Source: Spongilla lacustris | Taxonomy: Eukaryota > Porifera > Demospongiae > Spongillida > Spongillidae | DNA: 64,000 bases | Direction: 5' to 3' | Assembly: GCA_949361645.1 (NCBI GenBank) | Contig: OX442420.1 | Span: forward strand, 1,642,244 to 1,706,243 | Shown: one piece after another, positions 1-64,000 of the stretch | Layout of the letters: each line of letters opens with the position of its first letter | Numbering within the stretch: position 1 is the stretch's first letter | Made by a program: the position numbers and the translations under genes | The notes under the pieces: generated by a model | Told to the model about the DNA's origin: nothing | Databases searched by the model: none | What the model saw: only the letters and a program-made list of their open reading frames with translations

Positions 1-166
1 TGGTGTCGTGCAGAAAGGAAATCGTACACTTCCTGCTAAAACCCTGGGGTGGGTACCCTGATCCTGTAAAAAACTCTAATAGTTCCTGAATACTGCAACA
101 TCCTCCAGCTGGTCCTAATAGAGATACAAATGCAATACAATGAAAAACATCATGCAAAGGGCTTAC

Positions 167-2951
167 CATTGTCACACTCATCAAGGAATATGTTGAAATT
201 GAAGTAGGCAAGGTCTTCAATGAGTTTCACATCACCATTCCCCTCCCTTAATGTTAGGATGGACCGAAGCATATCTAGCAAAATATACATTTGTGACTTG
301 CCATTAGGAAAACAGATATATTTACATCATGGCATACAGTAACTCTTACCAGCATCAATTGGCACCTCGTTAAAAACAAAAAACTGCCAAAGCACTGATG
401 GGTTCTTCCGAACAATTGACCCAACCCCCAGGGTTTCCAATCCTTCACAGAACTGGTCCATACATGCCTTCACTTTTAGAATAAGATGGTAGTCAAGTAG
501 AGTGGATACAATGTCATCCTTCATTTTCCACTGTAAGGTACTGATGGGTTGAGTATAACCACATTCTGCTAAGTAGCTTATGGCTATATCCTCAGATAAA
601 ACTGCTTGTATTTCCTCGGTACAGTTAGCAGCAACCAACTGACATCAGTTAATTGGATATGCAGCAGTTACAGAATTTGTTAATGGCTTACTTTCTGTAC
701 AGTATCCCTCATAGCCAGTTCTGGAATATCATCACTGGAGACCACAATAGAACTACACTTCCCACTAGTGATGTACTCATACACAGGATCAGCCAAACAA
801 GGAATACCACACCCCCCCTGGACAACAGACATTGCCGTGAAAAGCCCAAAGTAAAAGTAGTGCCGCTGCTGAAAAAATTGAATAGCTATGAATAAAGTAG
901 CAAGCCATCAAAGAAACACACTGCATTTATATATTATAGTATGGTAAACAACAAGGTCAACATTATTTTGCTTGGTGCAGACACTGATAACATCTTATCA
1001 CCTCTTCATCCTTCCTTTGACATACACAATTCTTAACAACTCAAACACAAACTTACTAAAATACAGTGATTTCCTTACTTGAAATGCTTTCACATTCATA
1101 GAAAAAAACTTTCTCCTTTCACCCCTCAGGAGGGTTGTTGCAGCATGATGAGGCAAAAGTCTGAAAAATTCACGTCTTGGACCACCTGCATCAATGGAAG
1201 GCTCACCCAAAAATGTGACCTATACAACGCAAAAAATAAATAAAACTTAAATAGTGCAGGATATGGATATTAATACCTTTAATGGGGAAAGTCCATTGAT
1301 ACCCTTTGTTTTGGCCTCCTGCACTGCATCTAACCAGACATCACTGCGCCTCACAGTGATCCGGATGGGTTCCCTCCCATCCATGTTACTTTCCAATTCC
1401 TTAATAACTTCAGTTATACTACCACTTAATAATAGAGTTGCAAATAAAATGAAGCTAAACACCAATTATTACCTTTTCACAGCACTCTCTAACATCTTGC
1501 TTCTGTCAGGTGCTTGAAATTTACTAAGAAAGGAAATTATGTACAATTGTTTCTAGTTTAAAACCAATACATTAGTACACATGAGAATTAAATGAGAACA
1601 AAATGTGGGGAGATGCTTATGAGAGAACAAGCTCTAGTTTATGTTTATGCTCTATCATTGTTCTCATGCACTATCCATTGCTGAGTTATTAATGAAACAT
1701 ACATTTTCAATGGAAATGGTCAACTTTGATTTTAATTTTAATTTATATACTATATGACCTGTTTTCTCACAATACGTACCATATGTAAATGAATCACACA
1801 CAGCTAATAATATTCATGTATACCTATTGGATGCACTCTCCGGAGGTAGCATTGAATGCACCACACTAAATTAAAAGAAAAAATTCAAAAGGATTTAACG
1901 ATGTACAACTGCCATGTACCCAACGTAAATAAATGCACTTTAAGTAACTACCTTTGAGTAGAAGGTGTTGGGGTGTCCATTACAGCTGCATCCTTACATA
2001 TTTATATATTATAATAATGAATCGAACACGTAATACAAATACAAAAAGTATTACATACTGAGTGAAAAGAAACAGCAGGAAATGCATCCTCATCATCAGA
2101 TGAAGACCCCATTTCTTCACAACTGAAAAAAGAACATTTGCAGTATATATTTTAAATACAAATGAATATGAAAAAAGTATGACCAATGCTTCAAACAGAT
2201 ACTAAAAAATGCAATAATATACAAGGTCTAACAAGCACCCCTACATATTAGAAAATTGCGGTACAGTTAAAATTTCTTGTCTACATCAAATTTATTTGGT
2301 GACATTCAAGACTTTTCTGTGCAAGCATTCATTGAAAAAACTGCTATGTTGATGGATACTATGAAACAGACATACTAACTTAGTCTAAATACAAAAAGTA
2401 GTGTCATTATTTCGTACTCGTATCTTTCAAAATGCAGAGTGGGTAATACAAAATTTGTTCACCTTTTGCACAGTTCCACATGGGTCAATAAATCATCCAT
2501 AGGAAGACAAAGCCCACATTTCAAACACTTCTCCATCATCTGAAACATATCAACAGACTGTATGTACATTAATTGGTTATGAAAAACAAGCTGCTTACAC
2601 TAGTTGAACCTGATTTCATGCATGACATGTCTAAGTCCTGCTGCAGTGGGACCAAATATGTTTTGCAGCATCCATATCTTTCCTTTAAGACTGCTGGTGA
2701 ACTATATGTCAGGTTTGACAATGGTTCCAACTGTGCTGAATTAGGTTTTGCCTTGCACATGACGTAGCCACTTGAAAGGCGCAACTTTGGGAATGAATGG
2801 TTTCCCTAAAGCTTTCTGCATCAACATTCAAAGCAGAAAATCCTATAACTTTCTCCCCTAACCCAGCCATATGAAGTTTATCTTTTTCATCTTCACTGCT
2901 AGGGCTTGATACTGTTGATGATATGCAAGGCAAACAAAGCGATGTTTCCAT
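167..2951 (-). CDS. HECT-domain E3 ubiquitin ligase gene with UBZ-like zinc finger, 3' end off window
   Basis: Multi-exon gene on the minus strand. Supported exons, 5' to 3': about 2599-2788 (residues ending LVPLQQDLDM, donor GTAAGC); 2463-2539, a C-x2-C-G...H-x3-C zinc finger (MEKCLKCG, then THVELC), UBZ-like; a short acidic-Ser exon 2058-2124; perhaps 1954-1990; then HECT exons 1277-1418 (IRITVRRSDVWLDAV), 1079-1219 (GEPSIDAGGPRREFFRLL), 692-868, 350-638 and 167-274. The last two join in frame. The IDAGGPRREF motif is typical of the HECT domains of G2E3-like ligases, which transfer ubiquitin through a C-terminal cysteine. That cysteine would lie left of the window and is not seen. Exons upstream of 2463 are the least certain; an open stretch at 2709-2951 may add another. 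No frameshift is apparent in the HECT exons, so this is the best host gene here. Confidence 0.75.
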
Positions 2952-2959
2952 TCCGGTTT

Positions 2960-3900
<941 letters not shown>

Positions 3901-3989
3901 GTGAGTATGAGTGTGAAGTGTGTGTATGTGTGTGTGTACAATGATGTGTTGTGTGCTTACACAGTAGTGGTGTGTGTGAAGACAAAAGA

Positions 3990-5190
3990 AGGTGTGGTGT
4001 GAGGGGAGGGAGGGTTGATGAGTAGGTGGGTATGGTATCAACTAGTGTAAGGAGTGCAGCTCTGGGCACACCGGCTCAACTAAATTAAGGCTGGGTACAT
4101 TCATTTTACGCGCACGCCGCGTAGCGCCTTGGAAACATAATATTAGCGAAGCGCGCGCTAGAATCCTGTGACAAAATTATACCGTACCGTACCGCCATTT
4201 CTAGATCGAGTCTATATCCAGATCTAGTTAAAGTCTGCGCTCGAGGCCAGGTGAACCTTTATACCGATTGAGTAAGCTTCATAAAGGAAAATAACAACTA
4301 ACTCTGCTCTGCATGCGCAGCTGGTTCCACGGACTCCGAACGTATGTTCATCTCTACGAAGCGATCTGCATACTACCGGGGGTAGCCATACCAGACAGCC
4401 TTATTCAGGATCTACTGTACAGACTACAGAAACTTTGGAACGACTACTACCCGAACATGGGAATGAAATCACTTACTTCGACAAAATAAGGTGATTACTT
4501 GCGTGTGTTTAAGCGGGTGATCGAAGTGGCACTTTAACAACACAACTGCAATACACATACCTGTTTCTTTGATGGTTTACCCAGCAACTAGGCATATTCC
4601 GTTAGAAACTAAGAAAGCCATTTTCGCCCGTGGTTGCAAGCTCCGCTTACTTTTTACAATAAATCTTTCCTTCCATTGTTACGAGGGCGCCGGGTGTGTA
4701 ACGTGTGTGTCTTCTATATAAAATAGCAAAGTGGTAGATTTATGCGTGCTCTATATGTAGCCCACCATTTCACATAAAGTCTATACTGGGAGACCCTTAC
4801 TGTCATGTAATATCCTATTGTATTTACACTTTGTTGTGCCTTTCATTTTGCCTACATGCAATGGGCATGTTCTTCCTTGTTACCTGTGATACATGGTGTG
4901 TGTTTTGGAAGTACCAGTGCAAGAATTATGAAACTAGGAGCAATTAGGTGGGAGTACTGTGGCTGTGCTTGTGTGTGGAAGTGATAACCAGATTGTATAA
5001 CACAATGACCTTGCACAGCTTTGTTTCAACAGTACATGTGATAGAATCCATTTTATTAATAACTATCATGACATTTTTATGCTCCATACATGATGCCTCA
5101 TCACCAGGCTCTGCAAGTGCAAGTGTGGAAGGAGTGGAAGGAATGGCTGCCACACACTGAACCAAGTTCTGAAGTGAGTGTTTTGCACCC
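3990..5190. other. Intergenic, partly CpG-containing stretch without a gene
   Basis: Between 4080 and 4700 there are several CpG-rich words, a GCATGCGCAG word resembling an NRF1 half-palindrome (4311-4320) and two GTACCGTACC-like repeats. This could be a promoter, but no convincing first exon follows. Nothing else is recognised. Confidence 0.25.
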
Positions 5191-5191
5191 C

Positions 5192-5650
5192 CACTCGCAC
5201 ACAACACTCCACTCGCACAACACCCACACTTGCACACAACACCCACACTTGCACACAACACCCACACTTGCACACAACACCCACACTCGCTCACAACACC
5301 CACACTCGCACACAACACCCACACTCGCACACAACACCCACACTCGCACACAACACCCACACTCGCACACAACACCCACACTCGCACACAACACCCACAC
5401 TCGCACACAACACCCACACTCGCACACAACACCCACACTCGCACACAACACCCACACTTGCACACAACACCACACGCACACAACACCCACACTTGCACAC
5501 AACACCCACACTTGCACACAACACCCACACTTGCACACAACACCCACACTTGCACACAACACCCACACTTGCACACAACACCCACACTTGCACACAACAC
5601 CCACACTTGCACACAACACCCACACTCGCACACAATACCCATACTCACAC
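5192..5650. repeat. 19-bp minisatellite array
   Basis: About 22 head-to-tail copies of ACACAACACCCACACTCGC. Two main variants (CTCGC and CTTGC) occur in blocks rather than mixed, which indicates recent regional expansion. 19 is not a multiple of 3, so all plus-strand frames read as His/Thr-rich proteins; these are artefacts. Confidence 0.95.
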
Positions 5651-5654
5651 ACAA

Positions 5655-5800
5655 CACACACACAAAACTCACACCCCTATTCTCATATTACATCCCCATT
5701 TACACACAACACTCAAGCCCCTATTCTCATAATACATCCCCACTCACACACAACACTCACACCCTTATTCTCATAATACATCCCCACTCACACATAAGGG
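5655..5800. repeat. Degenerate tandem repeat of about 40 bp
   Basis: Three to four units built from CCCTATTCTCATAATACATC followed by CCCACTCACACACAACACTC. It continues directly from the 19-bp array and shares the ACACAACAC core, so the two probably have a common origin. Confidence 0.8.
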
Positions 5801-5871
5801 CGACCCTCATCGCTATTACACCTTGCAATCTGATTTGTCACATTGGATACTGAAACCATTATGATTTAGAA

Positions 5872-6240
5872 TCCCCATTGGTCCTTAGTAGCCCCTCCCC
5901 ACTGGTCCTTAGTAGCCCCTCCCCACTGGTCCTTAGTAGCCCCACCCCACTGGTCCTTAGTAGCCCCACCCCACTGGTCCTTAGTAGCCCCTCCCCACTG
6001 GTCCTTAGTAGCCCCTCCCTACTGGTCCTTAGTAGCCCCTCCCCAATAGTTTTTAGTAGCCCCTCCCCAGTGGTCCTTAGTAGCCCTCCCCAATGGTTCT
6101 TAGTAGCCCCTCCCCACTGGTCCTTAGTAGCCCCTCCCCACTGGTCCTTAGTAGCCCCTCTCCACTGGTCCTTAGTAGCCCCTCCCCAATGGTTCTTAGT
6201 AGCCCCTCCCCAGTGGTCCTTAGTAGCCCCTCCCTACTTC
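5872..6240. repeat. 24-bp minisatellite array
   Basis: About 15 copies of GGTCCTTAGTAGCCCCTCCC plus CACT, with single-base variants. The period is a multiple of 3, so a repetitive open frame (LVLSSPSP units) appears at 5878-6252; it lacks any context supporting translation. Confidence 0.95.
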
Positions 6241-6259
6241 TCTGGATTCTAGTCTCTTA

Positions 6260-7660
6260 GATCATGACGGTTTTAATTCTAATTGTTATCTGAAGCATAA
6301 CTAGATATATTTGCATTGACACATTGCTTGCTTTTGTTCTTTGTATTAAGTGGTTGAATTGTGTGTGTGTGTGTGTGATTGATGAGCATTTTGTACCAGG
6401 TATGTAAAAAAGTAAGGGTCAAATTAATTGGAATTCAAGAATTGATTCTGACCCTTTTTTTTTTTACTGTGAATTCTCAGGTTGTGCTAAATGACAAAAC
6501 CTATTTGGAGTGCCTATTTTGACATGCATATGCACCAATGAACATTATTTTTCTCTTTCCACCAGTTTACCTTAAATGTTGAAGCGATGATATTCAGTGA
6601 CGGTGAAGAGAGAATACTCCCGTCTGCTGCTTGTTGTTATTGTACTATTGTACTATCGTGTAACACATTCATAGGATGCCTTATCATGTGCACTTAATTG
6701 CCAAGGTCCTTGTTATGACGTATAGTAACAGGGCTTTTATGCTAGCGACTCCTGAAGGCGGAACTATAATGACGGTTGCTTGGAACGAGCGGCATGCTTG
6801 ATATGGACCAGTACAGAATATTTGTTGCAGATGTTCCCCGCTCAACTCGCGTGATTAAGCAGCCGCATACAAAGACTATTCGGCCGCTTTAAAATGATAT
6901 AGGAACTAGCTATGTAAAAGGCGAAACACAAAAACCTAGTTTATCGGGCTGAAAGGTGTGTATATGTGTCGTACATAGATTTTACTAATTGGATCCACTC
7001 ACCGCTTGTCTTGAAAGTTAGTTAACGGAAGTTTAATACCTTATAAACTTTGCTTATGTGCATAATTTCGTTTATATAAGCACTTTAACTTCATGTATAA
7101 GTAATAAATTAATAAGCGGGGAGCATTCTAGGGTAGTTTACAAGTTCAGCTACACAATGACATAGCACAATGCCAAGTTGCACATCCACCAAGTTCCGCC
7201 TCGAGCGATTTTCCCTTGCCAAACATGGCTGAGCTCAAACTTCGGAATAGCTTTATCGCAACGTCCAGTAAAATCTTGGAGTGGATATTGAGAATCCTCA
7301 GTTCGTGTTCTTTCTTTACATATAAGGTTTAGGTGCTTTCATTATAGTAATCTGAAAGAAAAATAACGAAGCGTAACATGCATTTTCAAGCTAATTTTAA
7401 TTACGTTACGGGGGGGGTCACGACCTTAATTGCGTTGAGGGCCTAAACTAATCAGCCATTAAAAATAAAATTGTTTTCTCTTTGCAGCCTTGCAGGCCTC
7501 CACAGTAGCGCCATTACTTTGATGGTGTTGATGTGGATTAATGATTGTACTCCTCAGGCTCTAGTTAGGTCAGTGCACGGGAGTGTACATAGCTAAGCGA
7601 CCAAAGTTTCTGAAAGTTAGTATCCTGGTAATGAGATTGCCTCAAGGGACCAAGACCCTG
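6260..7660. other. Largely featureless; contains a possible small first exon
   Basis: Non-repetitive sequence with a short TG run at 6361-6377. No domain is recognised in any frame except the weak start-codon candidate listed separately at 7225. Confidence 0.3.
7225..7332 (+). CDS. Possible first coding exon, unknown product
   Basis: ATG in a strong initiation context (CCAAACATGGCTG, also a YY1-like word) opens 35 codons beginning MAELKLRNSF and ending at TAG 7330. An AAG/GTTTAG donor-like site lies at the end, so it could be an exon cut short by a hAT-type element downstream. No homology is recognised and no partner exon was found. Weak call. Confidence 0.2.
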   Translation: MAELKLRNSFIATSSKILEWILRILSSCSFFTYKV

Positions 7661-7662
7661 AA

Positions 7663-7995
7663 CAGGGGCGGATACAGGGTTTTCCAAAAGGGGGGGTTGA
7701 GACCCGCGATACGAAATGCGGGGGGGGGGGGGGGGGGGGGTGCTGTCCGCTTCAGGCCCGATACGAAAAGCGGGGGGGGGGGTGCTGTCCATTTAAGGCC
7801 CGATACGAAAAGCGGAGGGGGGGGGGGGGGGGATGCTGTCCGGCGCTTCAGGCCCGATACAAAATGCGGGGAAGGGGGGGGGGGGGGGGGGGGGGGCTGT
7901 TTAGTAGAAGAGGGGGCGTTACCATATATGAAAGGGGGGGTTGCAACCCCCAAACCCCCCCCGCCCCCCCCCCCCCCCGCCTGGATCCGCCTCTG
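7663..7995. mobile_element. hAT-type non-autonomous element with poly-G internal repeats
   Basis: Terminal inverted repeats CAGGGGCGGATACAGG (left) and, read inward from the right, CAGAGGCGGATCCAGG. Both ends are flanked by the 5-bp direct repeat CTGAA (7658-7662 and 7996-8000), as expected of 5-bp-duplicating hAT groups. The inside is four imperfect copies of a unit with CCCGATACGAAAAGC, a G-run of 9-22 bases and GCTGTCC. It has no coding capacity. The G-runs are strong candidates for G-quadruplexes and for sequencing length errors. Confidence 0.8.
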
Positions 7996-8401
7996 CTGAA
8001 GAAGGGTAGTGCTTTTGAAAATCGTTACGCAATGTGCTGCTACGAACCCGAAATGACGCTGAAAACAAGACCGGCGTATAAAAGATAAACGATGTAAAGT
8101 CGCGCATCGGTTATTGCACGCAGTCCACCAAAGACCAGATACGGCCAATGCTCCAAAAAGGTCAAAGGTCCTAATAGTCGCACGACAAAGCGTCTCGTAC
8201 ATGTTTCTCGCCCATTAGTCCGTAAACTAAGATACACTCCTCGCTTCCCTCCGCAAACCACAGCATCGTATTTTATATTTTACAGAGAATTTTTTTTTTT
8301 CTAGTACAAAAACTTTTTTATAATGGATTATTAAAATTTCTAATTGTGCGTTTTTTGTTGAATTTTGGCGGCTCGGGCGTTCCATATTAAACTGTACAAT
8401 A

Positions 8402-8653
8402 TTGGATGATGGGGTCCGTACAGTTTTTCTTGCCCCCCCCCCCCCTCGGCTGGAACGGTCCTTTTCCTCTAGAGATGAAAATGAAACTGTTCTGAGTAGG
8501 TTTGAAGCAGGGAGGCTACTACTGGCACTCAGTTGCAAGCGAAACGCTACTATCAGTGTGTTGAATGGTTTGCTAGACCGCGTATTGACACAACCCGAGC
8601 CCTCAAGGAGCAGAACATCCTGTTCTGGGAAGGAAATCATGTGGACCCTGCAG
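8402..8653 (+). CDS. Candidate exon of an unrecognised gene
   Basis: Open from 8402, with a plausible protein-like stretch (RFEAGRLLLALSCKRNATIS) ending at a CTGCAG/GTTAGT donor at 8653/8654. The minus strand is also open here, so the coding strand is uncertain. No family is recognised. A second candidate exon follows at 8757-8855, but the splice phases do not obviously match. Confidence 0.25.
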
Positions 8654-8756
8654 GTTAGTGCGACAGATATACATGCACGTAGGCCCCTAAAAAAAAATGG
8701 GTATCTTGATTCTATACTAGTACTACCGTTAGTACGAGCTGAGATGAAGCCCAAGT

Positions 8757-8855
8757 GACCAAGACCTCTTTGTGGTTGAACGTAAGGCCTTCAAGCTTGC
8801 CCAGCTGTGCGGCTGTCTTTGCAACTCATCTTGCACTTTAGCATCATTCATACAG
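8757..8855 (+). CDS. Candidate exon ending at a good splice donor
   Basis: Reads DQDLFVVERKAFKLAQLCGC and continues through LCNSSCTLASFIQ to ACAG/GTAAGAG, a near-consensus donor. Composition is protein-like, with a Cys-rich patch. The upstream acceptor is unclear and no downstream exon was found before the hAT element at 9207. Unknown function. Confidence 0.3.
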
Positions 8856-9206
8856 GTAAGAGTACCATAATTAGTAATCCTGTTGCTCTGTATAATACTC
8901 GCTTGGGAAAAACAGTACCTATCTTGTAAACTAGGGTCAAGTACTGTTTGGATTTAGTAATATCAATGCAAATGAAAGATTCACCTTTGCTGGTATATTA
9001 CCTTGCCAGTACATGACTTTCTCTGTATTTGCTGGTATGGGTGAAGTGAAGCAGTGATACATCTGCTCAGGCGGGGTCTGAGATGATTGATTTCATTTTT
9101 TATGTTCATTCAGTTTATGTGAACAGACTGTACCAGCAAGTGTAAGTGGTACCAGATGCAGCAAGAGTCCATGAAGAAGGCAAGCCCTCATTACGAGAGG
9201 CGAGCC

Positions 9207-10437
9207 TAGGGTGTGTAACCGGTTATCAGGTTATTCGGGTTATTCGGATATTCGCAAAAACCTATCCGTTCGAATAGTAATTTAGCATTACTCGGAAAAA
9301 TCGATTATTGGATTTTTTCTATTCGAAATAACCGGTTTGTGAATCTCCATTCGGAGGTACTTAGGTATTCGTCGTCCGCATCGACACTTCGCCCATTATT
9401 CGAATACCTTTTTATGACGATATCCGGATACGCGTTTACGATATTACATGTACAATAATTACTTCTAAATAACGTCACTGTTGTTACTATAAATATATAC
9501 GTGGGGGACGAGATCAAATACACGGGCAGTAATTCGAACTACATGTAGCCAAAAGAGATCTCCCTCTTCACGTGTCATGACGACGGACAGCTCCAGCTGC
9601 AAATCAAAGTCAGTTCGCTTAGTGTATTTCGAACCAACTGGCTTCTTGCATCAATCTCTCTGATATTGCCGCGATCATACTAAGGCTTGCTTAGTTACTA
9701 GGATTTTCAAAACTCGCGATGGTGAAATGGAGGCTGCATGGCTGGTGGTGCGTAAACATCATCTGTGGTTCTATTCTTTTGGCATCAAGTGCGATGTGTA
9801 CATCTGTAGACTGTAAGTACTGGTAAAGCTCAGCGTGGCCACGCTAACTTAGGTCGGGACACGCCCAACTAGGTATGTGGTTAGGCCAAGTGATTTAGGC
9901 CTATGTAGGTAGCTGTGGTTGTGTGCTGAGTGCATCTGGTGTGATGTGGGTAGCTGTGGATCCCTGCTGAGGCTACTGATCTGGTGTAATGTGGTTAGTT
10001 TTAGTAAGGTGTCTGGTGTGATGGAGGTAGCTATGGTTGTGTAACTCATGAGGGCATCTGGTGTGATGGGGGTAGGTGTGTTTGTGTGCTGAAGGCTTCT
10101 GGTGTGATGGGGTAGGTGTGTTTGTGTGCTGAGGGCATCTGGTGTGATGGGGGTAGGTGTGTTTGTGTGCTGAGGGTATCTGGTGTGATGTGGGTAGAGC
10201 TGTAGGAGGGTCTCTGGTGTGATGTGTACATTTAGGTGGCTCAATGAGCAGAAAACCTGAATAACCTAGGTATTCGGCTGGCAAATTGTCAAAACCTATT
10301 CGGAAAAATCAATTTTCTTTTTTCAAGTATTCGGAAAAATCGATTTTCAGATCCAGAAAAACCTGAAAAATCGATTAGTGTTTTAAAAGTATTCGGAAAA
10401 ATCGATTTTCATTATTCAGGGGAGGTTACACACCCTA
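9207..10437 (+). mobile_element. Non-autonomous hAT element, family A copy 1 (1.23 kb)
   Basis: Perfect terminal inverted repeat TAGGGTGTGTAACC at both ends, flanked by the 8-bp target duplication GGCGAGCC (9199-9206 and 10438-10445), the hallmark of hAT transposition. Subterminal regions are dense in TATTCGG / CGAATA and AAAAATCGATTTTC words, which look like transposase-binding arrays. The centre (about 9900-10220) is a minisatellite with units like CATCTGGTGTGATGGGGGTA and a GTGTGTTTGTGTGCTGAGGG tail. There is no transposase. The other copies are at 17150 (inverted) and 20213. Confidence 0.92.
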
Positions 10438-10465
10438 GGCGAGCCTTTAATTCCTGTCGCATAGA

Positions 10466-12130
10466 TGTATGTGTGTATGAGCTACATACATGTATGTGTG
10501 TATACATGTATGTCTGTGCGAGCACATACATATATGTGTGTACGATCTACATACATGTATGTGTGTATGAGCTACATACATGTATGTGTGTGCGATCTAC
10601 ATACATGTATGTGTGTATGAGCTACATACATGTATGTGTGTATGAGCTACATACATGTATGTGTGTACGATCTACATACATGTATGTGTGTACGAACTAC
10701 ATACATGTATGTGTGTACGAGCTACATACATGTATGTGTGCACGATCTACATACATGTATGTGCGTATGTGCTACATACATGTATGTGTGTACGATCTAC
10801 ATACATGTATGTGTGTATACATGTATGTGTGTATGAGCTACATACATGTATGTGTGTATGAGCTACATACATGTATGTGTGTATGAGCTACATACATGTA
10901 TGTGTGTATGAGCTACATACATGTATGTGTGTATGAGCTACATACATGTATGTGTGTATGAGCTACATACATGTATGTGTGTATGAGCTACATACATGTA
11001 TGTGTGCGATCTACATACATGTATGTGTGTATACATGTATGTGTACGATCTCTACATACATGTATGTGTGTATGAGCTACATACATGTATGTGTGTATAC
11101 ATATGTGTGTGTGTATGAGCTACATACATGTATGCATGTATGTGTGTATACATATGTACGTGTGTATGAGCTACATACATGTATGTGTGTATACATGTAT
11201 GAGTGTATTCATGTATGGGTGTGTGAGCTACATACATGTATGTGTGTATATATGTGTATGTGTGTATACATGTATGTGTGTGTACGAGCTACATACATGT
11301 ATGTGTGTGCGATCTACATACAGGTATGTGTGCATACATGTATGTGTGTACGAGCTACATACATGTATGTGTGTGTACGAGCTACATACATGTATGTGTG
11401 TACGATCTACATACATATATGTGTGTGTACAAGCTACATACATGTATGTGTGTATGATCTACATACATGTATACATGTGTGTATACATATGCATGTGTGT
11501 ATGAGCTATATACATGTATGTGTGTATACATGTATGAGTATATACATGTATGGGTGTGTGAGATACATACATGTATGTGTGTATACATGTATGTGTATAT
11601 ACATGTGTATGTATGCATGAGCTAAATATGTGTGTGAGCTACATACATGTATGTGTGTACGAGCTACATTCATGTATGTGTGTATGAGCTACATACATGT
11701 ATGTGTGCATACATGTATGTGTGTATATATATATACATGTATGGGTGTATACATGTATGGGTTTGTATGTGTGTATACATATGTATGTGTGTATGAGCTA
11801 CATACATGTATGTGTGTATACATGTATGAGTGTATACATTTATGGGTGTGTGTATACATGATATGTGGGTATACATATGTATGTGTGTATACATATGTAT
11901 GTGTGTATGAGCTACATACATGTATGTGTGTATACATGTATGAGTGTATACATGTATGTGTGTACGAGCTGCATACATGTATGTGTGTATGAGCTACATA
12001 CATGTATGTGTGTGCGAGCTGCATACATGTATGTGTGTATGAGCTACATACATGTATGTGTGTATGAGCTACATACATGTATGTGTGCGAGCTGCATACA
12101 TGTATGTGTGTATGAGCTGCAAACATGTAA
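10466..12130. repeat. 1.65-kb array of 25-bp units with a palindromic core
   Basis: About 60 units built on GAGCTACATACATGTATGTG plus TGTAT. The core ACATACATGTATGT is a perfect palindrome, so every unit can form a small hairpin on either strand. Single-unit variants (GATCTAC, GAACTAC, GAGCTGC) are scattered; some stretches lose the CTAC part and become GTATACATGTAT runs. Long spurious frames occur on both strands. The array begins about 20 bp from the right target duplication of the hAT copy. Confidence 0.95.
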
Positions 12131-12400
12131 TGTACATGTGTTATGTGATACCCACATCTATGCAGCATGTGCTGTGTCTTCTTATATCTCCTGTGCCTCC
12201 TCCCTCTTCCCCCTCACTTCTTTCCCTCCCACTCACCTCCCTTGCCCCTCTTTCCCCTTCCTTCCCCGCACTTACCTTCACTGTTTAGACTCTAGACTAT
12301 TTAGCAAAGCTATCCTTGATGGCAGGCATGAGCATGTTGCTGTGGTCATTCCCTAATCACTCCCCTTCTCCTCCCTCTAGAGCTCCCCATGGTTACCATA
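12131..12400. other. CT-rich segment, no gene seen
   Basis: Pyrimidine-rich stretch (12178-12280) followed by ordinary sequence. No domain, splice or RNA signal was recognised. Confidence 0.4.
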
Positions 12401-12404
12401 TAGA

Positions 12405-12590
12405 CTCCATGGGATGTTGACCGTGAAGAGGTCAGGACATGTAGGGACCTTTGCCACACCCACCTCGTATTCAGTGTAGATCCTGTGGGCTGTGATGATT
12501 TGGATGATGCCCTCTCAATCGGGTGCGTGTGCCTTGTTCATGTATAAGGGGTTGAAGGTCAAGTTGGCCTGACCTGGGCATGCTGTATTT
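12405..12590 (-). pseudogene. Exon-like remnant of an unrecognised protein with one in-frame stop
   Basis: On the minus strand a frame reads LTFNPLYMNKAHAPD, a TGA stop, then EGIIQIITAHRIYTEYEVGV and on through CPDLFTVNIPWSLYG to a possible G/GTAACC donor near 12399. The protein-like composition on both sides of one stop suggests a decayed exon. I do not recognise the family. The plus strand in this interval is less protein-like. Confidence 0.35.
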
Positions 12591-12599
12591 AGGATTGAA

Positions 12600-13440
12600 G
12601 GTCTCTGTTTATCCGGCACCCTACAGAATGGTGTCCAGCACAGGAGGGTGTTAGGTGGCAGTAGAAAAGAGGAAGGGATTATTTAGTGGTAAGAGTGGGT
12701 GGAGGTACGCTTGTGTATTGGGTGACTATTTGAGATAATATGCATTTATGCATGCATTCCTGTTCCTGTCTACATTGTAGGATTCAGGGTGATCAGCTAT
12801 ATATTTGGAGAGTCCAAGGTAACATTCCAAAGGGAAGCCTCTCGCTATATGCCTGCAACCATTAGTGCATAAAACAATTAATATGCAAAGCACTAAGAAA
12901 AACTCTCATCTACAATGTGTTTTTTTTTTCTTCGTTGTATTTTTGTTTTGTTCCTTTGTGTGTGTGTGTGTATTTATTTATTTATTTTGCTTAGTACAAT
13001 TACAAGGTCTTACAGCACAAGCCGTGCGCGGGCCCAACGCCAGTGATGTACTCATTTGGGTAGAAAAATGACAGAGATGCAAAGGCATCGAAACGATAAA
13101 AATCCATGTAGCTCATCAAAATTTGACACTCTAACCTACTTATCGAACAAGTCGACGTCCGGTCTTTGTCATGTGCACGTGATGATTTACCTTTGAGCCA
13201 CGCTCGCCTTTCAAACTGACGTAAAACCTCACAGTGCTTGCACAATATGTAACAGTGATCAAGTAACTATACAGAAAGGTACATGGACGTGAACTAAGAA
13301 CACAATGCAACTCGCGGTTTCGAGAACAAATTACATGTACTAGTAACGGCACAAACGTAAATCAGTTGTACATGTAGGGGAACCGTAAAGGGCGCGATCA
13401 AGTACTAAGAAGTACTTGATCTGCCCGTTTTTACGTTGTA
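12600..13440. other. No supported gene
   Basis: Contains a T-rich run and short TG tract near 12920-12970. Several short overlapping minus-strand frames (13000-13350) lack any recognisable domain. Confidence 0.4.
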
Positions 13441-13456
13441 AAAACGACGTAGCCAG

Positions 13457-14165
13457 CAGTGGCGAGGTGGCCGGGGGGGCAGGGGGGGCAATTGCCCCCC
13501 CAGCGGGCCTTAAAAAGGGGGCGCCAAAATGACGATAGGGGCGCACCAGCCGCCAAGCAAATTACACGAAATGTGTTTAATTAAGATGATTATTTATGTA
13601 GTATAGAGTCATAATGCGGGGGACGAGTTCATCAATAGCGAACGTCGGCGATCGATCGGAGGAAAGAAGGCGGGATTTCACCCCACGTAATATACATGCA
13701 TATTTATAGCATTTGTTACGTAATAGTACGGTTACGTAGGTTACATTGCTCTATAGTTGTTAATAGTTACGGCCAAAATTTCGGCTTGACTGATGTCATG
13801 AGATCTAGAATCGGCTACGTGTTAATTGATACCAGTTTTTGTTATTGTTATCGTGCTGCTCGAACAGAGGGCACTATTTATTGGTGTTGATTGCCTTAGT
13901 TTCCAATACAATCTGTGGAAAATTAAAATGCGCACCACAAAAATTTTCGCGCGCTTCGCGCGCGCCCCTCTCTATCGTCAGTTATTCGTGTGGAACGGTG
14001 GAACCCACCCCCTCCTCGCCGAAATTCTGCATCCGCCCCTGTAACGAGATAAGAAATTCTGACAGAAAGGCAGCATGTGTGTTAGTGTGTGTGTGCGTGG
14101 GGGAGGGGGGGGGCGGCAGTCTGTGTATTTGCCCCCCCAGTGACAGACAAGCCACCTCGCCACTG
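13457..14165. mobile_element. hAT-type non-autonomous element (709 bp)
   Basis: Perfect 15-bp terminal inverted repeats CAGTGGCGAGGTGGC, both followed inward by G-runs and GGGGGGGCAA. Flanked by the 8-bp target duplication GTAGCCAG (13449-13456 and 14166-14173). The interior has no transposase. Internal words such as GCATCCGCCCCTG near 14030 resemble the ends of the G-run family, so an older insertion may be nested inside. Confidence 0.92.
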
Positions 14166-14712
14166 GTAGCCAGAACGTTTGTGCGAGCTCAAAACTGCGC
14201 CATTGTAAGTATGTTCAACTCACGTGACTTCCGGTTGGATCCAAGCGCCCGGCCGCGCCTTTTATACGCAAATTTGCGCTCAGATTGCGCGGCCTGCGCA
14301 ACTATTTACCGTATGTACCACCTCCTCACGGCTGTTACTCTCATTGAACGCGTGGAAATTAGGCCCTCCGCCCCCAAATTTTGAAATGGATTTGCTGTCC
14401 CATAGCAACGAACCGGACAACCAATGCCCCTTGGAATGCGCTATACACAAAGCACACCTTATACAATAAACACCTATAAGCCATACTGTGGTTAAGAAAC
14501 ACCTCTGACCTTCGTATGGCATATAAAATCACGTGGTCTTACCGCACAAAAAGGTGTCAGTTTTGTGTCTTGAAGTGAGGTACTTATTTCAGTGCGTACT
14601 GACCTATATACGTTCTGAAGACTATAGTGCCTCTCCTGCACATCGATGGGATACAAAACGACGATAAATGTATGCTATGTAGATAGTTGTACTTGTTTCT
14701 ACTAAAGGCGTG

Positions 14713-14729
14713 TGTCGACGAATTTTCTG
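14713..14729 (-). other. Candidate terminal inverted repeat beyond the 3' end of the RAG1-like gene
   Basis: TGTCGACGAATTTTCTG occurs here and again at 34662-34678. Relative to the two halves of the RAG1-like gene, one copy lies before the start codon and the other after the stop, in inverted orientation. This is what a terminal inverted repeat of a DNA transposon would look like. No target duplication is evident, and a 17-bp match is short. Confidence 0.4.
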
Positions 14730-14991
14730 AAGTAGTGTTCAAAATCGCCATTTTTGTTGGTTATTTCGCGCGTACTTATTGCCTGGGGCAGAAGGTAGGG
14801 TCATATGGAAGGGTAAAAAGTTATATTTATATATCCTGTATCATGTTTTCCTGTTCTCTGAAGGGTTTGGAGCTGCAGCTAGCAGTCAACTGCCTGCATG
14901 GCATGGCCCATGCGTACACCTAGCTAACGGATGATGACGAAGACACCTCAATAAATGATGTGCACAGTTTGAAGACGTATGTGAGTGAGGA

Positions 14992-15592
14992 TTAATTTTT
15001 TTTTTCCTTCTTTTGTGGAAGGGGGACGGCAGCTAAAACTTGTGGGGAAATGCTTATTAAGTGTTCTTTGACAATGCACAGCAAATGCTTTACTTTGTCA
15101 GTAACTGCTGTGTAGGCTAAGCCAAGTCGTGTAAACTTGGCATGGATGGACTCAGCCCCCTGTTCGCCTAGGAGGCCAAATCCAACGTGCGTAGAATTAG
15201 CCCATGTAGTAGCATGATCCTCCAGGATATGCATCTTAATGGGGACTGTTGCCTCTGGGAAGGACTTCCGGAAGTACGCCATAAACTGTTCAATGGCGGA
15301 AATCAATTGTATAGTCTTGAGTTCAAATGAAAATGATACTCACCTAGAGCAAAGGTTTTTGCTTCATCAATGAAATTCTGGTTATATATGTTGTGGCAGC
15401 TAGCAAACATGCAAAATGTATTGACCAGAATGTCGGTACGTTGTAGCTCTACAACGCGATAGGGCAATCTGTTTTGTGCAGTTTGAACCAGTGACTTGCA
15501 CAGTGTCTGGATATTAGATAGCTGTAAAGTGAAGAAGTTGCATGATCACTACTTCTAAACTTAGATTTTTAGTACCTTTAGAGTCTTGTGTA
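14992..15592 (-). pseudogene. RAG1-like transposase, C-terminal exons (3' half of split gene)
   Basis: Three pieces on the minus strand. 15576-15592 encodes the few residues ending HKTLK before a GTACTA donor and abuts the LTR. 15344-15521 has a CAG/ acceptor and ends CTAG/GTGAGT; residues include LFASCH-like FCMFASCHNIYNQNF and DEA. 14992-15315 includes MHILEDHA, then FGLLGEQGAESIHAKF, and ends in a Lys-rich tail before TAA. GEQGAESIH corresponds by position to the segment carrying the third catalytic acid (E) of RAG1/Transib transposases; this is inference from family knowledge. The phase between the last two exons does not match, so an extra lesion or a misjudged border is likely. The 5' half lies at 34760-37542. 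Confidence 0.75.
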
Positions 15593-15760
15593 TGTTACGT
15601 GGGTCAACGGGCAACTTTAATAGTAACTTCACAACAAATGCACTTACAACATTGCCGTACTCCGTAGCTAAGCAACCCCGCAGCTGTTCCTATAATGAAT
15701 ATTATTACGCGGGCATTTCCGTGCGCAGACGCAACAAATATACAGTACTACATTGTTACA
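15593..15760 (-). repeat. 3' LTR of Ty3/Gypsy-type retrotransposon (168 bp)
   Basis: Read on the minus strand it starts TGTAACAATGTAGTACTGTA and ends ACCCACGTAACA, with TG...CA termini. It is preceded on that strand by a polypurine tract (AGGAGGGGAGTAT, 15761-15773). It matches the LTR at 37543-37708 closely. The flanking 4 bp after the LTR (TACA in minus sense) equals the 4 bp before the other LTR, so both belong to one insertion. The LTR is unusually short. Confidence 0.85.
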
Positions 15761-15797
15761 ATACTCCCCTCCTAGTTTCTTGCATCCTTGCAAGATC

Positions 15798-16475
15798 TTA
15801 GTGTTCAACATAAATCCCATAGCGATCAGGGGGTCTTCGATTTCTCTGGGGACGTGCCATTTGTACGTTGTCTGCGTCAGGCTCATCATCTGCATCTACA
15901 CAGCATCCAGATTCTGCATGCACTGCATAATCTTCAAAAGCAAGATTTTCTTGGGGTTTTGACGGTCGAGACGCCTCATCTGTTTGCTTTGGAACTGGGT
16001 TAGCTCTGCGGTTTTGTCCTTTTCCTTCTTTAGGTAGGCCGTAACATCGTTTCAATCTATTACGATGGACAACAACCGTTTTCGTGGAGCCCACTAGCTG
16101 GATGCGGTAATTTAATGCACCATTTATACGGTCAATCACAGTATAAGGTCCCCGCCAAAGAGAAGCCAGTTTTTTGGTCCTTCCCTGTTTTACTGCAGGT
16201 ACAAATAGCCACACCTGATCACCTACTGTGAACTTCTCTCCACTTACACCCTTGTCATACTGCTTCTTGCTTCGATCATGAGCTGAAGCCAGTTGTTCCT
16301 TCACATCACTGAAGATCTTGCGGAGAGATTTGTTCAATGTCTCCACATACTGAGGTACCGTCGGCTCTCCCCCCTCTCCGTATTCCTGAACATTCAATTG
16401 ACCGACGGCAATGTCAATTGGTAGAAGTGGAGAGCGTCCAAAGTTGACTCGAAATGGAGAGTAACCACTAGACAC
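15798..16475 (-). pseudogene. Retrotransposon integrase C-terminal part and tail
   Basis: Frame begins with the SSGYSPF segment that normally follows the integrase core. It contains a coiled, charged stretch and then a GPY/F-type module (WRGPYTVIDR, then VHRNRLKRCY) and an Arg/Pro-rich tail (RPQRNRRPPDRYG) ending just before the polypurine tract. It is out of frame with the integrase core upstream: the two frames overlap at 16468-16475, marking a small indel. As genomic DNA the element therefore cannot encode a full polyprotein. Confidence 0.85.
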
Positions 16476-17149
16476 ATGAATGGAAAGCCGTCCTAAACGC
16501 GAACAGTGCCTTTGGGATATGACAATCCCAATCCCTTTGGTTTTCCGCTACCACTTTGGACAAAATGGCTTCCAAGGTCCTGTTGAAGCGTTCCACCTGT
16601 CCATTTCCTTGAGGATGGTATGCTGTGGTTCTCGTCTTGTTGATTCCCAACCGTTTGCACAGAGCAAATATTACCTGGCTGTTCAGGTTAGCACCTTGAT
16701 CACTGTGCAGTGAACGAGGCACACCATACCTGCACACAACTTCATCCATCAGTACAGATGCCAGAGTCTCTGAATCAGTCACTGCCAATGGAAAAGCTTC
16801 AACCCATTTACTGAACAGATCAGTAATAACTAAAATGTACTTGTTCCTTTTAGTGGACAGAGGAAGAGGCCCCATTATGTCCCAACTTATCACATCAAAT
16901 GGATAAGTACACTTGATCGATCCAAGAGGTGCCAGAGGATGAGGTTGAGGTGGATTACGCTTTTGACATTGTTGACATTCTTGAACCCAATTCTGAATGT
17001 CCATCTCATATCCAGGCCAATAGAAGCGCTCCTTCACTTTCTCAGTTGTCCTCTGAACACCCAAATGACCTGACTCGTTGTGCAATTTCTCCAAAATGAT
17101 CTTCACATGACCTTTAGGGACCACCAGCTGTGTACGCACTGCCTCTGAA
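16468..17149 (-). pseudogene. Retrotransposon integrase core (HHCC zinc domain and DDE)
   Basis: HHCC zinc-binding domain (HNESGHLG ... CQQCQKRN), then the integrase catalytic core with the expected acids in SWDIMGP, HSDQGANLNS and VERFNRTLE. It belongs to the pol gene of a Ty3/Gypsy element; the reaction is insertion of the cDNA into chromosomal DNA. The 5' edge is the hAT copy at 17150-18375. The coding frame resumes exactly across that insertion once one target duplication is discounted. The 3' edge carries a frameshift near 16470. Confidence 0.92.
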
Positions 17150-18375
17150 TAGGGTGTGTAACCTCCCCTGAATAATGAAAATCGATTTTTCCGAATACTT
17201 TTAAAACACTAATCGATTTTTCAGGTTTTTCTGGATCTGAAAATCGATTTTTCCGAATACTTGATAAAAGAAAATCGATTTTTCCGAATAGGTTTTGACA
17301 ATTTGCCAGCCGAATACCTAGGTTATTCAGGTTTTCTGCTCACTGAGGCACCTAAATGTACACATCACACATTCACACCAGAGACTCTCCTACAGCTACC
17401 CACATCACACCAGATGCCCTCAGCACACAAACACACCTACCCCCATCACACCAGATGCCCTCAGCACACAAACACACCTACCCCCATCGCACCAGATGCC
17501 CTCATGAGGCCACAACCATAGCTACCCCCATCACACCAGACACCCTACTACAACTACCCACATTACACCAAATCAGTACCCTCAGCATGCATCAACAGCT
17601 ACACACATCACACCAGATGCACTCAGCACACAACCACAGCTACCTACATAGGCCTAAATTTGCTTGGCCTAACCACATACCTAGTTGGGCGTGTCCTGAC
17701 CTAAGTTAGCGTGGCCAAGCTGAGATCTCCCTACAGATGTACACATCGCACTTGATGCCAAAAGAATAGAACCACAGATGACGTTTGCGCACCACCGGCC
17801 AGCCATGCAGCCTCCATGTCTAAATAATCTATGATACTAGTAACTAAGTAGGCCTAAATACGATCGCGGCAATATCAGCTCAGAGAGATTGATGCAAGAA
17901 ACCACCTAGTTCGAAACGCACTAAGCGAACTAACTTTGATTTGTAGCTGGAGCTGTCCGTCGTCATGACACGTGAAGAGGGAGATCTCTTTTGGCTACAT
18001 GTAGTTCGAATTACTGCCCGTAATACATGCATTTGATCTCGTCCCCACGTATATATTTATAGTAACAATTGTGACGTTATAACTTTAAAATAGAAGTAAT
18101 TATTGTCGTACATGTACATATACTAGTAATATCGTAAACGCGTATCCGGATATCGTCATAAAAATGTATTCGAATAATGGACGAATTGTCGATGCGGACG
18201 ATGAATACCTAAGTACCTCCGAATGGAGATTCACAAACCGGTTATTTCGAATAGAACAAATCCAATAATCAATTTTTCCGAGTAATTCTAAATTACTATT
18301 CGAACGGATAGGTTTTTGCGAATATCCGAATAACCCGAATAACCCGAATAACCTGATAACCGGTTACACACCCTA
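17150..18375 (-). mobile_element. Non-autonomous hAT element, family A copy 2, inserted in pol
   Basis: Same TAGGGTGTGTAACC terminal repeats as copy 1 but in opposite orientation. Flanked by the 8-bp target duplication CCTCTGAA (17142-17149 and 18376-18383). It carries the same CGAATA / ATCGATTTTTC subterminal words and a shorter internal minisatellite (about 17400-17640). It interrupts the retrotransposon between RNase H and integrase, so it is younger than the retrotransposon. Confidence 0.93.
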
Positions 18376-18775
18376 CCTCTGAACATGATGCCCTAAACTT
18401 GCGGCACAGTAGCCCATCTTGAAGAAATGTCTTTTTCAACCCTGGCACTGTACTAGAAGGAAAAGCAGTCCCATTCTTCAAGGCTTCGATCACTTTACCC
18501 AATGCAGAGTCTTCTTCTTGTGCTTTCAGAAATGTATGAAGTGTATCCTCTGAGATGAACTCTTCAATGGCAGCCACTGTGTCATCCCTTGATGGAATCC
18601 GCGACAAGGTGTCAGCATTTGTATGTAACCTTCCTGGCTTGTACTGGAATTCTAAGTTGAATTGCTGAAGGAAAAGCAGCCACCTTGTCAGGCGTCCTCC
18701 AACATCCTTAATCCCTTTGAGGCTTGTTAGAGGATTATGATCTGTGATCAACTTGCATGGAAAGCCATACACACA
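18376..18775 (-). pseudogene. Retrotransposon RNase H second half and linker
   Basis: Contains the ITDHNPLTSL segment and the RWLLFLQQFNLEFQYKPG ... NADTLSRIP motif that closes the RNase H domain of Ty3/Gypsy pol. It is shifted relative to the upstream frame: an extra GT dinucleotide within a short GTGTGT run near 18770 accounts for the break. Confidence 0.88.
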
Positions 18776-20212
18776 TAAGGATAAAATTCCTTCAATGAAG
18801 CAACCACAGCCAATGCCTCTCTCTCTGTAGTTGAGTAATTTCTCTCTGCCTTCTGTAACTTCCGGCTCCAATACGCGATAACACGTTCTGTACTCACTTG
18901 AACCTGGCTAAGAACAGCCCCAATTGCAGCATCAGATGCATCCGTATGGAGTAGGAATGGTTGCTTAAAATTAGGATATGCCAAAATGGGTGGTGAAACT
19001 AATCTTGACTTCAACTCCTCAAAAGCATCCTGACTTGCTGAATTCCAAGAGAAAGACTTAGCGTTTTCTTTGCCCAAAAGTTTAAACAAGAGAGCAGCAA
19101 TCTTTGAATAGTCCCTCACAAATCTTCTGTAGTAATTGCAGAGGCCCATAAACTGCTTGACTTCTTTTGCATTTGTTGGGACTGGATAGCTGACAACAAC
19201 CTCAGTTTTGGCTGGATCTGGACAGATACCTTCCGCTGACACTACATGTCCCAGGTACTTGACAGCCTTCTGTACAAAGTGGCATTTCTCAGACCTAAGT
19301 TTCAACCCAGCATCTTGCAGCTTTAGAAAAACCCTTTCCAAACGATCCAAATGCTCCTGAAAAGTAGAACTGAAAACAATAATGTCGTCAATGTAGATGA
19401 GACATTGCTCCCCAGTAAGTCCAGCAAGGACACACTCCATAAGCCTTTGGAAAGTGGTGGGAGCATTTATGAGTCCAAAAGGCATGACATTGAACTCAAA
19501 GAGACCCTTTTCTGTGGAGAATGCAGTTTTCTCTTTGTCACCCTCCTCTATCTCTACTTGCCAGTAGCCAGAAGCAAGATCTAGTGTTGTGAAAAGTGCT
19601 GATCCTGCTAGCGACTCCAAAGTTACATCAATTCTTGGAAGCGGGTAAGCATCCTGATGTGTAGTAGCATTCAACTGTCGATAATCAATGCAGAACCGCC
19701 ATGAGCCATTCTTCTTTTTCACCATCACTACAGGAGATGACCAAGGGCTACTGCTGGCTCGGATTACTCCTTTTGACAACATCTTTTCTACTTCTTCATT
19801 TACATTCCTCTTCAAACTTTCAGGCTGGCGGCGTCCAAAAGTAGTGATACTGTGCTTCACTACACTAGTTCTTCCCAGTTCTCCATTCTCTGAGACAAAC
19901 AAATCACCAAACCTATCTAGAAGATTTCTCAATTTTTGTTTCTCCTTTTCTGAAACCTCCAGACAATCCAAATTCAGTTTCGCTCCAGCAGATTTGTTGT
20001 CACCAGAAACTGATGCTGCTACATTACTGTTTTCCAGTAGAAGTAAATCATTTTGTACCACAAACTCACCCAACTGAACTCCTCCATACACCTTCACTGC
20101 ACTAGGGCTCACGTTCATCACCTGCACCATGATGGAGCCACCAGATGACACATGACCTAAGGAGCGAGCCACACAAAGATGTTTTGGTAGTTTGACAGCA
20201 GGCTCTATCATC
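18764..20212 (-). pseudogene. Retrotransposon reverse transcriptase and RNase H first half
   Basis: A long frame with reverse transcriptase motifs in order: RFCIDYRQLN, LDLASGYWQ, FNVMPFGL, the YIDDIIVFS active site, LGHVVS, then the tether and RNase H start (LLHTDASDAAIGAVLSQ, TEREALAVVASL). Typical of Ty3/Gypsy pol, in which it copies genomic RNA to cDNA in virus-like particles. The 5' end is interrupted by the hAT copy at 20213-21363; reading resumes in frame on the other side. The 3' end carries the GT-repeat frameshift. Confidence 0.95.
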
Positions 20213-21363
20213 TAGGGTGTGTAACCGGTTATCAGGTTATTCGGGTTATTCGGATATTCGCAAAAACCTATCCGTTCGAATAGTCATTTAGCATTACTCG
20301 GAAAAATCGATTATTGGATTTGTTCTATTCGAAATAACCGGTTTGTGAATCTCCATTCGGAGGTACTTAGGTATTCGCCGTCCGCATCGACAATTCGCCC
20401 ATTATTCGAATACCTTTTTATGACGATATCCGGATACGTGCTACGATATTACATGTACATGTACGATAATAATTACTTCTAATTTGAAACGTAACGTTAA
20501 TTAACTTAATATACGTGGGGACGAGATCAGATGTACGGGCAGTAATTCGAACTAGCCAACAGATCTCCCTCTTCACGAGTCATGACGACGGACAGCTCCA
20601 GCTACATATAAAAGTTAGCTCGCTAACTTCGCTTAGTGCATTTCGAACTAGCTGGTATCTTGCATCAATCTCTCTGAGCTGATATTGCCGCGATCGCATT
20701 GTATTTTAAAAACTCGCGATGGTGAAACGGAGGCTGCATGGCTGGTGGTGCGTAAACTTCATCTGTGGTTCTATTATTTTGGCATCAAGTGCGATGTGTA
20801 CATCTGTAGGTAGACCACAGTGCAGCGTGGCCACGCTAACTTAGGTCAGGACACGCCCATCTAGGTATGTGGTTAGGCCAAGCGATTTAGGCCTATGTAG
20901 GTAGTTGTGGTTGTGTGCTGAGTGCATCTGGTGTGATGTGAGTAGCTGTGGATGCATGCTATACTGATCTGGTGTAATGTGGGTAGTTGTAGGAGGGTGT
21001 CTGGTGTGATGGGGTAGCTGTGGTTGTGTGATGGGAGTAGCTATGGTTGTATGCCTCATGAGGGCACTGGTGTGATGGGGGTAAGTGTGTTTGTGTGTTG
21101 AGGGACATCTGGTGTTATGGTTTAGCTGTAGGAGGGTAACTGGTGTGATGTGTACATTTAGGTGGCTCAGTGAGCAGAAAACCTGAATAACCTAGGTATT
21201 CGGCTGGCAAATTGTCAAAACCTATTCGGAAAAATCGATTTTCTTTTTTCAAGTATTCTGAAAAATCGATTTTCAGATCCAGAAAAACCTGAAAAATCGA
21301 TTAGTGTTTTAAAAGTATTCGGAAAAATCGATTTTCATTATTCAGGGGAGGTTACACACCCTA
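20213..21363 (+). mobile_element. Non-autonomous hAT element, family A copy 3, inserted between protease and RT
   Basis: TAGGGTGTGTAACC terminal repeats, same orientation as copy 1, flanked by the 8-bp target duplication CTATCATC (20205-20212 and 21364-21371). Internal minisatellite is shorter and more degenerate than in copies 1 and 2. Together with copy 2 it shows the retrotransposon was hit at least twice by the same family. Confidence 0.93.
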
Positions 21364-21840
21364 CTATCATCCCATCTAGTTCTGCTTGAGCACAGAACTC
21401 CTCCTTTAAAGTAGCAACAACCACACGTACGGAATGTCCCGGGCTCCAAAGCATGTACTGTGATGCTACTCTTGTTGTTGTTGGAGGTTTCTTCCTGAGT
21501 GGGGACCATAACCGACTCATTTCCCAAGTGAAGAGTGTTAGTCCTAAAGTCCATGACAGCCTTGTTGCTTCTAAGAAAGTCAACACCCAGTATGCACTCA
21601 AACGTTAAATCCTTAACAACTATAAACGTATGAGCTGCTTGGAAAGTTCCCAGAGAGACGTCAATATTCACCTGACCCATCACTTTCAAAGGCAGGCCAT
21701 TCGCACCAATTGCCGTTTTGGAAGTAGCTGTCAACGATTTCCTGCTCCTATCGTCCAATGCATCATTCCGTATCAAAGATAAAGCTGCGCCTGAGTCCAG
21801 TAGTATTTGCAAACATCTTTGTCCCACATTCCCACCAGCA
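21364..21840 (-). pseudogene. Retrotransposon aspartic protease
   Basis: The frame contains LLDSGAALSLI, the D-S/T-G active-site motif of retroviral-type aspartic proteases, and the second signature ILGVDFL about 70 residues on. It matures the Gag-Pol precursor. It continues in frame, through the hAT insertion, into reverse transcriptase. Upstream of 21831 the reading is lost; a 13-bp word here (21818-21830) recurs at the end of the gag fragment at 31947-31959. Confidence 0.88.
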
Positions 21841-22390
21841 AAAAGCAATGAATTCCATGGCCAGCAATTGAGGACATGAATAATAAGTTACTATAGGATG
21901 ATGATATTAAAATTCTGATTTCACCAATATATTTTCCTGATTTTTTTATGATTTATCATACTTTCAAAATGGCTAATTATTAATTAAAATTAATTAACTA
22001 TATTTACAACAACATGTTATTTTATGAACGCCGCATAGTAGTTAGCTTATAAAAAGACTAGTCCTGTATTTTTGGGTGCTAAAACTCTCGTTTTGTAGCT
22101 CAAAAACCTAAGTACAACATACGCATGCGCAAAATTAATTGACTGCGTTACTCGTTCCCAGAAGCTTAAAGCTCACGCGACGCAGGATCCCTCCCTCGAG
22201 CTAGTTCGCTACTAAACATTTAGAACCTTCCGTAAGTTGTGAAGTGAATGTGTGTTGCTTGGCTTGCAAGGATGCTCTAAAAGCAATTTGTCGTGTTGGT
22301 GTGGCCCAACTAGCTTTTGCATAAAAGTTTTAAGCAACTTAACCATAAAAAGTGTGCGTGCTCTTTGTATTAAGAGTGTGAAGGGTTAAT
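21841..22390. other. AT-rich unique sequence, no gene seen
   Basis: Part of the roughly 10-kb stretch that separates the protease from gag sequence. No domain, terminal repeat or RNA motif was recognised. Confidence 0.4.
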
Positions 22391-22399
22391 CAGCCTAAC

Positions 22400-22775
22400 G
22401 GCAAAAATAGCCCTATGGGTGTGGTCTTTGTAAGAGTTTAAAGGGTTAATCAACCTAGCGGCAAAAAGGGTCCTGTGGGTGTGGTCTTTGTAAGAGTGTC
22501 AGGGGTTAAGGCACATAGCCGAAAGAAACAGCCCAGTGGTTGTGTTAAGACTGTCAGGGGTTAAACAACAAAGCCGAGAGAAAGAGCCCAGTGGGTGTGT
22601 TAAGAGTGTCAGGGGTTAAACGACATTGGGTGTTTTAAAAGTGTCAGGAGTTAAACGACATAGCCGAAAGAAACAGCCCAGTGGGTGTGTTAAAAGTGTC
22701 AGGGTTAAAGTACATAGCCGAGAGAAACAGCCTAGTGTGTGTGTTAATAGTGTCTGGGGTTAAACGACATAGCCG
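22400..22775. repeat. 55-bp tandem repeat, left block
   Basis: Six to seven copies of a 55-bp unit containing GTGTCAGGGGTTAAACGACA and TAGCCGAGAGAAACAGCCCA, with small indels. The same unit resumes at 26565, so the pyrimidine-rich array between them interrupts or grew within one original array. Confidence 0.93.
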
Positions 22776-22784
22776 AGGGAAACA

Positions 22785-25144
22785 GCCCCTCCTTCCCTCC
22801 TCCCTCCCGCCCTCCTCCCTCCCGCCCTCCCTCCCCCTCCTTCCCTCCCCCTCCTTCCCTCCCCCTCCTTTCCTTCCCCTCCTTCCCTCCCCCTCCTTCC
22901 CTCCCCCTCCTTCCCTCCTCCTCCTTCCCTCCTCCTCCTTCTCTCCCCTCCTTCCCTCCCCCTCCTTCCCTCCTCCCTCTCTCCCTCCCTCTCCGTCACA
23001 CTCCATCTGTCTGTGTGAGTGTGTGTGTGTGTGTGTTTGTGATGCTACCAGTAAATATACATATTGTGGATATGCTTACATGTAGATGTGTGTTAATATT
23101 GTTTGGATCCTCCTTCACTCCCCCTCTCTCCCTCCCTCCCTCCCCCTCATTCCCTCTCTTCCTCCCTCCCTCCCCCTCCTTCCCTTCTCCCTTTCTCCCT
23201 CCCTCCTCCCTCCCTCCCTCCCCCTCCTTCCTTTATCCCTCTTTCCCTCCCCTCCTTCCCTCCCCCACTCTCCCTCCCTCCTCCCTCTCCCCCTCCTTCC
23301 CTCCTACCTCCCTCCCCTCCTTCCCTCCTCCCTCTCTCCCTCCCTCCCCCCCTCCCTCCGTCCCTCCCTCTGTCCCCCTTCTCCCTCTCTCCGTCCCTCT
23401 CCCTCACACTCCATCTGTCTGTGTGTGTGTGTGTGTTTGGGATGCTACCAGTAAATATACATATTGTGGATATGCTTAGATGTGTGTTAATATTGTTTGG
23501 ATCCTCCTTCACTCCCCCTCTCTCCCTCCCTCCTCCCTCCCTCCCTCCCTCCTCCCTCCCTCCCTCCCTCCCCCTCATTCCCTCTCTTTCTCTCTTCCTC
23601 CCTCCCTCCCCCTCCTTCCCTCCTCCCTCTCTCCCTCCCTCCTCCCACCCTCCCCCTCCTTCCCTCATCCCTCTTTCCTCCCCTCCTTCTTTCCTCCCCT
23701 CCTTCCCTCCCCCTCTCTCCCTCCGTCCTCTTTCTCTCCCTCCCTCCATCCTACCTCCCTCCCCCTCCTTCCCTCCCCCTCCTTCCCTCCTCCCTCTTAC
23801 CCTCTGTCCCTCCTCCCTCCTTCCCCCTCCTTCCCTCCTCCCTCTCCCCCTTCCTCTCCCTCACACTCCATCTGTCGGTGTGTGTGTGTGTTTGTGATGC
23901 TACCAGTAAATATACATATTGTGGATATGCTTAGATGTGTGTTAATATTGTTTGGATCCTCCTTCACTCCCCCTCTCTCCCTCCCTCCCTCCCTCCCTCC
24001 CTCCCTCCCTCCCTCCCTCCCTCCCTCCCTCCCTCCCTCCCTCCCTCCCTCCCTCCCTCCCCCTCATTCCCTCTCTTCCTCCCTCCCTCCTCCCTCCCCC
24101 TCCGTCCCTTATCCCTCTCTCCCTCCCTCCTCCCTCCCTCCCTCCCCCTCCTTCCCTCATCCCTCTTTCCCTCCCCCTTCCCTCCCCCTCCTTCCCCCCT
24201 ATTTCCCTCCCTCCTCCCTCTCTCCCTCCCTCCCTCCTACCTCCCTCCCCCTCTCCCTCCCTCCCTCCCTCCCTCCCTCCCTCCCCCTCCTTCCCTCTCT
24301 CCCTCCCTCCCTCCCTCCTTCCCTCCCTCCCCCTCCTTCCCTCCTCCCTCTCTCCGTCCCTCTCCCTCACACTCCATCTGTCTGTGTATGTGTGTTTGTG
24401 ATGCTACCAGTAAATATGCATATTGTGGATATGCTTAGATGTGTGTTAATATTGTTTGGATCCTGCTTCACTCCCCCTCTCTCCCTCCCTCCTCCCCCCC
24501 TCATTCCCTCTCTTCCTCCCTCCTTCCCTCCTCTCTCTCTCCCTCCCTCCTCCCTCCCTCCCTCCCCCTCCTTCCCTCATCCCTCTTTCCCTCCCCCTCC
24601 TTCCCTCCCCCTCCTTCCCTCCCCCTCTCTCCCTCCCTCCTCCCTCTCTCCCTCCCTCCCTCCTACCTCCCTCCCCCTCCTCCCTCTCTCCCTCCCTCCT
24701 TCCCTCCCTCCCCCTCCTTCCCTCCTCCTCTCCCCTCCTTCCCTCCTCCCTCTCTCCCTCTCCGTCACACTCCATCTGTCTGTGTGAGTGTGTGTGTGTG
24801 TGTTTGTGATGCTACCAGTAAATATACATATTGTGGATATGCTTAGATGTGTGTTAATATTGTTTGGATCCTCCTTCACTCCCCCTCTCTCCCTCCCTCC
24901 CTCCCCCTCATTCCCTCTCTTCCTCCCTCCCTCCCCCTCCTTCCCTTCTCCCTCTCTCCCTCCCTCCTCCCTCCCTCCCTCCCCCTCCTTCCCTTATCCC
25001 TCTTTCCCTCCCCCACTCTCCCTCCCTCCTCCCTCTCCCCTCCTTCCCTCCTACCTCCCTCTCCCTCCCTCCCCCCCTCCCTCCCTCCGTCCCTCCCTCT
25101 GTCCCCCTCCTCCCTCTCTCCGTCCCTCTCCCTCACACTCCATC

Positions 25145-25180
<36 letters not shown>

Positions 25181-26560
25181 GGATGCTACCAGTAAATATA
25201 CATATTGTGGATATGCTTAGATGTGTGTTAATATTGTTTGGATCCTCCTTCACTCCCCCTCTCTCCCTCCCTCCTCCCTCCCTCCCTCCCTCCCCCTCAT
25301 TCCCTCTCTTTCTCTCTTCCTCCCTCCCTCCCCCTCCTTCCCTCCTCCCTCTCTCCCTCCCTCCTCCCTCCCTCCCCCTCCTTCCCTCATCCCTCTTTCC
25401 TCCCCTCCTTCTTTCCTCCCCTCCTTCCCTCCCCCTCCCTCCCTCCTCTTTCTCTCCCTCCCTCCATCCTACCTCCCTCCCCCTCCTTCCCTCCTCCCTC
25501 TTACCCTCTGTCCCTCCTCCCTCCTTCCCCCTCCTTCCCTCCTCCCTCTCCCCCTTCCTCTCCCTCACACTCCATCTGTCGGTGTGTGTGTGTGTGTGTT
25601 TGTGATGCTACCAGTAAATATACATATTGTGGATATGCTTAGATGTGTGTTAATATTGTTTGGATCAGGGGGGAAGGAGGGGGAGGGAAGGGGGAGGGAA
25701 AGAGGGATGAGGGAAGGAGGGGGAGGGAGGGAGGAAGGAGGGAGGGAAAGAGGGATGAGGGAAGGAGGGGGAGGGAGGGAGGAGGGAGGGAGAGAGGGAT
25801 AAGGGACGGAGGGGGAGGGAGGGAGGGAGGGAGGGAGGAAGAGAGGGAATGAGGGGGAGGGAGAGAGGGAGGGAGGGAGGGAGAGAGGGGGAGTGAAGGA
25901 GATCTCCCTCCCTCCTCCCTCTCTCCCTCCCTCCCTCCTACCTCCCTCCCCCTCTCCCTCCCTCCCTCCCTCCCTCCCCTCCTTCCCTCTCTCCCTCCCT
26001 CCCTCCTACCTCCCTCCCTCCTTCCCTCCCTCCCCCTCCTTCCCTCCTCCCTCTCTCCGTCCCTCTCCCTCACACTCCGTCCCTCTCCTTCACTCCCCCT
26101 CTCTCCCTCCCTCCTCCCCCCCCTCATTCCCTCTCTTCCTCCCTCCTTCCCTCCTCTCTCTCTCCCTCCCTCCTCCCTCCCTCCCTCCCCCTTCTTCCCT
26201 CATCCCTCTTTCCCTCCCCCTCCTTCCCTCCCCCTCCTTCCCTCCCCCTCCTTCCCTCCCCCTCCTTCCCTCCCCCTCTCTCCCTCCCTCCTCCCTCTCT
26301 CCCTCCCTCCCTCCTACCTCCCTCCCCCTCCTCCCTCCCTCCTTCCCTCCCTCCCCCTCCTTCCCTCCTCCTCTCCCTCCCTCTCCCTCACACTCCATCT
26401 GTCTGTGAGTGTGTGTGTTTGTGATGCTACCAGTAAATATACATATTGTGGATATCCTTAGATGTGTGTTAATATTGTTTGGATCCTCTTTCACTCCCCC
26501 TCTCTCCCTCCCTCCTCCCTCCCTCCCCCTCATTCCCTGTCTCCCTCCCTCTCTCTCACC
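22785..26560. repeat. 3.8-kb pyrimidine-rich higher-order satellite array
   Basis: Alternation of (CCCTCC / CCCTCT)n stretches with a conserved segment of about 70 bp reading GATGCTACCAGTAAATATAC, ATATTGTGGATATGCTTAGA and GTTAATATTGTTTGGATCC. That segment starts at 23041, 23441, 23896, 24400, 24808, 25182, 25604 and 26422. Shared variants (TTTGGGATG at copies 2 and 6; CTGTCGGTG at 3 and 7) show a four-copy super-unit of about 1.75 kb duplicated in tandem. The strong strand asymmetry suggests triplex or H-DNA potential. All long Pro/Leu/Ser and Gly/Arg/Glu frames here are artefacts. Confidence 0.95.
25667..25903. repeat. Inverted block inside the pyrimidine-rich array
   Basis: For about 237 bp the plus strand switches from CT-rich to GA-rich. 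Its reverse complement reads as a normal piece of the same array (starting with CCTTCACTCCCC-like sequence as after the other cores). Both borders carry GATC (TTTGGATCA and GGAGATCTCC), suggesting an exact in-place inversion at short palindromes. Confidence 0.9.
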
Positions 26561-26564
26561 CGAG

Positions 26565-27060
26565 AGTAACAGCCCAGTGAGTGTGTTAAGAGTGTCAGGG
26601 GTTAAAGTTCATAGCCGAGAGAAACAGCCCAGTGTGTGTGTAAAAAGTGTCAGGGGTTAAAGTTCATAGCCGAGAGAAACAGCCCAGTGAGTGTGTTAAA
26701 AGTGTCAGGGGTTAAACTAAATAGCCGAGAGAAACAGCCCAGTGGGTGTATTAATAGTGTCAGGAGTTAAACTACATAGCCGAGAGAAACAGCCCGGTGT
26801 GTGTGTTAAGAGTTTCAGGGGTTAAATGACATAGCCGAAAGAAACAGCCCAGTGGGTGTATTAAAAGTGTCAGGGGTTAAAGTACGTAGCCGAGAGAAAC
26901 AGCCCTGTGGGTGTGTTAAGAGTGTCAGGGGTTAAACGACATAGCCGAGAGAAACAGCACAGTGGGTGTGTTAAGAGTGAGTGTCAGGGGTTAAACAACA
27001 TAGCCAAAAGAAACAGCCCAGTGGGTGTGGTGTGTGGTGTACCTGAGTGTCAGGGGTTAA
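26565..27060. repeat. 55-bp tandem repeat, right block
   Basis: Nine or so copies of the same unit as 22400-22775 (spacing of CAGCCC words 55 bp), decaying toward 27060. Confidence 0.93.
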
Positions 27061-27355
27061 TAACAGTGGCTTTATACCATATATGGCAGTGACATGTCAG
27101 GTCAACATCTAAAGAAGCCTTACAAATTATCTCCCCATAACCCAACACAGGTGTTAGGGACTAGGTCATGTGTGGTGTTATGTGATGCATCCTGCCTATT
27201 CACATGCACTCTACAGGGTTAACTGACCTTATGGTATGTACTGCAATGTGGTGGTCAGTGAATGTTTCGGTTTGAATTTACTCCATGTGTGTGGTTGTAC
27301 GTTGAGAGTGTTCAGGGTTAATGAAAATAATGTTCTTAGGAGCTTTTAACTTGAT

Positions 27356-28900
27356 AGCTACATGTAGTTGTGTGGTCCCCTTTTATCCATCAGTCCACAC
27401 ACACACTTGTCAACATGCACATGCACTCACACACACACTTATGCACACACATTGAGCTTGTATCTTAACACTTGGCACACTAACTGTTATTTCCCACATT
27501 GTTAACTGACCTTACAGCTATAATGTAGCCTGGAATTTGTGGCCAATGACTTAGAGAGATTAACTTACTGTAGCCGGACATGTAGCAAGTGAGGGAATGG
27601 GAGTTGAGTGATGGACCTGTTAATATCATATTCATATTGTGCACCTACATGTATGTACTTATGTTTTACAGCTGCTACATTGCTTTTATCTGATTCAGGA
27701 TGCATGTATGGTTCTTCTCCCTGCCACCCCTCCTGCACACACTGTCTCCCTTTCACACACACACCACCCTTCTTCCCTACACACCTACTTCCTTTCCTTC
27801 CCCTCCTTCCCCCCACACTTGAGGGAAGGGCTTTCCTATTGTTCACTAGCTTATGTACACATGTGGTTGTGTACATGTACATGTATGTGTGTTGCAGCTG
27901 TAGCTTTATCTGATACAAGGAACTATTTTGCTACATATAGCATAAGCCTGCTGTAATGGCCTGCTTGAGCTACATGTAACCATGTCAGCAGATAGGGTAC
28001 CATGCCAAGATATGTGTGTCCTCCATAATAACGTATCTCCTTCCATCATTAATGTGGTCATACTGAACGGTCTATGAGAATGGTCTTAAATTGAGAATGT
28101 AAAATAATGTTCTAAGGTACCCTTGTACATTTAGTTACATGTAGGTCTTCCACTGAGACAGCATGTATGGTTTAACATTACAGCTACATGTAGTTGTGTG
28201 GTCTGTACCGTCAGTTAACCCCATTTATGGACCATCCGTCCACACACGCTTGCACACACATTTATGCACACGCACACACACGTACACTTATGCACATGCA
28301 CACACAATTATGCGCACGCACGTGCACACACATTGAGCTGGTACATATATCTTAACACTTGGCACACTAACTATTATTTCCCACATTGTTAACTGACCTT
28401 ACAGCTATAATGTAGCCTGGGATTTTGGTCAAAGATTAACTGACTGTACATGTAGCTAGGATGGACCTGGTGTTATGTTAATATCATATTCATATTGTGT
28501 ACCTACGTATACATGTGGTTATTTATTTGATTTACAGCTGCCCTTACATGTACAATGTATATTGCTTTTATCTGATTCAAAATATGGTTCTTCTCCCTGC
28601 CACCCCTCCTGCACACACTGTCTCCCTTCCACACACACCACCCTTCTTCCCTCCACACACCAACCTTCCTTTCCTCCCCCCCCCCCCCCCCCCCCCCAAA
28701 TGTGAGGAAGGGCTTTCCTATTGTTTACTTATGTATTCATATGGTTGTGTATGTGTGTTGCAGCTGTACCTTATCTGATGTAAGATGCAGAGTTCGTATT
28801 TGGCTACATATATAGGATAAATAAATATGAAGAGAAGCTTGCTGTAATGGCCTGCTTGAGCTACCTATGCCAGCAGATAGAGTACCATGCCGATACATGT
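27356..28900. repeat. Tandem duplication of about 880 bp
   Basis: Two diverged direct copies, spaced about 880 bp. Shared landmarks are TTCCCACATTGTTAACTGAC (about 27491 and 28379) and TTCTCCCTGCCACCCCTCCT (about 27714 and 28591). The last shared landmark is the CATGCC word near 28890, inside the first exon of the candidate gene that follows. In the first copy that exon is not open, in the second it is. Confidence 0.8.
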
Positions 28901-29385
28901 GTGTCCTCCATATTACTCATCGTTAATGTGGTCATACAGAACCTTGATGGTCCCCGACTACCTTCATACCTTTTCATCATCTGCACATTATGGTACGCCT
29001 GCAAAGCTGCAAAATGTGGTGGAGGCAGGGACAATGGAGAGGTACATATGCCACTGAGAACCACTCCATTGACAATGTTCGTGTTGTATTATCCTCTCTC
29101 TCTCCTCCCATTCAACAGATCATCCTCCATCCAATATGCCAACATTTTCCTATGCTGCTGTCATTAGAAGCTATATTCATGAGTGTGTGCATTGTGAAAC
29201 TCAGTATCCTGATACATGTAGTTGGATTCTTATGCCTTCTTGTGATTTACATACTGATTTTATTTGACATGGTTATATTATTCAATATGAAAACTTTTAA
29301 AAAGCACACTAACAAGTGTGCAATACTTGGCACATCTTTAGCTGGGGACATACAACAACTCTTAAATTCATCTGGTGAATGTTAA
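28883..29385 (+). CDS. Candidate two-exon gene end, hydrophobic (membrane) protein
   Basis: Exon one (about 28883-29041) reads VSSILLIVNVVIQNLDG and YLFIICTLWYACKAAKCGGG, ending GAG/GTACAT. Exon two (29119-29385) follows a CAACAG acceptor in matching phase. It carries a long hydrophobic run (LIHVVGFLCLLVIYILILF) and a basic tail before TAA, so two or three membrane segments are likely. The intron would be 77 bp, in line with the other introns here. The family is not recognised. Both the position in a duplicated satellite-rich stretch and the lack of a start exon make this tentative. Confidence 0.35.
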
Positions 29386-29541
29386 CTTCAAGGGAAGGGT
29401 ATATCCCAAAAATCTTTTATATAAAAACATGCACAGTGAATGTCACAATCTGGGACAGTATCTGGTGTTGGAGCACACACCCAACTTACTCACCCCATTG
29501 TAGGTTAAGGGGGAGTAGTGTGATGGTAGTATAGTATGTAG

Positions 29542-29544
<3 letters not shown>

Positions 29545-29591
<47 letters not shown>
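29545..29591. repeat. (TG)n microsatellite
   Basis: Pure GT run of roughly 45 bp immediately before the G-run satellite. Confidence 0.95.
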
Positions 29592-29593
<2 letters not shown>

Positions 29594-30590
29594 GGGGAGG
29601 GGGAGGGGAATGCCAAATGACTTTTGTGTAACTTAAAATTTCTATCACCTGACTCAAACAATAGACAGTAAAGTGTTTCTCCTACTCTGGGACATGATTG
29701 GGACACTGTAAAGCATAGCAGTATGCATGGGTCATATGTTTGGGGGAGGGGGGGGGGGGGGTTAGTGACTTTTGAGTAACTAAACATTTCTATCACCTAA
29801 CTCAAACAATAGACAGTGAAGTGTTTCCCCTACTCTGGGACATGATTGGGACAGTATGTAATGTTTAGGTAGCTTAGCAGTATGCATGGGTCATATGTTT
29901 GGGGGAGGGGGGGGGGGGTTAGTGACTTTTGAGTAACTAAAAATTTCTATCACCTAACTCAAACAATAGACAGTGAAGTGTTTCCCCTACTCTGGGACAT
30001 GATTGGGACAGTATGTAATGTTTAGGTAGCATAGTAGTATGCATGGGTCATATGTTTGGGGGAGGGGGGGGGGGGGGTTAGTGACTTTTGAGTAACTAAA
30101 AATTTCTATCACCTAACTCAAACAATAGACAGTGAAGTGTTTCCCCTACTCTGGGACATGATTGGGACAGTATTTAATGTTTAGGTAGCATAGCAGTATG
30201 CATGGGTCATATGTTTGGGGGAGGGGGGGGGGGGGGGGGGTTAGTGACTTTTGAGTAACTAAAAATTTCTATCACCTAACTCAAACAATAGACAGTGAAG
30301 AGTTTCCCCTACTCTGGGACATGATTGGGACAGTATGTAATGTTTAGGTAGCATAGCAGTATGCATGGGTCATATGTTTGGGGGAGGGGGGGGGGGGGGG
30401 GGGTAAGTGACTTTTGTGTAACTAAAAATGTCTATCACCTGACTCAAACAATAGACAGTGAAGTGTTTCCCCTACTCTGGGACATGATTAGGACAGTATG
30501 TAATGTTTAGGTAGCATACATGGGTCATATGTTTGGGGGATGGGGGGGGGGGGGGGGGGGGGGGGGGGTAAATGCCAAATGACTTCTGTC
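29592..30590. repeat. 160-bp satellite with a G-run in each unit
   Basis: Six to seven tandem units of about 160 bp containing CATGGGTCATATGTTTGGGG, a G-run of 12-24 bases, TTAGTGACTTTTGAGTAACT and CCCCTACTCTGGGACATGAT. G-runs begin near 29746, 29903, 30061, 30219, 30380 and 30540. The G-run length varies between units; the rest is well conserved, suggesting recent amplification. Confidence 0.93.
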
Positions 30591-30763
30591 TAAATATCAC
30601 CACACTCCAGTGAAATTTTCTCCCTAACTTTACTCTGGGACAGGGTTAGAATTGTATATGCATGGGTGATATGTTGGGGAAGGGGGGAGCGGGGGGGGGA
30701 GGGGGGGGGGGCATAATGACTTAAGCATGTTATCATGTAACTTTTTGGAGAACACATTAATAG

Positions 30764-31113
30764 GAGGTGTGTGATAGTAGGGAGGAGTGTGATGGTAGGT
30801 GGGGTGTGATGGTAGGGAGGGGTGTGGTGTAGGGAGGGGTGTGATGTAGGGAGGGGTGTGATGGTAGGGAGGGGTGTGATGGTAGGGAGGGGTGTGATGG
30901 TAGTGAGGGGTGTGATGGTAGGGAGGGGTGTGATAGTAGGGAGGGTGTGATGATAGAGAGGGGTGTGGTGTAGGTGGGGTGTGAAGGTAGGGAGGGGTGT
31001 GGTGTAGGGAGGGGTGTGATAGTAGGGAGGAGTGTTATAGTAGGGAGGGGTGTGATGGTAGGAAGGGGTGTGGTGTTGGGAGGGGTGTGATGGTAGGGAG
31101 GGGTGTGGTGTAG
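30764..31113. repeat. 18-bp minisatellite array
   Basis: About 19 copies of GTAGGGAGGGGTGTGATG with GGTGTG / GATAGTAG variants. The minus strand reads as a His/Pro/Thr repeat frame, which is an artefact of the period. Confidence 0.95.
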
Positions 31114-31114
31114 G

Positions 31115-31945
31115 ATCTATGCTAACATCTAGCTTCGTGGGCAATGTACTTTACATGTAATTAAAACGAGCGCAACTATTATACACTCCGGTATTTGGTT
31201 TTGGTCATTAGTTAGGCCAGCTACCCGGCCGGGTAGACTAGGACCGGAGCTAGCTAGATGGAGCTCGAGCGGTATACGGTAATTGTAAAGTGATCACTAC
31301 GCGCGCGAAACGGTTACTAAAGCCACACCCACTGGCTAGCTCGACTGCCTTCCTTACGAACCACGCTCATCACCTTTAGACACCTTCTCTTTGTCGGTGA
31401 TATTAGAAAAGGAGTGGTTAATACGCAATAGTATGCCCTGTTTTGCCTATACAACACCACGCATCTTGGCTACTAGTATGTCGACTGGTACAGTGGTACT
31501 ACCGGTAGTACCTACTCCTTTCGATCGCGACCACACATTTGTAGAGTGCTTCAACCACAACCACGAATGTATCTGTAAACATTAAACGCGTACTCACCCG
31601 GCTATGTCGATGCGAATCTGCTTTTAATTACTGCGCACGTCACGTACTGGTACTGACTCGACACAAACCTAGCGCTAGCTGTAGCAAGCTAGAGTTGTCC
31701 TAGCTAGTGGCTCGACGAGTCGACAGTATTATGAATCAGCGCTAGCCGCTTGTACAACGTGATCGCTTTAGAGAAGCTAGCTAGCTATCATGGATGTTGG
31801 TCTGATCGCAGCTAGTCCAGAGTGTGCATGTTCGCACGCGCGCCTCGTACGCCCTACTTTTACTCTTGCTTGGTGCATGTACGTCCACTACACCGACAAC
31901 ACGGCTATTAGTACCGCCGTGACGTATGCATGAATTACATCATAT
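31115..31945. other. CpG-richer unique sequence, no gene seen
   Basis: Contains several CGCG and GCGC words and CTAGCTAG-like runs, compatible with an unmethylated promoter-like stretch. No coding exon was recognised. Confidence 0.25.
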
Positions 31946-31959
31946 ATTTGTCCCACATT

Positions 31960-32520
31960 TTACAGTGGAGTCCACAAAGTTGCCAAGGGAAATTGTTGCT
32001 GGCATAGTAGACGAATTACACCCAAAGATCAATGGCTCACGCTGTGTAGATTTGTGAACATTCATTGGTTCCCAGGCCTCCCGCCGTTCACCTTTCCGGT
32101 AGGCCCGTTGAAGTTTAAAGGACAGTACCTTTTGATGTGTCCCTCCTCTCCGCATCGAAAACAGCACGTTCTTCCGCTTTTTCGTTGCTTGCATAACGAC
32201 GCCCCGCCACTTGCTCCGTTACTCTCGTCTCTGCCTTCGTCTTGGAACTACCGGCAGCAACTGAGGATTGCACCACGCTCTGCAACTGTGCCTCCATGTT
32301 TCCCAATCGCTCTGTCAATTCTTTCAGTGCTACTTTCAACCCAGTGTCGCAATCCTCCACGGAACTTACCTTAGCATGCAGCTCCATTGGTTTGGACTCA
32401 AACTCCAGTACAAGTTCAATTTCTCTAGCCGCCTCAATGGCCTTTTCGAACGTGTCCGGCTTACCTCGTAATAACAGCTGCGTGCTAATGGGAGTCTTTA
32501 GTCCCAACACGAACCGCTGC
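31960..32520 (-). pseudogene. Retrotransposon gag, C-terminal half with CCHC zinc knuckle
   Basis: On the minus strand the frame starts at 32520 with capsid-like sequence (RFVLGLKTPIS ... TFEKAIEAAREIEL), followed by a coiled stretch. After a frame change comes a CCHC nucleic-acid-binding knuckle (CFRCGEEGHIKRYC, about 32110-32155). The left break at 32520 coincides with the palindrome-rich element. Its first codon continues the frame of the gag fragment that stops at 38096/38593 on the other strand, so these are halves of one gag. Confidence 0.8.
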
Positions 32521-32735
32521 CGGTGTCATAGGGTATACGGTCCGGCCCAATTTTCGGTCCGGCGGACCGTATTCCCTAAGGGAATACGGTCCCCCCCGGA
32601 CCCAACTCCCTAGGGAATACGGTCCCCCGCGGACCGAGTTCCCTGGTTGTACAAAACCAATTAACCGGACTCAATTCCCTAGGGAATTGAGTCCCCCCCC
32701 CGGACCGTATTCCCTGGTTTTAAATACTTGCATGT
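32521..32735. mobile_element. Palindrome-rich element end (copy 1), CGGTGTCATAGGG terminus
   Basis: Starts CGGTGTCATAGGGTATACGG at the gag break and continues with alternating GGACCGTATTCCC and GGGAATACGGTCC words separated by C-runs, so it can fold into several short hairpins. An almost identical start lies at 38594, also at a gag break. In gag orientation the two are inverted, as expected of the two terminal inverted repeats of one element. Superfamily not identified. Confidence 0.6.
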
Positions 32736-32739
32736 ATAT

Positions 32740-33570
32740 GTATATTCCACCCCTTGCATTCACGTAAGGGCTGGCACATTTGGTTCGAAAAGCAAAAGCC
32801 AACGATCGCAGGTCGTCAACTATATAAGCAGCTTCTGTAACAATGAACTGGGACTGGGATGCTAATTCTAAAACTAATTTGTTATACAAATGTATATTTA
32901 TATTAAGTTGTTACTATTTTTATATGTTCCCATTATGATTTGGTTCGAAAATGATCGCATACAGGTCGTCAACTATGCATGCAGTTTCTGTAACAGTTAA
33001 CACTGTTTAACATTATCAAATTGTGTGAACACCAAGTGTAGAAAAATTTAATAAAAGATGAAAAGAAATAAACACATATATCATAATAGTCAACTGAACA
33101 TAAGAGAGATGAGGGTACTGGATAAGTCTCAATTTCATACCTGTAAAAAAGAAAACAAAAATAGTACACTTCAGCCATTATTGTTTAGAGAATGATGCAT
33201 AAGTGTTTTTCAATCATGTGCATAATAAAAAGTGAATTTCACAGACAAATAACGCTGCTCGTGTGCCCAAATATTTTCTGCAGAGGGGGGAGGTAGGAAA
33301 AAGAAGTTGGATGAGAAGAGAAGTAAGAAGAGGTAAAGGGACACATACAGCTTTAAGCCGCATGTGGGCCCTCAACATTGGTCCTTAATTAGTAGTTAAC
33401 TCGACCTGGCACACTCTTTAAGTGTGACTGAATGCTTCCTCTATACACCTGTGTCTGGAGAAAAAGAAATGGGATGAGAGAGGAATGAATGGGGGATAAT
33501 AGTCAAGAGACATGCTGATATTGAGTGTAATCAATTTCGTACCTAATTAAATCAGCCAAAATGTGAATTT
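32740..33570. other. AT-rich sequence without a gene
   Basis: No domain or repeat was recognised apart from two similar TGGTTCGAAAA...GATCGCA...CAGGTCGTCAACTAT blocks (about 32779 and 32941). One inversion breakpoint should lie somewhere between here and 34660. Confidence 0.35.
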
Positions 33571-33583
33571 CACAGATAAATAA

Positions 33584-33775
33584 ACTTGGTGGCATCAATT
33601 TATATTGCTTGTGTCTCAGGTGTCTTTTTAGTCTTGAGTGTCACTGTGCATTAGACACATGGCATTAGCAAGATATAAGCTTGGCAGCATAAACTAATAT
33701 TGCTTGTGTCTCTGGTGTCTTTTTAGTCTTGAGTGCCACTGTGTATTAGACACATGGCATTAGCAAGATAGCTAC
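33584..33775. repeat. Tandem duplication of about 95 bp
   Basis: Two direct copies containing ATATTGCTTGTGTCTC, GGTGTCTTTTTAGTCTTGAG and TTAGACACATGGCATTAGCA, differing at a few positions. Confidence 0.9.
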
Positions 33776-34661
33776 TTTTTGCTGCATGTGCATGATTAAA
33801 GCCATGCTTAAGGATTACAATAAAACTGAATAACTAACTGTTTTAGTGGTGTTGTATGGGCTGGATGTCTGTGTATAGGTTTGATCGAAAATTTACATAT
33901 CTTGTAGGGACAGCGCCTCTTTGTAATATCCTCACATGTCTTTAAGCCGTCACCTTATATGTACGCAGCCAATTAATAGCAACGTGACAACGTTGTGCGC
34001 CAAAATTTTATCCGTAATACCATTCTAACGGTTGCAATTGCATCACATCATCGACTATGGAAATGGCGCACCGTACTGGCCAAAATTGGTGGCTTGTAAT
34101 CCGCGATGTTTTCTCGTCCGTAAACGCCATCAATCAGTTTTATGGTACCCAGACCCACACTCTCAGCTGCAAAAGTCGTTCTGGGCTCTTTCGCGCCAAA
34201 AGTGACGTAATGGGTGTAGGTCTCATTAATGGTGCAATTGGTCAATTATTGATAGCAATAAAATATTAAAAGATCATATAAGAGGAAACGGTTGTTTGCG
34301 GCTGGAAACTAGGTTTATAATTAGAATATTACGGTACCTGTCCAAATAATTGTGAAGAAACACCTCATTACAGACACCTTATGTTTCAGAGTTCTTAACA
34401 CCTCAGATCAGCAGCAAAAATATATACTTATCTGTAGCATACAACACAACGTTTCAACCACTTTTATTTATAATGAACACGCATTTTTTAAATCGCACAT
34501 GAAATTTATGCGCAAGCAGTGTTTACATCGCCACGCGGCACTTATTTTGGAAGGGCGTGTACAAGATCGGATATTGTGGACTTCCTGCACAACGGTTGGA
34601 GGTAAGACTAGGCTTTTCGTAAGTCAAAGGCATGCCAAATAAAGAAGTGATGAACCACTTC

Positions 34662-34678
34662 TGTCGACGAATTTTCTG
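34662..34678 (+). other. Candidate terminal inverted repeat before the RAG1-like start codon
   Basis: TGTCGACGAATTTTCTG lies 82 bp upstream of the ATG of the RAG1-like gene; its partner is at 14713-14729. It does not begin with the CAC(T/A)(A/G)TG heptamer known for Transib and ProtoRAG ends, which weakens the assignment. Confidence 0.4.
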
Positions 34679-34759
34679 TCGCCCGAAAAGACCAATGTGT
34701 ATTTTATGAATAATCGATGCGTGTTGTGGTCATTGCGTACATGAACATTGGTTACAAGA

Positions 34760-37542
34760 ATGGACTACCACATTAAACAACTGCCGCTGCACTGCAGAGT
34801 ATGTGGACAAAGGCTGATGACAAGGAAGCGGAGATCCACGTCACGAATGCAAAGCATTTGCAGCTGATTTGCAAATTGCCTTTTCTATTAACACCAATAC
34901 TGATAATGCTCAAGTGTACCCTGAACACTTCTGCCATTGCTGTTACCATACAATGCAGAAGATCATCAGTGCCAGGGTAGGAGGAGTGCACCACAGGTGT
35001 GCCCTGACACCATTTGTATGGGAAGCACATACCAATGAAGGGTGTAAGGTACATACTACATGTAACTGCTTTTATGCAACATTATCAGTATAAATCATAC
35101 CACAGGTGTGTGAGCATTTCAGTTTCAATGCAAAAGGTCCAGTTAGGAAGCATACAGTTGGCAGAGGTCGTCAACCTGGCCTCACACCGAACTGGCCTCA
35201 CACCGAACATGTTAATTGCCCATCTTTGGAAGATTGCCCCTCCTCCAATCTTCTCAAGTGAGCCATACCCACCACTGGCAGGCCAAAACAGTGCCACTGT
35301 CCTGAAGGAGTTGAAGTGTATGGTGTGTTCAAACATTCTCAAACAGCCCCTTGAACTGCCATGCCGTCAGCTGGCCTGTACCAGCTGTGTTGTGGAGCGA
35401 GTAGCAGCATCAACCCCCAGTGTGTCCTTGCTGCTCGGAGGATAGCTCCTTGGTACCCACAGAGATAAGACCAGCACCAAATGCTGTATTGCTCTTGTTG
35501 AAGGATGTAGGCCTACTGGTACAATGTGTGGAGTGCCACAGGGTTATGAAGGCTGGCTGTTACGATGGGCACGAGTGCACACCATATCTCACTGCTGGTG
35601 AGGAGAGAGAAGCAGCCGCACTGCTGAAGAGGGCCATCTCCACCAGCCCCGATCCAGCAGGCATAATACAACTGCCTAGAGGAGGAACAGCTAAGTGTAT
35701 TCAATCTCACTTACATTACACTAAACCATACCTTGTAGCCAATGACATTCATGCGTGTGACCAAAGCCCGCCACCTGACCTCAGCTGCTTGTTCCAAGAC
35801 TGTGAAGACGAGGCGTGCAGAGATGCACACAGCCAGAAGCATCGTCAGTGGAGGAGAGCCGTCTGCCCTGATGGAGGAGGAGGTACTCACTCTGAGTGAT
35901 GAAGAGAGGATGTCTCTATTGCAGAAGGCAGGCATCACAAACATTGCAATCGACTCTGTCCAAGTATTGGCCATAAAAGTCGGCATGGCTATTCCCTGGA
36001 ACGGTTTGAGACAACTTAGACGATAAAGCATTACACAAAAAGTATAAAAATAACCTACATATGCATTACTTGTCTAGGTGGCTGAAAGCGTCAGGAGTAT
36101 CTCTAGCTGGGGAGCAGCGGATGTGCAACATTTGCAGGCAAATTGTGGGCGACAACTTGAAAGGAGAGATGGCTCTATTCTCATTTCCTCATCCTTCTGG
36201 TGGTGAAGAGCTTAGGGGAGCTCCTCTGGTTTATATTCCAGATCTGGTTCAGAAGGTTGTTGACCTCTTGGAAGAGAATGAAAGGTTAATTAGGAGGTCA
36301 AGGCATAAACCTTGCAAAATAATTTTAACCCTATGTAGGACAGGACGGCTTACCTGGCATGATGGGGTCATCCCTGCCAGTGAGGTGTGGTTAAAAATAG
36401 GAGGGGACAAAGGAGGTGGTTCGTTCAAGATGAACTTTCAGATTGTAAATGTTCCAGCGCCTAACTCAGTCCACAACACCTGCGTGTTTTGCTGCTTTGA
36501 AGCGGGCGACACTGTTACCAACCTCCACATAGCACTTGACCGCTATAAAGATCAAGTTGCACATCTGCAAGGAATGAAATGGAGGTAAGAACAGTTAATA
36601 TCAAATGATTTTAAAAATGAACATTAAACCTACAGGCAATACACACTCAGGCTGTTCATGTGTGGAGACTACGAGTTCATTACTAGAATGTACGGGCTGT
36701 CAGGAGCAAGTGGTATGTGACTATTTGCATAGGTGCTAAACAAAGTGTACAAACATTGCACCTTTCTTATAGGATGCTACCCATGTTTGTATTGCTTGGC
36801 CCACCATCAGCACTTAGTAACACCTCTCTCAGTCAGAGGACCAGCTCCACCCAGAACATTTGAAACTATCAGTGCTGACCATCAGCACTACATTGCTTCA
36901 GGGTTTGGCAAGAAACAAGCACAACACTTCTATAACTGCATTTCAGAGCCTATTTTCAACATCCCCATTTCGCAAGTAAGTATAAATGAATTTGCCAAGA
37001 ACTGTTTTGTATGATCATGCACATGCACACACACACACGCTAGGTATGCCCACCTGGTCTTCACATCACTTTGGGCATCTTTACCAAGATTTATGGGTTG
37101 CTTGAAGACGAGTGTCATACCCTTGACCTTGAGCTGGCTCTGCACTCAAGAGACGATGCCCACTTCAGCTTCTCCAATTACAGCCATGAGCTGCAAAGGC
37201 TTTGGAAGCTACAAGCAGAGTTGGAACAAGCCCAGGAGTCATATGATTTGTCGCAGCAAATGGCAACATATGTATCACTAGTTGTTGGGGAGAATGCTTC
37301 AAGCAATGTGAAGACAAGATGAAATCTCTCAAACAACTTGTAAGCCATGCATGCAGTATAAAATGTGTATTGACACACCAATCACACTAGGAAACAGATG
37401 TAGCCAACTGCACAGCCACAGTGAAGAAGGGATTTTCGATCAAGGACGGCCCCTTTGTTAAGGAGCTGGACTCTGCACTGCAGTCCATAGGAGTACATCA
37501 CCTGCAATATTTTGGAGGTGCCTTTGTGGGCAATCATGTACA
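34760..37542 (+). pseudogene. RAG1-like transposase, N-terminal exons (5' half of split gene)
   Basis: Starts at ATG 34760 (MDYHIKQLPLHCRVCGQRLM). Exons: 34760-35048, 35106-about 36026, 36078-36284, 36339-36584, 36636-36712, 36773-36975, 37044-37339, 37391-37542. Domains: zinc-binding CRVCG with EHFCHCC; RING (LKCMVCS ... LPCRQLACTSC ... CPCC) followed by CVEC and H-C pairs, as in RAG1; then a DDE-type core. Candidate catalytic aspartates are in LKIGGDKGGGSFKM and FMCGDYEF; a CLYC motif follows. Lesions: frameshift near 34840; a 16-bp tandem duplication at 35176-35207; an indel near 35410; a missing GT donor near 36026; a 1-nt loss near 37292. It ends abruptly at an LTR. The same lineage in other invertebrates is a RAG-like transposase that cuts DNA at terminal repeats. 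Assignment to RAG1-like rather than plain Transib rests on the RING and zinc region. Confidence 0.8.
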
Positions 37543-37708
37543 TGTAACAATGTAGTACTGTATGTATGTTGCGTCTGCGCACGGAAATGCCCGCGTAATA
37601 ATATTCATTAGGAACAGCTGCGGGGTTGCTTAGCTACGGAGTACGGCAATGTTGTAAGTGCATTTGTTGTGAAGTTACTATTAAAGTTGCCCGTTGACCC
37701 ACGTAACA
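37543..37708 (+). repeat. 5' LTR of the Ty3/Gypsy-type retrotransposon (166 bp)
   Basis: TGTAACAATG...CACGTAACA, nearly identical to 15593-15760. It is preceded by TACA, the inferred 4-bp target duplication. It follows the RAG1-like codons for GNHVH directly; the continuing codons (HKTLK) are found beyond the other LTR. Confidence 0.88.
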
Positions 37709-37710
37709 AA

Positions 37711-37729
37711 TTAGTGTCAGAAGTGGGAT
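37711..37729 (+). other. Primer-binding site
   Basis: TAGTGTCAGAAGTGGGAT two bases after the 5' LTR is complementary to the 3' end of a tRNA (leucine-type, by memory of the family), apart from one mismatch in the CCA-complementary TGG. It is where minus-strand cDNA synthesis would start. Confidence 0.65.
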
Positions 37730-37740
37730 AGTCATACGAT

Positions 37741-38096
37741 ATGGCTGAGAAAGTGAACATTCCACTTCCGGATATTGCTTGTGAATCATCATGGATTCGT
37801 TTTGAGTTGGTTGCGGCTGCCAAAGAATGGAGTCAGGAAAAACAGGCACTAATCTTGCCAACGCTGCTGAGGGGCAAGCTAGTTGAGTGCTATACAGAGC
37901 TTGAAGCTGATACGAAGAAGGCGGTGAAATGCGTAAAGGAAGAGCTGGTGAAGAGGCTAAGATTGTGTCGCGAGCCACTAGAGGCCGGGAAGCTATTCAT
38001 GGCACGCTCACAACTTGAAAAGGAGAGAGTCGCTGATTTCGCAATGCAGTTGAAGAAATTGTTCAAACAAGCGTATCCTGAAGAGCGCAGTACTTC
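37741..38096 (+). pseudogene. Retrotransposon gag, N-terminal half
   Basis: Frame from ATG 37741 with the capsid-like pattern of Ty3/Gypsy gag (SSWIRFELVAAAKEW, then LRGKLVECYTEL and LEKERVADFAMQLKKL). It builds the particle shell. It stops being gag at 38096, where a 488-bp element is inserted. The next gag codons (QRFVLGLK) are found at 32520 on the opposite strand and are in frame. Confidence 0.85.
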
Positions 38097-38584
38097 TAGT
38101 CTCGTACCCAGACCCAAATGTACGTAACGATGATTATCGCTTACAGTATAACATCACGGTCTGGCCAACAAGTCGATCTGGTGCGCCGGAATGTTGGCGC
38201 TCCAATCAGAATCGAGAGCCCGCGCGACGTCACGGTAATTAGATTCCAATAGCATTCCACACTACAGAGAGGAGCCTGGTGCTTGATCGTGCGTGCGCGG
38301 CTAAGGTTGTGATATATGGACACGTGTCTAAAACGAAGGGAAAGCCATTTCAATATGGAAGGACTCATTACGAAGTACGTCTAAAATCTGTCGTGAATCG
38401 CTTTCCAGCCCATCGCGTTCCGTAGCTTAAGCAAGACAGATCTGCTTAAACAAACCTCACGTTTTATCGTGATGACGTAGACGTTGCTATGACAACCCTA
38501 ATTATCGAACATTCCAATTACATTCCCAAGAACGACTTGTTGGCCAGACCGACCCTCGTACGTTTGGGTCTGGGTACGAGACTA
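38097..38584. mobile_element. Mutator-like or hAT-like non-autonomous element in gag (488 bp)
   Basis: Terminal inverted repeats TAGTCTCGTACCCAGACCC at both ends (perfect), continuing with AAA(T/C)GTACG. Flanked by the 9-bp direct repeat CAGTACTTC (38088-38096 and 38585-38593). Nine bases favour a Mutator-like element. No coding region. Related end sequence (TCTCGTACCCAGAC) also occurs at 63553-63566. Confidence 0.85.
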
Positions 38585-38593
38585 CAGTACTTC

Positions 38594-38765
38594 CGGTGTC
38601 ATAGGGTATACGGTCCGGTCCAATTTTCGGTCCGGCGGACCGTATTCCCTTAGGGAATACGGTCCCCCCCGGACCCAACTCCCTAGGGAATACGGTCCGT
38701 GTAAAATATTGTACATCCAGGGAATACAGTCCGGGGGAGGAGGCGGACTCAATTCCCTGACAGAA
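38594..38765. mobile_element. Palindrome-rich element end (copy 2), CGGTGTCATAGGG terminus
   Basis: Same start and the same GGACCGTATTCCC / GGGAATACGG inverted words as 32521-32735. It begins exactly after the right target duplication of the 488-bp element. It should be the other terminus of the element that split gag. Confidence 0.6.
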
Positions 38766-38769
38766 AGGA

Positions 38770-41700
38770 GATTTGATTTTGACGACCACTGGTAATCATA
38801 GTGTGTATAATTGAAAAGAGAGGTCGATCCTCACCGAAATCGCAACCGTTAGTGTTTGACAACCACTGGTAATTATAATTAAAAAGAGAAAAAAAATCTC
38901 ACCGAAATCGCAGCCGTTAAGGCAGTCAAGTTTATAATGAAAACCATGCATTTTAACACAGAACAGAAGTTCTATAATTGATTATTTGGAAGTTATATAA
39001 TGAAAGCAATTAATGATAGTGAATAGCTAATTTATAATTTAAACACAAGACAGAATTTATATAATGAAATTAATTTAAACACGAGAAGACACTTGAAACA
39101 AGACAGAAGTTCTTTCACGGCATCAGATTTAATTGGAGGTGGCTGTGCTCCATTCTTCTGTTCTTGGCATGAAGAGTGTTCTAAAGAATGATTTTGACTC
39201 GTATAGTTCTTAAAAATTCCTTTAGGATAATAAAAATTTCATATGGAATAATTTTGTTGTATATGCATTCTTTGTAGGAAAACAAAGCTCTTTTTCAGAG
39301 CATATTTGAACAATATACTTCAATGTAATCTTCATGTCACTAAATCAAAATTGACAAGAATGTTAGTATCCACACAATATTGGCTTACTTGTTGACATAT
39401 ACATGTAGGATGGAATTTTCCCTGCATGCCTTCCACACTTTTAGTTTTTTTTTTTGGTATGATTTTCATAGAAGCACCTCTCTGGCAGCGGTTCCACTGG
39501 CTTCACTTCTGGAATTGGTTGTCTAAAACTGGGTACTAAATCTTTATATGTGTAGCTTTGGAGAACCCAAAAACAATAATATAAACGTAAGAAATGAAAA
39601 GTGATAACAACTACTGGCATGTTCTATACACTGTTTTGCTTACTGACGACGTATGTCCAGATGAATGTGCGACCAGTATAGTACATGTGTATAGTGCCTC
39701 GATTTGTCTTCGGTGCTGTCTCTTCCCTGATGGCCTCCACTTTTGGACGCGTGATACTACTAAAACGCATCTTCTGTTAAAACCACCGCTATTGCATCTT
39801 CGTTCTTCCCTGCCACATACAGCAGAACATCGTCATGGCTTAATTAGCGAGAAGTCTCTCGAACGCTTTCGTATCAACCACTTCTCTGACTCTGTGTATC
39901 GGCGCATAATGCATATTGCAGGGTACGTCCTGTCCTTTCGATACGACTGTACCCACTTCAGCGTTCCTTCATGCACATCTTTTCTATTCCTGCATGGAGT
40001 ACAATGTAATTTCTTACTATACTGACACATGCACTGGAAAAGAAAACAATTCAGTGCTACATTTTAAGTAGAACAATGAGTGCTAGCTCAGTCTCAGATG
40101 TTCATAACATAACCTACCATTCCACGGCCTTCTTGTTCTCAGTCTTACGTGACGCGCATGCACGTAGTTTTAAATTGGTGATGTATATAGGCACCAATTT
40201 AGTAAATAAGGGATTTCGGATATTATCGCAATTCTCAGATATTATACAGACCTGCATTTAGCAAGTAAGGTCTGTAGACATGTAATGTTTGACAAATGCT
40301 ATGCTTAATACAATTCATACACTGATAACCATTTTGTGTCTCTCATCTTTTATGCAGTTTGTCTATGAGCGTAACATATCTTTATATGTGTATCAGTACA
40401 TGAGTGCAAGCCAGCAATTAGGATGGTTCATGTCGCAAACTTTCATAGCACATATACATTGTTGACATAAGTGGGATTTCATTCTTCATTTTGTAGCTGT
40501 ACACTAGATTATATTATTAGCCAACATCGCTTGCACGTCCTAATACCAGTTCAGCTACTCTCCCCTATCACTGTAGTGTCTGCTAGTATCTGTCAGGTAG
40601 GATATTGATGCAACTGAACTGACAGTCATATGGATCACTGAACGCCAATCTTTCCTTCTACTGTTCCCTGTATAGGCCTATTATATTCCTGAATCATGGG
40701 CGGGATAAACTGTGTTGGTGCAAGGTGCTAATTAAGGCTTGTTATTCGTGTACTTTATACTATAAGTGGTATAGAAGCCTTACTATGGTATGGGCATAAG
40801 AGTTATTGAGCAATTCTATACATAGTCCATGGAAAGAGAAGCGAGTAAGTTGATATTGCTATACTGGCGCGGCGTGAGGATTGATATCGACGATTCGTAG
40901 CAGTATATCACAGGCTTAGGTAAGAATATATTGCTATTTGCAGTGAATTCTAGTTCTTTACCACCGGTAGAGATCTAGTCAGTTTGGTCCATTCCTATTA
41001 ACGCTCCTTCCTAACTTCACAATCAATGAACAGACTACGGTGAATACGAGTGTGTTGGTCACTTAGATTTGGCGATAACTCCACATTGCTGTGTTTTCTA
41101 GCAGTCTAAGTTTCTAGTGGGCTCTAATATGGGTACTAGTAATAGGGGGAGGTTGGAAAACTGTTCTTTCAGTGTGTTTCAAAGGTGCATTCTTATTGAT
41201 GCACAACTCTCGCAGGTAGACTTTGACAATGTGTTTCTATTGGAGAGAATCGGTGTGTTAATTTAAAGTCAATGTGTCATGTGTGTTTACACTTACTCTC
41301 ATGCAGATGATGTATATGTATTGCATTCTTATAGGGGGTAGATGCGCACCTCTCCAAGGTGATTGGAGATAATGTGTTCTCATAGGTAGGAAATTTTAAG
41401 GTCAGTGTGTTTGCACGCCCTCAGATGACATACACCTGTATGTATATGCACCTGTAAGACAAGGATTGTCATCTGTGTGTTTCCACTGGAGGGAATCAAT
41501 CTATTTAAGGTCAGTGTGTCATGTTTGTTTGCACTTACCCTCAGATGACATATATCTAAGCACGTCTTTTTACATGCACACAAAGACAAGCCAGGTCAAT
41601 TTACGGTACATCACGTGCATTTGGTGTAGGTGTTTTTCTGTTGGTTGAGCGCTTGTTGAACGTATTGCTTGGTACTACTAGTACTGTCGAATTCTTCCAA

Positions 41701-41990
41701 AGGTGAGGCGTGCTTATTGCTTTAACGGGTTGTACGTGCACCATATGTGTATACCATTTTGGGAGGTCGATATCGACGCAATTTGGTTATATGGAGCGCA
41801 CCTGAACAGTCTTGACATCTAGCTGTTGTCACGATGACATTACTACTTAGAACGCCAGGGCTGGGTATACAGTAATATAGAGAAATGCTGGCTTCGTTTG
41901 AGATGGGCAGGAGGAAGGCTAGATGAGATAGGAAGATAAATTATAGATGTGTGGAGTTGGTGCTGAATAAGAAGTCAAGGAAGACCATAT
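38770..41990. other. About 3.2 kb with no supported gene
   Basis: AT-rich near 38.8-39.6 kb. A 143-codon open frame at 39594-40025 (plus) overlaps an open minus frame at 39833-40030, and neither has a recognised domain. Two diverged blocks near 41264 and 41506 share GGTCAGTGTGTCATGT-like and CTTAC(T/C)CTCA words. Confidence 0.35.
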
Positions 41991-41998
41991 TACGTTTT

Positions 41999-42851
41999 AC
42001 CATAGATATTTAAGTAAGGGGATTGGAAACGCATCACGTGAGCACATGATTGTACACGTACACTCCTTGACACGGTTATTATTACCCTTAAACCGATGAA
42101 GACTTGAAATCTGCTGCTACTGTGGGATTTGTTTTCGTCGTAAAACGTCATATTACATCTTCCTACGTGTCTGTAAGCCATTCTTTAACTGGCACGGCTC
42201 CTTGCTCTTATTGTTTGCTTGCTGAACGCGATTTTCTAGTACCTTACGCGACTCGGTTACGGACTGTACCTTTTATTTTTGACCAGTTCATCCCAGCGCG
42301 ACTCTGTTACTACTACGTCGTTGGTAGGTCATATCTGTATGCCTTTCCTTAATTTTGTGTACGGAGGACTGTTCCTTTGTTCGCAACCTCCATTCTAGTA
42401 CGTAAGAAGCGTAAATGGAGTTACTTTGGCACTGTACCTTTTTCTACGATTCTAAATGTGCTGGCGCGCTAAACGTTGCATATTATAGATGTGCACAGTG
42501 TGCTACGTGCTGTCATTTTCCCATTAACCGTATCGCCTTAGGAGAGGTAACGAAGCTAAGGAGAGAAGCATATATCGATTTTTGATTATTTTTTAAGCAA
42601 TGGGTATAAGACATTACGAGTGTGTAGAAGAAAGTATGACTGGAAAACAAAGGCTTTGGGTACCAGGCTTTGCTTGTCCATATACCATTCGCAAAGACGT
42701 GAACCTGTGATCATGACGTCTCGGTCCCTATAGTCCATAAAACAGCTGCTGCGTACGATATGAATTTTTAATTGTAGGCGTAACAAGGACTGTACGTGAC
42801 TAATTAGATTCATTGATCCGTTTCCAATCCCCTTACTTTAATATCTATGGT
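41999..42851. mobile_element. Inverted-repeat element (853 bp)
   Basis: Terminal inverted repeats of about 33 bp starting ACCATAGATATT and continuing AAGTAAGGGGATTGGAAACG, one mismatch between ends. The flanks are T-runs (TTTT on both sides), so the target duplication cannot be placed exactly. No transposase is seen; the interior frames are short. Confidence 0.75.
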
Positions 42852-42969
42852 TTTTACTCATTAATATGTTTTCTTAAATAATGCCCCCCCCCACCACCAT
42901 GTGGGCTATGAAATGAAAACGATATCAATCAAAGAGTAAAAAAAGGGGTGTCACTGTTAACTAAGAGTA

Positions 42970-43318
42970 GTATTTTTCTGTTAGGTGACTACTGGTTCCT
43001 CTGTTAAGTCTGGAGGTTGCTAGATCCTTTGTTCCTGTTTGGTGACTACTGGTACCTCTGTTGAGTCTGGAGGTTGCTATATCCTGTGTTCCTGTTTGGT
43101 GACTACTGGTTCCTCTGTTGAGTCTGGAGGTTGCTAGATCCTGTGTTCCTGTTTGGTGACTACTGGTTCCTCTGTTGAGTCTGGAGGTTGCTATATCCCG
43201 TGTTCCTGTTTGGTGACTACTGGTTCCTCTGTTGAGTCTGGAGGTTGCTAGATCCTTTGTTCCTGTTTGGTGACTACTGGTTCCTCTGTTCAGTCTGGAG
43301 GTTGCTGGTTCATGGTTG
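42970..43318. repeat. 57-bp tandem repeat, six copies
   Basis: Exact 57-bp spacing of GTTCCTGTTTGGTGACTACT (43031, 43088, 43145, 43202, 43259) with GGTTCCTCTGTTGAGTCTGG and AGGTTGCTAGATCCT between. Very low divergence, so the expansion is recent. Confidence 0.95.
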
Positions 43319-43489
43319 GCAGGTTAGAATGACAAGGAAATACATTCTTGGAGATGAAACTTTAAGCAGTGGGGGTGGTAAAGCTTGTCATATCGGGTGT
43401 TGGGGGTGGAAAAGCTTGTGTTGGGTTTTTATATTATGTGTTGGTTTGGATTTGTACTCATACACCCTTGTTGATCCAATGTGCTCTCC

Positions 43490-43800
43490 TGTCACCCCTT
43501 CTCTGCACTCATGGTCACCCTACTCCTCACTCATGGTCACCCTTCTTTACACTCATGGTCACCCTTCTCTGCACTCATGGTCACCCTACTCTGCACTCAT
43601 AGTCACCCTTCCCTGCACTCAATGTCATCCTTCTCTGCACTCATGGTCACCCTACTCTGCACTCATGGTCACCCTTCTCTGCAATCAATGTCATCCTTCT
43701 CTGCACTCATGGTCACCCTACTCTACACTCATGGTCACCCTTCTCCCTTCTCCCCACTCATGGTCACCTTTATCACCCTTCTCTTCACTCATTGTCACCT
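43490..43800. repeat. 22-bp minisatellite
   Basis: About 13 copies of ACTCATGGTCACCCTTCTCT plus GC. Three units make 66 bp, so a 22-residue repeat frame appears in all plus-strand frames; this is an artefact. Confidence 0.92.
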
Positions 43801-43809
43801 ATGTGAGTC

Positions 43810-44500
43810 ACTATAGGTTAGTATGTGTTAATAACAGATAAATTGATGGTGAAGAATTTTAAAGTGGAAGTTTGATTACTGAACTACTTTATTTCCATCC
43901 ATTTTGCAGTGTATATTCAAACCGGCATTAACCGTTTCAGTTCAAAGGTGAGATTGGCATGTATGATTAAGTAGGGAAAAGTATGCACACTTAGTAATAA
44001 TTAAAAACATCCATATAGACTGTGTTATTTGTCTGGAGAATTCAATGGCAGACCCGCACACGTAGTACAGCACTTCCACAAGCTGCCCTTGCTGGAGAGT
44101 AGTTTCCTTCCACAATTAGCCCTGGCTCGTACATCATCAAGCTATAGCTTGTAACAGCAAATGGCTTACATGCGATAAACTATTTGTTCCTCCTTGAGTC
44201 CTAACTGAAAACGTCATCCACTGCACGCTTGACCTCTCCCTCCGCTTTGGAACATATATGCGAAGCACAACTGAATCATATATGTGATCAGTACAAATTT
44301 GTACAATGCCATAAAGGTCAAGCTAACCGATTACTGGCCGTAGGTGCATAAATGCGTCACGTAATTGATGATGTTTAACGGCCTACCATTACCACCGCGT
44401 ACATCCAATGCTTACGTACGATGCATAATACTTTTAATACATAATACACACATTTTGAAGGTCAGAAGCACATGCATGGCTGTGGCTTGCTTTCATATGA
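43810..44500. other. No gene seen
   Basis: Ordinary sequence between the minisatellite and the first long palindrome. Several short plus-strand frames lack support. Confidence 0.35.
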
Positions 44501-44506
44501 CTGCAG

Positions 44507-47096
44507 CACAATACATTCACTCACAACACATGCATACATGCACATTCACGGGTCAATCCATCTATTGTGAGCGGGAGTTGTGCCTCACGTCTTCAGATTT
44601 TGCTCCAACCTCTCATATATGTTGGTCTTGATATGAAAGTGACTTTTACCATTTATTGGGTTAATAACGTTAATGGTTTACGAAATACACGCCACTGAAT
44701 AATTAATTTTTTCATAAATGTTGCAACTTTGCGCACTCATATCTTGGCTGCAATACAATTGACAGCAGAGTTTTTGGCACCAAATTGAAGGACATGATTA
44801 GTACAACTGATCTATGATGATTCTTTTTGGGGTGTGGGTAAACAGTAGCGGATCTAGGAATGGGGCTATGGGGGGGGCGGTTGGTTGGAGGGACGGCCGG
44901 GGGTGGGGGGTGCATCCCCTTGCCAGCAAGGGGGTATGGGGGAGCGCTGTAAGCTCCCCCATCGGGGCCTGGGGCTCTGCCCCAGAAGCTTTCACATTTT
45001 TCGCTTCAAACCACGCTGAATTTTTAAAAAAGAATTTACATACGCGCGATTTATTGCGACAACGCGCCTTGTAATGGCCGTCAACAGGCGCCTGAAATAT
45101 TGGATATGCTCGTGTGAGCAAACCGGCCGTACTTCTCTATATTGTCGTTGGGATGTATGTAAATTGCTTTAGAAGCATGGTGATCTAGCAATCGAAGCAG
45201 CAGCAGCTGTGAAAATGTTTCGCCATTTGCACCTTTTACGGAACGGTGAACCTAATTAAACCTTTAGTGACAATCGGTAGACTATGTACATTTTTTAAAG
45301 GCTGAAACTTTGTTCAGTATTTATTGTTAAGTATTTATTAACCTTCCGCTGCCTATGCCATGCACCCACGCGCGCACATTGAAGAAACGAATAGATTAAT
45401 AAAACGTTACCGGTTATTCCGGTATTAAATAAAATTTCATATCTAGATCTAATCATTGCATTTATCAAGAAATTGCCGCCCCCGACACACAAAAGGTGTG
45501 CTTTCTATAGATGTGTGTGCGTTACCCACGGTAGGTAGTGTGCGCGCACACGCATCGTGTGCGTGTGTGGGAGGGGGGGAGGGGGGGCGGCAATTTCATG
45601 ACAGGGGCGGCATTTAATATGAATGGGGGGGGGGGGGGGGGGGGGGGCTGCCGCCCCCCCCCCAAGGCTATGCTAGATCCGCCACTGTGGGTAAAGGGTA
45701 AAATTTTTAGCAACTTCAAACCACCTTTTGCAGTATAGAGGTGTCCACCACGTGAAACACGAGTTTTTTTCTTCACACAAGTGAAGGGACTATCAGTGTC
45801 AGTGATTTTCAAAAATAAAAAGTCTGTGTATTGATAACCCCTGAGAACCACGCAAGGTTTTACCTGAGGGCGCCATTTTTGTCTCATCAAAATTCAGTTT
45901 AGTTTACATAGGTCCAAGTGGTGTTATGTAAACTGTCTTACCACAGCTGCCCATGACTGAGCAGATAGTGCCTCCTTATTTGGGCACTTGCGGGCATTTT
46001 ATTCTGTTTTGTGCATCAAGTATTATTGTCGTGACAGTCACTGACCCATTAGAGAAGCATTGGCACCGCATACATTCGCACCTTCGAGTTACAGAAAAAC
46101 TTATTCAATATCCATTTGCAAAGTGGAGACTTGCTGTGTGTAAACTGCCTAAAAGCAGTTCAAAATCATTGTTCTGAAGTAGCTTCCGAACACGCAGGGC
46201 CTAGCAGTCTTTCTCAGGAATGTGTGTGCCAATAGTTGGCATACCTTCGCACAGCAAATTCCTGAGAAAGACTGCTAGGCCCTGCGTGTTCGGAAGCTAC
46301 TTCAGAACAATGATTTTGAACTGCTTTTAGGCAGTTTACACACAGCAAGTCTCCACTTTGCAAATGGATATTGAATAAGTTTTTCTGCAACTCGACGGTG
46401 CGAATGTATGCGGTGCCGATGCTTCTCTAATGGGTCAGTGACTGTCACGACAATAATACTTGATGCACAAAACAGAATAAAACGCCCGCACGTGCCCAAA
46501 TAAGGAGGCACTATCTGCTCAATCATGGGCAGTTGTGGTAAGACAGTTTACATAACACCACTTGGACCTATGTAAACTAAACTAAATTTTGATGAGACAA
46601 AAATGGCGCCCTCAGGTAAAACCTTGCGTGGTTCTCAGGGGTTATCAATACACAGACTTTTTATTTTTGAAAAACACTGAGATTGATAGTCCTTTCACTT
46701 GTGTGAAGAAAAAAACTCGTGTTTCACGTGGTGGACACCTATACTGCAAAAGGTGGTTTGAAGTTGCTAAAAGTTTTACCCTTTACCCACACACCAAAAA
46801 TAATCATCATAGATCAGTTGGACTGATCATGTCCTTCAATTTGATGCCAAAAACTCTGCTGTCAATTGTATTGCAGCCAAGATATGAGTGTGCATTTAAT
46901 TATTCAGTGGCGTGTATTTCGTAAACCATTAACGTTGTTAACTCTATAAATGGTAAAAGTCACTTTCATATCAAGATCAACATTTATGAGAGGTTGGAGC
47001 AAAATCTGAAGTCGTGAGGCACAACTCCCGCTCACAATAGATGGATTGACCCGTTAGTGTGTATGTGTGCATATGTTGTGAGTGAATGTATTGTGT
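44507..47096. mobile_element. Long palindrome 1 (foldback-like), arms about 0.85 kb
   Basis: The left arm (44507-46219, including an insertion) is the reverse complement of the right arm (46251-47096). The spacer is about 30 bp and itself holds the hairpin TGCCAATAGTTGGCA. Arm identity is high but not perfect. Both arms encode the same 74-codon frame (MTEQIVPPYLGTCGHF in the left arm at 45953-46177, MIEQIV... in the right arm at 46302-46526), of unknown meaning. The superfamily is unknown. Confidence 0.9.
44843..45687. mobile_element. hAT-type G-run element inserted in left arm of palindrome 1
   Basis: Ends CAGTAGCGGATCTAG (left) and, inward from the right, CAGTGGCGGATCTAG. Target duplication TGGGTAAA (44835-44842 and 45688-45695). 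The right arm of the palindrome has a single TTTACCCA at the matching place (46785-46792) and no insertion, so the empty site is preserved in cis. It contains G-runs and the block GGGGGAGCGCTGTAAGCTCC, shared with 50500-50530. Confidence 0.95.
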
Positions 47097-47099
47097 GTG

Positions 47100-47275
47100 C
47101 ATGTGTTGTGAGTGCACGTGTGTTGAGTGCATGTTTGTTGAGTGCATGTTTGTTGAGTGTACATGCGTGTTGAGACATGTGTTGTGTGTGTGCACTTACG
47201 TTGTGTGTTTTGTTTGTTATGTTATTGTGTATGTGTTGTGAATTTAATGTGCTTGTGTTGTGATTCTGCTTATGC
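47100..47275. repeat. TG-rich degenerate repeat
   Basis: Imperfect units such as GTGTTGAGTGCATGTTTGTT. The outer end of palindrome 1 passes into this sequence. Confidence 0.75.
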
Positions 47276-47639
47276 AATTTGAGTTTGCACTAATGTTCGG
47301 AGGAAAACTTATGTGTCTCTCTTTGAGCACAGATTATGAAGTGCATTAGAAATTCTGGTTATTTATGTTTGATTCAAGGATTGACTTGTGCTATAACAAT
47401 CGATATTTAATTTTTGTGCAGATACTTTAGCGTTGTGTCATCTATTGTGCATAGAGACTGAAAAAGTAGCAAGGGGAACAGCATTGGCTCTTGCTTGCTT
47501 CAGTCAAAAGCGGTTCATGGCAGCTATTTTGGGAACAGAATAACATTTTGACTTAAACCTTGGTGGTGGTCATTAGGTAGAAAACATCAACTTTGTTGCA
47601 ATAGTGATTATTCCAAAACTAGCTACAATTTCTGGTTGC

Positions 47640-47756
47640 ATTTTTTTCATGTACTTTCCAACCGTAGTCACTCTCTATCATTCTACAATTTCTGGTTGCA
47701 GTTGCAGTTTTTTATGTACTTTCCTAGCGTAGTCACTCTCTATCATTCTACATGGT
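47640..47756. repeat. Direct duplication of about 57-60 bp
   Basis: The words CTACAATTTCTGGTTGCA and GTAGTCACTCTCTATCATTC occur twice in tandem just upstream of the coiled-coil frame. Confidence 0.85.
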
Positions 47757-47768
47757 GTCCAGGATAAA

Positions 47769-48029
47769 ATGGATAGTGACAAACTGGAAAAGGAAATAAA
47801 ACATCTGGAAGAGAAAAGGAATGATCTGAATAAGAAAATTGAGAAACTGGAGAAGGAAAAGGATAATCTGAATAAGAAAAGTGAGAAACTGGAGAAGGAA
47901 AAGGATGATCTGAATACGAAAAGTGAGAAACTGGAGAAGGAAATTGATGATCTGAAACAGAAAGTTACAAAACTGGAGAAGGTAAAACCAGAAGAGAAAG
48001 TACAAGATACCGTACTGTACTTGCAATAA
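47769..48029 (+). CDS. Small coiled-coil protein (86 aa), 14-residue repeats
   Basis: ATG 47769 to TAA 48029. It is made almost entirely of four tandem 14-residue units of the form KLEKEKDDLNKKSE (two heptads each), ending in KPEEKVQDTVLYLQ. Leucines are placed at heptad a/d positions, so a parallel coiled coil is predicted over about 70 residues. The DNA units (42 bp) are similar but diverged mostly at tolerated positions. No domain name fits. It could be a genuine small gene, an exon of a longer one, or an in-frame minisatellite. Confidence 0.45.
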   Translation: MDSDKLEKEIKHLEEKRNDLNKKIEKLEKEKDNLNKKSEKLEKEKDDLNTKSEKLEKEIDDLKQKVTKLEKVKPEEKVQDTVLYLQ

Positions 48030-48034
48030 CAAAG

Positions 48035-48430
48035 ATAGCGTACACCGATGTACACATTTGGCTGAATGCCACAGGGGATTTAGTATTGTCACACGACCAT
48101 CCTGACTCATTGCTAGGTACTGGGGTAGGTTTTATACTTGGTGGGTACCCGTCACATGTGTTGTTGAGGTGGTTTGTGCATTAATAATAAAAGGTACAAC
48201 ATACTATTAGCTGATAGGTACTTCCACTACTGAACTGTACTGAACTAAAATGAGCATTGACCCATGCACAAGGACTTTTTACCCTTACATTGATCTTGGT
48301 TCACATAGTTAATACTGGGAAGGTTTTATGATTGGTGCGTTGTGACCTGCTAAGTATGCCCCTTTTGGAATGGTTGTATTGTTTAAATTTTATCTTACTA
48401 AGTCACATGTGGAGATAAGGTTGTTTATAT
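48035..48430. other. No gene seen
   Basis: Ordinary sequence. GAACTGTACTGAACT repeats near 48232. A repeated TGGTGGGTACCC / GGTTTTAT context (48130 and 48320) hints at an old local duplication. Confidence 0.3.
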
Positions 48431-48432
48431 TA

Positions 48433-49957
48433 GGGGGGTACTATAAATGGGTGTCTTTGGAATTCGCCTGCTCCAACTTAACCCTATGTGCATTGATAGA
48501 AATGAAGCATTTTGGCTGTAAAATGTATATACCTATCTTTAAATTTCACTTGATATCAATATCCATTTCCGCAACCTATCCTGCCGCCGATGCAGGTATA
48601 AACAAAAGTGGTGCTAACGGCAGAACGCAACAATTTGGAACTCCTTTTGTGTACCTGCCTCTATTGTTTAGTACCCAAGATGGCAGTTTTGTAGCGTATA
48701 TGCCATTGCCAACATAAAAATACTTATTGATATTGCCGAATAAGTTTTGTGAACGTTTCGTCGCTTGCGTGAATAAAGAATTATCGCAGTTAATGACTCA
48801 CTTATACAAACAACAGCAATCAAACAGCTTTGCATCAAATAAGAGACAACTACAATCGCAAACGTATTCGCATACGCGCACTACACAGAGCACTGAACAA
48901 CAGAACAAAGAGGGCATTACCTCAGCCTGCCTGCGATATCGCTAGAGCAGCGGTTCGAATCGCTAAATAGAACCCAATTGCCATGTAAACAGATGATGTT
49001 ATTAAAATAATATTTATAGATTAGTCATGGCATGTCTCATGTTTGAACGTTAGTAGCAGCACTAAACGTAAAGTTTACATTTCCTTTGTTTGGTCCTGTA
49101 ATTGTGTAGAAACGTTCTTGAAGTTGGTACTTGGAAATTTTTTTGCTTTTTAACCGTATAAAAGGTTCACATTATTGCAAGAATCATAATGGTACTTACA
49201 AATATAGGATTACTAGAAAAGGAAACAAAAATCTATTTATTCACATACCCTATTTGTTTTTAAATGCCAGAAAGCAAAAGCAATTCAGAAAAAATTAATG
49301 ATAAAAGTTTCACTTTGAGATAGTACACTTTATTAATACTGTTGTAAATTTCTTTTTCTGACTTGAAATTCTAGTGGTACAACGAGTTACTAAACTGTTT
49401 ATGAAATAATACTAATAGATTATTCCCATTCCCTTGTCATCGTCTTAAACCACTGTGGACTATAGGAGGGTGGATTGAGAGATCTTTGAGAGATCGCCAG
49501 TAATGATCACTCCAAGTACCCTCCTACTCCTCTTCAGTCCGCTCCCCCTGCCCTTTGACATCTTTCAAGTTCATCCTTTTGACGTAGAATTATCCACGAT
49601 AATTCTTTATTCACGCAAGTGATGAATTGTTAACAAAATGTACAATTAATCGGCAATATCGGCTAATGTTGGCGCTGGCATATACGCTACAAAACTGCCG
49701 TCTTGGGTACTAAACAATAGAGGCAGGTACACAAAAGGAGTTCCAAATTGTTTCGTTCTGACGCTAGCACCACTTTTGTTTATACCCGCATTGGCGGCAG
49801 GATATGTTGCGGAAATGGATATTGATATGTTTTATTCAAGTGGTAGGGGGTAAATTTAAAGATTAGTATATACATTCTACAGCCAAAATGCTATCAGTGC
49901 ACACAGGGTTAAGTGGGAGCAGCCGAATTCCAAAGTCACCCATTTATAGCACCCCCC
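48433..49957. mobile_element. Long palindrome 2, arms about 370 bp, TA flanks
   Basis: Ends GGGGGGT(A/G)CTATAAATGGGT in inverted orientation, each directly flanked by TA (48431-48432 and 49958-49959), compatible with a TA-duplicating (Tc1/mariner-like) or other element. The arms, 48433 to about 48790 and about 49590-49957, share a conserved frame (GTPFVYLPLLFSTQDGSFVA, then YMP) although non-coding positions differ. The central 800 bp is unpaired and shows no transposase. Confidence 0.85.
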
Positions 49958-49996
49958 TATTTGTGTGTTATTAGTTAGTGTTGTAATAATCACCAG

Positions 49997-50308
49997 GATG
50001 AGAGGCTGATTATATGGCAACTACTGAGGAATAAAGAGGAACGTGCAACTAAGATGCAGGAACATGCAACTAAGCTATTGGATCAGCTAAGTATGATACA
50101 GGATCAGCTAGGTCAGATACAAGATCAGCTGATTAATATATGTAAACAGCGATTTGAGTTAATGAAACGCGAAGAGCAAGGTAAATGATGGAATTCTTCC
50201 TCCTTTTGTTCTAATTACGTGGTTCTATCTACAGCAGCTAATGTCCATGATAAAGATGATTATACTAAGCCATCAAGAAGTAAAAAAGCAAGACAAGAAG
50301 GTACTTGA
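49997..50308 (+). CDS. Last two exons of a coiled-coil protein, unknown family
   Basis: Exon 49997-50180 (acceptor ACCAG/, donor CAAG/GTAAAT) reads WQLLRNKEERATKMQEH and a Gln/Leu heptad region (LLDQLSMIQDQLGQIQDQLI). Exon 50235-50308 joins in phase and ends with a basic stretch (SRSKKARQEGT) at TGA. The intron is 54 bp. The shape resembles C-termini of Myb/SANT-like accessory proteins of transposons, but this is only an impression. Upstream exons would lie beyond palindrome 2, or were replaced by it. Confidence 0.5.
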
Positions 50309-50423
50309 ACAGTGCAGTTTAACTGACTTGTAATAACATTTTGACCAGTGTGACGAGATGGGAGCCCATTTATCTTTATTAGAAAAGTACTGTATTTGGT
50401 CGTCTGTTGTGGTCATGTATAGT

Positions 50424-50600
50424 CAGCGGCAGATCCAGGATTTAGGGGGGGGGGGGGGGCGGAGCCGCCCCGGGGAGGGAGCACCCCTCCTGCCCAGCTA
50501 GGGGGTATGGGGGAGCGCTGTAAGCTCCCCGCGTCAGGGTCTGGGGTGGAGCCACAGAAGCCAATGCCTTTTGCGTAGAACCCCCCCCCCCAAAAGTACG
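50424..50600. mobile_element. Truncated G-run hAT-type element
   Basis: Starts CAGCGGCAGATCCAGG, then a G-run, and contains GGGGGAGCGCTGTAAGCTCC, both as in the element at 44843. The right end was not found, so it is a fragment or has diverged. Confidence 0.65.
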
Positions 50601-50609
50601 CAAAAACTG

Positions 50610-51070
50610 CACTAAAAACAGATAGAGGCTGGGGAGCCACAGATCAAGAGATCAGCCTATATGCATGTTCAAAGCGCCAATAAATCGCCACGATAATGTT
50701 CCAAACACTTGGTTAATATCTATGGTAGTACTGAACTCACCGTTGATTCGTTTAGAAAATGCACTGCATGGGGCGGAACTCCTGCAACTTCGTTATATTA
50801 AAAAAATCATTGAATCCCTTTGAAAAAGGTTTGATTTTAAAATTAGATTACAATGAATTGTGCTATGCATTTGCTAGCTGCTCATTTGTTTTCCAATACA
50901 AGAGCCAATTTATCTATCGAGGATGCCATGTCGTAAATGCATCTATTATATTCTCTACCATCATGATCACAGAGGCTCCAAGCCATTATCGTTTAGATAT
51001 ACATTTGTAGGAAACTGATGCAAGCTTTTAGAGACAGCAAAAAGGCAGACTGACCATTGCAACGTACTAT
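50610..51070. other. No gene seen
   Basis: An 83-codon plus frame (50759-51010) has no recognised domain. Confidence 0.3.
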
Positions 51071-51769
51071 CAAATGGGATCATTTCCGAGAAAAGGGACC
51101 TAGCGCATATTATAAAAATGGTATCATGTTTGCATTGCTATAACTTTTGAACGGTTAAAGCTATTAACTTCCTATTTTCTGGCTATCATACTACACCATT
51201 GTCTTGAACATGCTCCATGTCAGTATTGCAACTTCTGATACCCCAAGGGGTTCAAACTCGCCATAACTTTAGGCAGGAATACTCAAATCGCTCCAAATTC
51301 GCTTTGTACATAAAGAGGTCCCTTAGCAATTGGATCGTTCTGTTCGTTAATTTTTAGGTCATCTGTTACGGAGATACAGTTGAAGAAACTACTTGCATGT
51401 TTTCACGCTCGATTCCTGCCAATGATTTGGGTGAATCGGGTCCCGCTCAATGTATGGGGAGGCGATGTTTATATCATTGGCGCGAATCAAGCGGGAAAAC
51501 GTGCAAGTACTTTGTTCAACTGTATCTCCGTATTAACGAACAGACCAATCCAATAGCTAAGGGACCTCTATGTACAAACCGAATTTGAAGCGATTTGAGT
51601 GCTCCTGCCGAAATTTATGGCGAGTTTGAATCCCTTGGGGGTATCGGAAGTTGCGTTACTGACATGGAACATGTTCAAGACCCCAAAATGTTACTTATTG
51701 TACTTTACCATAGAGCAATGGTGTAGTATGAAGTGCTGAAAATAGGAAGTTGATAGCTTTAACCGTTCG

Positions 51770-52057
51770 CAGTGTTTCGCACAGAATGCTTTTCAAACAG
51801 GGCGCTCATGATTAATTAGCATATGCGGTACCACCCACGTTCGTATTGGCCGATTCAACCAGTGGGGGGGGGGGGGGGGGGGGGGGGGCTGTCCGCTTTT
51901 AGCCGATTGCACTGATTCTTACAGTCCGTCACGCGCGTTCAATGGCACGATCGCAAACTGCGAGTAAGTTACATGTAATTGTATGGCCACGCCCATTTCC
52001 CCGGAAAATTCAAACAGGGCGGCGCGCCCTGATTTTGCTATGCTGTGGGAAACGCTG
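51770..52057. mobile_element. 288-bp hAT-type MITE in palindrome 3
   Basis: Ends CAGTGTTTCGCACAG and, inward from the right, CAGCGTTTCCCACAG. Flanked by the 6-bp repeat CGTTCG (51764-51769 and 52058-52063). The left arm of the palindrome has the uninterrupted sequence (AACTTTTGAACGGTT), confirming the insertion. Contains a G-run of about 23. Confidence 0.88.
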
Positions 52058-52126
52058 CGTTCGAAAGTTATAGCAATTCAAATGTAATGCCATTTTATAT
52101 AACACTTTTTAAAAATATGCGCTAGG

Positions 52127-54873
52127 CAGGGTTTCCACCAGCGCCACGCAGTAATTGTGGTTGACCATGTTGATATATTCATTGCTGACAGTGGTGGTGT
52201 TAACAGAACAGTGTACCTAAGCCTACCTAAGCCTAATTCCACAATTAAAAAGTGGGAGTGCCTTGCAATACGTATTGCAATAGGATTTTCCCTTACAAAT
52301 TTCGCTTGGTAAGGGGGATTTAGTATCTTATGTTCTACCCACAAGCCCCTCCTTCAAACAGTATATAAAGGGTACATGCAGGTTTACAAAGCATGTTAAT
52401 CAAGAAAAAGCATTTGAATCAGTGATGAGTTTAGAGGAGGCTTCTACATTAGTGAGTAAAAAGAAAAATAGTGGGCATAAGGTTGGCTACTGTCCAGCAT
52501 GGAAGCAGCAGTATCCGTGGGTAGTCACAGTAGAACAGGTTGATGGTTCTGTGATAGGGCTTCTTTGTGAGCTTTGCAGACTGCAAAATGCCACTGAAGT
52601 TGAACAAAGCAAGCCTTGTGTATGGACATCTATACCCTGCACTTCTCTTCGCAAAGATTGCATTGAGCGCCACAGACAATCAAAAATGCATATAGTAGCT
52701 TCGCTACAACAAGGAAGTGATGCAGCAATGAGTGCAGATGAATCACAGAGAAGGGCACTAATAGGAACACTAAAGATTGTCTACTGGCTAGCTAAAGAAG
52801 AGGTTGCCATCTTTACCAAGTACGAATCCTTGTTGTGCCTGGTACAGAGCCTTGGGTGTACATACATAAAAGATATTTCTCGTGGTAGAAATGCAACATA
52901 CTCAAGCCATCAGATTGTAGGAGAGTTCATACAGTGTCTTGCATCAGTCACAGCAGATGCAAAGCTGAGTAGGCTACGATCCAGTCCCTTCTATTCACTG
53001 ATGATTGATGAGTCAACTGACACATCTGTTTTGAGCCAGCTTGTCATTGTAGCAAAATATCTCCTACCATCTGGAGATGTGGAAACCTCATTTGTACACA
53101 TGTGTGACATTGCTAATGGCAAAGCAGAAACAATTGAAGAAGCAGTTATGGCATACATTCAGAACTTTGACCTAAATGTTAACAAACTGCGTGCTTTTGG
53201 CAGTGATGGTTCATCTGTGATGGTGGGTAAGAACAATGGTGTAGCTGCCAAACTGAAGATCCACCAACCACGCTTACTATCGATTCACTGCATCAATCAC
53301 AGACTTGCACTTGCTGCAGCTCATGCCGCTGATGACATTCCATATCTGCAAAAGTTTAAATCTACAGTGCAATCACTATTCCTGTTCTACCAGAACAGTC
53401 CTGTCCGAATGGCTGGCCTTCATTAGATACAGGAAATTTTCAATGATCCTATAATAAAGCTTACCCAAGCCAAAGATTTTCGGTGGTTGTCTCATGATGC
53501 TGCCATTAACTCAATAATTTGCACACTTCCATCGTTAATTGCAAGTTTAGAAAGAGACACTACAGAGCGCTCTGAACCAGCGGCTGAAGGTTTAGCAAAG
53601 TTTGTGAAGACCTACTACTTTATCACTTGTGCTCACCTTCTGCATCACATCTTGCCTCATATAAGTCACATGAGCCTGATATTTCAAAAGGAGCACGTGG
53701 ATGTATCACTAATACAGCCAGCCCTTGATTCCACCATACAAAGCATACGAGCATATCGTACAGCAAATATACCACAAGAGGTTGATGCAGTTATTGAAGG
53801 TGCTCTTCAAGGCTTCAAAATTAAGGATTCAGAAACAGAAAGGGAAAGGCTTCGTGATTGCATCCAGATGAAATATGTTGATGCTGTTATCAAAGAACTG
53901 GAAATTTATTTCCCTAACAGTGATGAATATAATGCCTTTACCATATTTGACCCTTCTAAATTACCAAGTGTTTCATTTGACACTTGGGGACTAGACAAGC
54001 TGGCAATCCTTGAAGACAAGTATGGAAATGGGGACAATCCAGACATTGACTGTAGTGCGTTAGAATCTGAGTGGAAGAGCATCAAACACTTCATGTCCCG
54101 TGCATATCGTAATACAGACATGAGGTCATTTTTGAAGCTGCTAGTCTCAGATGCAACTCTTAAAGACCTATTCCCTCAGATGTCAAGACTAGCTTCCATT
54201 GCACTAATCCTGCCTGTTAGTACTGCAGAGTGTGAAAGATGCTTTTCCGCAATGAACAGAATTAAGGCAAATCTTAGAAATAGACTGCAAACATCAACTT
54301 TATGTCAACTAATAACAATTTCAGTGGAGGGGATGCCTTTAGAGCACTTTGAGTTTGAAAAGGCTGCTAGCATTCGGGGTAGCATGAACAAACGTAGAAT
54401 AAGTGTAATTGCATAACTATGCTGATTGATGCATGTATTTGAAGACTTACTACTCTCTAATAATGCAGATTTACAATGTGATTATGAAAATACCACCAGT
54501 TTGATGAACTCTACAGAGAAAGGGATATACCTAATGCCAAAATGGAGGGATTGGTAGTAGAATACGATAAATTAACACCCTTGTATACATACAACTATTA
54601 TCACCCTTGCGCCCATGGGAGCAAAACAGTGCATTTTGGTCCTGCACACATACATGTACACTTACATGTATGCACAATTTATACATATTGAAAATTGAAT
54701 AGATTATTACATGTACGAGGCGATTCCTTCTTTTCAATTGTGGATTACGCCCCCTTATTAGGCTTAGGTAGGCTTAGGTACACTGTTATGTTAACACCAC
54801 AACTGTCAACCATGAATATATCAACATGGTCAACCACAATTACTGCATTTGCGTGGCGCTGGTGGAAACCCTG
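52127..54873 (+). mobile_element. Nearly complete autonomous hAT transposon (2.75 kb)
   Basis: Terminal inverted repeats begin CAGGGTTTCCACCAGCGCCA; imperfect similarity continues for about 100 bp (including CCTAAGCCTACCTAAGCC and its complement). Flanked by CTAGG (52122-52126 and 54874-54878), a 5-bp duplication as in some hAT groups. It carries one transposase frame. The left arm of palindrome 3 has one uninterrupted copy of the target context (GGGACCTAGCGCATA). Confidence 0.93.
52422..54416 (+). pseudogene. hAT-family transposase with one premature stop
   Basis: 664 codons in one frame from ATG 52422 to TAA 54416, broken only by TAG at 53424. N-terminal zinc-binding region (LLCELC ... ERHRQSKMH), then the hAT core: FYSLMIDESTDTS with the first acid, FGSDGSSVMVG, the C-x2-H motif in SIHCINHRLALAAA, an RW in DFRWLSHD, and the C-terminal dimerisation block (LALILPVST-like SIALILPVSTAECERCFSAM, then NRL). 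It resembles the hAT-derived ZNF862-type proteins. It would cut and paste the element around it. The single stop and otherwise intact frame indicate recent inactivation, readthrough or a base error. Confidence 0.93.
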
Positions 54874-55197
54874 CTAGGTCAGAAATGATCCCAAATACTG
54901 AAATAGCATCACTGCACATTAGCCAAATCTTCTACTTGGATCTTTAGAGATGCTGGTGCTGTTGTTCATCCACGTTTAGGAGATAGAGGACCTGCATGAT
55001 TCTTTGTCGTTTTGACACTGTCACGTTCAATCCCTTCAAATTGTGCGACCATTGCATATAATTATCAAACTATCGGTATTGAATAATTGATGATCTATAT
55101 CGGCACGTATCACGCACACGCTGTATGAATCAATAATCATAGGTATAGGCAGAGCTAGCTAGCTAAGCAGCTAAATAAAGTTAATGGCATACATTTT

Positions 55198-55226
55198 TTT
55201 TTGGGGGGGGGGGGGGGGGGGGGGGT
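55198..55226. repeat. Poly-T/poly-G run
   Basis: T-run followed by a G-run of about 23. Length probably unreliable. Confidence 0.85.
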
Positions 55227-55494
55227 CACAGCTGATAGTACCAGTCAATAACCATAAAACCTAATGTAGCTTGGTAGTGAGCACAACAATATATGGGTAA
55301 TATGCATTGCTACCTTAGCTGGATTATTTATTTGCATAGCTGCATATATGTATTGGGCTCATGAATGGGAAGCTTATGTTGCAAAAGAATGATGCACCTA
55401 CAGTACACAAATCAAGATATTAATTTCATATCACTAGTATTGTGTGGTTATAGTATGCACATGGTCATCACTAGTGTGTCATCTAGCTAGGGTG

Positions 55495-55610
55495 GTCATC
55501 ATATAGTGTGGTCATTATCTGGTGTGGTCATTATCTGGTGTGGTCATCATCTAGCTTGGTCATCATCTAGTGTGGTCATCATCTGGTGTGGTCATCTTGT
55601 GTGGTCATCT
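55495..55610. repeat. Short minisatellite (GTGTGGTCATCATCTA)n
   Basis: Seven or so imperfect units of 16-18 bp, ending next to the left end of palindrome 4. Confidence 0.85.
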
Positions 55611-55813
55611 ACAGTACAGTCATGGCTTGGAAATAAGCACATTATCACCTCCACAAATAAGCACATTAGCGGTATTTTTAATGTGATTCACTCAGATCTT
55701 ATGGTAACTGTTGGTGTACTTAGCAAAACCCTATGATCTAACCTTCTTTTGTGTAATGAGTTTCATAGTTTACACAACAGTAAACAGGGTTGCACTCTAT
55801 GTACACATTTAAT

Positions 55814-57177
55814 AGACAAGTTCAGGAATTTTGATTGAAAATTATGATTGCTACGTGACGTCACATCCGGAGTACATGTTGCAGCTTGGGTCCTATCACT
55901 CCTATGCCAAACTGCCCACGTAAGCCTTAGTAAAGTTTCTGAGGGCAATGTATTCAAGCTTTTTTTAAAATCTCACTTGTTTACACACGCAAAAATAGTA
56001 TGCAATCATCTTCGTCAAGAGTCAATTCCCGCATAATGCTTAATTTGTGAAGACGACATTCCTGGTGCTACGCTGTCTGAACCGATAGAGAGTCACAACA
56101 TAGCAGCACTCAAATGGTGGCTTCTTTACCGTGGAATAAAAGTCAAATCATGTTGTAGGGAAAAGGATATATAGAAAGAATCAGGGAAGCTATTACAAGC
56201 GGCGCGGAGCAGAAGTTATTGACGTAGATGGTCATTAGGGTCATACCTGGCTCGAAAACAGCAGCAGCTGCATTTGGAAAGTAGTGGTGAGTGTACTGAT
56301 TCCGCTATTGACATCAGGCTACCAGTTGCGAAGGTTCAACTTTAGTTTGATTAATGTTAAAAATATAGGATCCAGTTTTTGTTCTAGTAGATCCCTGCAG
56401 CTTTCTTTGAGGATCCTTCCAATACATGAGAGTAAGGGACCCAAAGAATGCCAACAAAACATCATAAGAATCAAACCCAGTGTACAGTTTCACATACTTA
56501 TCATTCCCAGCAATGTCTGAAATTCTGAAATACACTCTTACATCAGTAAGTGTCTTCACCTTGCATCATTTTCATGTTTTAAAATTCTGAAGTGCTTGGT
56601 GATCAATGGTAGGAATTTCATGAACCTGGTAGTCTGTTAAGAGCTGCTCACATATGCCTGCTATCATCGGTGATGGGATTGGAGAAGGAGAAGTCACATA
56701 TGACGCAATAACAGACTCTGTTTTAGATGCATCGCAGCTATCTTGCTCGCTGTTAAACGATAAACTAGAATTTCTTAACGATTCCCGTCCTTTAGCTCTT
56801 TGTTTCTGTCATCTTGTTTTTTTTTTTTTTGGTGATGCAAAATGCCTCCCAATGTTTAGTGTGGGTCTCGACTTGCATCTGTATCTGGGAAGTGTCGGCT
56901 ACAAACACGATGGTACACATTGGTAGTCTTTAATGGCGATACTGGTAAGATCGAGCGCTTCAATCCATCGTTGCCTTCTCGAGCGTGATTGGGGGAAGCG
57001 ATGAAAAGAAACACTATTGTCTTTAATGTTTGTATTGCGATACACAATGCAAACATTACCCGGCATTTGTAAAAGTAGGTTTTGAGTAAGCGGTTGTGGG
57101 GCCGATGGCCGAACTGGTACTCCGGACGTGACGTCACGAAGTAATTACTCGAAATTAAAAAATTCCTGAACTTGTCT
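55814..57177 (-). mobile_element. THAP-type DNA transposon remnant in left arm of palindrome 4
   Basis: Perfect terminal inverted repeat AGACAAGTTCAGGAATTTT, target duplication AT (55812-55813 and 57178-57179). The right arm at about 60585 has the uninterrupted sequence, giving the empty site. A 2-bp AT duplication and a THAP plus DDE protein fit the ISL2EU-type group as I remember it. The internal coding region is decayed (see next entry). Confidence 0.88.
56284..57137 (-). pseudogene. THAP-domain DDE transposase relic
   Basis: Two minus-strand frames. 56856-57137 ends in a THAP-like segment (NVYHRVCSRHFPD, the C-x2-H part of the C2CH zinc module). 56314-56559 reads FRISDIAGNDKYVKLYTGFD and VLLAFFGSL, the region just before the helix-turn-helix in DDE_Tnp_4 transposases. 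The frames are not continuous, and the catalytic DDE part is missing from the 1.36 kb, so the copy is internally deleted. Recognition is by motif memory, not search. Confidence 0.6.
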
Positions 57178-60100
57178 ATTGAATGCCTGTAGATCCTCCT
57201 CCCAGCAGTTATTAAACAAATACTACTACTACCTTCACCCTTTTACTAGAAAGAAAACAAACTTACCTGTACAGTACCATGTACATACACACCTCACCCT
57301 TATACATAAAGACTGGCTCTAGATGGGCAGCTGATGACAGATAGACAGGTTGCCAGCTCACTGTTAGTACAGGACAACACAAACGGCATGATTGAGATGC
57401 ATCAGTATGTGCATCATGTGAATGTAGCATGTCTGCGTACAATATGAGTGAAGGAATTATAGCACAATACAAACCGTACTCACATGCTTGTGCATTTGCA
57501 CCATGCTGATTGAAATGGTCATTTGGTACGACAAATGTGTATGGTACCGTACAAGTTGTAGCAGCAGCATTACATGCCAAAACTGGGACATCAGAAACTG
57601 CTTTATATCTAGGACAGTTTTGCCAACCATTCATACGGAGAACACAGATCAATTGCGTTCAGGTCTCTGGTTCTTTGAGGCAGATGGACGTTGCGGACAA
57701 ATGTCTGTGGAGTACGATCAGGTTAGGCTGGCTGCCACGGGGATTAAGCTACATGTAATGCTGCTTCTTTGTATGTATTAACCATACACACTTGTGCATA
57801 TGCATCTGAACATGTACATCACCTAATCTAAAACAGTACAGTACAGGTACATACAGTTAGCCATGTGCAGAAAAGTAAATTGTACGCATGATAGACATCT
57901 GGCTGCTAACATTGCCCTTACCCCTTTTGTAGTGTGGAGAACCCGCCAGTTTAGCTTCGGGTATTGTTTATAAACATGCGTGTGCCTGCTCTGTACAACA
58001 TGGTTACCTAGTTCAGCCTTTTTATTTCACTGAGCCACACTGCACACCTGTAACACAATGAGTCCAATATTAGCATTTGACAGTTGTCTTTAATACCCAG
58101 CGCATGCAGAAAGCAACTCATCTCCACTAACTTGCTAAAATACTGTCTGTCAGGTGGTAAATAAGTAAACTGCAAAGCACACACATCGACATGTTGGAGG
58201 ATGCTATGAAAGAGGTGTGGAAAGCACCATTCTCACAGCTTTGGCTCAGCATACTCAGTACTTACATGTACTAAGTCAATCACAGACCATACCAGGATAC
58301 TGATATTGTACACTTGCTATTGTACAAGGTCCTGGCCATGCAGGGAGAGATTGCATGTGTAACTGGGGTATCACTGCTAGTGATCTTTCTTTTACCTGCA
58401 CATAATAGGCTAACCTTTGCACTGGCAGTGTCTTCAAATGCACGGAGAATGTATTTTAAGACGCTCATCTTTGCAATTAATTGCAGTATATAGGATGGTA
58501 CTAACCAAGGTAAGAAAAAACAGCTAGCCACCATTACCCAGTACACACAAGATAATGCATAGTGTCCGAGTGTCTCGTCTCACCGCGTGTAGGCAGAGCC
58601 ACGAAAACGTTGTTGTGCATGCTACCTAAATCTTCACTTCAACTAAATGTATTCAGCATGACGACAGTTCGTGCGCTGTAGCCGGATCCCTGTGGCTAGC
58701 TCACGAAGAACCGTGGTCATGTTGAAGACATAATATAGCGACCACGTGCACCACTTGCCTCATAGTTTCACTCATATGATTCCAAAGTTCAGCAACTGTA
58801 GGCAGTGCGGTGTGTACAACTGCCTGTGTACTTACTGCAGCGGCCATGCAGCAAACATTACGAAAAGGTGCTCATTTATTAGAATATCGTGGTCTGAATC
58901 CCGATTTCTAGTGAATTAGCACCTTTATATGCCTGTGAATTTACAGCGGCAGTTGTTGAACTTTGGAATCTTATGTGTGAAACTATGAGGCAAGTGAATA
59001 AATGTATAGTGCACGTGGTCGCTATATGGCGTCTTCAACATGACCACGGTTCTTCGTGAGCTAGCCACAGGGATCCGGCCACAGCGCACGAACTGTCGTC
59101 ATGCTGAATACATTTAGTTGAAGTGAAGATTTAGGTAGCATGCACAACGTTTTCGTGGCTCTGCCTACACGCGGTGAGACGAGACACTCGGACACTATGC
59201 ATTATCTTGTGTGTACTGGGTAATGGTGGCTAGCTGTTTTTTCTTACCTTGGTTAGTACCATCCTATACACTGCAATTAATTGCAAAGATGAGCGTCTTA
59301 AAATACATTCTCCGTGCATTTGAAGACACTGCCAGTGCAAAGGTTAGCCTATTATGTGCAGGTAAAAGAAAGATCACTAGCAGTGATACCCCAGTTACAC
59401 ATGCAATCTCTCCCTGCATGGCCAGGACCTTGTACAATAGCAAGTGTACAATATCAGTATCCTGGTATGGTCTGTGATTGACTTAGTACATGTAAGTACT
59501 GAGTATGCTGAGCCAAAGCTGTGAGAATGGTGCTTTCCACACCTCTTTCATAGCATCCTCCAACATGTCGATGTGTGTGCTTTGCAGTTTACTTATTTAC
59601 CACCTGACAGACAGTATTTTAGCAAGTTAGTGGAGATGAGTTGCTTTCTGCATGCGCTGGGTATTAAAGACAACTGTCAAATGCTAATATTGGACTCATT
59701 GTGTTACAGGTGTGCAGTGTGGCTCAGTGAAATAAAAAGGCTGAACTAGGTAACCATGTTGTACAGAGCAGGCACACGCATGTTTATAAACAATACCCGA
59801 AGCTAAACTGGCGGGTTCTCCACACTGCAAAAGGGGTAAGGGCATGTTAGCAGCCAGATGTCTATCATGCGCACAATTTACTTTTCTGCACATGGCTAAT
59901 TGTATGTACCTGTACTGTACTGTTTTAGATTAGGTGATGTACATGTTCAGATGCATATGCACAAGTGTGTATGGTTAATACATACAAAGAGGCAGCATTA
60001 CATGTAGCTTAATCCCCGTGGCAGCCAGCCTAACCTGATCGTACTCCACAGACATTTGTCCGCAACGTCCATCTGCCTCAATGAGCCAGAGACCTGGACG

Positions 60101-60779
60101 CAATTGATCTGTGTTCTCCGTATGAATGGTTGGCAAAACTGTCCTAGATATAAAGCAGTTTCTGATGTCCCAGTTTTGGCATGTAATGCTGCTGCTACAA
60201 CTTGTACGGTACTGTACACATTTGTCGTACCAAATGACCATTTCAATCAGCATGGTGCAAATGCACAAGCATGTGAGTACGGTTTGTATTGTGCTATAAT
60301 TCCTTCACTCATATTGTACGCAGACATGCTACATTCACATGATGCACATACTGATGCATCTCAATCATGCCGTTTGTGTTGTCCTGTACTAACAGTGAGC
60401 TGGCAACCTGTCTATCTGTCATCAGCTGCCCATCTAGAGCCAGTCTTTATGTATAAGGGTGAGGTGTGTATGTACATGGTACTGTACAGGTAAGTTTGTT
60501 TTCTTTCTAGTAAAAGGGTGAAGGTAGTAGTAGTATTTGTTTAATAACTGCTGGGAGGAGGATCTACAGGCATTCAATTAAATGTGTACATAGAGTGCAA
60601 CCCTGTTTACTGTTGTGTAAACTATGAAACTCATTACACAAAGGAAGGTTAGATCGATAGGGTTTTGCTAAGTACACCAACAGTTACCATAAGATCTGGG
60701 TGAATCACATTAAAAATACTGCTAATGTGCTTATTTGCGGAGGTGCTTATTTCCGAGCCGCGACTGTACTGCTCATCCA

Positions 60780-61080
60780 CAAGTTTAGACTCCCACACAG
60801 AATGTGACATGAAGTGTGATCGTTTGAAAATGATATGTATGTGCATGTGTTGCGTGCAAGAAGTAGCATAAGTGTAATTTTCTACATGTTTTTGTATTCT
60901 CAGTCTCTGATCTTTGCTAGTTACAATGCCTATGCATTTTTTGATATGTAATAATTATAAATTCATAATGGCATCAATTCTGGAATCCCTTGTTTGCTTA
61001 CTTTTTACACAATTTGATATTTAGAATCCTACATACCCAATTTATTTATATTAAATTTTCATATCTTGGCATACTTACGA
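60780..61080. other. AT-rich, no gene seen
   Basis: Unique sequence between two inverted-repeat elements; nothing recognised. Confidence 0.35.
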
Positions 61081-61083
61081 TTC

Positions 61084-61352
61084 TAGCGATATTTGACTGT
61101 TTTCTCACTTTGTAGAGGTCCTTATATGTTTGGGTCCAAGCTTTTAAGGCCTAAGACCTTCCGCTGCTCTTGTTGCAATGTGACATAGCAGAGGTTTTCA
61201 GTCTGTGCCCTCACGCATGTTACGTATGGTACTGGGTACCTCTACTATGTCATGTTATTATAAGAGCAGCACAAGGTCTTAGGCCTTAAAAGCTTCGGCC
61301 CAAACATATAAGGACTTCTAAAAAGTGGCAATACAGTCAAATATCACTAAAA
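61084..61352. mobile_element. Short palindrome 5, arms about 110 bp
   Basis: Arms contain GATATTTGACTGT ... AGGTCCTTATATGTTTGGG ... AGGCCTAAGACCTT and their complements, spacer about 50-60 bp. Looks like a foldback MITE; target duplication not clear. Confidence 0.85.
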
Positions 61353-61467
61353 TGCTGAAATAGCGGAATGCAAATTTTTTAAAAACCCGCGATGTACAAA
61401 CATGCTCCTTGGTGCATGCCCAGGACATTTAACATTTAATATCTCCAAGCCACATAATGAACTTAAA

Positions 61468-61742
61468 GCAAAGGATCAGCTGTTCCAACTGCCTCCTCAA
61501 GCAAAGGACCAGTTGTTCCAACTGCCTCCTCAAGCAAAGGACCAGTTGTTCCAACTGCCTCCTCAAGCAAAGGATCAGCTGTTCCAACTGCCTCCTCAAG
61601 CAAAGGATCAGCTGTTCCAACTGCCTCCTCAAGCAAAGGATCAGCTGTTTCAACTGCCTCCTCAAGCAAAGGATCAGCTGTTCCAACTGCCTCCTCAAGC
61701 AAAGGATCAGCTGTTCCAACTGCCTCTTCAAGCAAAGGATCA
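61468..61742. repeat. 33-bp in-frame tandem repeat, eight to nine copies
   Basis: Unit AAAGGATCAGCTGTTCCAAC plus TGCCTCCTCAAGC, period 33, so each strand keeps an 11-residue repeat open: KDQLFQLPPQA on plus and ADPLLEEAVGT on minus. The minus reading is followed downstream (61463 side) by nothing recognisable and preceded by Ser-rich sequence (SSVSSLLLSMSSIAVGSE). It lies next to a minus-strand hAT transposase relic. Confidence 0.9.
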
Positions 61743-61873
61743 TGAGCTGTTTCAAAACCAAACGTTTCTGAACCAACAGCTATGCTAGACATTGACAGCA
61801 GTAATGAAGATACGCTTGAACACTGTAGCATGTGGCAATGGCAGTGCACAAATGGTGCACATCCTTCTTTAAT

Positions 61874-62292
61874 CTAGCCTGAAATCCAGTTAAACGTACT
61901 TGCTCCATCAATCCCCATTCCTATAACTTTGTTTAAATGGTTTTTCTGCTTCAGGCAATCAATGATAGCTGAGTAGATACTCTTAGCATCAGCTTTACAT
62001 AGGTGGATGACCTCCAGGAAGTCCTCCTTCCTTCCATCTGCAGAACAAGAACAACTCCACATTTGTTATATCACTGCACTCATCTGCCATGATGCTATAG
62101 TAACTTGCGTTATGCAGGCATTTTAAAATGGATTCTTCCACCCAAGTGCCTAATGCTTCCACAAACTATCCCTAAAGTTGTATTCATCACTTGTGCATTT
62201 ATGATGTATTTATTCCAAGGGGAGGGCAATAAAATGGCAAGGGCCCCTGTGCTTATAGGCAGGCAGGGAACGAGTGGTGTGTGATCTTGCAC
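61874..62292 (-). pseudogene. hAT-type transposase fragment
   Basis: Minus strand, in two frames. The upstream frame gives SILKCLHNASYYSIMADECSDITNVEL (in parts), the first-acid region of hAT transposases of the DUF4371 kind. The downstream frame gives DGRKEDFLEVIHLCKADAKS and VIGMGIDGAS, the next conserved block. A frameshift lies near 62045. No N-terminal or dimerisation parts were found, so this is a short relic. Confidence 0.65.
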
Positions 62293-62662
62293 AATTTAAA
62301 CTACACTTCACCTTGCACAAACCACACCTCAGCTTGTAAAATCCAGAAATGGGAGGTTTTACGGGAGACGCGCGGTGTACTTCACTGTGATGGCAATATT
62401 TGTGTGGTCAAATGTTTACCTTAAATATTATTCACACACAAATGTAAGCACAAATGAATTAGACAATATCACATGTCCATATCATTCTGTATTTAGGGAT
62501 TATAGATCATGGCCCCTCCAGTATGAATTTCCAAGATTTTGACCCTGTTGTGATTCTGCCGCAAGGTAAGTTGTTTTTGTGCAATTGATATACATGTATC
62601 TCTTCCCCATTAATTATTTTTATGATCTGAAATAAGAAATGAATAATAAACAACAATGTTAA

Positions 62663-62861
62663 CCCAGTCGACGTAACGGTTATGCATAATCATATTCATG
62701 TAAGTGACGGTTACGTATACTCATATTCATAAAAGCGACGGTTACATGTAATTATATTAATACAAAGGATGAAAGAAAGTGTTGAACAAACTTGTGATGA
62801 CAGACGCGCCATATAAATGAATATAATTATGCATAACCGTTATGTCGACCCCTGAGCTGGG
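62663..62861. mobile_element. 199-bp MITE with TAA target duplication
   Basis: Terminal CCCAG, then GTCGACGTAACGGTTATGC (left) and the related inverted sequence on the right. Flanked by TAA (62660-62662 and 62862-62864), as in PIF/Harbinger-type elements. Inside, CGACGGTTAC recurs three times at about 33-bp spacing. Confidence 0.8.
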
Positions 62862-63114
62862 TAATTCTACATTTAATGGGCCTGTTTATTGACACCTAAG
62901 TTTCAATTTGACAAAACATTTGGTCAATTTGGTCATTTCATTTATCTTAGTATATATTTCCAATGTATTATAACTTACAAGGTTCGGTTCATTAACACCG
63001 GTTCCGTGAAATTAGATGACTTTTTTGGCCTATTTTGTCAAACTCTTTTTTTGGAAAATTAGTCGCGACGGCACCAATTGTCACTAATACCAGTGTACGA
63101 AGTAGTTCAACTCC

Positions 63115-63381
63115 TTAGACGATGTTTGGAGTTACTGCCAGCCTTGTAACTACTTCTGCTGAGGACCTACGTTTGTTTACAGTCGAGAGGGTAAAGACCT
63201 TACCGGAAACGGGACACTTTTCTGACAAGGTTTCAAAACCAGTATCTAAGTGCTCAACTGGATAGGATAGGTAGCGCTTCAAACAATTCTGGCAGTAACC
63301 CATCTTGCTAGCGTTGAAACAGACACTGAACTTCTTTGGATCTCGACTCCAGACCCAAATATTGGTTGTGCACAGGCCCAA
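63115..63381 (-). CDS. Open frame with two Cys pairs, unknown, inside the inverted-repeat pair
   Basis: 88 codons on the minus strand, including YCQNCLKRYLSYPVEHLDTG and SEKCPVSGKVFTLS. The C-x2-C ... C spacing could be a partial zinc site. No start context, splice site or homology is recognised. It may be an exon of a transposon protein. Confidence 0.25.
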   Translation of the reverse strand: MGLCTTNIWVWSRDPKKFSVCFNASKMGYCQNCLKRYLSYPVEHLDTGFETLSEKCPVSGKVFTLSTVNKRRSSAEVVTRLAVTPNIV

Positions 63382-63500
63382 ACACCTAATCAGTAGGCAT
63401 CACGTGGGTCACAGAACTAGTTTGGATCTCGACACCAGACCCAAATTTGGTCGTGCTCAGGCCCATACACCTTATAATTAGGCATCACGTGGGTACTATT
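63336..63500. repeat. Tandem duplication of 86 bp
   Basis: Two copies of a block containing GGATCTCGAC(T/A)CCAGACC and GGCATCACGTGGGT, start-to-start spacing 86 bp. Confidence 0.88.
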
Positions 63501-64000
63501 TACTCATAAATATGCGCACGTGAGCTAAAATACATAGGCTTTTCGTCCGGTTATTGATTTCTCGTACCCAGACATTTATGAACTACATTGATCTACGTAA
63601 GCCCTCGAATGAGGTAAACAACTGTAAGTGAGTTTTGTACAAGATCTAAGCTAACTGCCAAAACGATACCTATTGTGGCCTCCTAGTAGTACCAAATGAC
63701 GTTTAAAATCGTATCCATAGCGGCTCTTAATTGCCTAGGAAAAAAGTGTACTCTGCAACGCTTCGTGACCGAATAACATAAAACCGCATCACTTTGAAAG
63801 CATATAGGTATGTATCCACGATAGATGTAAGACAGATGACAACGCCAAATGGCTAGGTGATAGTTAAACTATCTAAAAATAATATGCTTTTCCAGACAAT
63901 TGGAGGCCTTGAGACTAATTTTTAGAAAGTATGGTTCGACGAAAAAGGTTGTCTAATTTCATGGAACCGGTGTTAATTGTAAGGTGTGAAAAATTTGACC

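Follow-up and report, generated by a model that had tools for sequence, protein, structure and literature searches.

A probable Chapaev-group transposon with RAG1-like architecture, and a dead split copy of it, in the sponge Spongilla lacustris

We found that the stretch of Spongilla lacustris DNA analyzed here (64,000 nucleotides; the window) holds a dead copy of a transposon whose transposase has the domain order of RAG1, the enzyme that assembles human antibody genes: Chapa zinc region, RING, zinc finger, pre-core region, core, and C-terminal domain. The family very probably belongs to the Chapaev group of cut-and-paste DNA transposons, is present in many copies, and has been mobile recently; our confidence in the insertion history of the window copy is equally high. 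The two oppositely oriented halves of the gene in the window are not a biological arrangement; they are one dead copy, cut by an LTR-element insertion and, as it appears, rearranged by an inversion (Table 1).

Table 1. Coordinates of the window copy and of the LTR element that interrupts it
Feature	Position	Strand	Remark
Target-site duplication AGGA, 5′ side	34283..34286	+	same 4 bp at 14326-14323 (-)
Transposon 5′ part, up to LTR insertion	34287..37542	+	96.8% identity to L024 element positions 2-3264
Exon 1, Chapa zinc region / RAG1 importin-binding-like	34760..35048	+	net 2-bp deletion
Exon 2, RING-like domain, then zinc finger	35106..35689	+	frame broken: 16-bp tandem duplication, other insertions
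Exon 3	35739..36022	+	donor GT to AT in window copy
Exon 4	36078..36284	+	
Exon 5, inside DUF1280 match	36339..36584	+	putative first catalytic Asp codon 36406-36408 (GGDKGGG)
Exon 6	36636..36712	+	putative second catalytic Asp codon 36667-36669 (CGDYEF)
Exon 7, C(2)C zinc motif	36773..36975	+	Cys codons 36784-36786, 36793-36795
Exon 8, LH motif	37044..37339	+	19-bp deletion in window copy
Exon 9, first part, stops at LTR insertion	37391..37542	+	
TACA, LTR-element target duplication	37539..37542	+	same at 15592-15589 (-)
LTR of Ty3/gypsy-type insert	37543..37708	+	97.6% to other LTR
Gag-like region of LTR element, first part	37720..38097	+	
Gag-like region, second part, inverted vs first	32115..32515	-	
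Palindrome-rich repeat, 109 bp, left inversion breakpoint	32517..32625	.	
Second copy of palindrome-rich repeat, right inversion breakpoint	38590..38698	.	97% identical
Other LTR of Ty3/gypsy-type insert	15593..15760	-	
Exon 9, remainder	15576..15588	-	
Exon 10	15344..15521	-	
Exon 11	14992..15297	-	first bases and splice acceptor deleted in window copy
Exon 11, H(4)H His codons	15231-15229, 15216-15214	-	
Exon 11, candidate catalytic Glu, second Glu of GEQGAE	15153-15151	-	
Transposon 3′ part, LTR duplication to terminal inverted repeat	14327..15592	-	
Target-site duplication AGGA, 3′ side	14323..14326	-	

We compared the window copy with copies at 15 other loci of the same genome (L022–L036), in 13 of which target duplications were scored. 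The transposon is ∼4.55 kb long with CAC...GTG termini, and its ends read CACGG...CCGTG in 13 of 13 copies. Duplications of 4 bp flank 12 of the 13 (L022 is the sole copy without a matching one), and none has a 5-bp duplication. The element carries one gene with 11 exons, giving a transposase of 946 aa. The earlier note had proposed a search for intact paralogues, and these exist: the transposase frame is open in 9 of the 15 copies, with divergence among copies of at most ∼1%. A single exon piece had 152 matches across the genome, and the dispersed copies are near-identical. The best protein match (94% identity) came from Ephydatia muelleri and fits a sponge host, but it is itself a transposon protein. 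When a hemichordate relative served as the query, six proteins were listed, of which four were new.

The earlier note had described a RAG1-like transposase gene in two oppositely oriented halves, and its plus-strand exons (34760-37542) and minus-strand exons (15592-14992) lie where it placed them, with all of the motifs that it named (CRVCG, a RING-like block, GGDKGGG, CGDYEF, and GEQGAESIHAKF). Its join of GNHVH to HKTLK is also right, as the site is uninterrupted in 15 of 15 other copies, where the C part follows the N part without a break, ...GGCAATCATGTACACAAGACTC (GNHVHKTL). Because the outer ends both carry AGGA and the LTR flanks both carry TACA, the halves represent one insertion and one gene rather than two genes. 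The two gag-like parts of the LTR element adjoin on one strand at 12 other places. The window copy has A in place of C at the first base of its terminal inverted repeat. Exons 1, 2, and 8 are frameshifted and splice sites have been lost, so that the exons cannot be read through as a single open frame; with the LTR insertion and the inversion of about 6 kb, the copy is dead.

Two steps of this history are read from the sequence: insertion of the transposon, duplicating AGGA, and entry of the Ty3/gypsy-type LTR element into exon 9, duplicating TACA. We infer that they occurred in this order and that about 6 kb (32.5–38.6 kb), a segment with one LTR, the N part, and the first gag piece, was then inverted between the two palindrome-rich repeat copies, leaving the halves in opposite orientation. 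The region is also present as a nearly identical inverted copy: the pieces checked recur as a mirror image at 99.9–100% identity, 0.14–0.18 Mb away. We consider the inversion probably real. Such a mirror image is a setting prone to misassembly, and since the inverted duplicate may be an assembly fold-back, the opposite orientation of the halves, and this step only, may instead be an assembly error. However, the same layout is seen in both arms and one palindrome-rich repeat recurs at the two breakpoints, as expected of a real inversion, and we regard the error as unlikely. The abundance of the family would also allow for two different transposon copies, each interrupted, in place of one split copy. 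Against this stand the match of AGGA at the outer ends and of TACA at the inner ends, the joining of the halves at the same base, and the division of the LTR element’s gag into complementary pieces, which together make two copies highly improbable.

The core of the transposase is predicted to be an RNase H-like DDE domain with a C2C/H4H zinc insertion and putative catalytic function. D345/D415/E768, C434/C437, and H742/H747 are conserved (P0001 numbering), and L503 and H504 of the LH motif are invariant in a 14-row alignment. The protein would bind the CAC...GTG ends, its D-D-E site would cut, and insertion would occur with a 4-bp stagger. DUF1280 was matched by the element pieces (E = 1.1e-12) and by the L024 protein (5.4e-12), both above the curated cut-off, as well as by 35 of 37 relatives at E up to 0.1; the RAG1_imp_bd and RING matches of the element alone were below Pfam cut-offs. 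Even with E allowed up to 1, neither the element pieces nor the L024 protein matched PF12940 (RAG1), and this family was not among the 25 best of 33 Pfam families for the 37 relatives. A genome search with PF12940 gave no match in the S. lacustris genome; 14 control genomes likewise gave none, so that this search is uninformative.

Resemblance to RAG1 emerged from searches against solved chains. RAG1 was the best match of the spliced L024 protein (E = 1.6e-7; best 60 of 87 listed) and of a profile of the 37 relatives (1.7e-27; best 60 of 164), values at which we rejected a chance match. The same profile matched the RAG1 N-terminal chain 21wb at 1.2e-12 and the RING chain 1rmd at 1.2e-10, and the N-terminal Chapa and RING matches are collinear in full-length RAG1. 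All RAG1 stretches were N-terminal among the matches listed (best 60 of 87, 60 of 164, and 60 of 144). The Chapa-region stretch was weak when the L024 protein was searched on its own (14.8 bits, independent E of 0.049), and because RAG1 was followed in the list by many unrelated RING proteins, a RING match does not by itself single out RAG1. Two core exon pieces searched singly against solved structures had no match at E up to 1; the likeness of the core to RAG1 lies in its predicted fold, not in its sequence. The structure prediction proposed in the earlier note yielded a modeled core that matches the RAG1 core fold from DDBD to CTD. Among the best 50 rows of the fold search, only RING and long-helix proteins stood below RAG1, BbRAGL, HzTransib, and the P element. 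Some alignments reach RAG1 391–410 (nonamer-binding domain check) at rmsd 6–10 Å.

Compared with vertebrate RAG1, the sponge transposase shares a collinear N-terminal zinc/RING half, the predicted core fold, D-D-E, C2C, and H-x4-H. It differs in its 4-bp rather than 5-bp duplications, an element lacking a RAG2 gene, a longer zinc insertion that includes an extended helical hairpin, and the lack of a core sequence match; 70 residues separate its two Asp, and 108 separate those of RAG1. The RING with RAG1-type spacing of the earlier note stands as a RING-like block, but the zinc-binding His is missing (CRQLAC), being present in 0 of 7 sponge rows covering that stretch vs. 4 of 4 deuterostome rows. 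As the note had also reported, no RAG2-like partner lies within the element: outside the gene, L024 has 473 bp on the 5′ side and 676 bp on the 3′ side, with longest ORFs of 81 and 76 aa, and these short nongenic flanks leave no room for a RAG2 gene.

We assign the element very probably to Chapaev on DUF1280 and published hallmarks rather than on Chapaev sequences. DUF1280 has been equated with the Chapaev transposase (PMC3985635), and Chapaev elements have 3- to 4-bp target-site duplications and, besides DDE, the motifs C(2)C, LH, and H(4)H (PMC4079192). Subgroups with a Chapa domain and a RING were described by Kapitonov and Koonin 2015 (PMC4411706; CMC/CMCT group). Our element has in common with these the 4-bp duplications, CAC...GTG ends, DUF1280, the three motifs, and a Chapa region followed by a RING; it differs from known Chapaev in its sponge host with near-identical open copies and in RINGs without the His. 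RAGL elements encode RAG1L and RAG2L, and their duplications are almost always 5 bp; those of Transib are 5 bp as well (PMC7204232); canonical Transib has no identifiable domain other than the transposase core. Unlike ProtoRAG (BbRAGL), the sponge element has no RAG2L and its duplications are not 5 bp, and unlike HzTransib, it has Chapa and RING regions. The 4-bp duplications and the absence of room for a RAG2 gene place it outside RAG-like and Transib elements by published definitions. With DUF1280 matched, PF12940 not, and single exons without a core match to solved chains, a true RAGL or Transib transposon in this sponge is very unlikely, and what survives of the “RAG1-like” label is architecture and predicted fold, not membership in RAG1, RAGL, or Transib. 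A single long gene of many exons, its catalytic residues conserved, might suggest a domesticated RAG1-like host recombinase, rearranged in this genome. Such a gene is scarcely credible given the 152 matches of one exon piece, inverted ends, target duplications, near-identical dispersed copies, and at the window locus itself, the AGGA duplication.

Nothing in canonical Transib corresponds to the N-terminal half of RAG1, and where that half came from is debated: it may have been gained by fusion with an N-RAG-TP-like element, or Chapaev and Transib may share an ancestor from which it was inherited. The Aplysia element N-RAG-TP (Panchin and Moroz 2008) is described as a transposon made entirely of RAG1 N-terminal-like sequence, and the sponge element is like it in being a transposon with such sequence. 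We tentatively raise the possibility, which we put at well under even chances, that the RAG1 architecture in full (Chapa, RING, DNA-binding region, and RAG1-type core) is a transposase design of ancient origin that, without RAG2, has still been mobile in sponges recently, with RAG1 and Chapa-RING Chapaev descending from one full-length ancestor and Transib being a reduced derivative. If this is true, the N-terminal half of RAG1 was inherited and not gained by fusion. The hosts named for the Chapaev group in the literature consulted are lancelet and sea anemone; the present family extends the RAG1-type architecture to sponges. Its near-identical open copies provide material for testing cutting, hairpins, and transposition by a RAG1-architecture transposase without RAG2, and the main worth of the finding is this recently mobile RAG1-architecture transposase in a sponge.

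The two halves of the interrupted gene belong to one element. In 15 of 15 other copies read from the same genome, the sequence corresponding to window 34288-37542 (plus) runs straight into that corresponding to 15592 to ~14325 (minus), with a four-base overlap; in three of these copies the alignment to 34288-37542 begins at later starts. This uninterrupted joint bears out the proposal, made in the earlier note, of a RAG1-like transposase gene cut into two oppositely oriented halves. The note had also placed the joint correctly, and the window does contain each of the exons, motifs, and LTR boundaries it named. One exon piece has at least 152 matches in the 248.6-Mb genome (150 of 475 candidates scored). 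We took 10-kb stretches at 16 of the 20 best places (leaving out the window itself, L014, L015, and L018), and the copies are therefore among the best preserved of the family. The stretch L021 proved to be no independent copy, since it repeats window 32-40 kb in inverted orientation with 99.9% identity along 8 kb.

The split layout is accounted for by a probable inversion of window ~32.5-38.6 kb. The two gag-like pieces of the LTR element, on opposite strands in the window, share a strand and are no more than 30 bp apart in 12 other genome places (among the 29 and 24 places listed for the two pieces), and copies of a 109-bp palindrome-rich repeat, 97% identical, sit at both cut points. The LTRs inside the window copy have TACA on both sides, and AGGA flanks the transposon itself at 34283-34286 and 14326-14323 (minus). 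The whole layout recurs as a mirror image at 1.816-1.841 Mb of C6, the contig that holds the window, with the pieces checked about 100% identical; this is either a recent large inverted duplication (a palindrome) or an assembly fold-back.

Features in and around the window (window coordinates unless stated)
Feature	Position	Strand	Remark
LTR element gag-like region, first piece	37720-38097	plus	
LTR element gag-like region, second piece	32515-32115	minus	
Ty3/gypsy-type integrase, reverse transcriptase, RNase H regions	16468-20208	minus	presumed part of the LTR element that interrupts the gene
MITE-like stretch after gag piece	38096-38592		~0.5 kb; inverted ends (TAGTCTCGTACCCAGACC...), CAGTACTTC on both sides
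Palindrome	45686-46791		1.1 kb, 96% self-complementary
hAT-type transposase	52284-54416	plus	DUF4371 and hAT dimerisation domain; two open stretches in one frame, stop between
Inverted repeat	57178-58798 and 58950-60578		about 1.6 kb, 98% identical
Large inverted duplication	C6:1.656-1.841 Mb		includes window 14-40 kb; checked pieces 99.9-100% identical in mirror image; palindrome of recent origin, or a fold-back in the assembly

We found the sequence likeness to RAG1 in the N-terminal part of the protein. Searched alone against solved chains, the protein of L024 (the paralogue used as reference for the gene model) matched RAG1 best (1.6e-7). The match falls into two collinear stretches: residues 2-100 pair with RAG1 120-214, a stretch that is weak on its own (14.8 bits), and residues 155-246 pair with RAG1 282-373; many unrelated RING proteins ranked after RAG1. 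With a profile of 37 relatives, the top hit was mouse RAG1 (E=1.7e-27), collinear along RAG1 101-381, with the N-terminal chain 21wb at 1.2e-12 and the RING chain 1rmd at 1.2e-10, and a second profile agreed on RAG1 (8.7e-28). Two core exon pieces had no sequence match among the solved chains. In Pfam, DUF1280 scored above its cut-off (1.1e-12), and RAG1_imp_bd (2.3e-4) and the RING families (best 3e-4) fell below theirs. At E up to 0.1, 35 of 37 relatives matched DUF1280 and 13 of 37 matched RAG1_imp_bd (best 1.6e-7).

These matches could be read as a sponge RAG transposon, the possibility raised in the earlier note, or as a Chapaev element. In the literature, Chapaev elements are recognised by target duplications of 3-4 bp, by ends of the form CAC...GTG, and by the motifs C(2)C, LH, and H(4)H (PMC4079192); DUF1280 is equated with Chapaev transposases, in one clade with RAG1 (PMC3985635); and a Chapa domain followed by a RING, the RAG1 N-terminal arrangement, occurs in two Chapaev subgroups (PMC4411706). 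RAGL transposons possess both RAG1L and RAG2L, and their target duplications are almost always 5 bp long (PMC7204232). Both ends could be read in 13 of the 15 copies (L030 is truncated at its 5′ end and that of L031 did not align): all 13 start with CACGG and end with CCGTG, 12 have a 4-bp target duplication, none has a 5-bp one, and the remaining copy, L022, has neither. The window's transposon thus shows the features of Chapaev, whereas those of RAGL, in duplication length and in a RAG2L gene, are wanting, and a sponge RAG transposon is rejected. Since CACTA, Mirage, Chapaev, and Transib share the zinc motifs (PMC12730594), the predicted fold likeness to RAG1 is expected in kind. No earlier report of a Chapa-RING Chapaev from a sponge was found in the open literature, outside subscription journals and Repbase Reports.

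Among 7993 scored candidates, the best match is a protein of Ephydatia muelleri, 94% identical across 87% of the query. Further matches at 28-36% identity come from starfish, crinoid, sea urchins, sea cucumber, and acorn worm, three of them covering 99-100% of the query, and the acorn-worm protein as query found a lancelet relative. Both large searches scored only those 7993 candidates sharing most words, so they give an incomplete taxonomic distribution. In a 28-row tree, a branch with support 100/99 separates the 11 sponge rows, all Ephydatia or this genome, from the others (leaving five unnamed rows uncounted), and therefore no sponge-deuterostome exchange is seen in this sample. In one alignment, the zinc-binding His of the RING (exon 2) is present in 4 of 4 deuterostome rows but in 0 of 7 sponge rows that include this stretch (L024 and the proteins P0001, P0002, P0003, P0005, P0016, and P0022), which have Q, K, or T instead; judging from these residues, ubiquitin-ligase function may have been lost in the sponge lineage.

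By its sequence, the window copy, with 64 mismatches, is dead even apart from the LTR insertion, because exons 1, 2, and 8 carry frameshifts, the intron 3 donor GT is replaced by AT, and the acceptor before exon 11 is deleted. The L024 gene has 11 exons encoding 946 aa; its ten introns are all GT-AG and measure 51-70 bp. With this model projected on the copies, the frame is kept to the stop in 9 of 15 (L024 counted), a tenth, L022, has no stop at all in the projected frame, and all ten intron borders are kept in 13 of 15. Many more distant transposase relatives, at about 40-80% identity and many with stops, also appear in this genome, a layered radiation of the transposase family. The other 14 of the 15 copies differ from L024 by substitutions of 0.11 to 1.1%. 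The transposon is a Chapaev element of the Chapa-RING sort, a kind already known; its family was active recently and may retain the ability to move.
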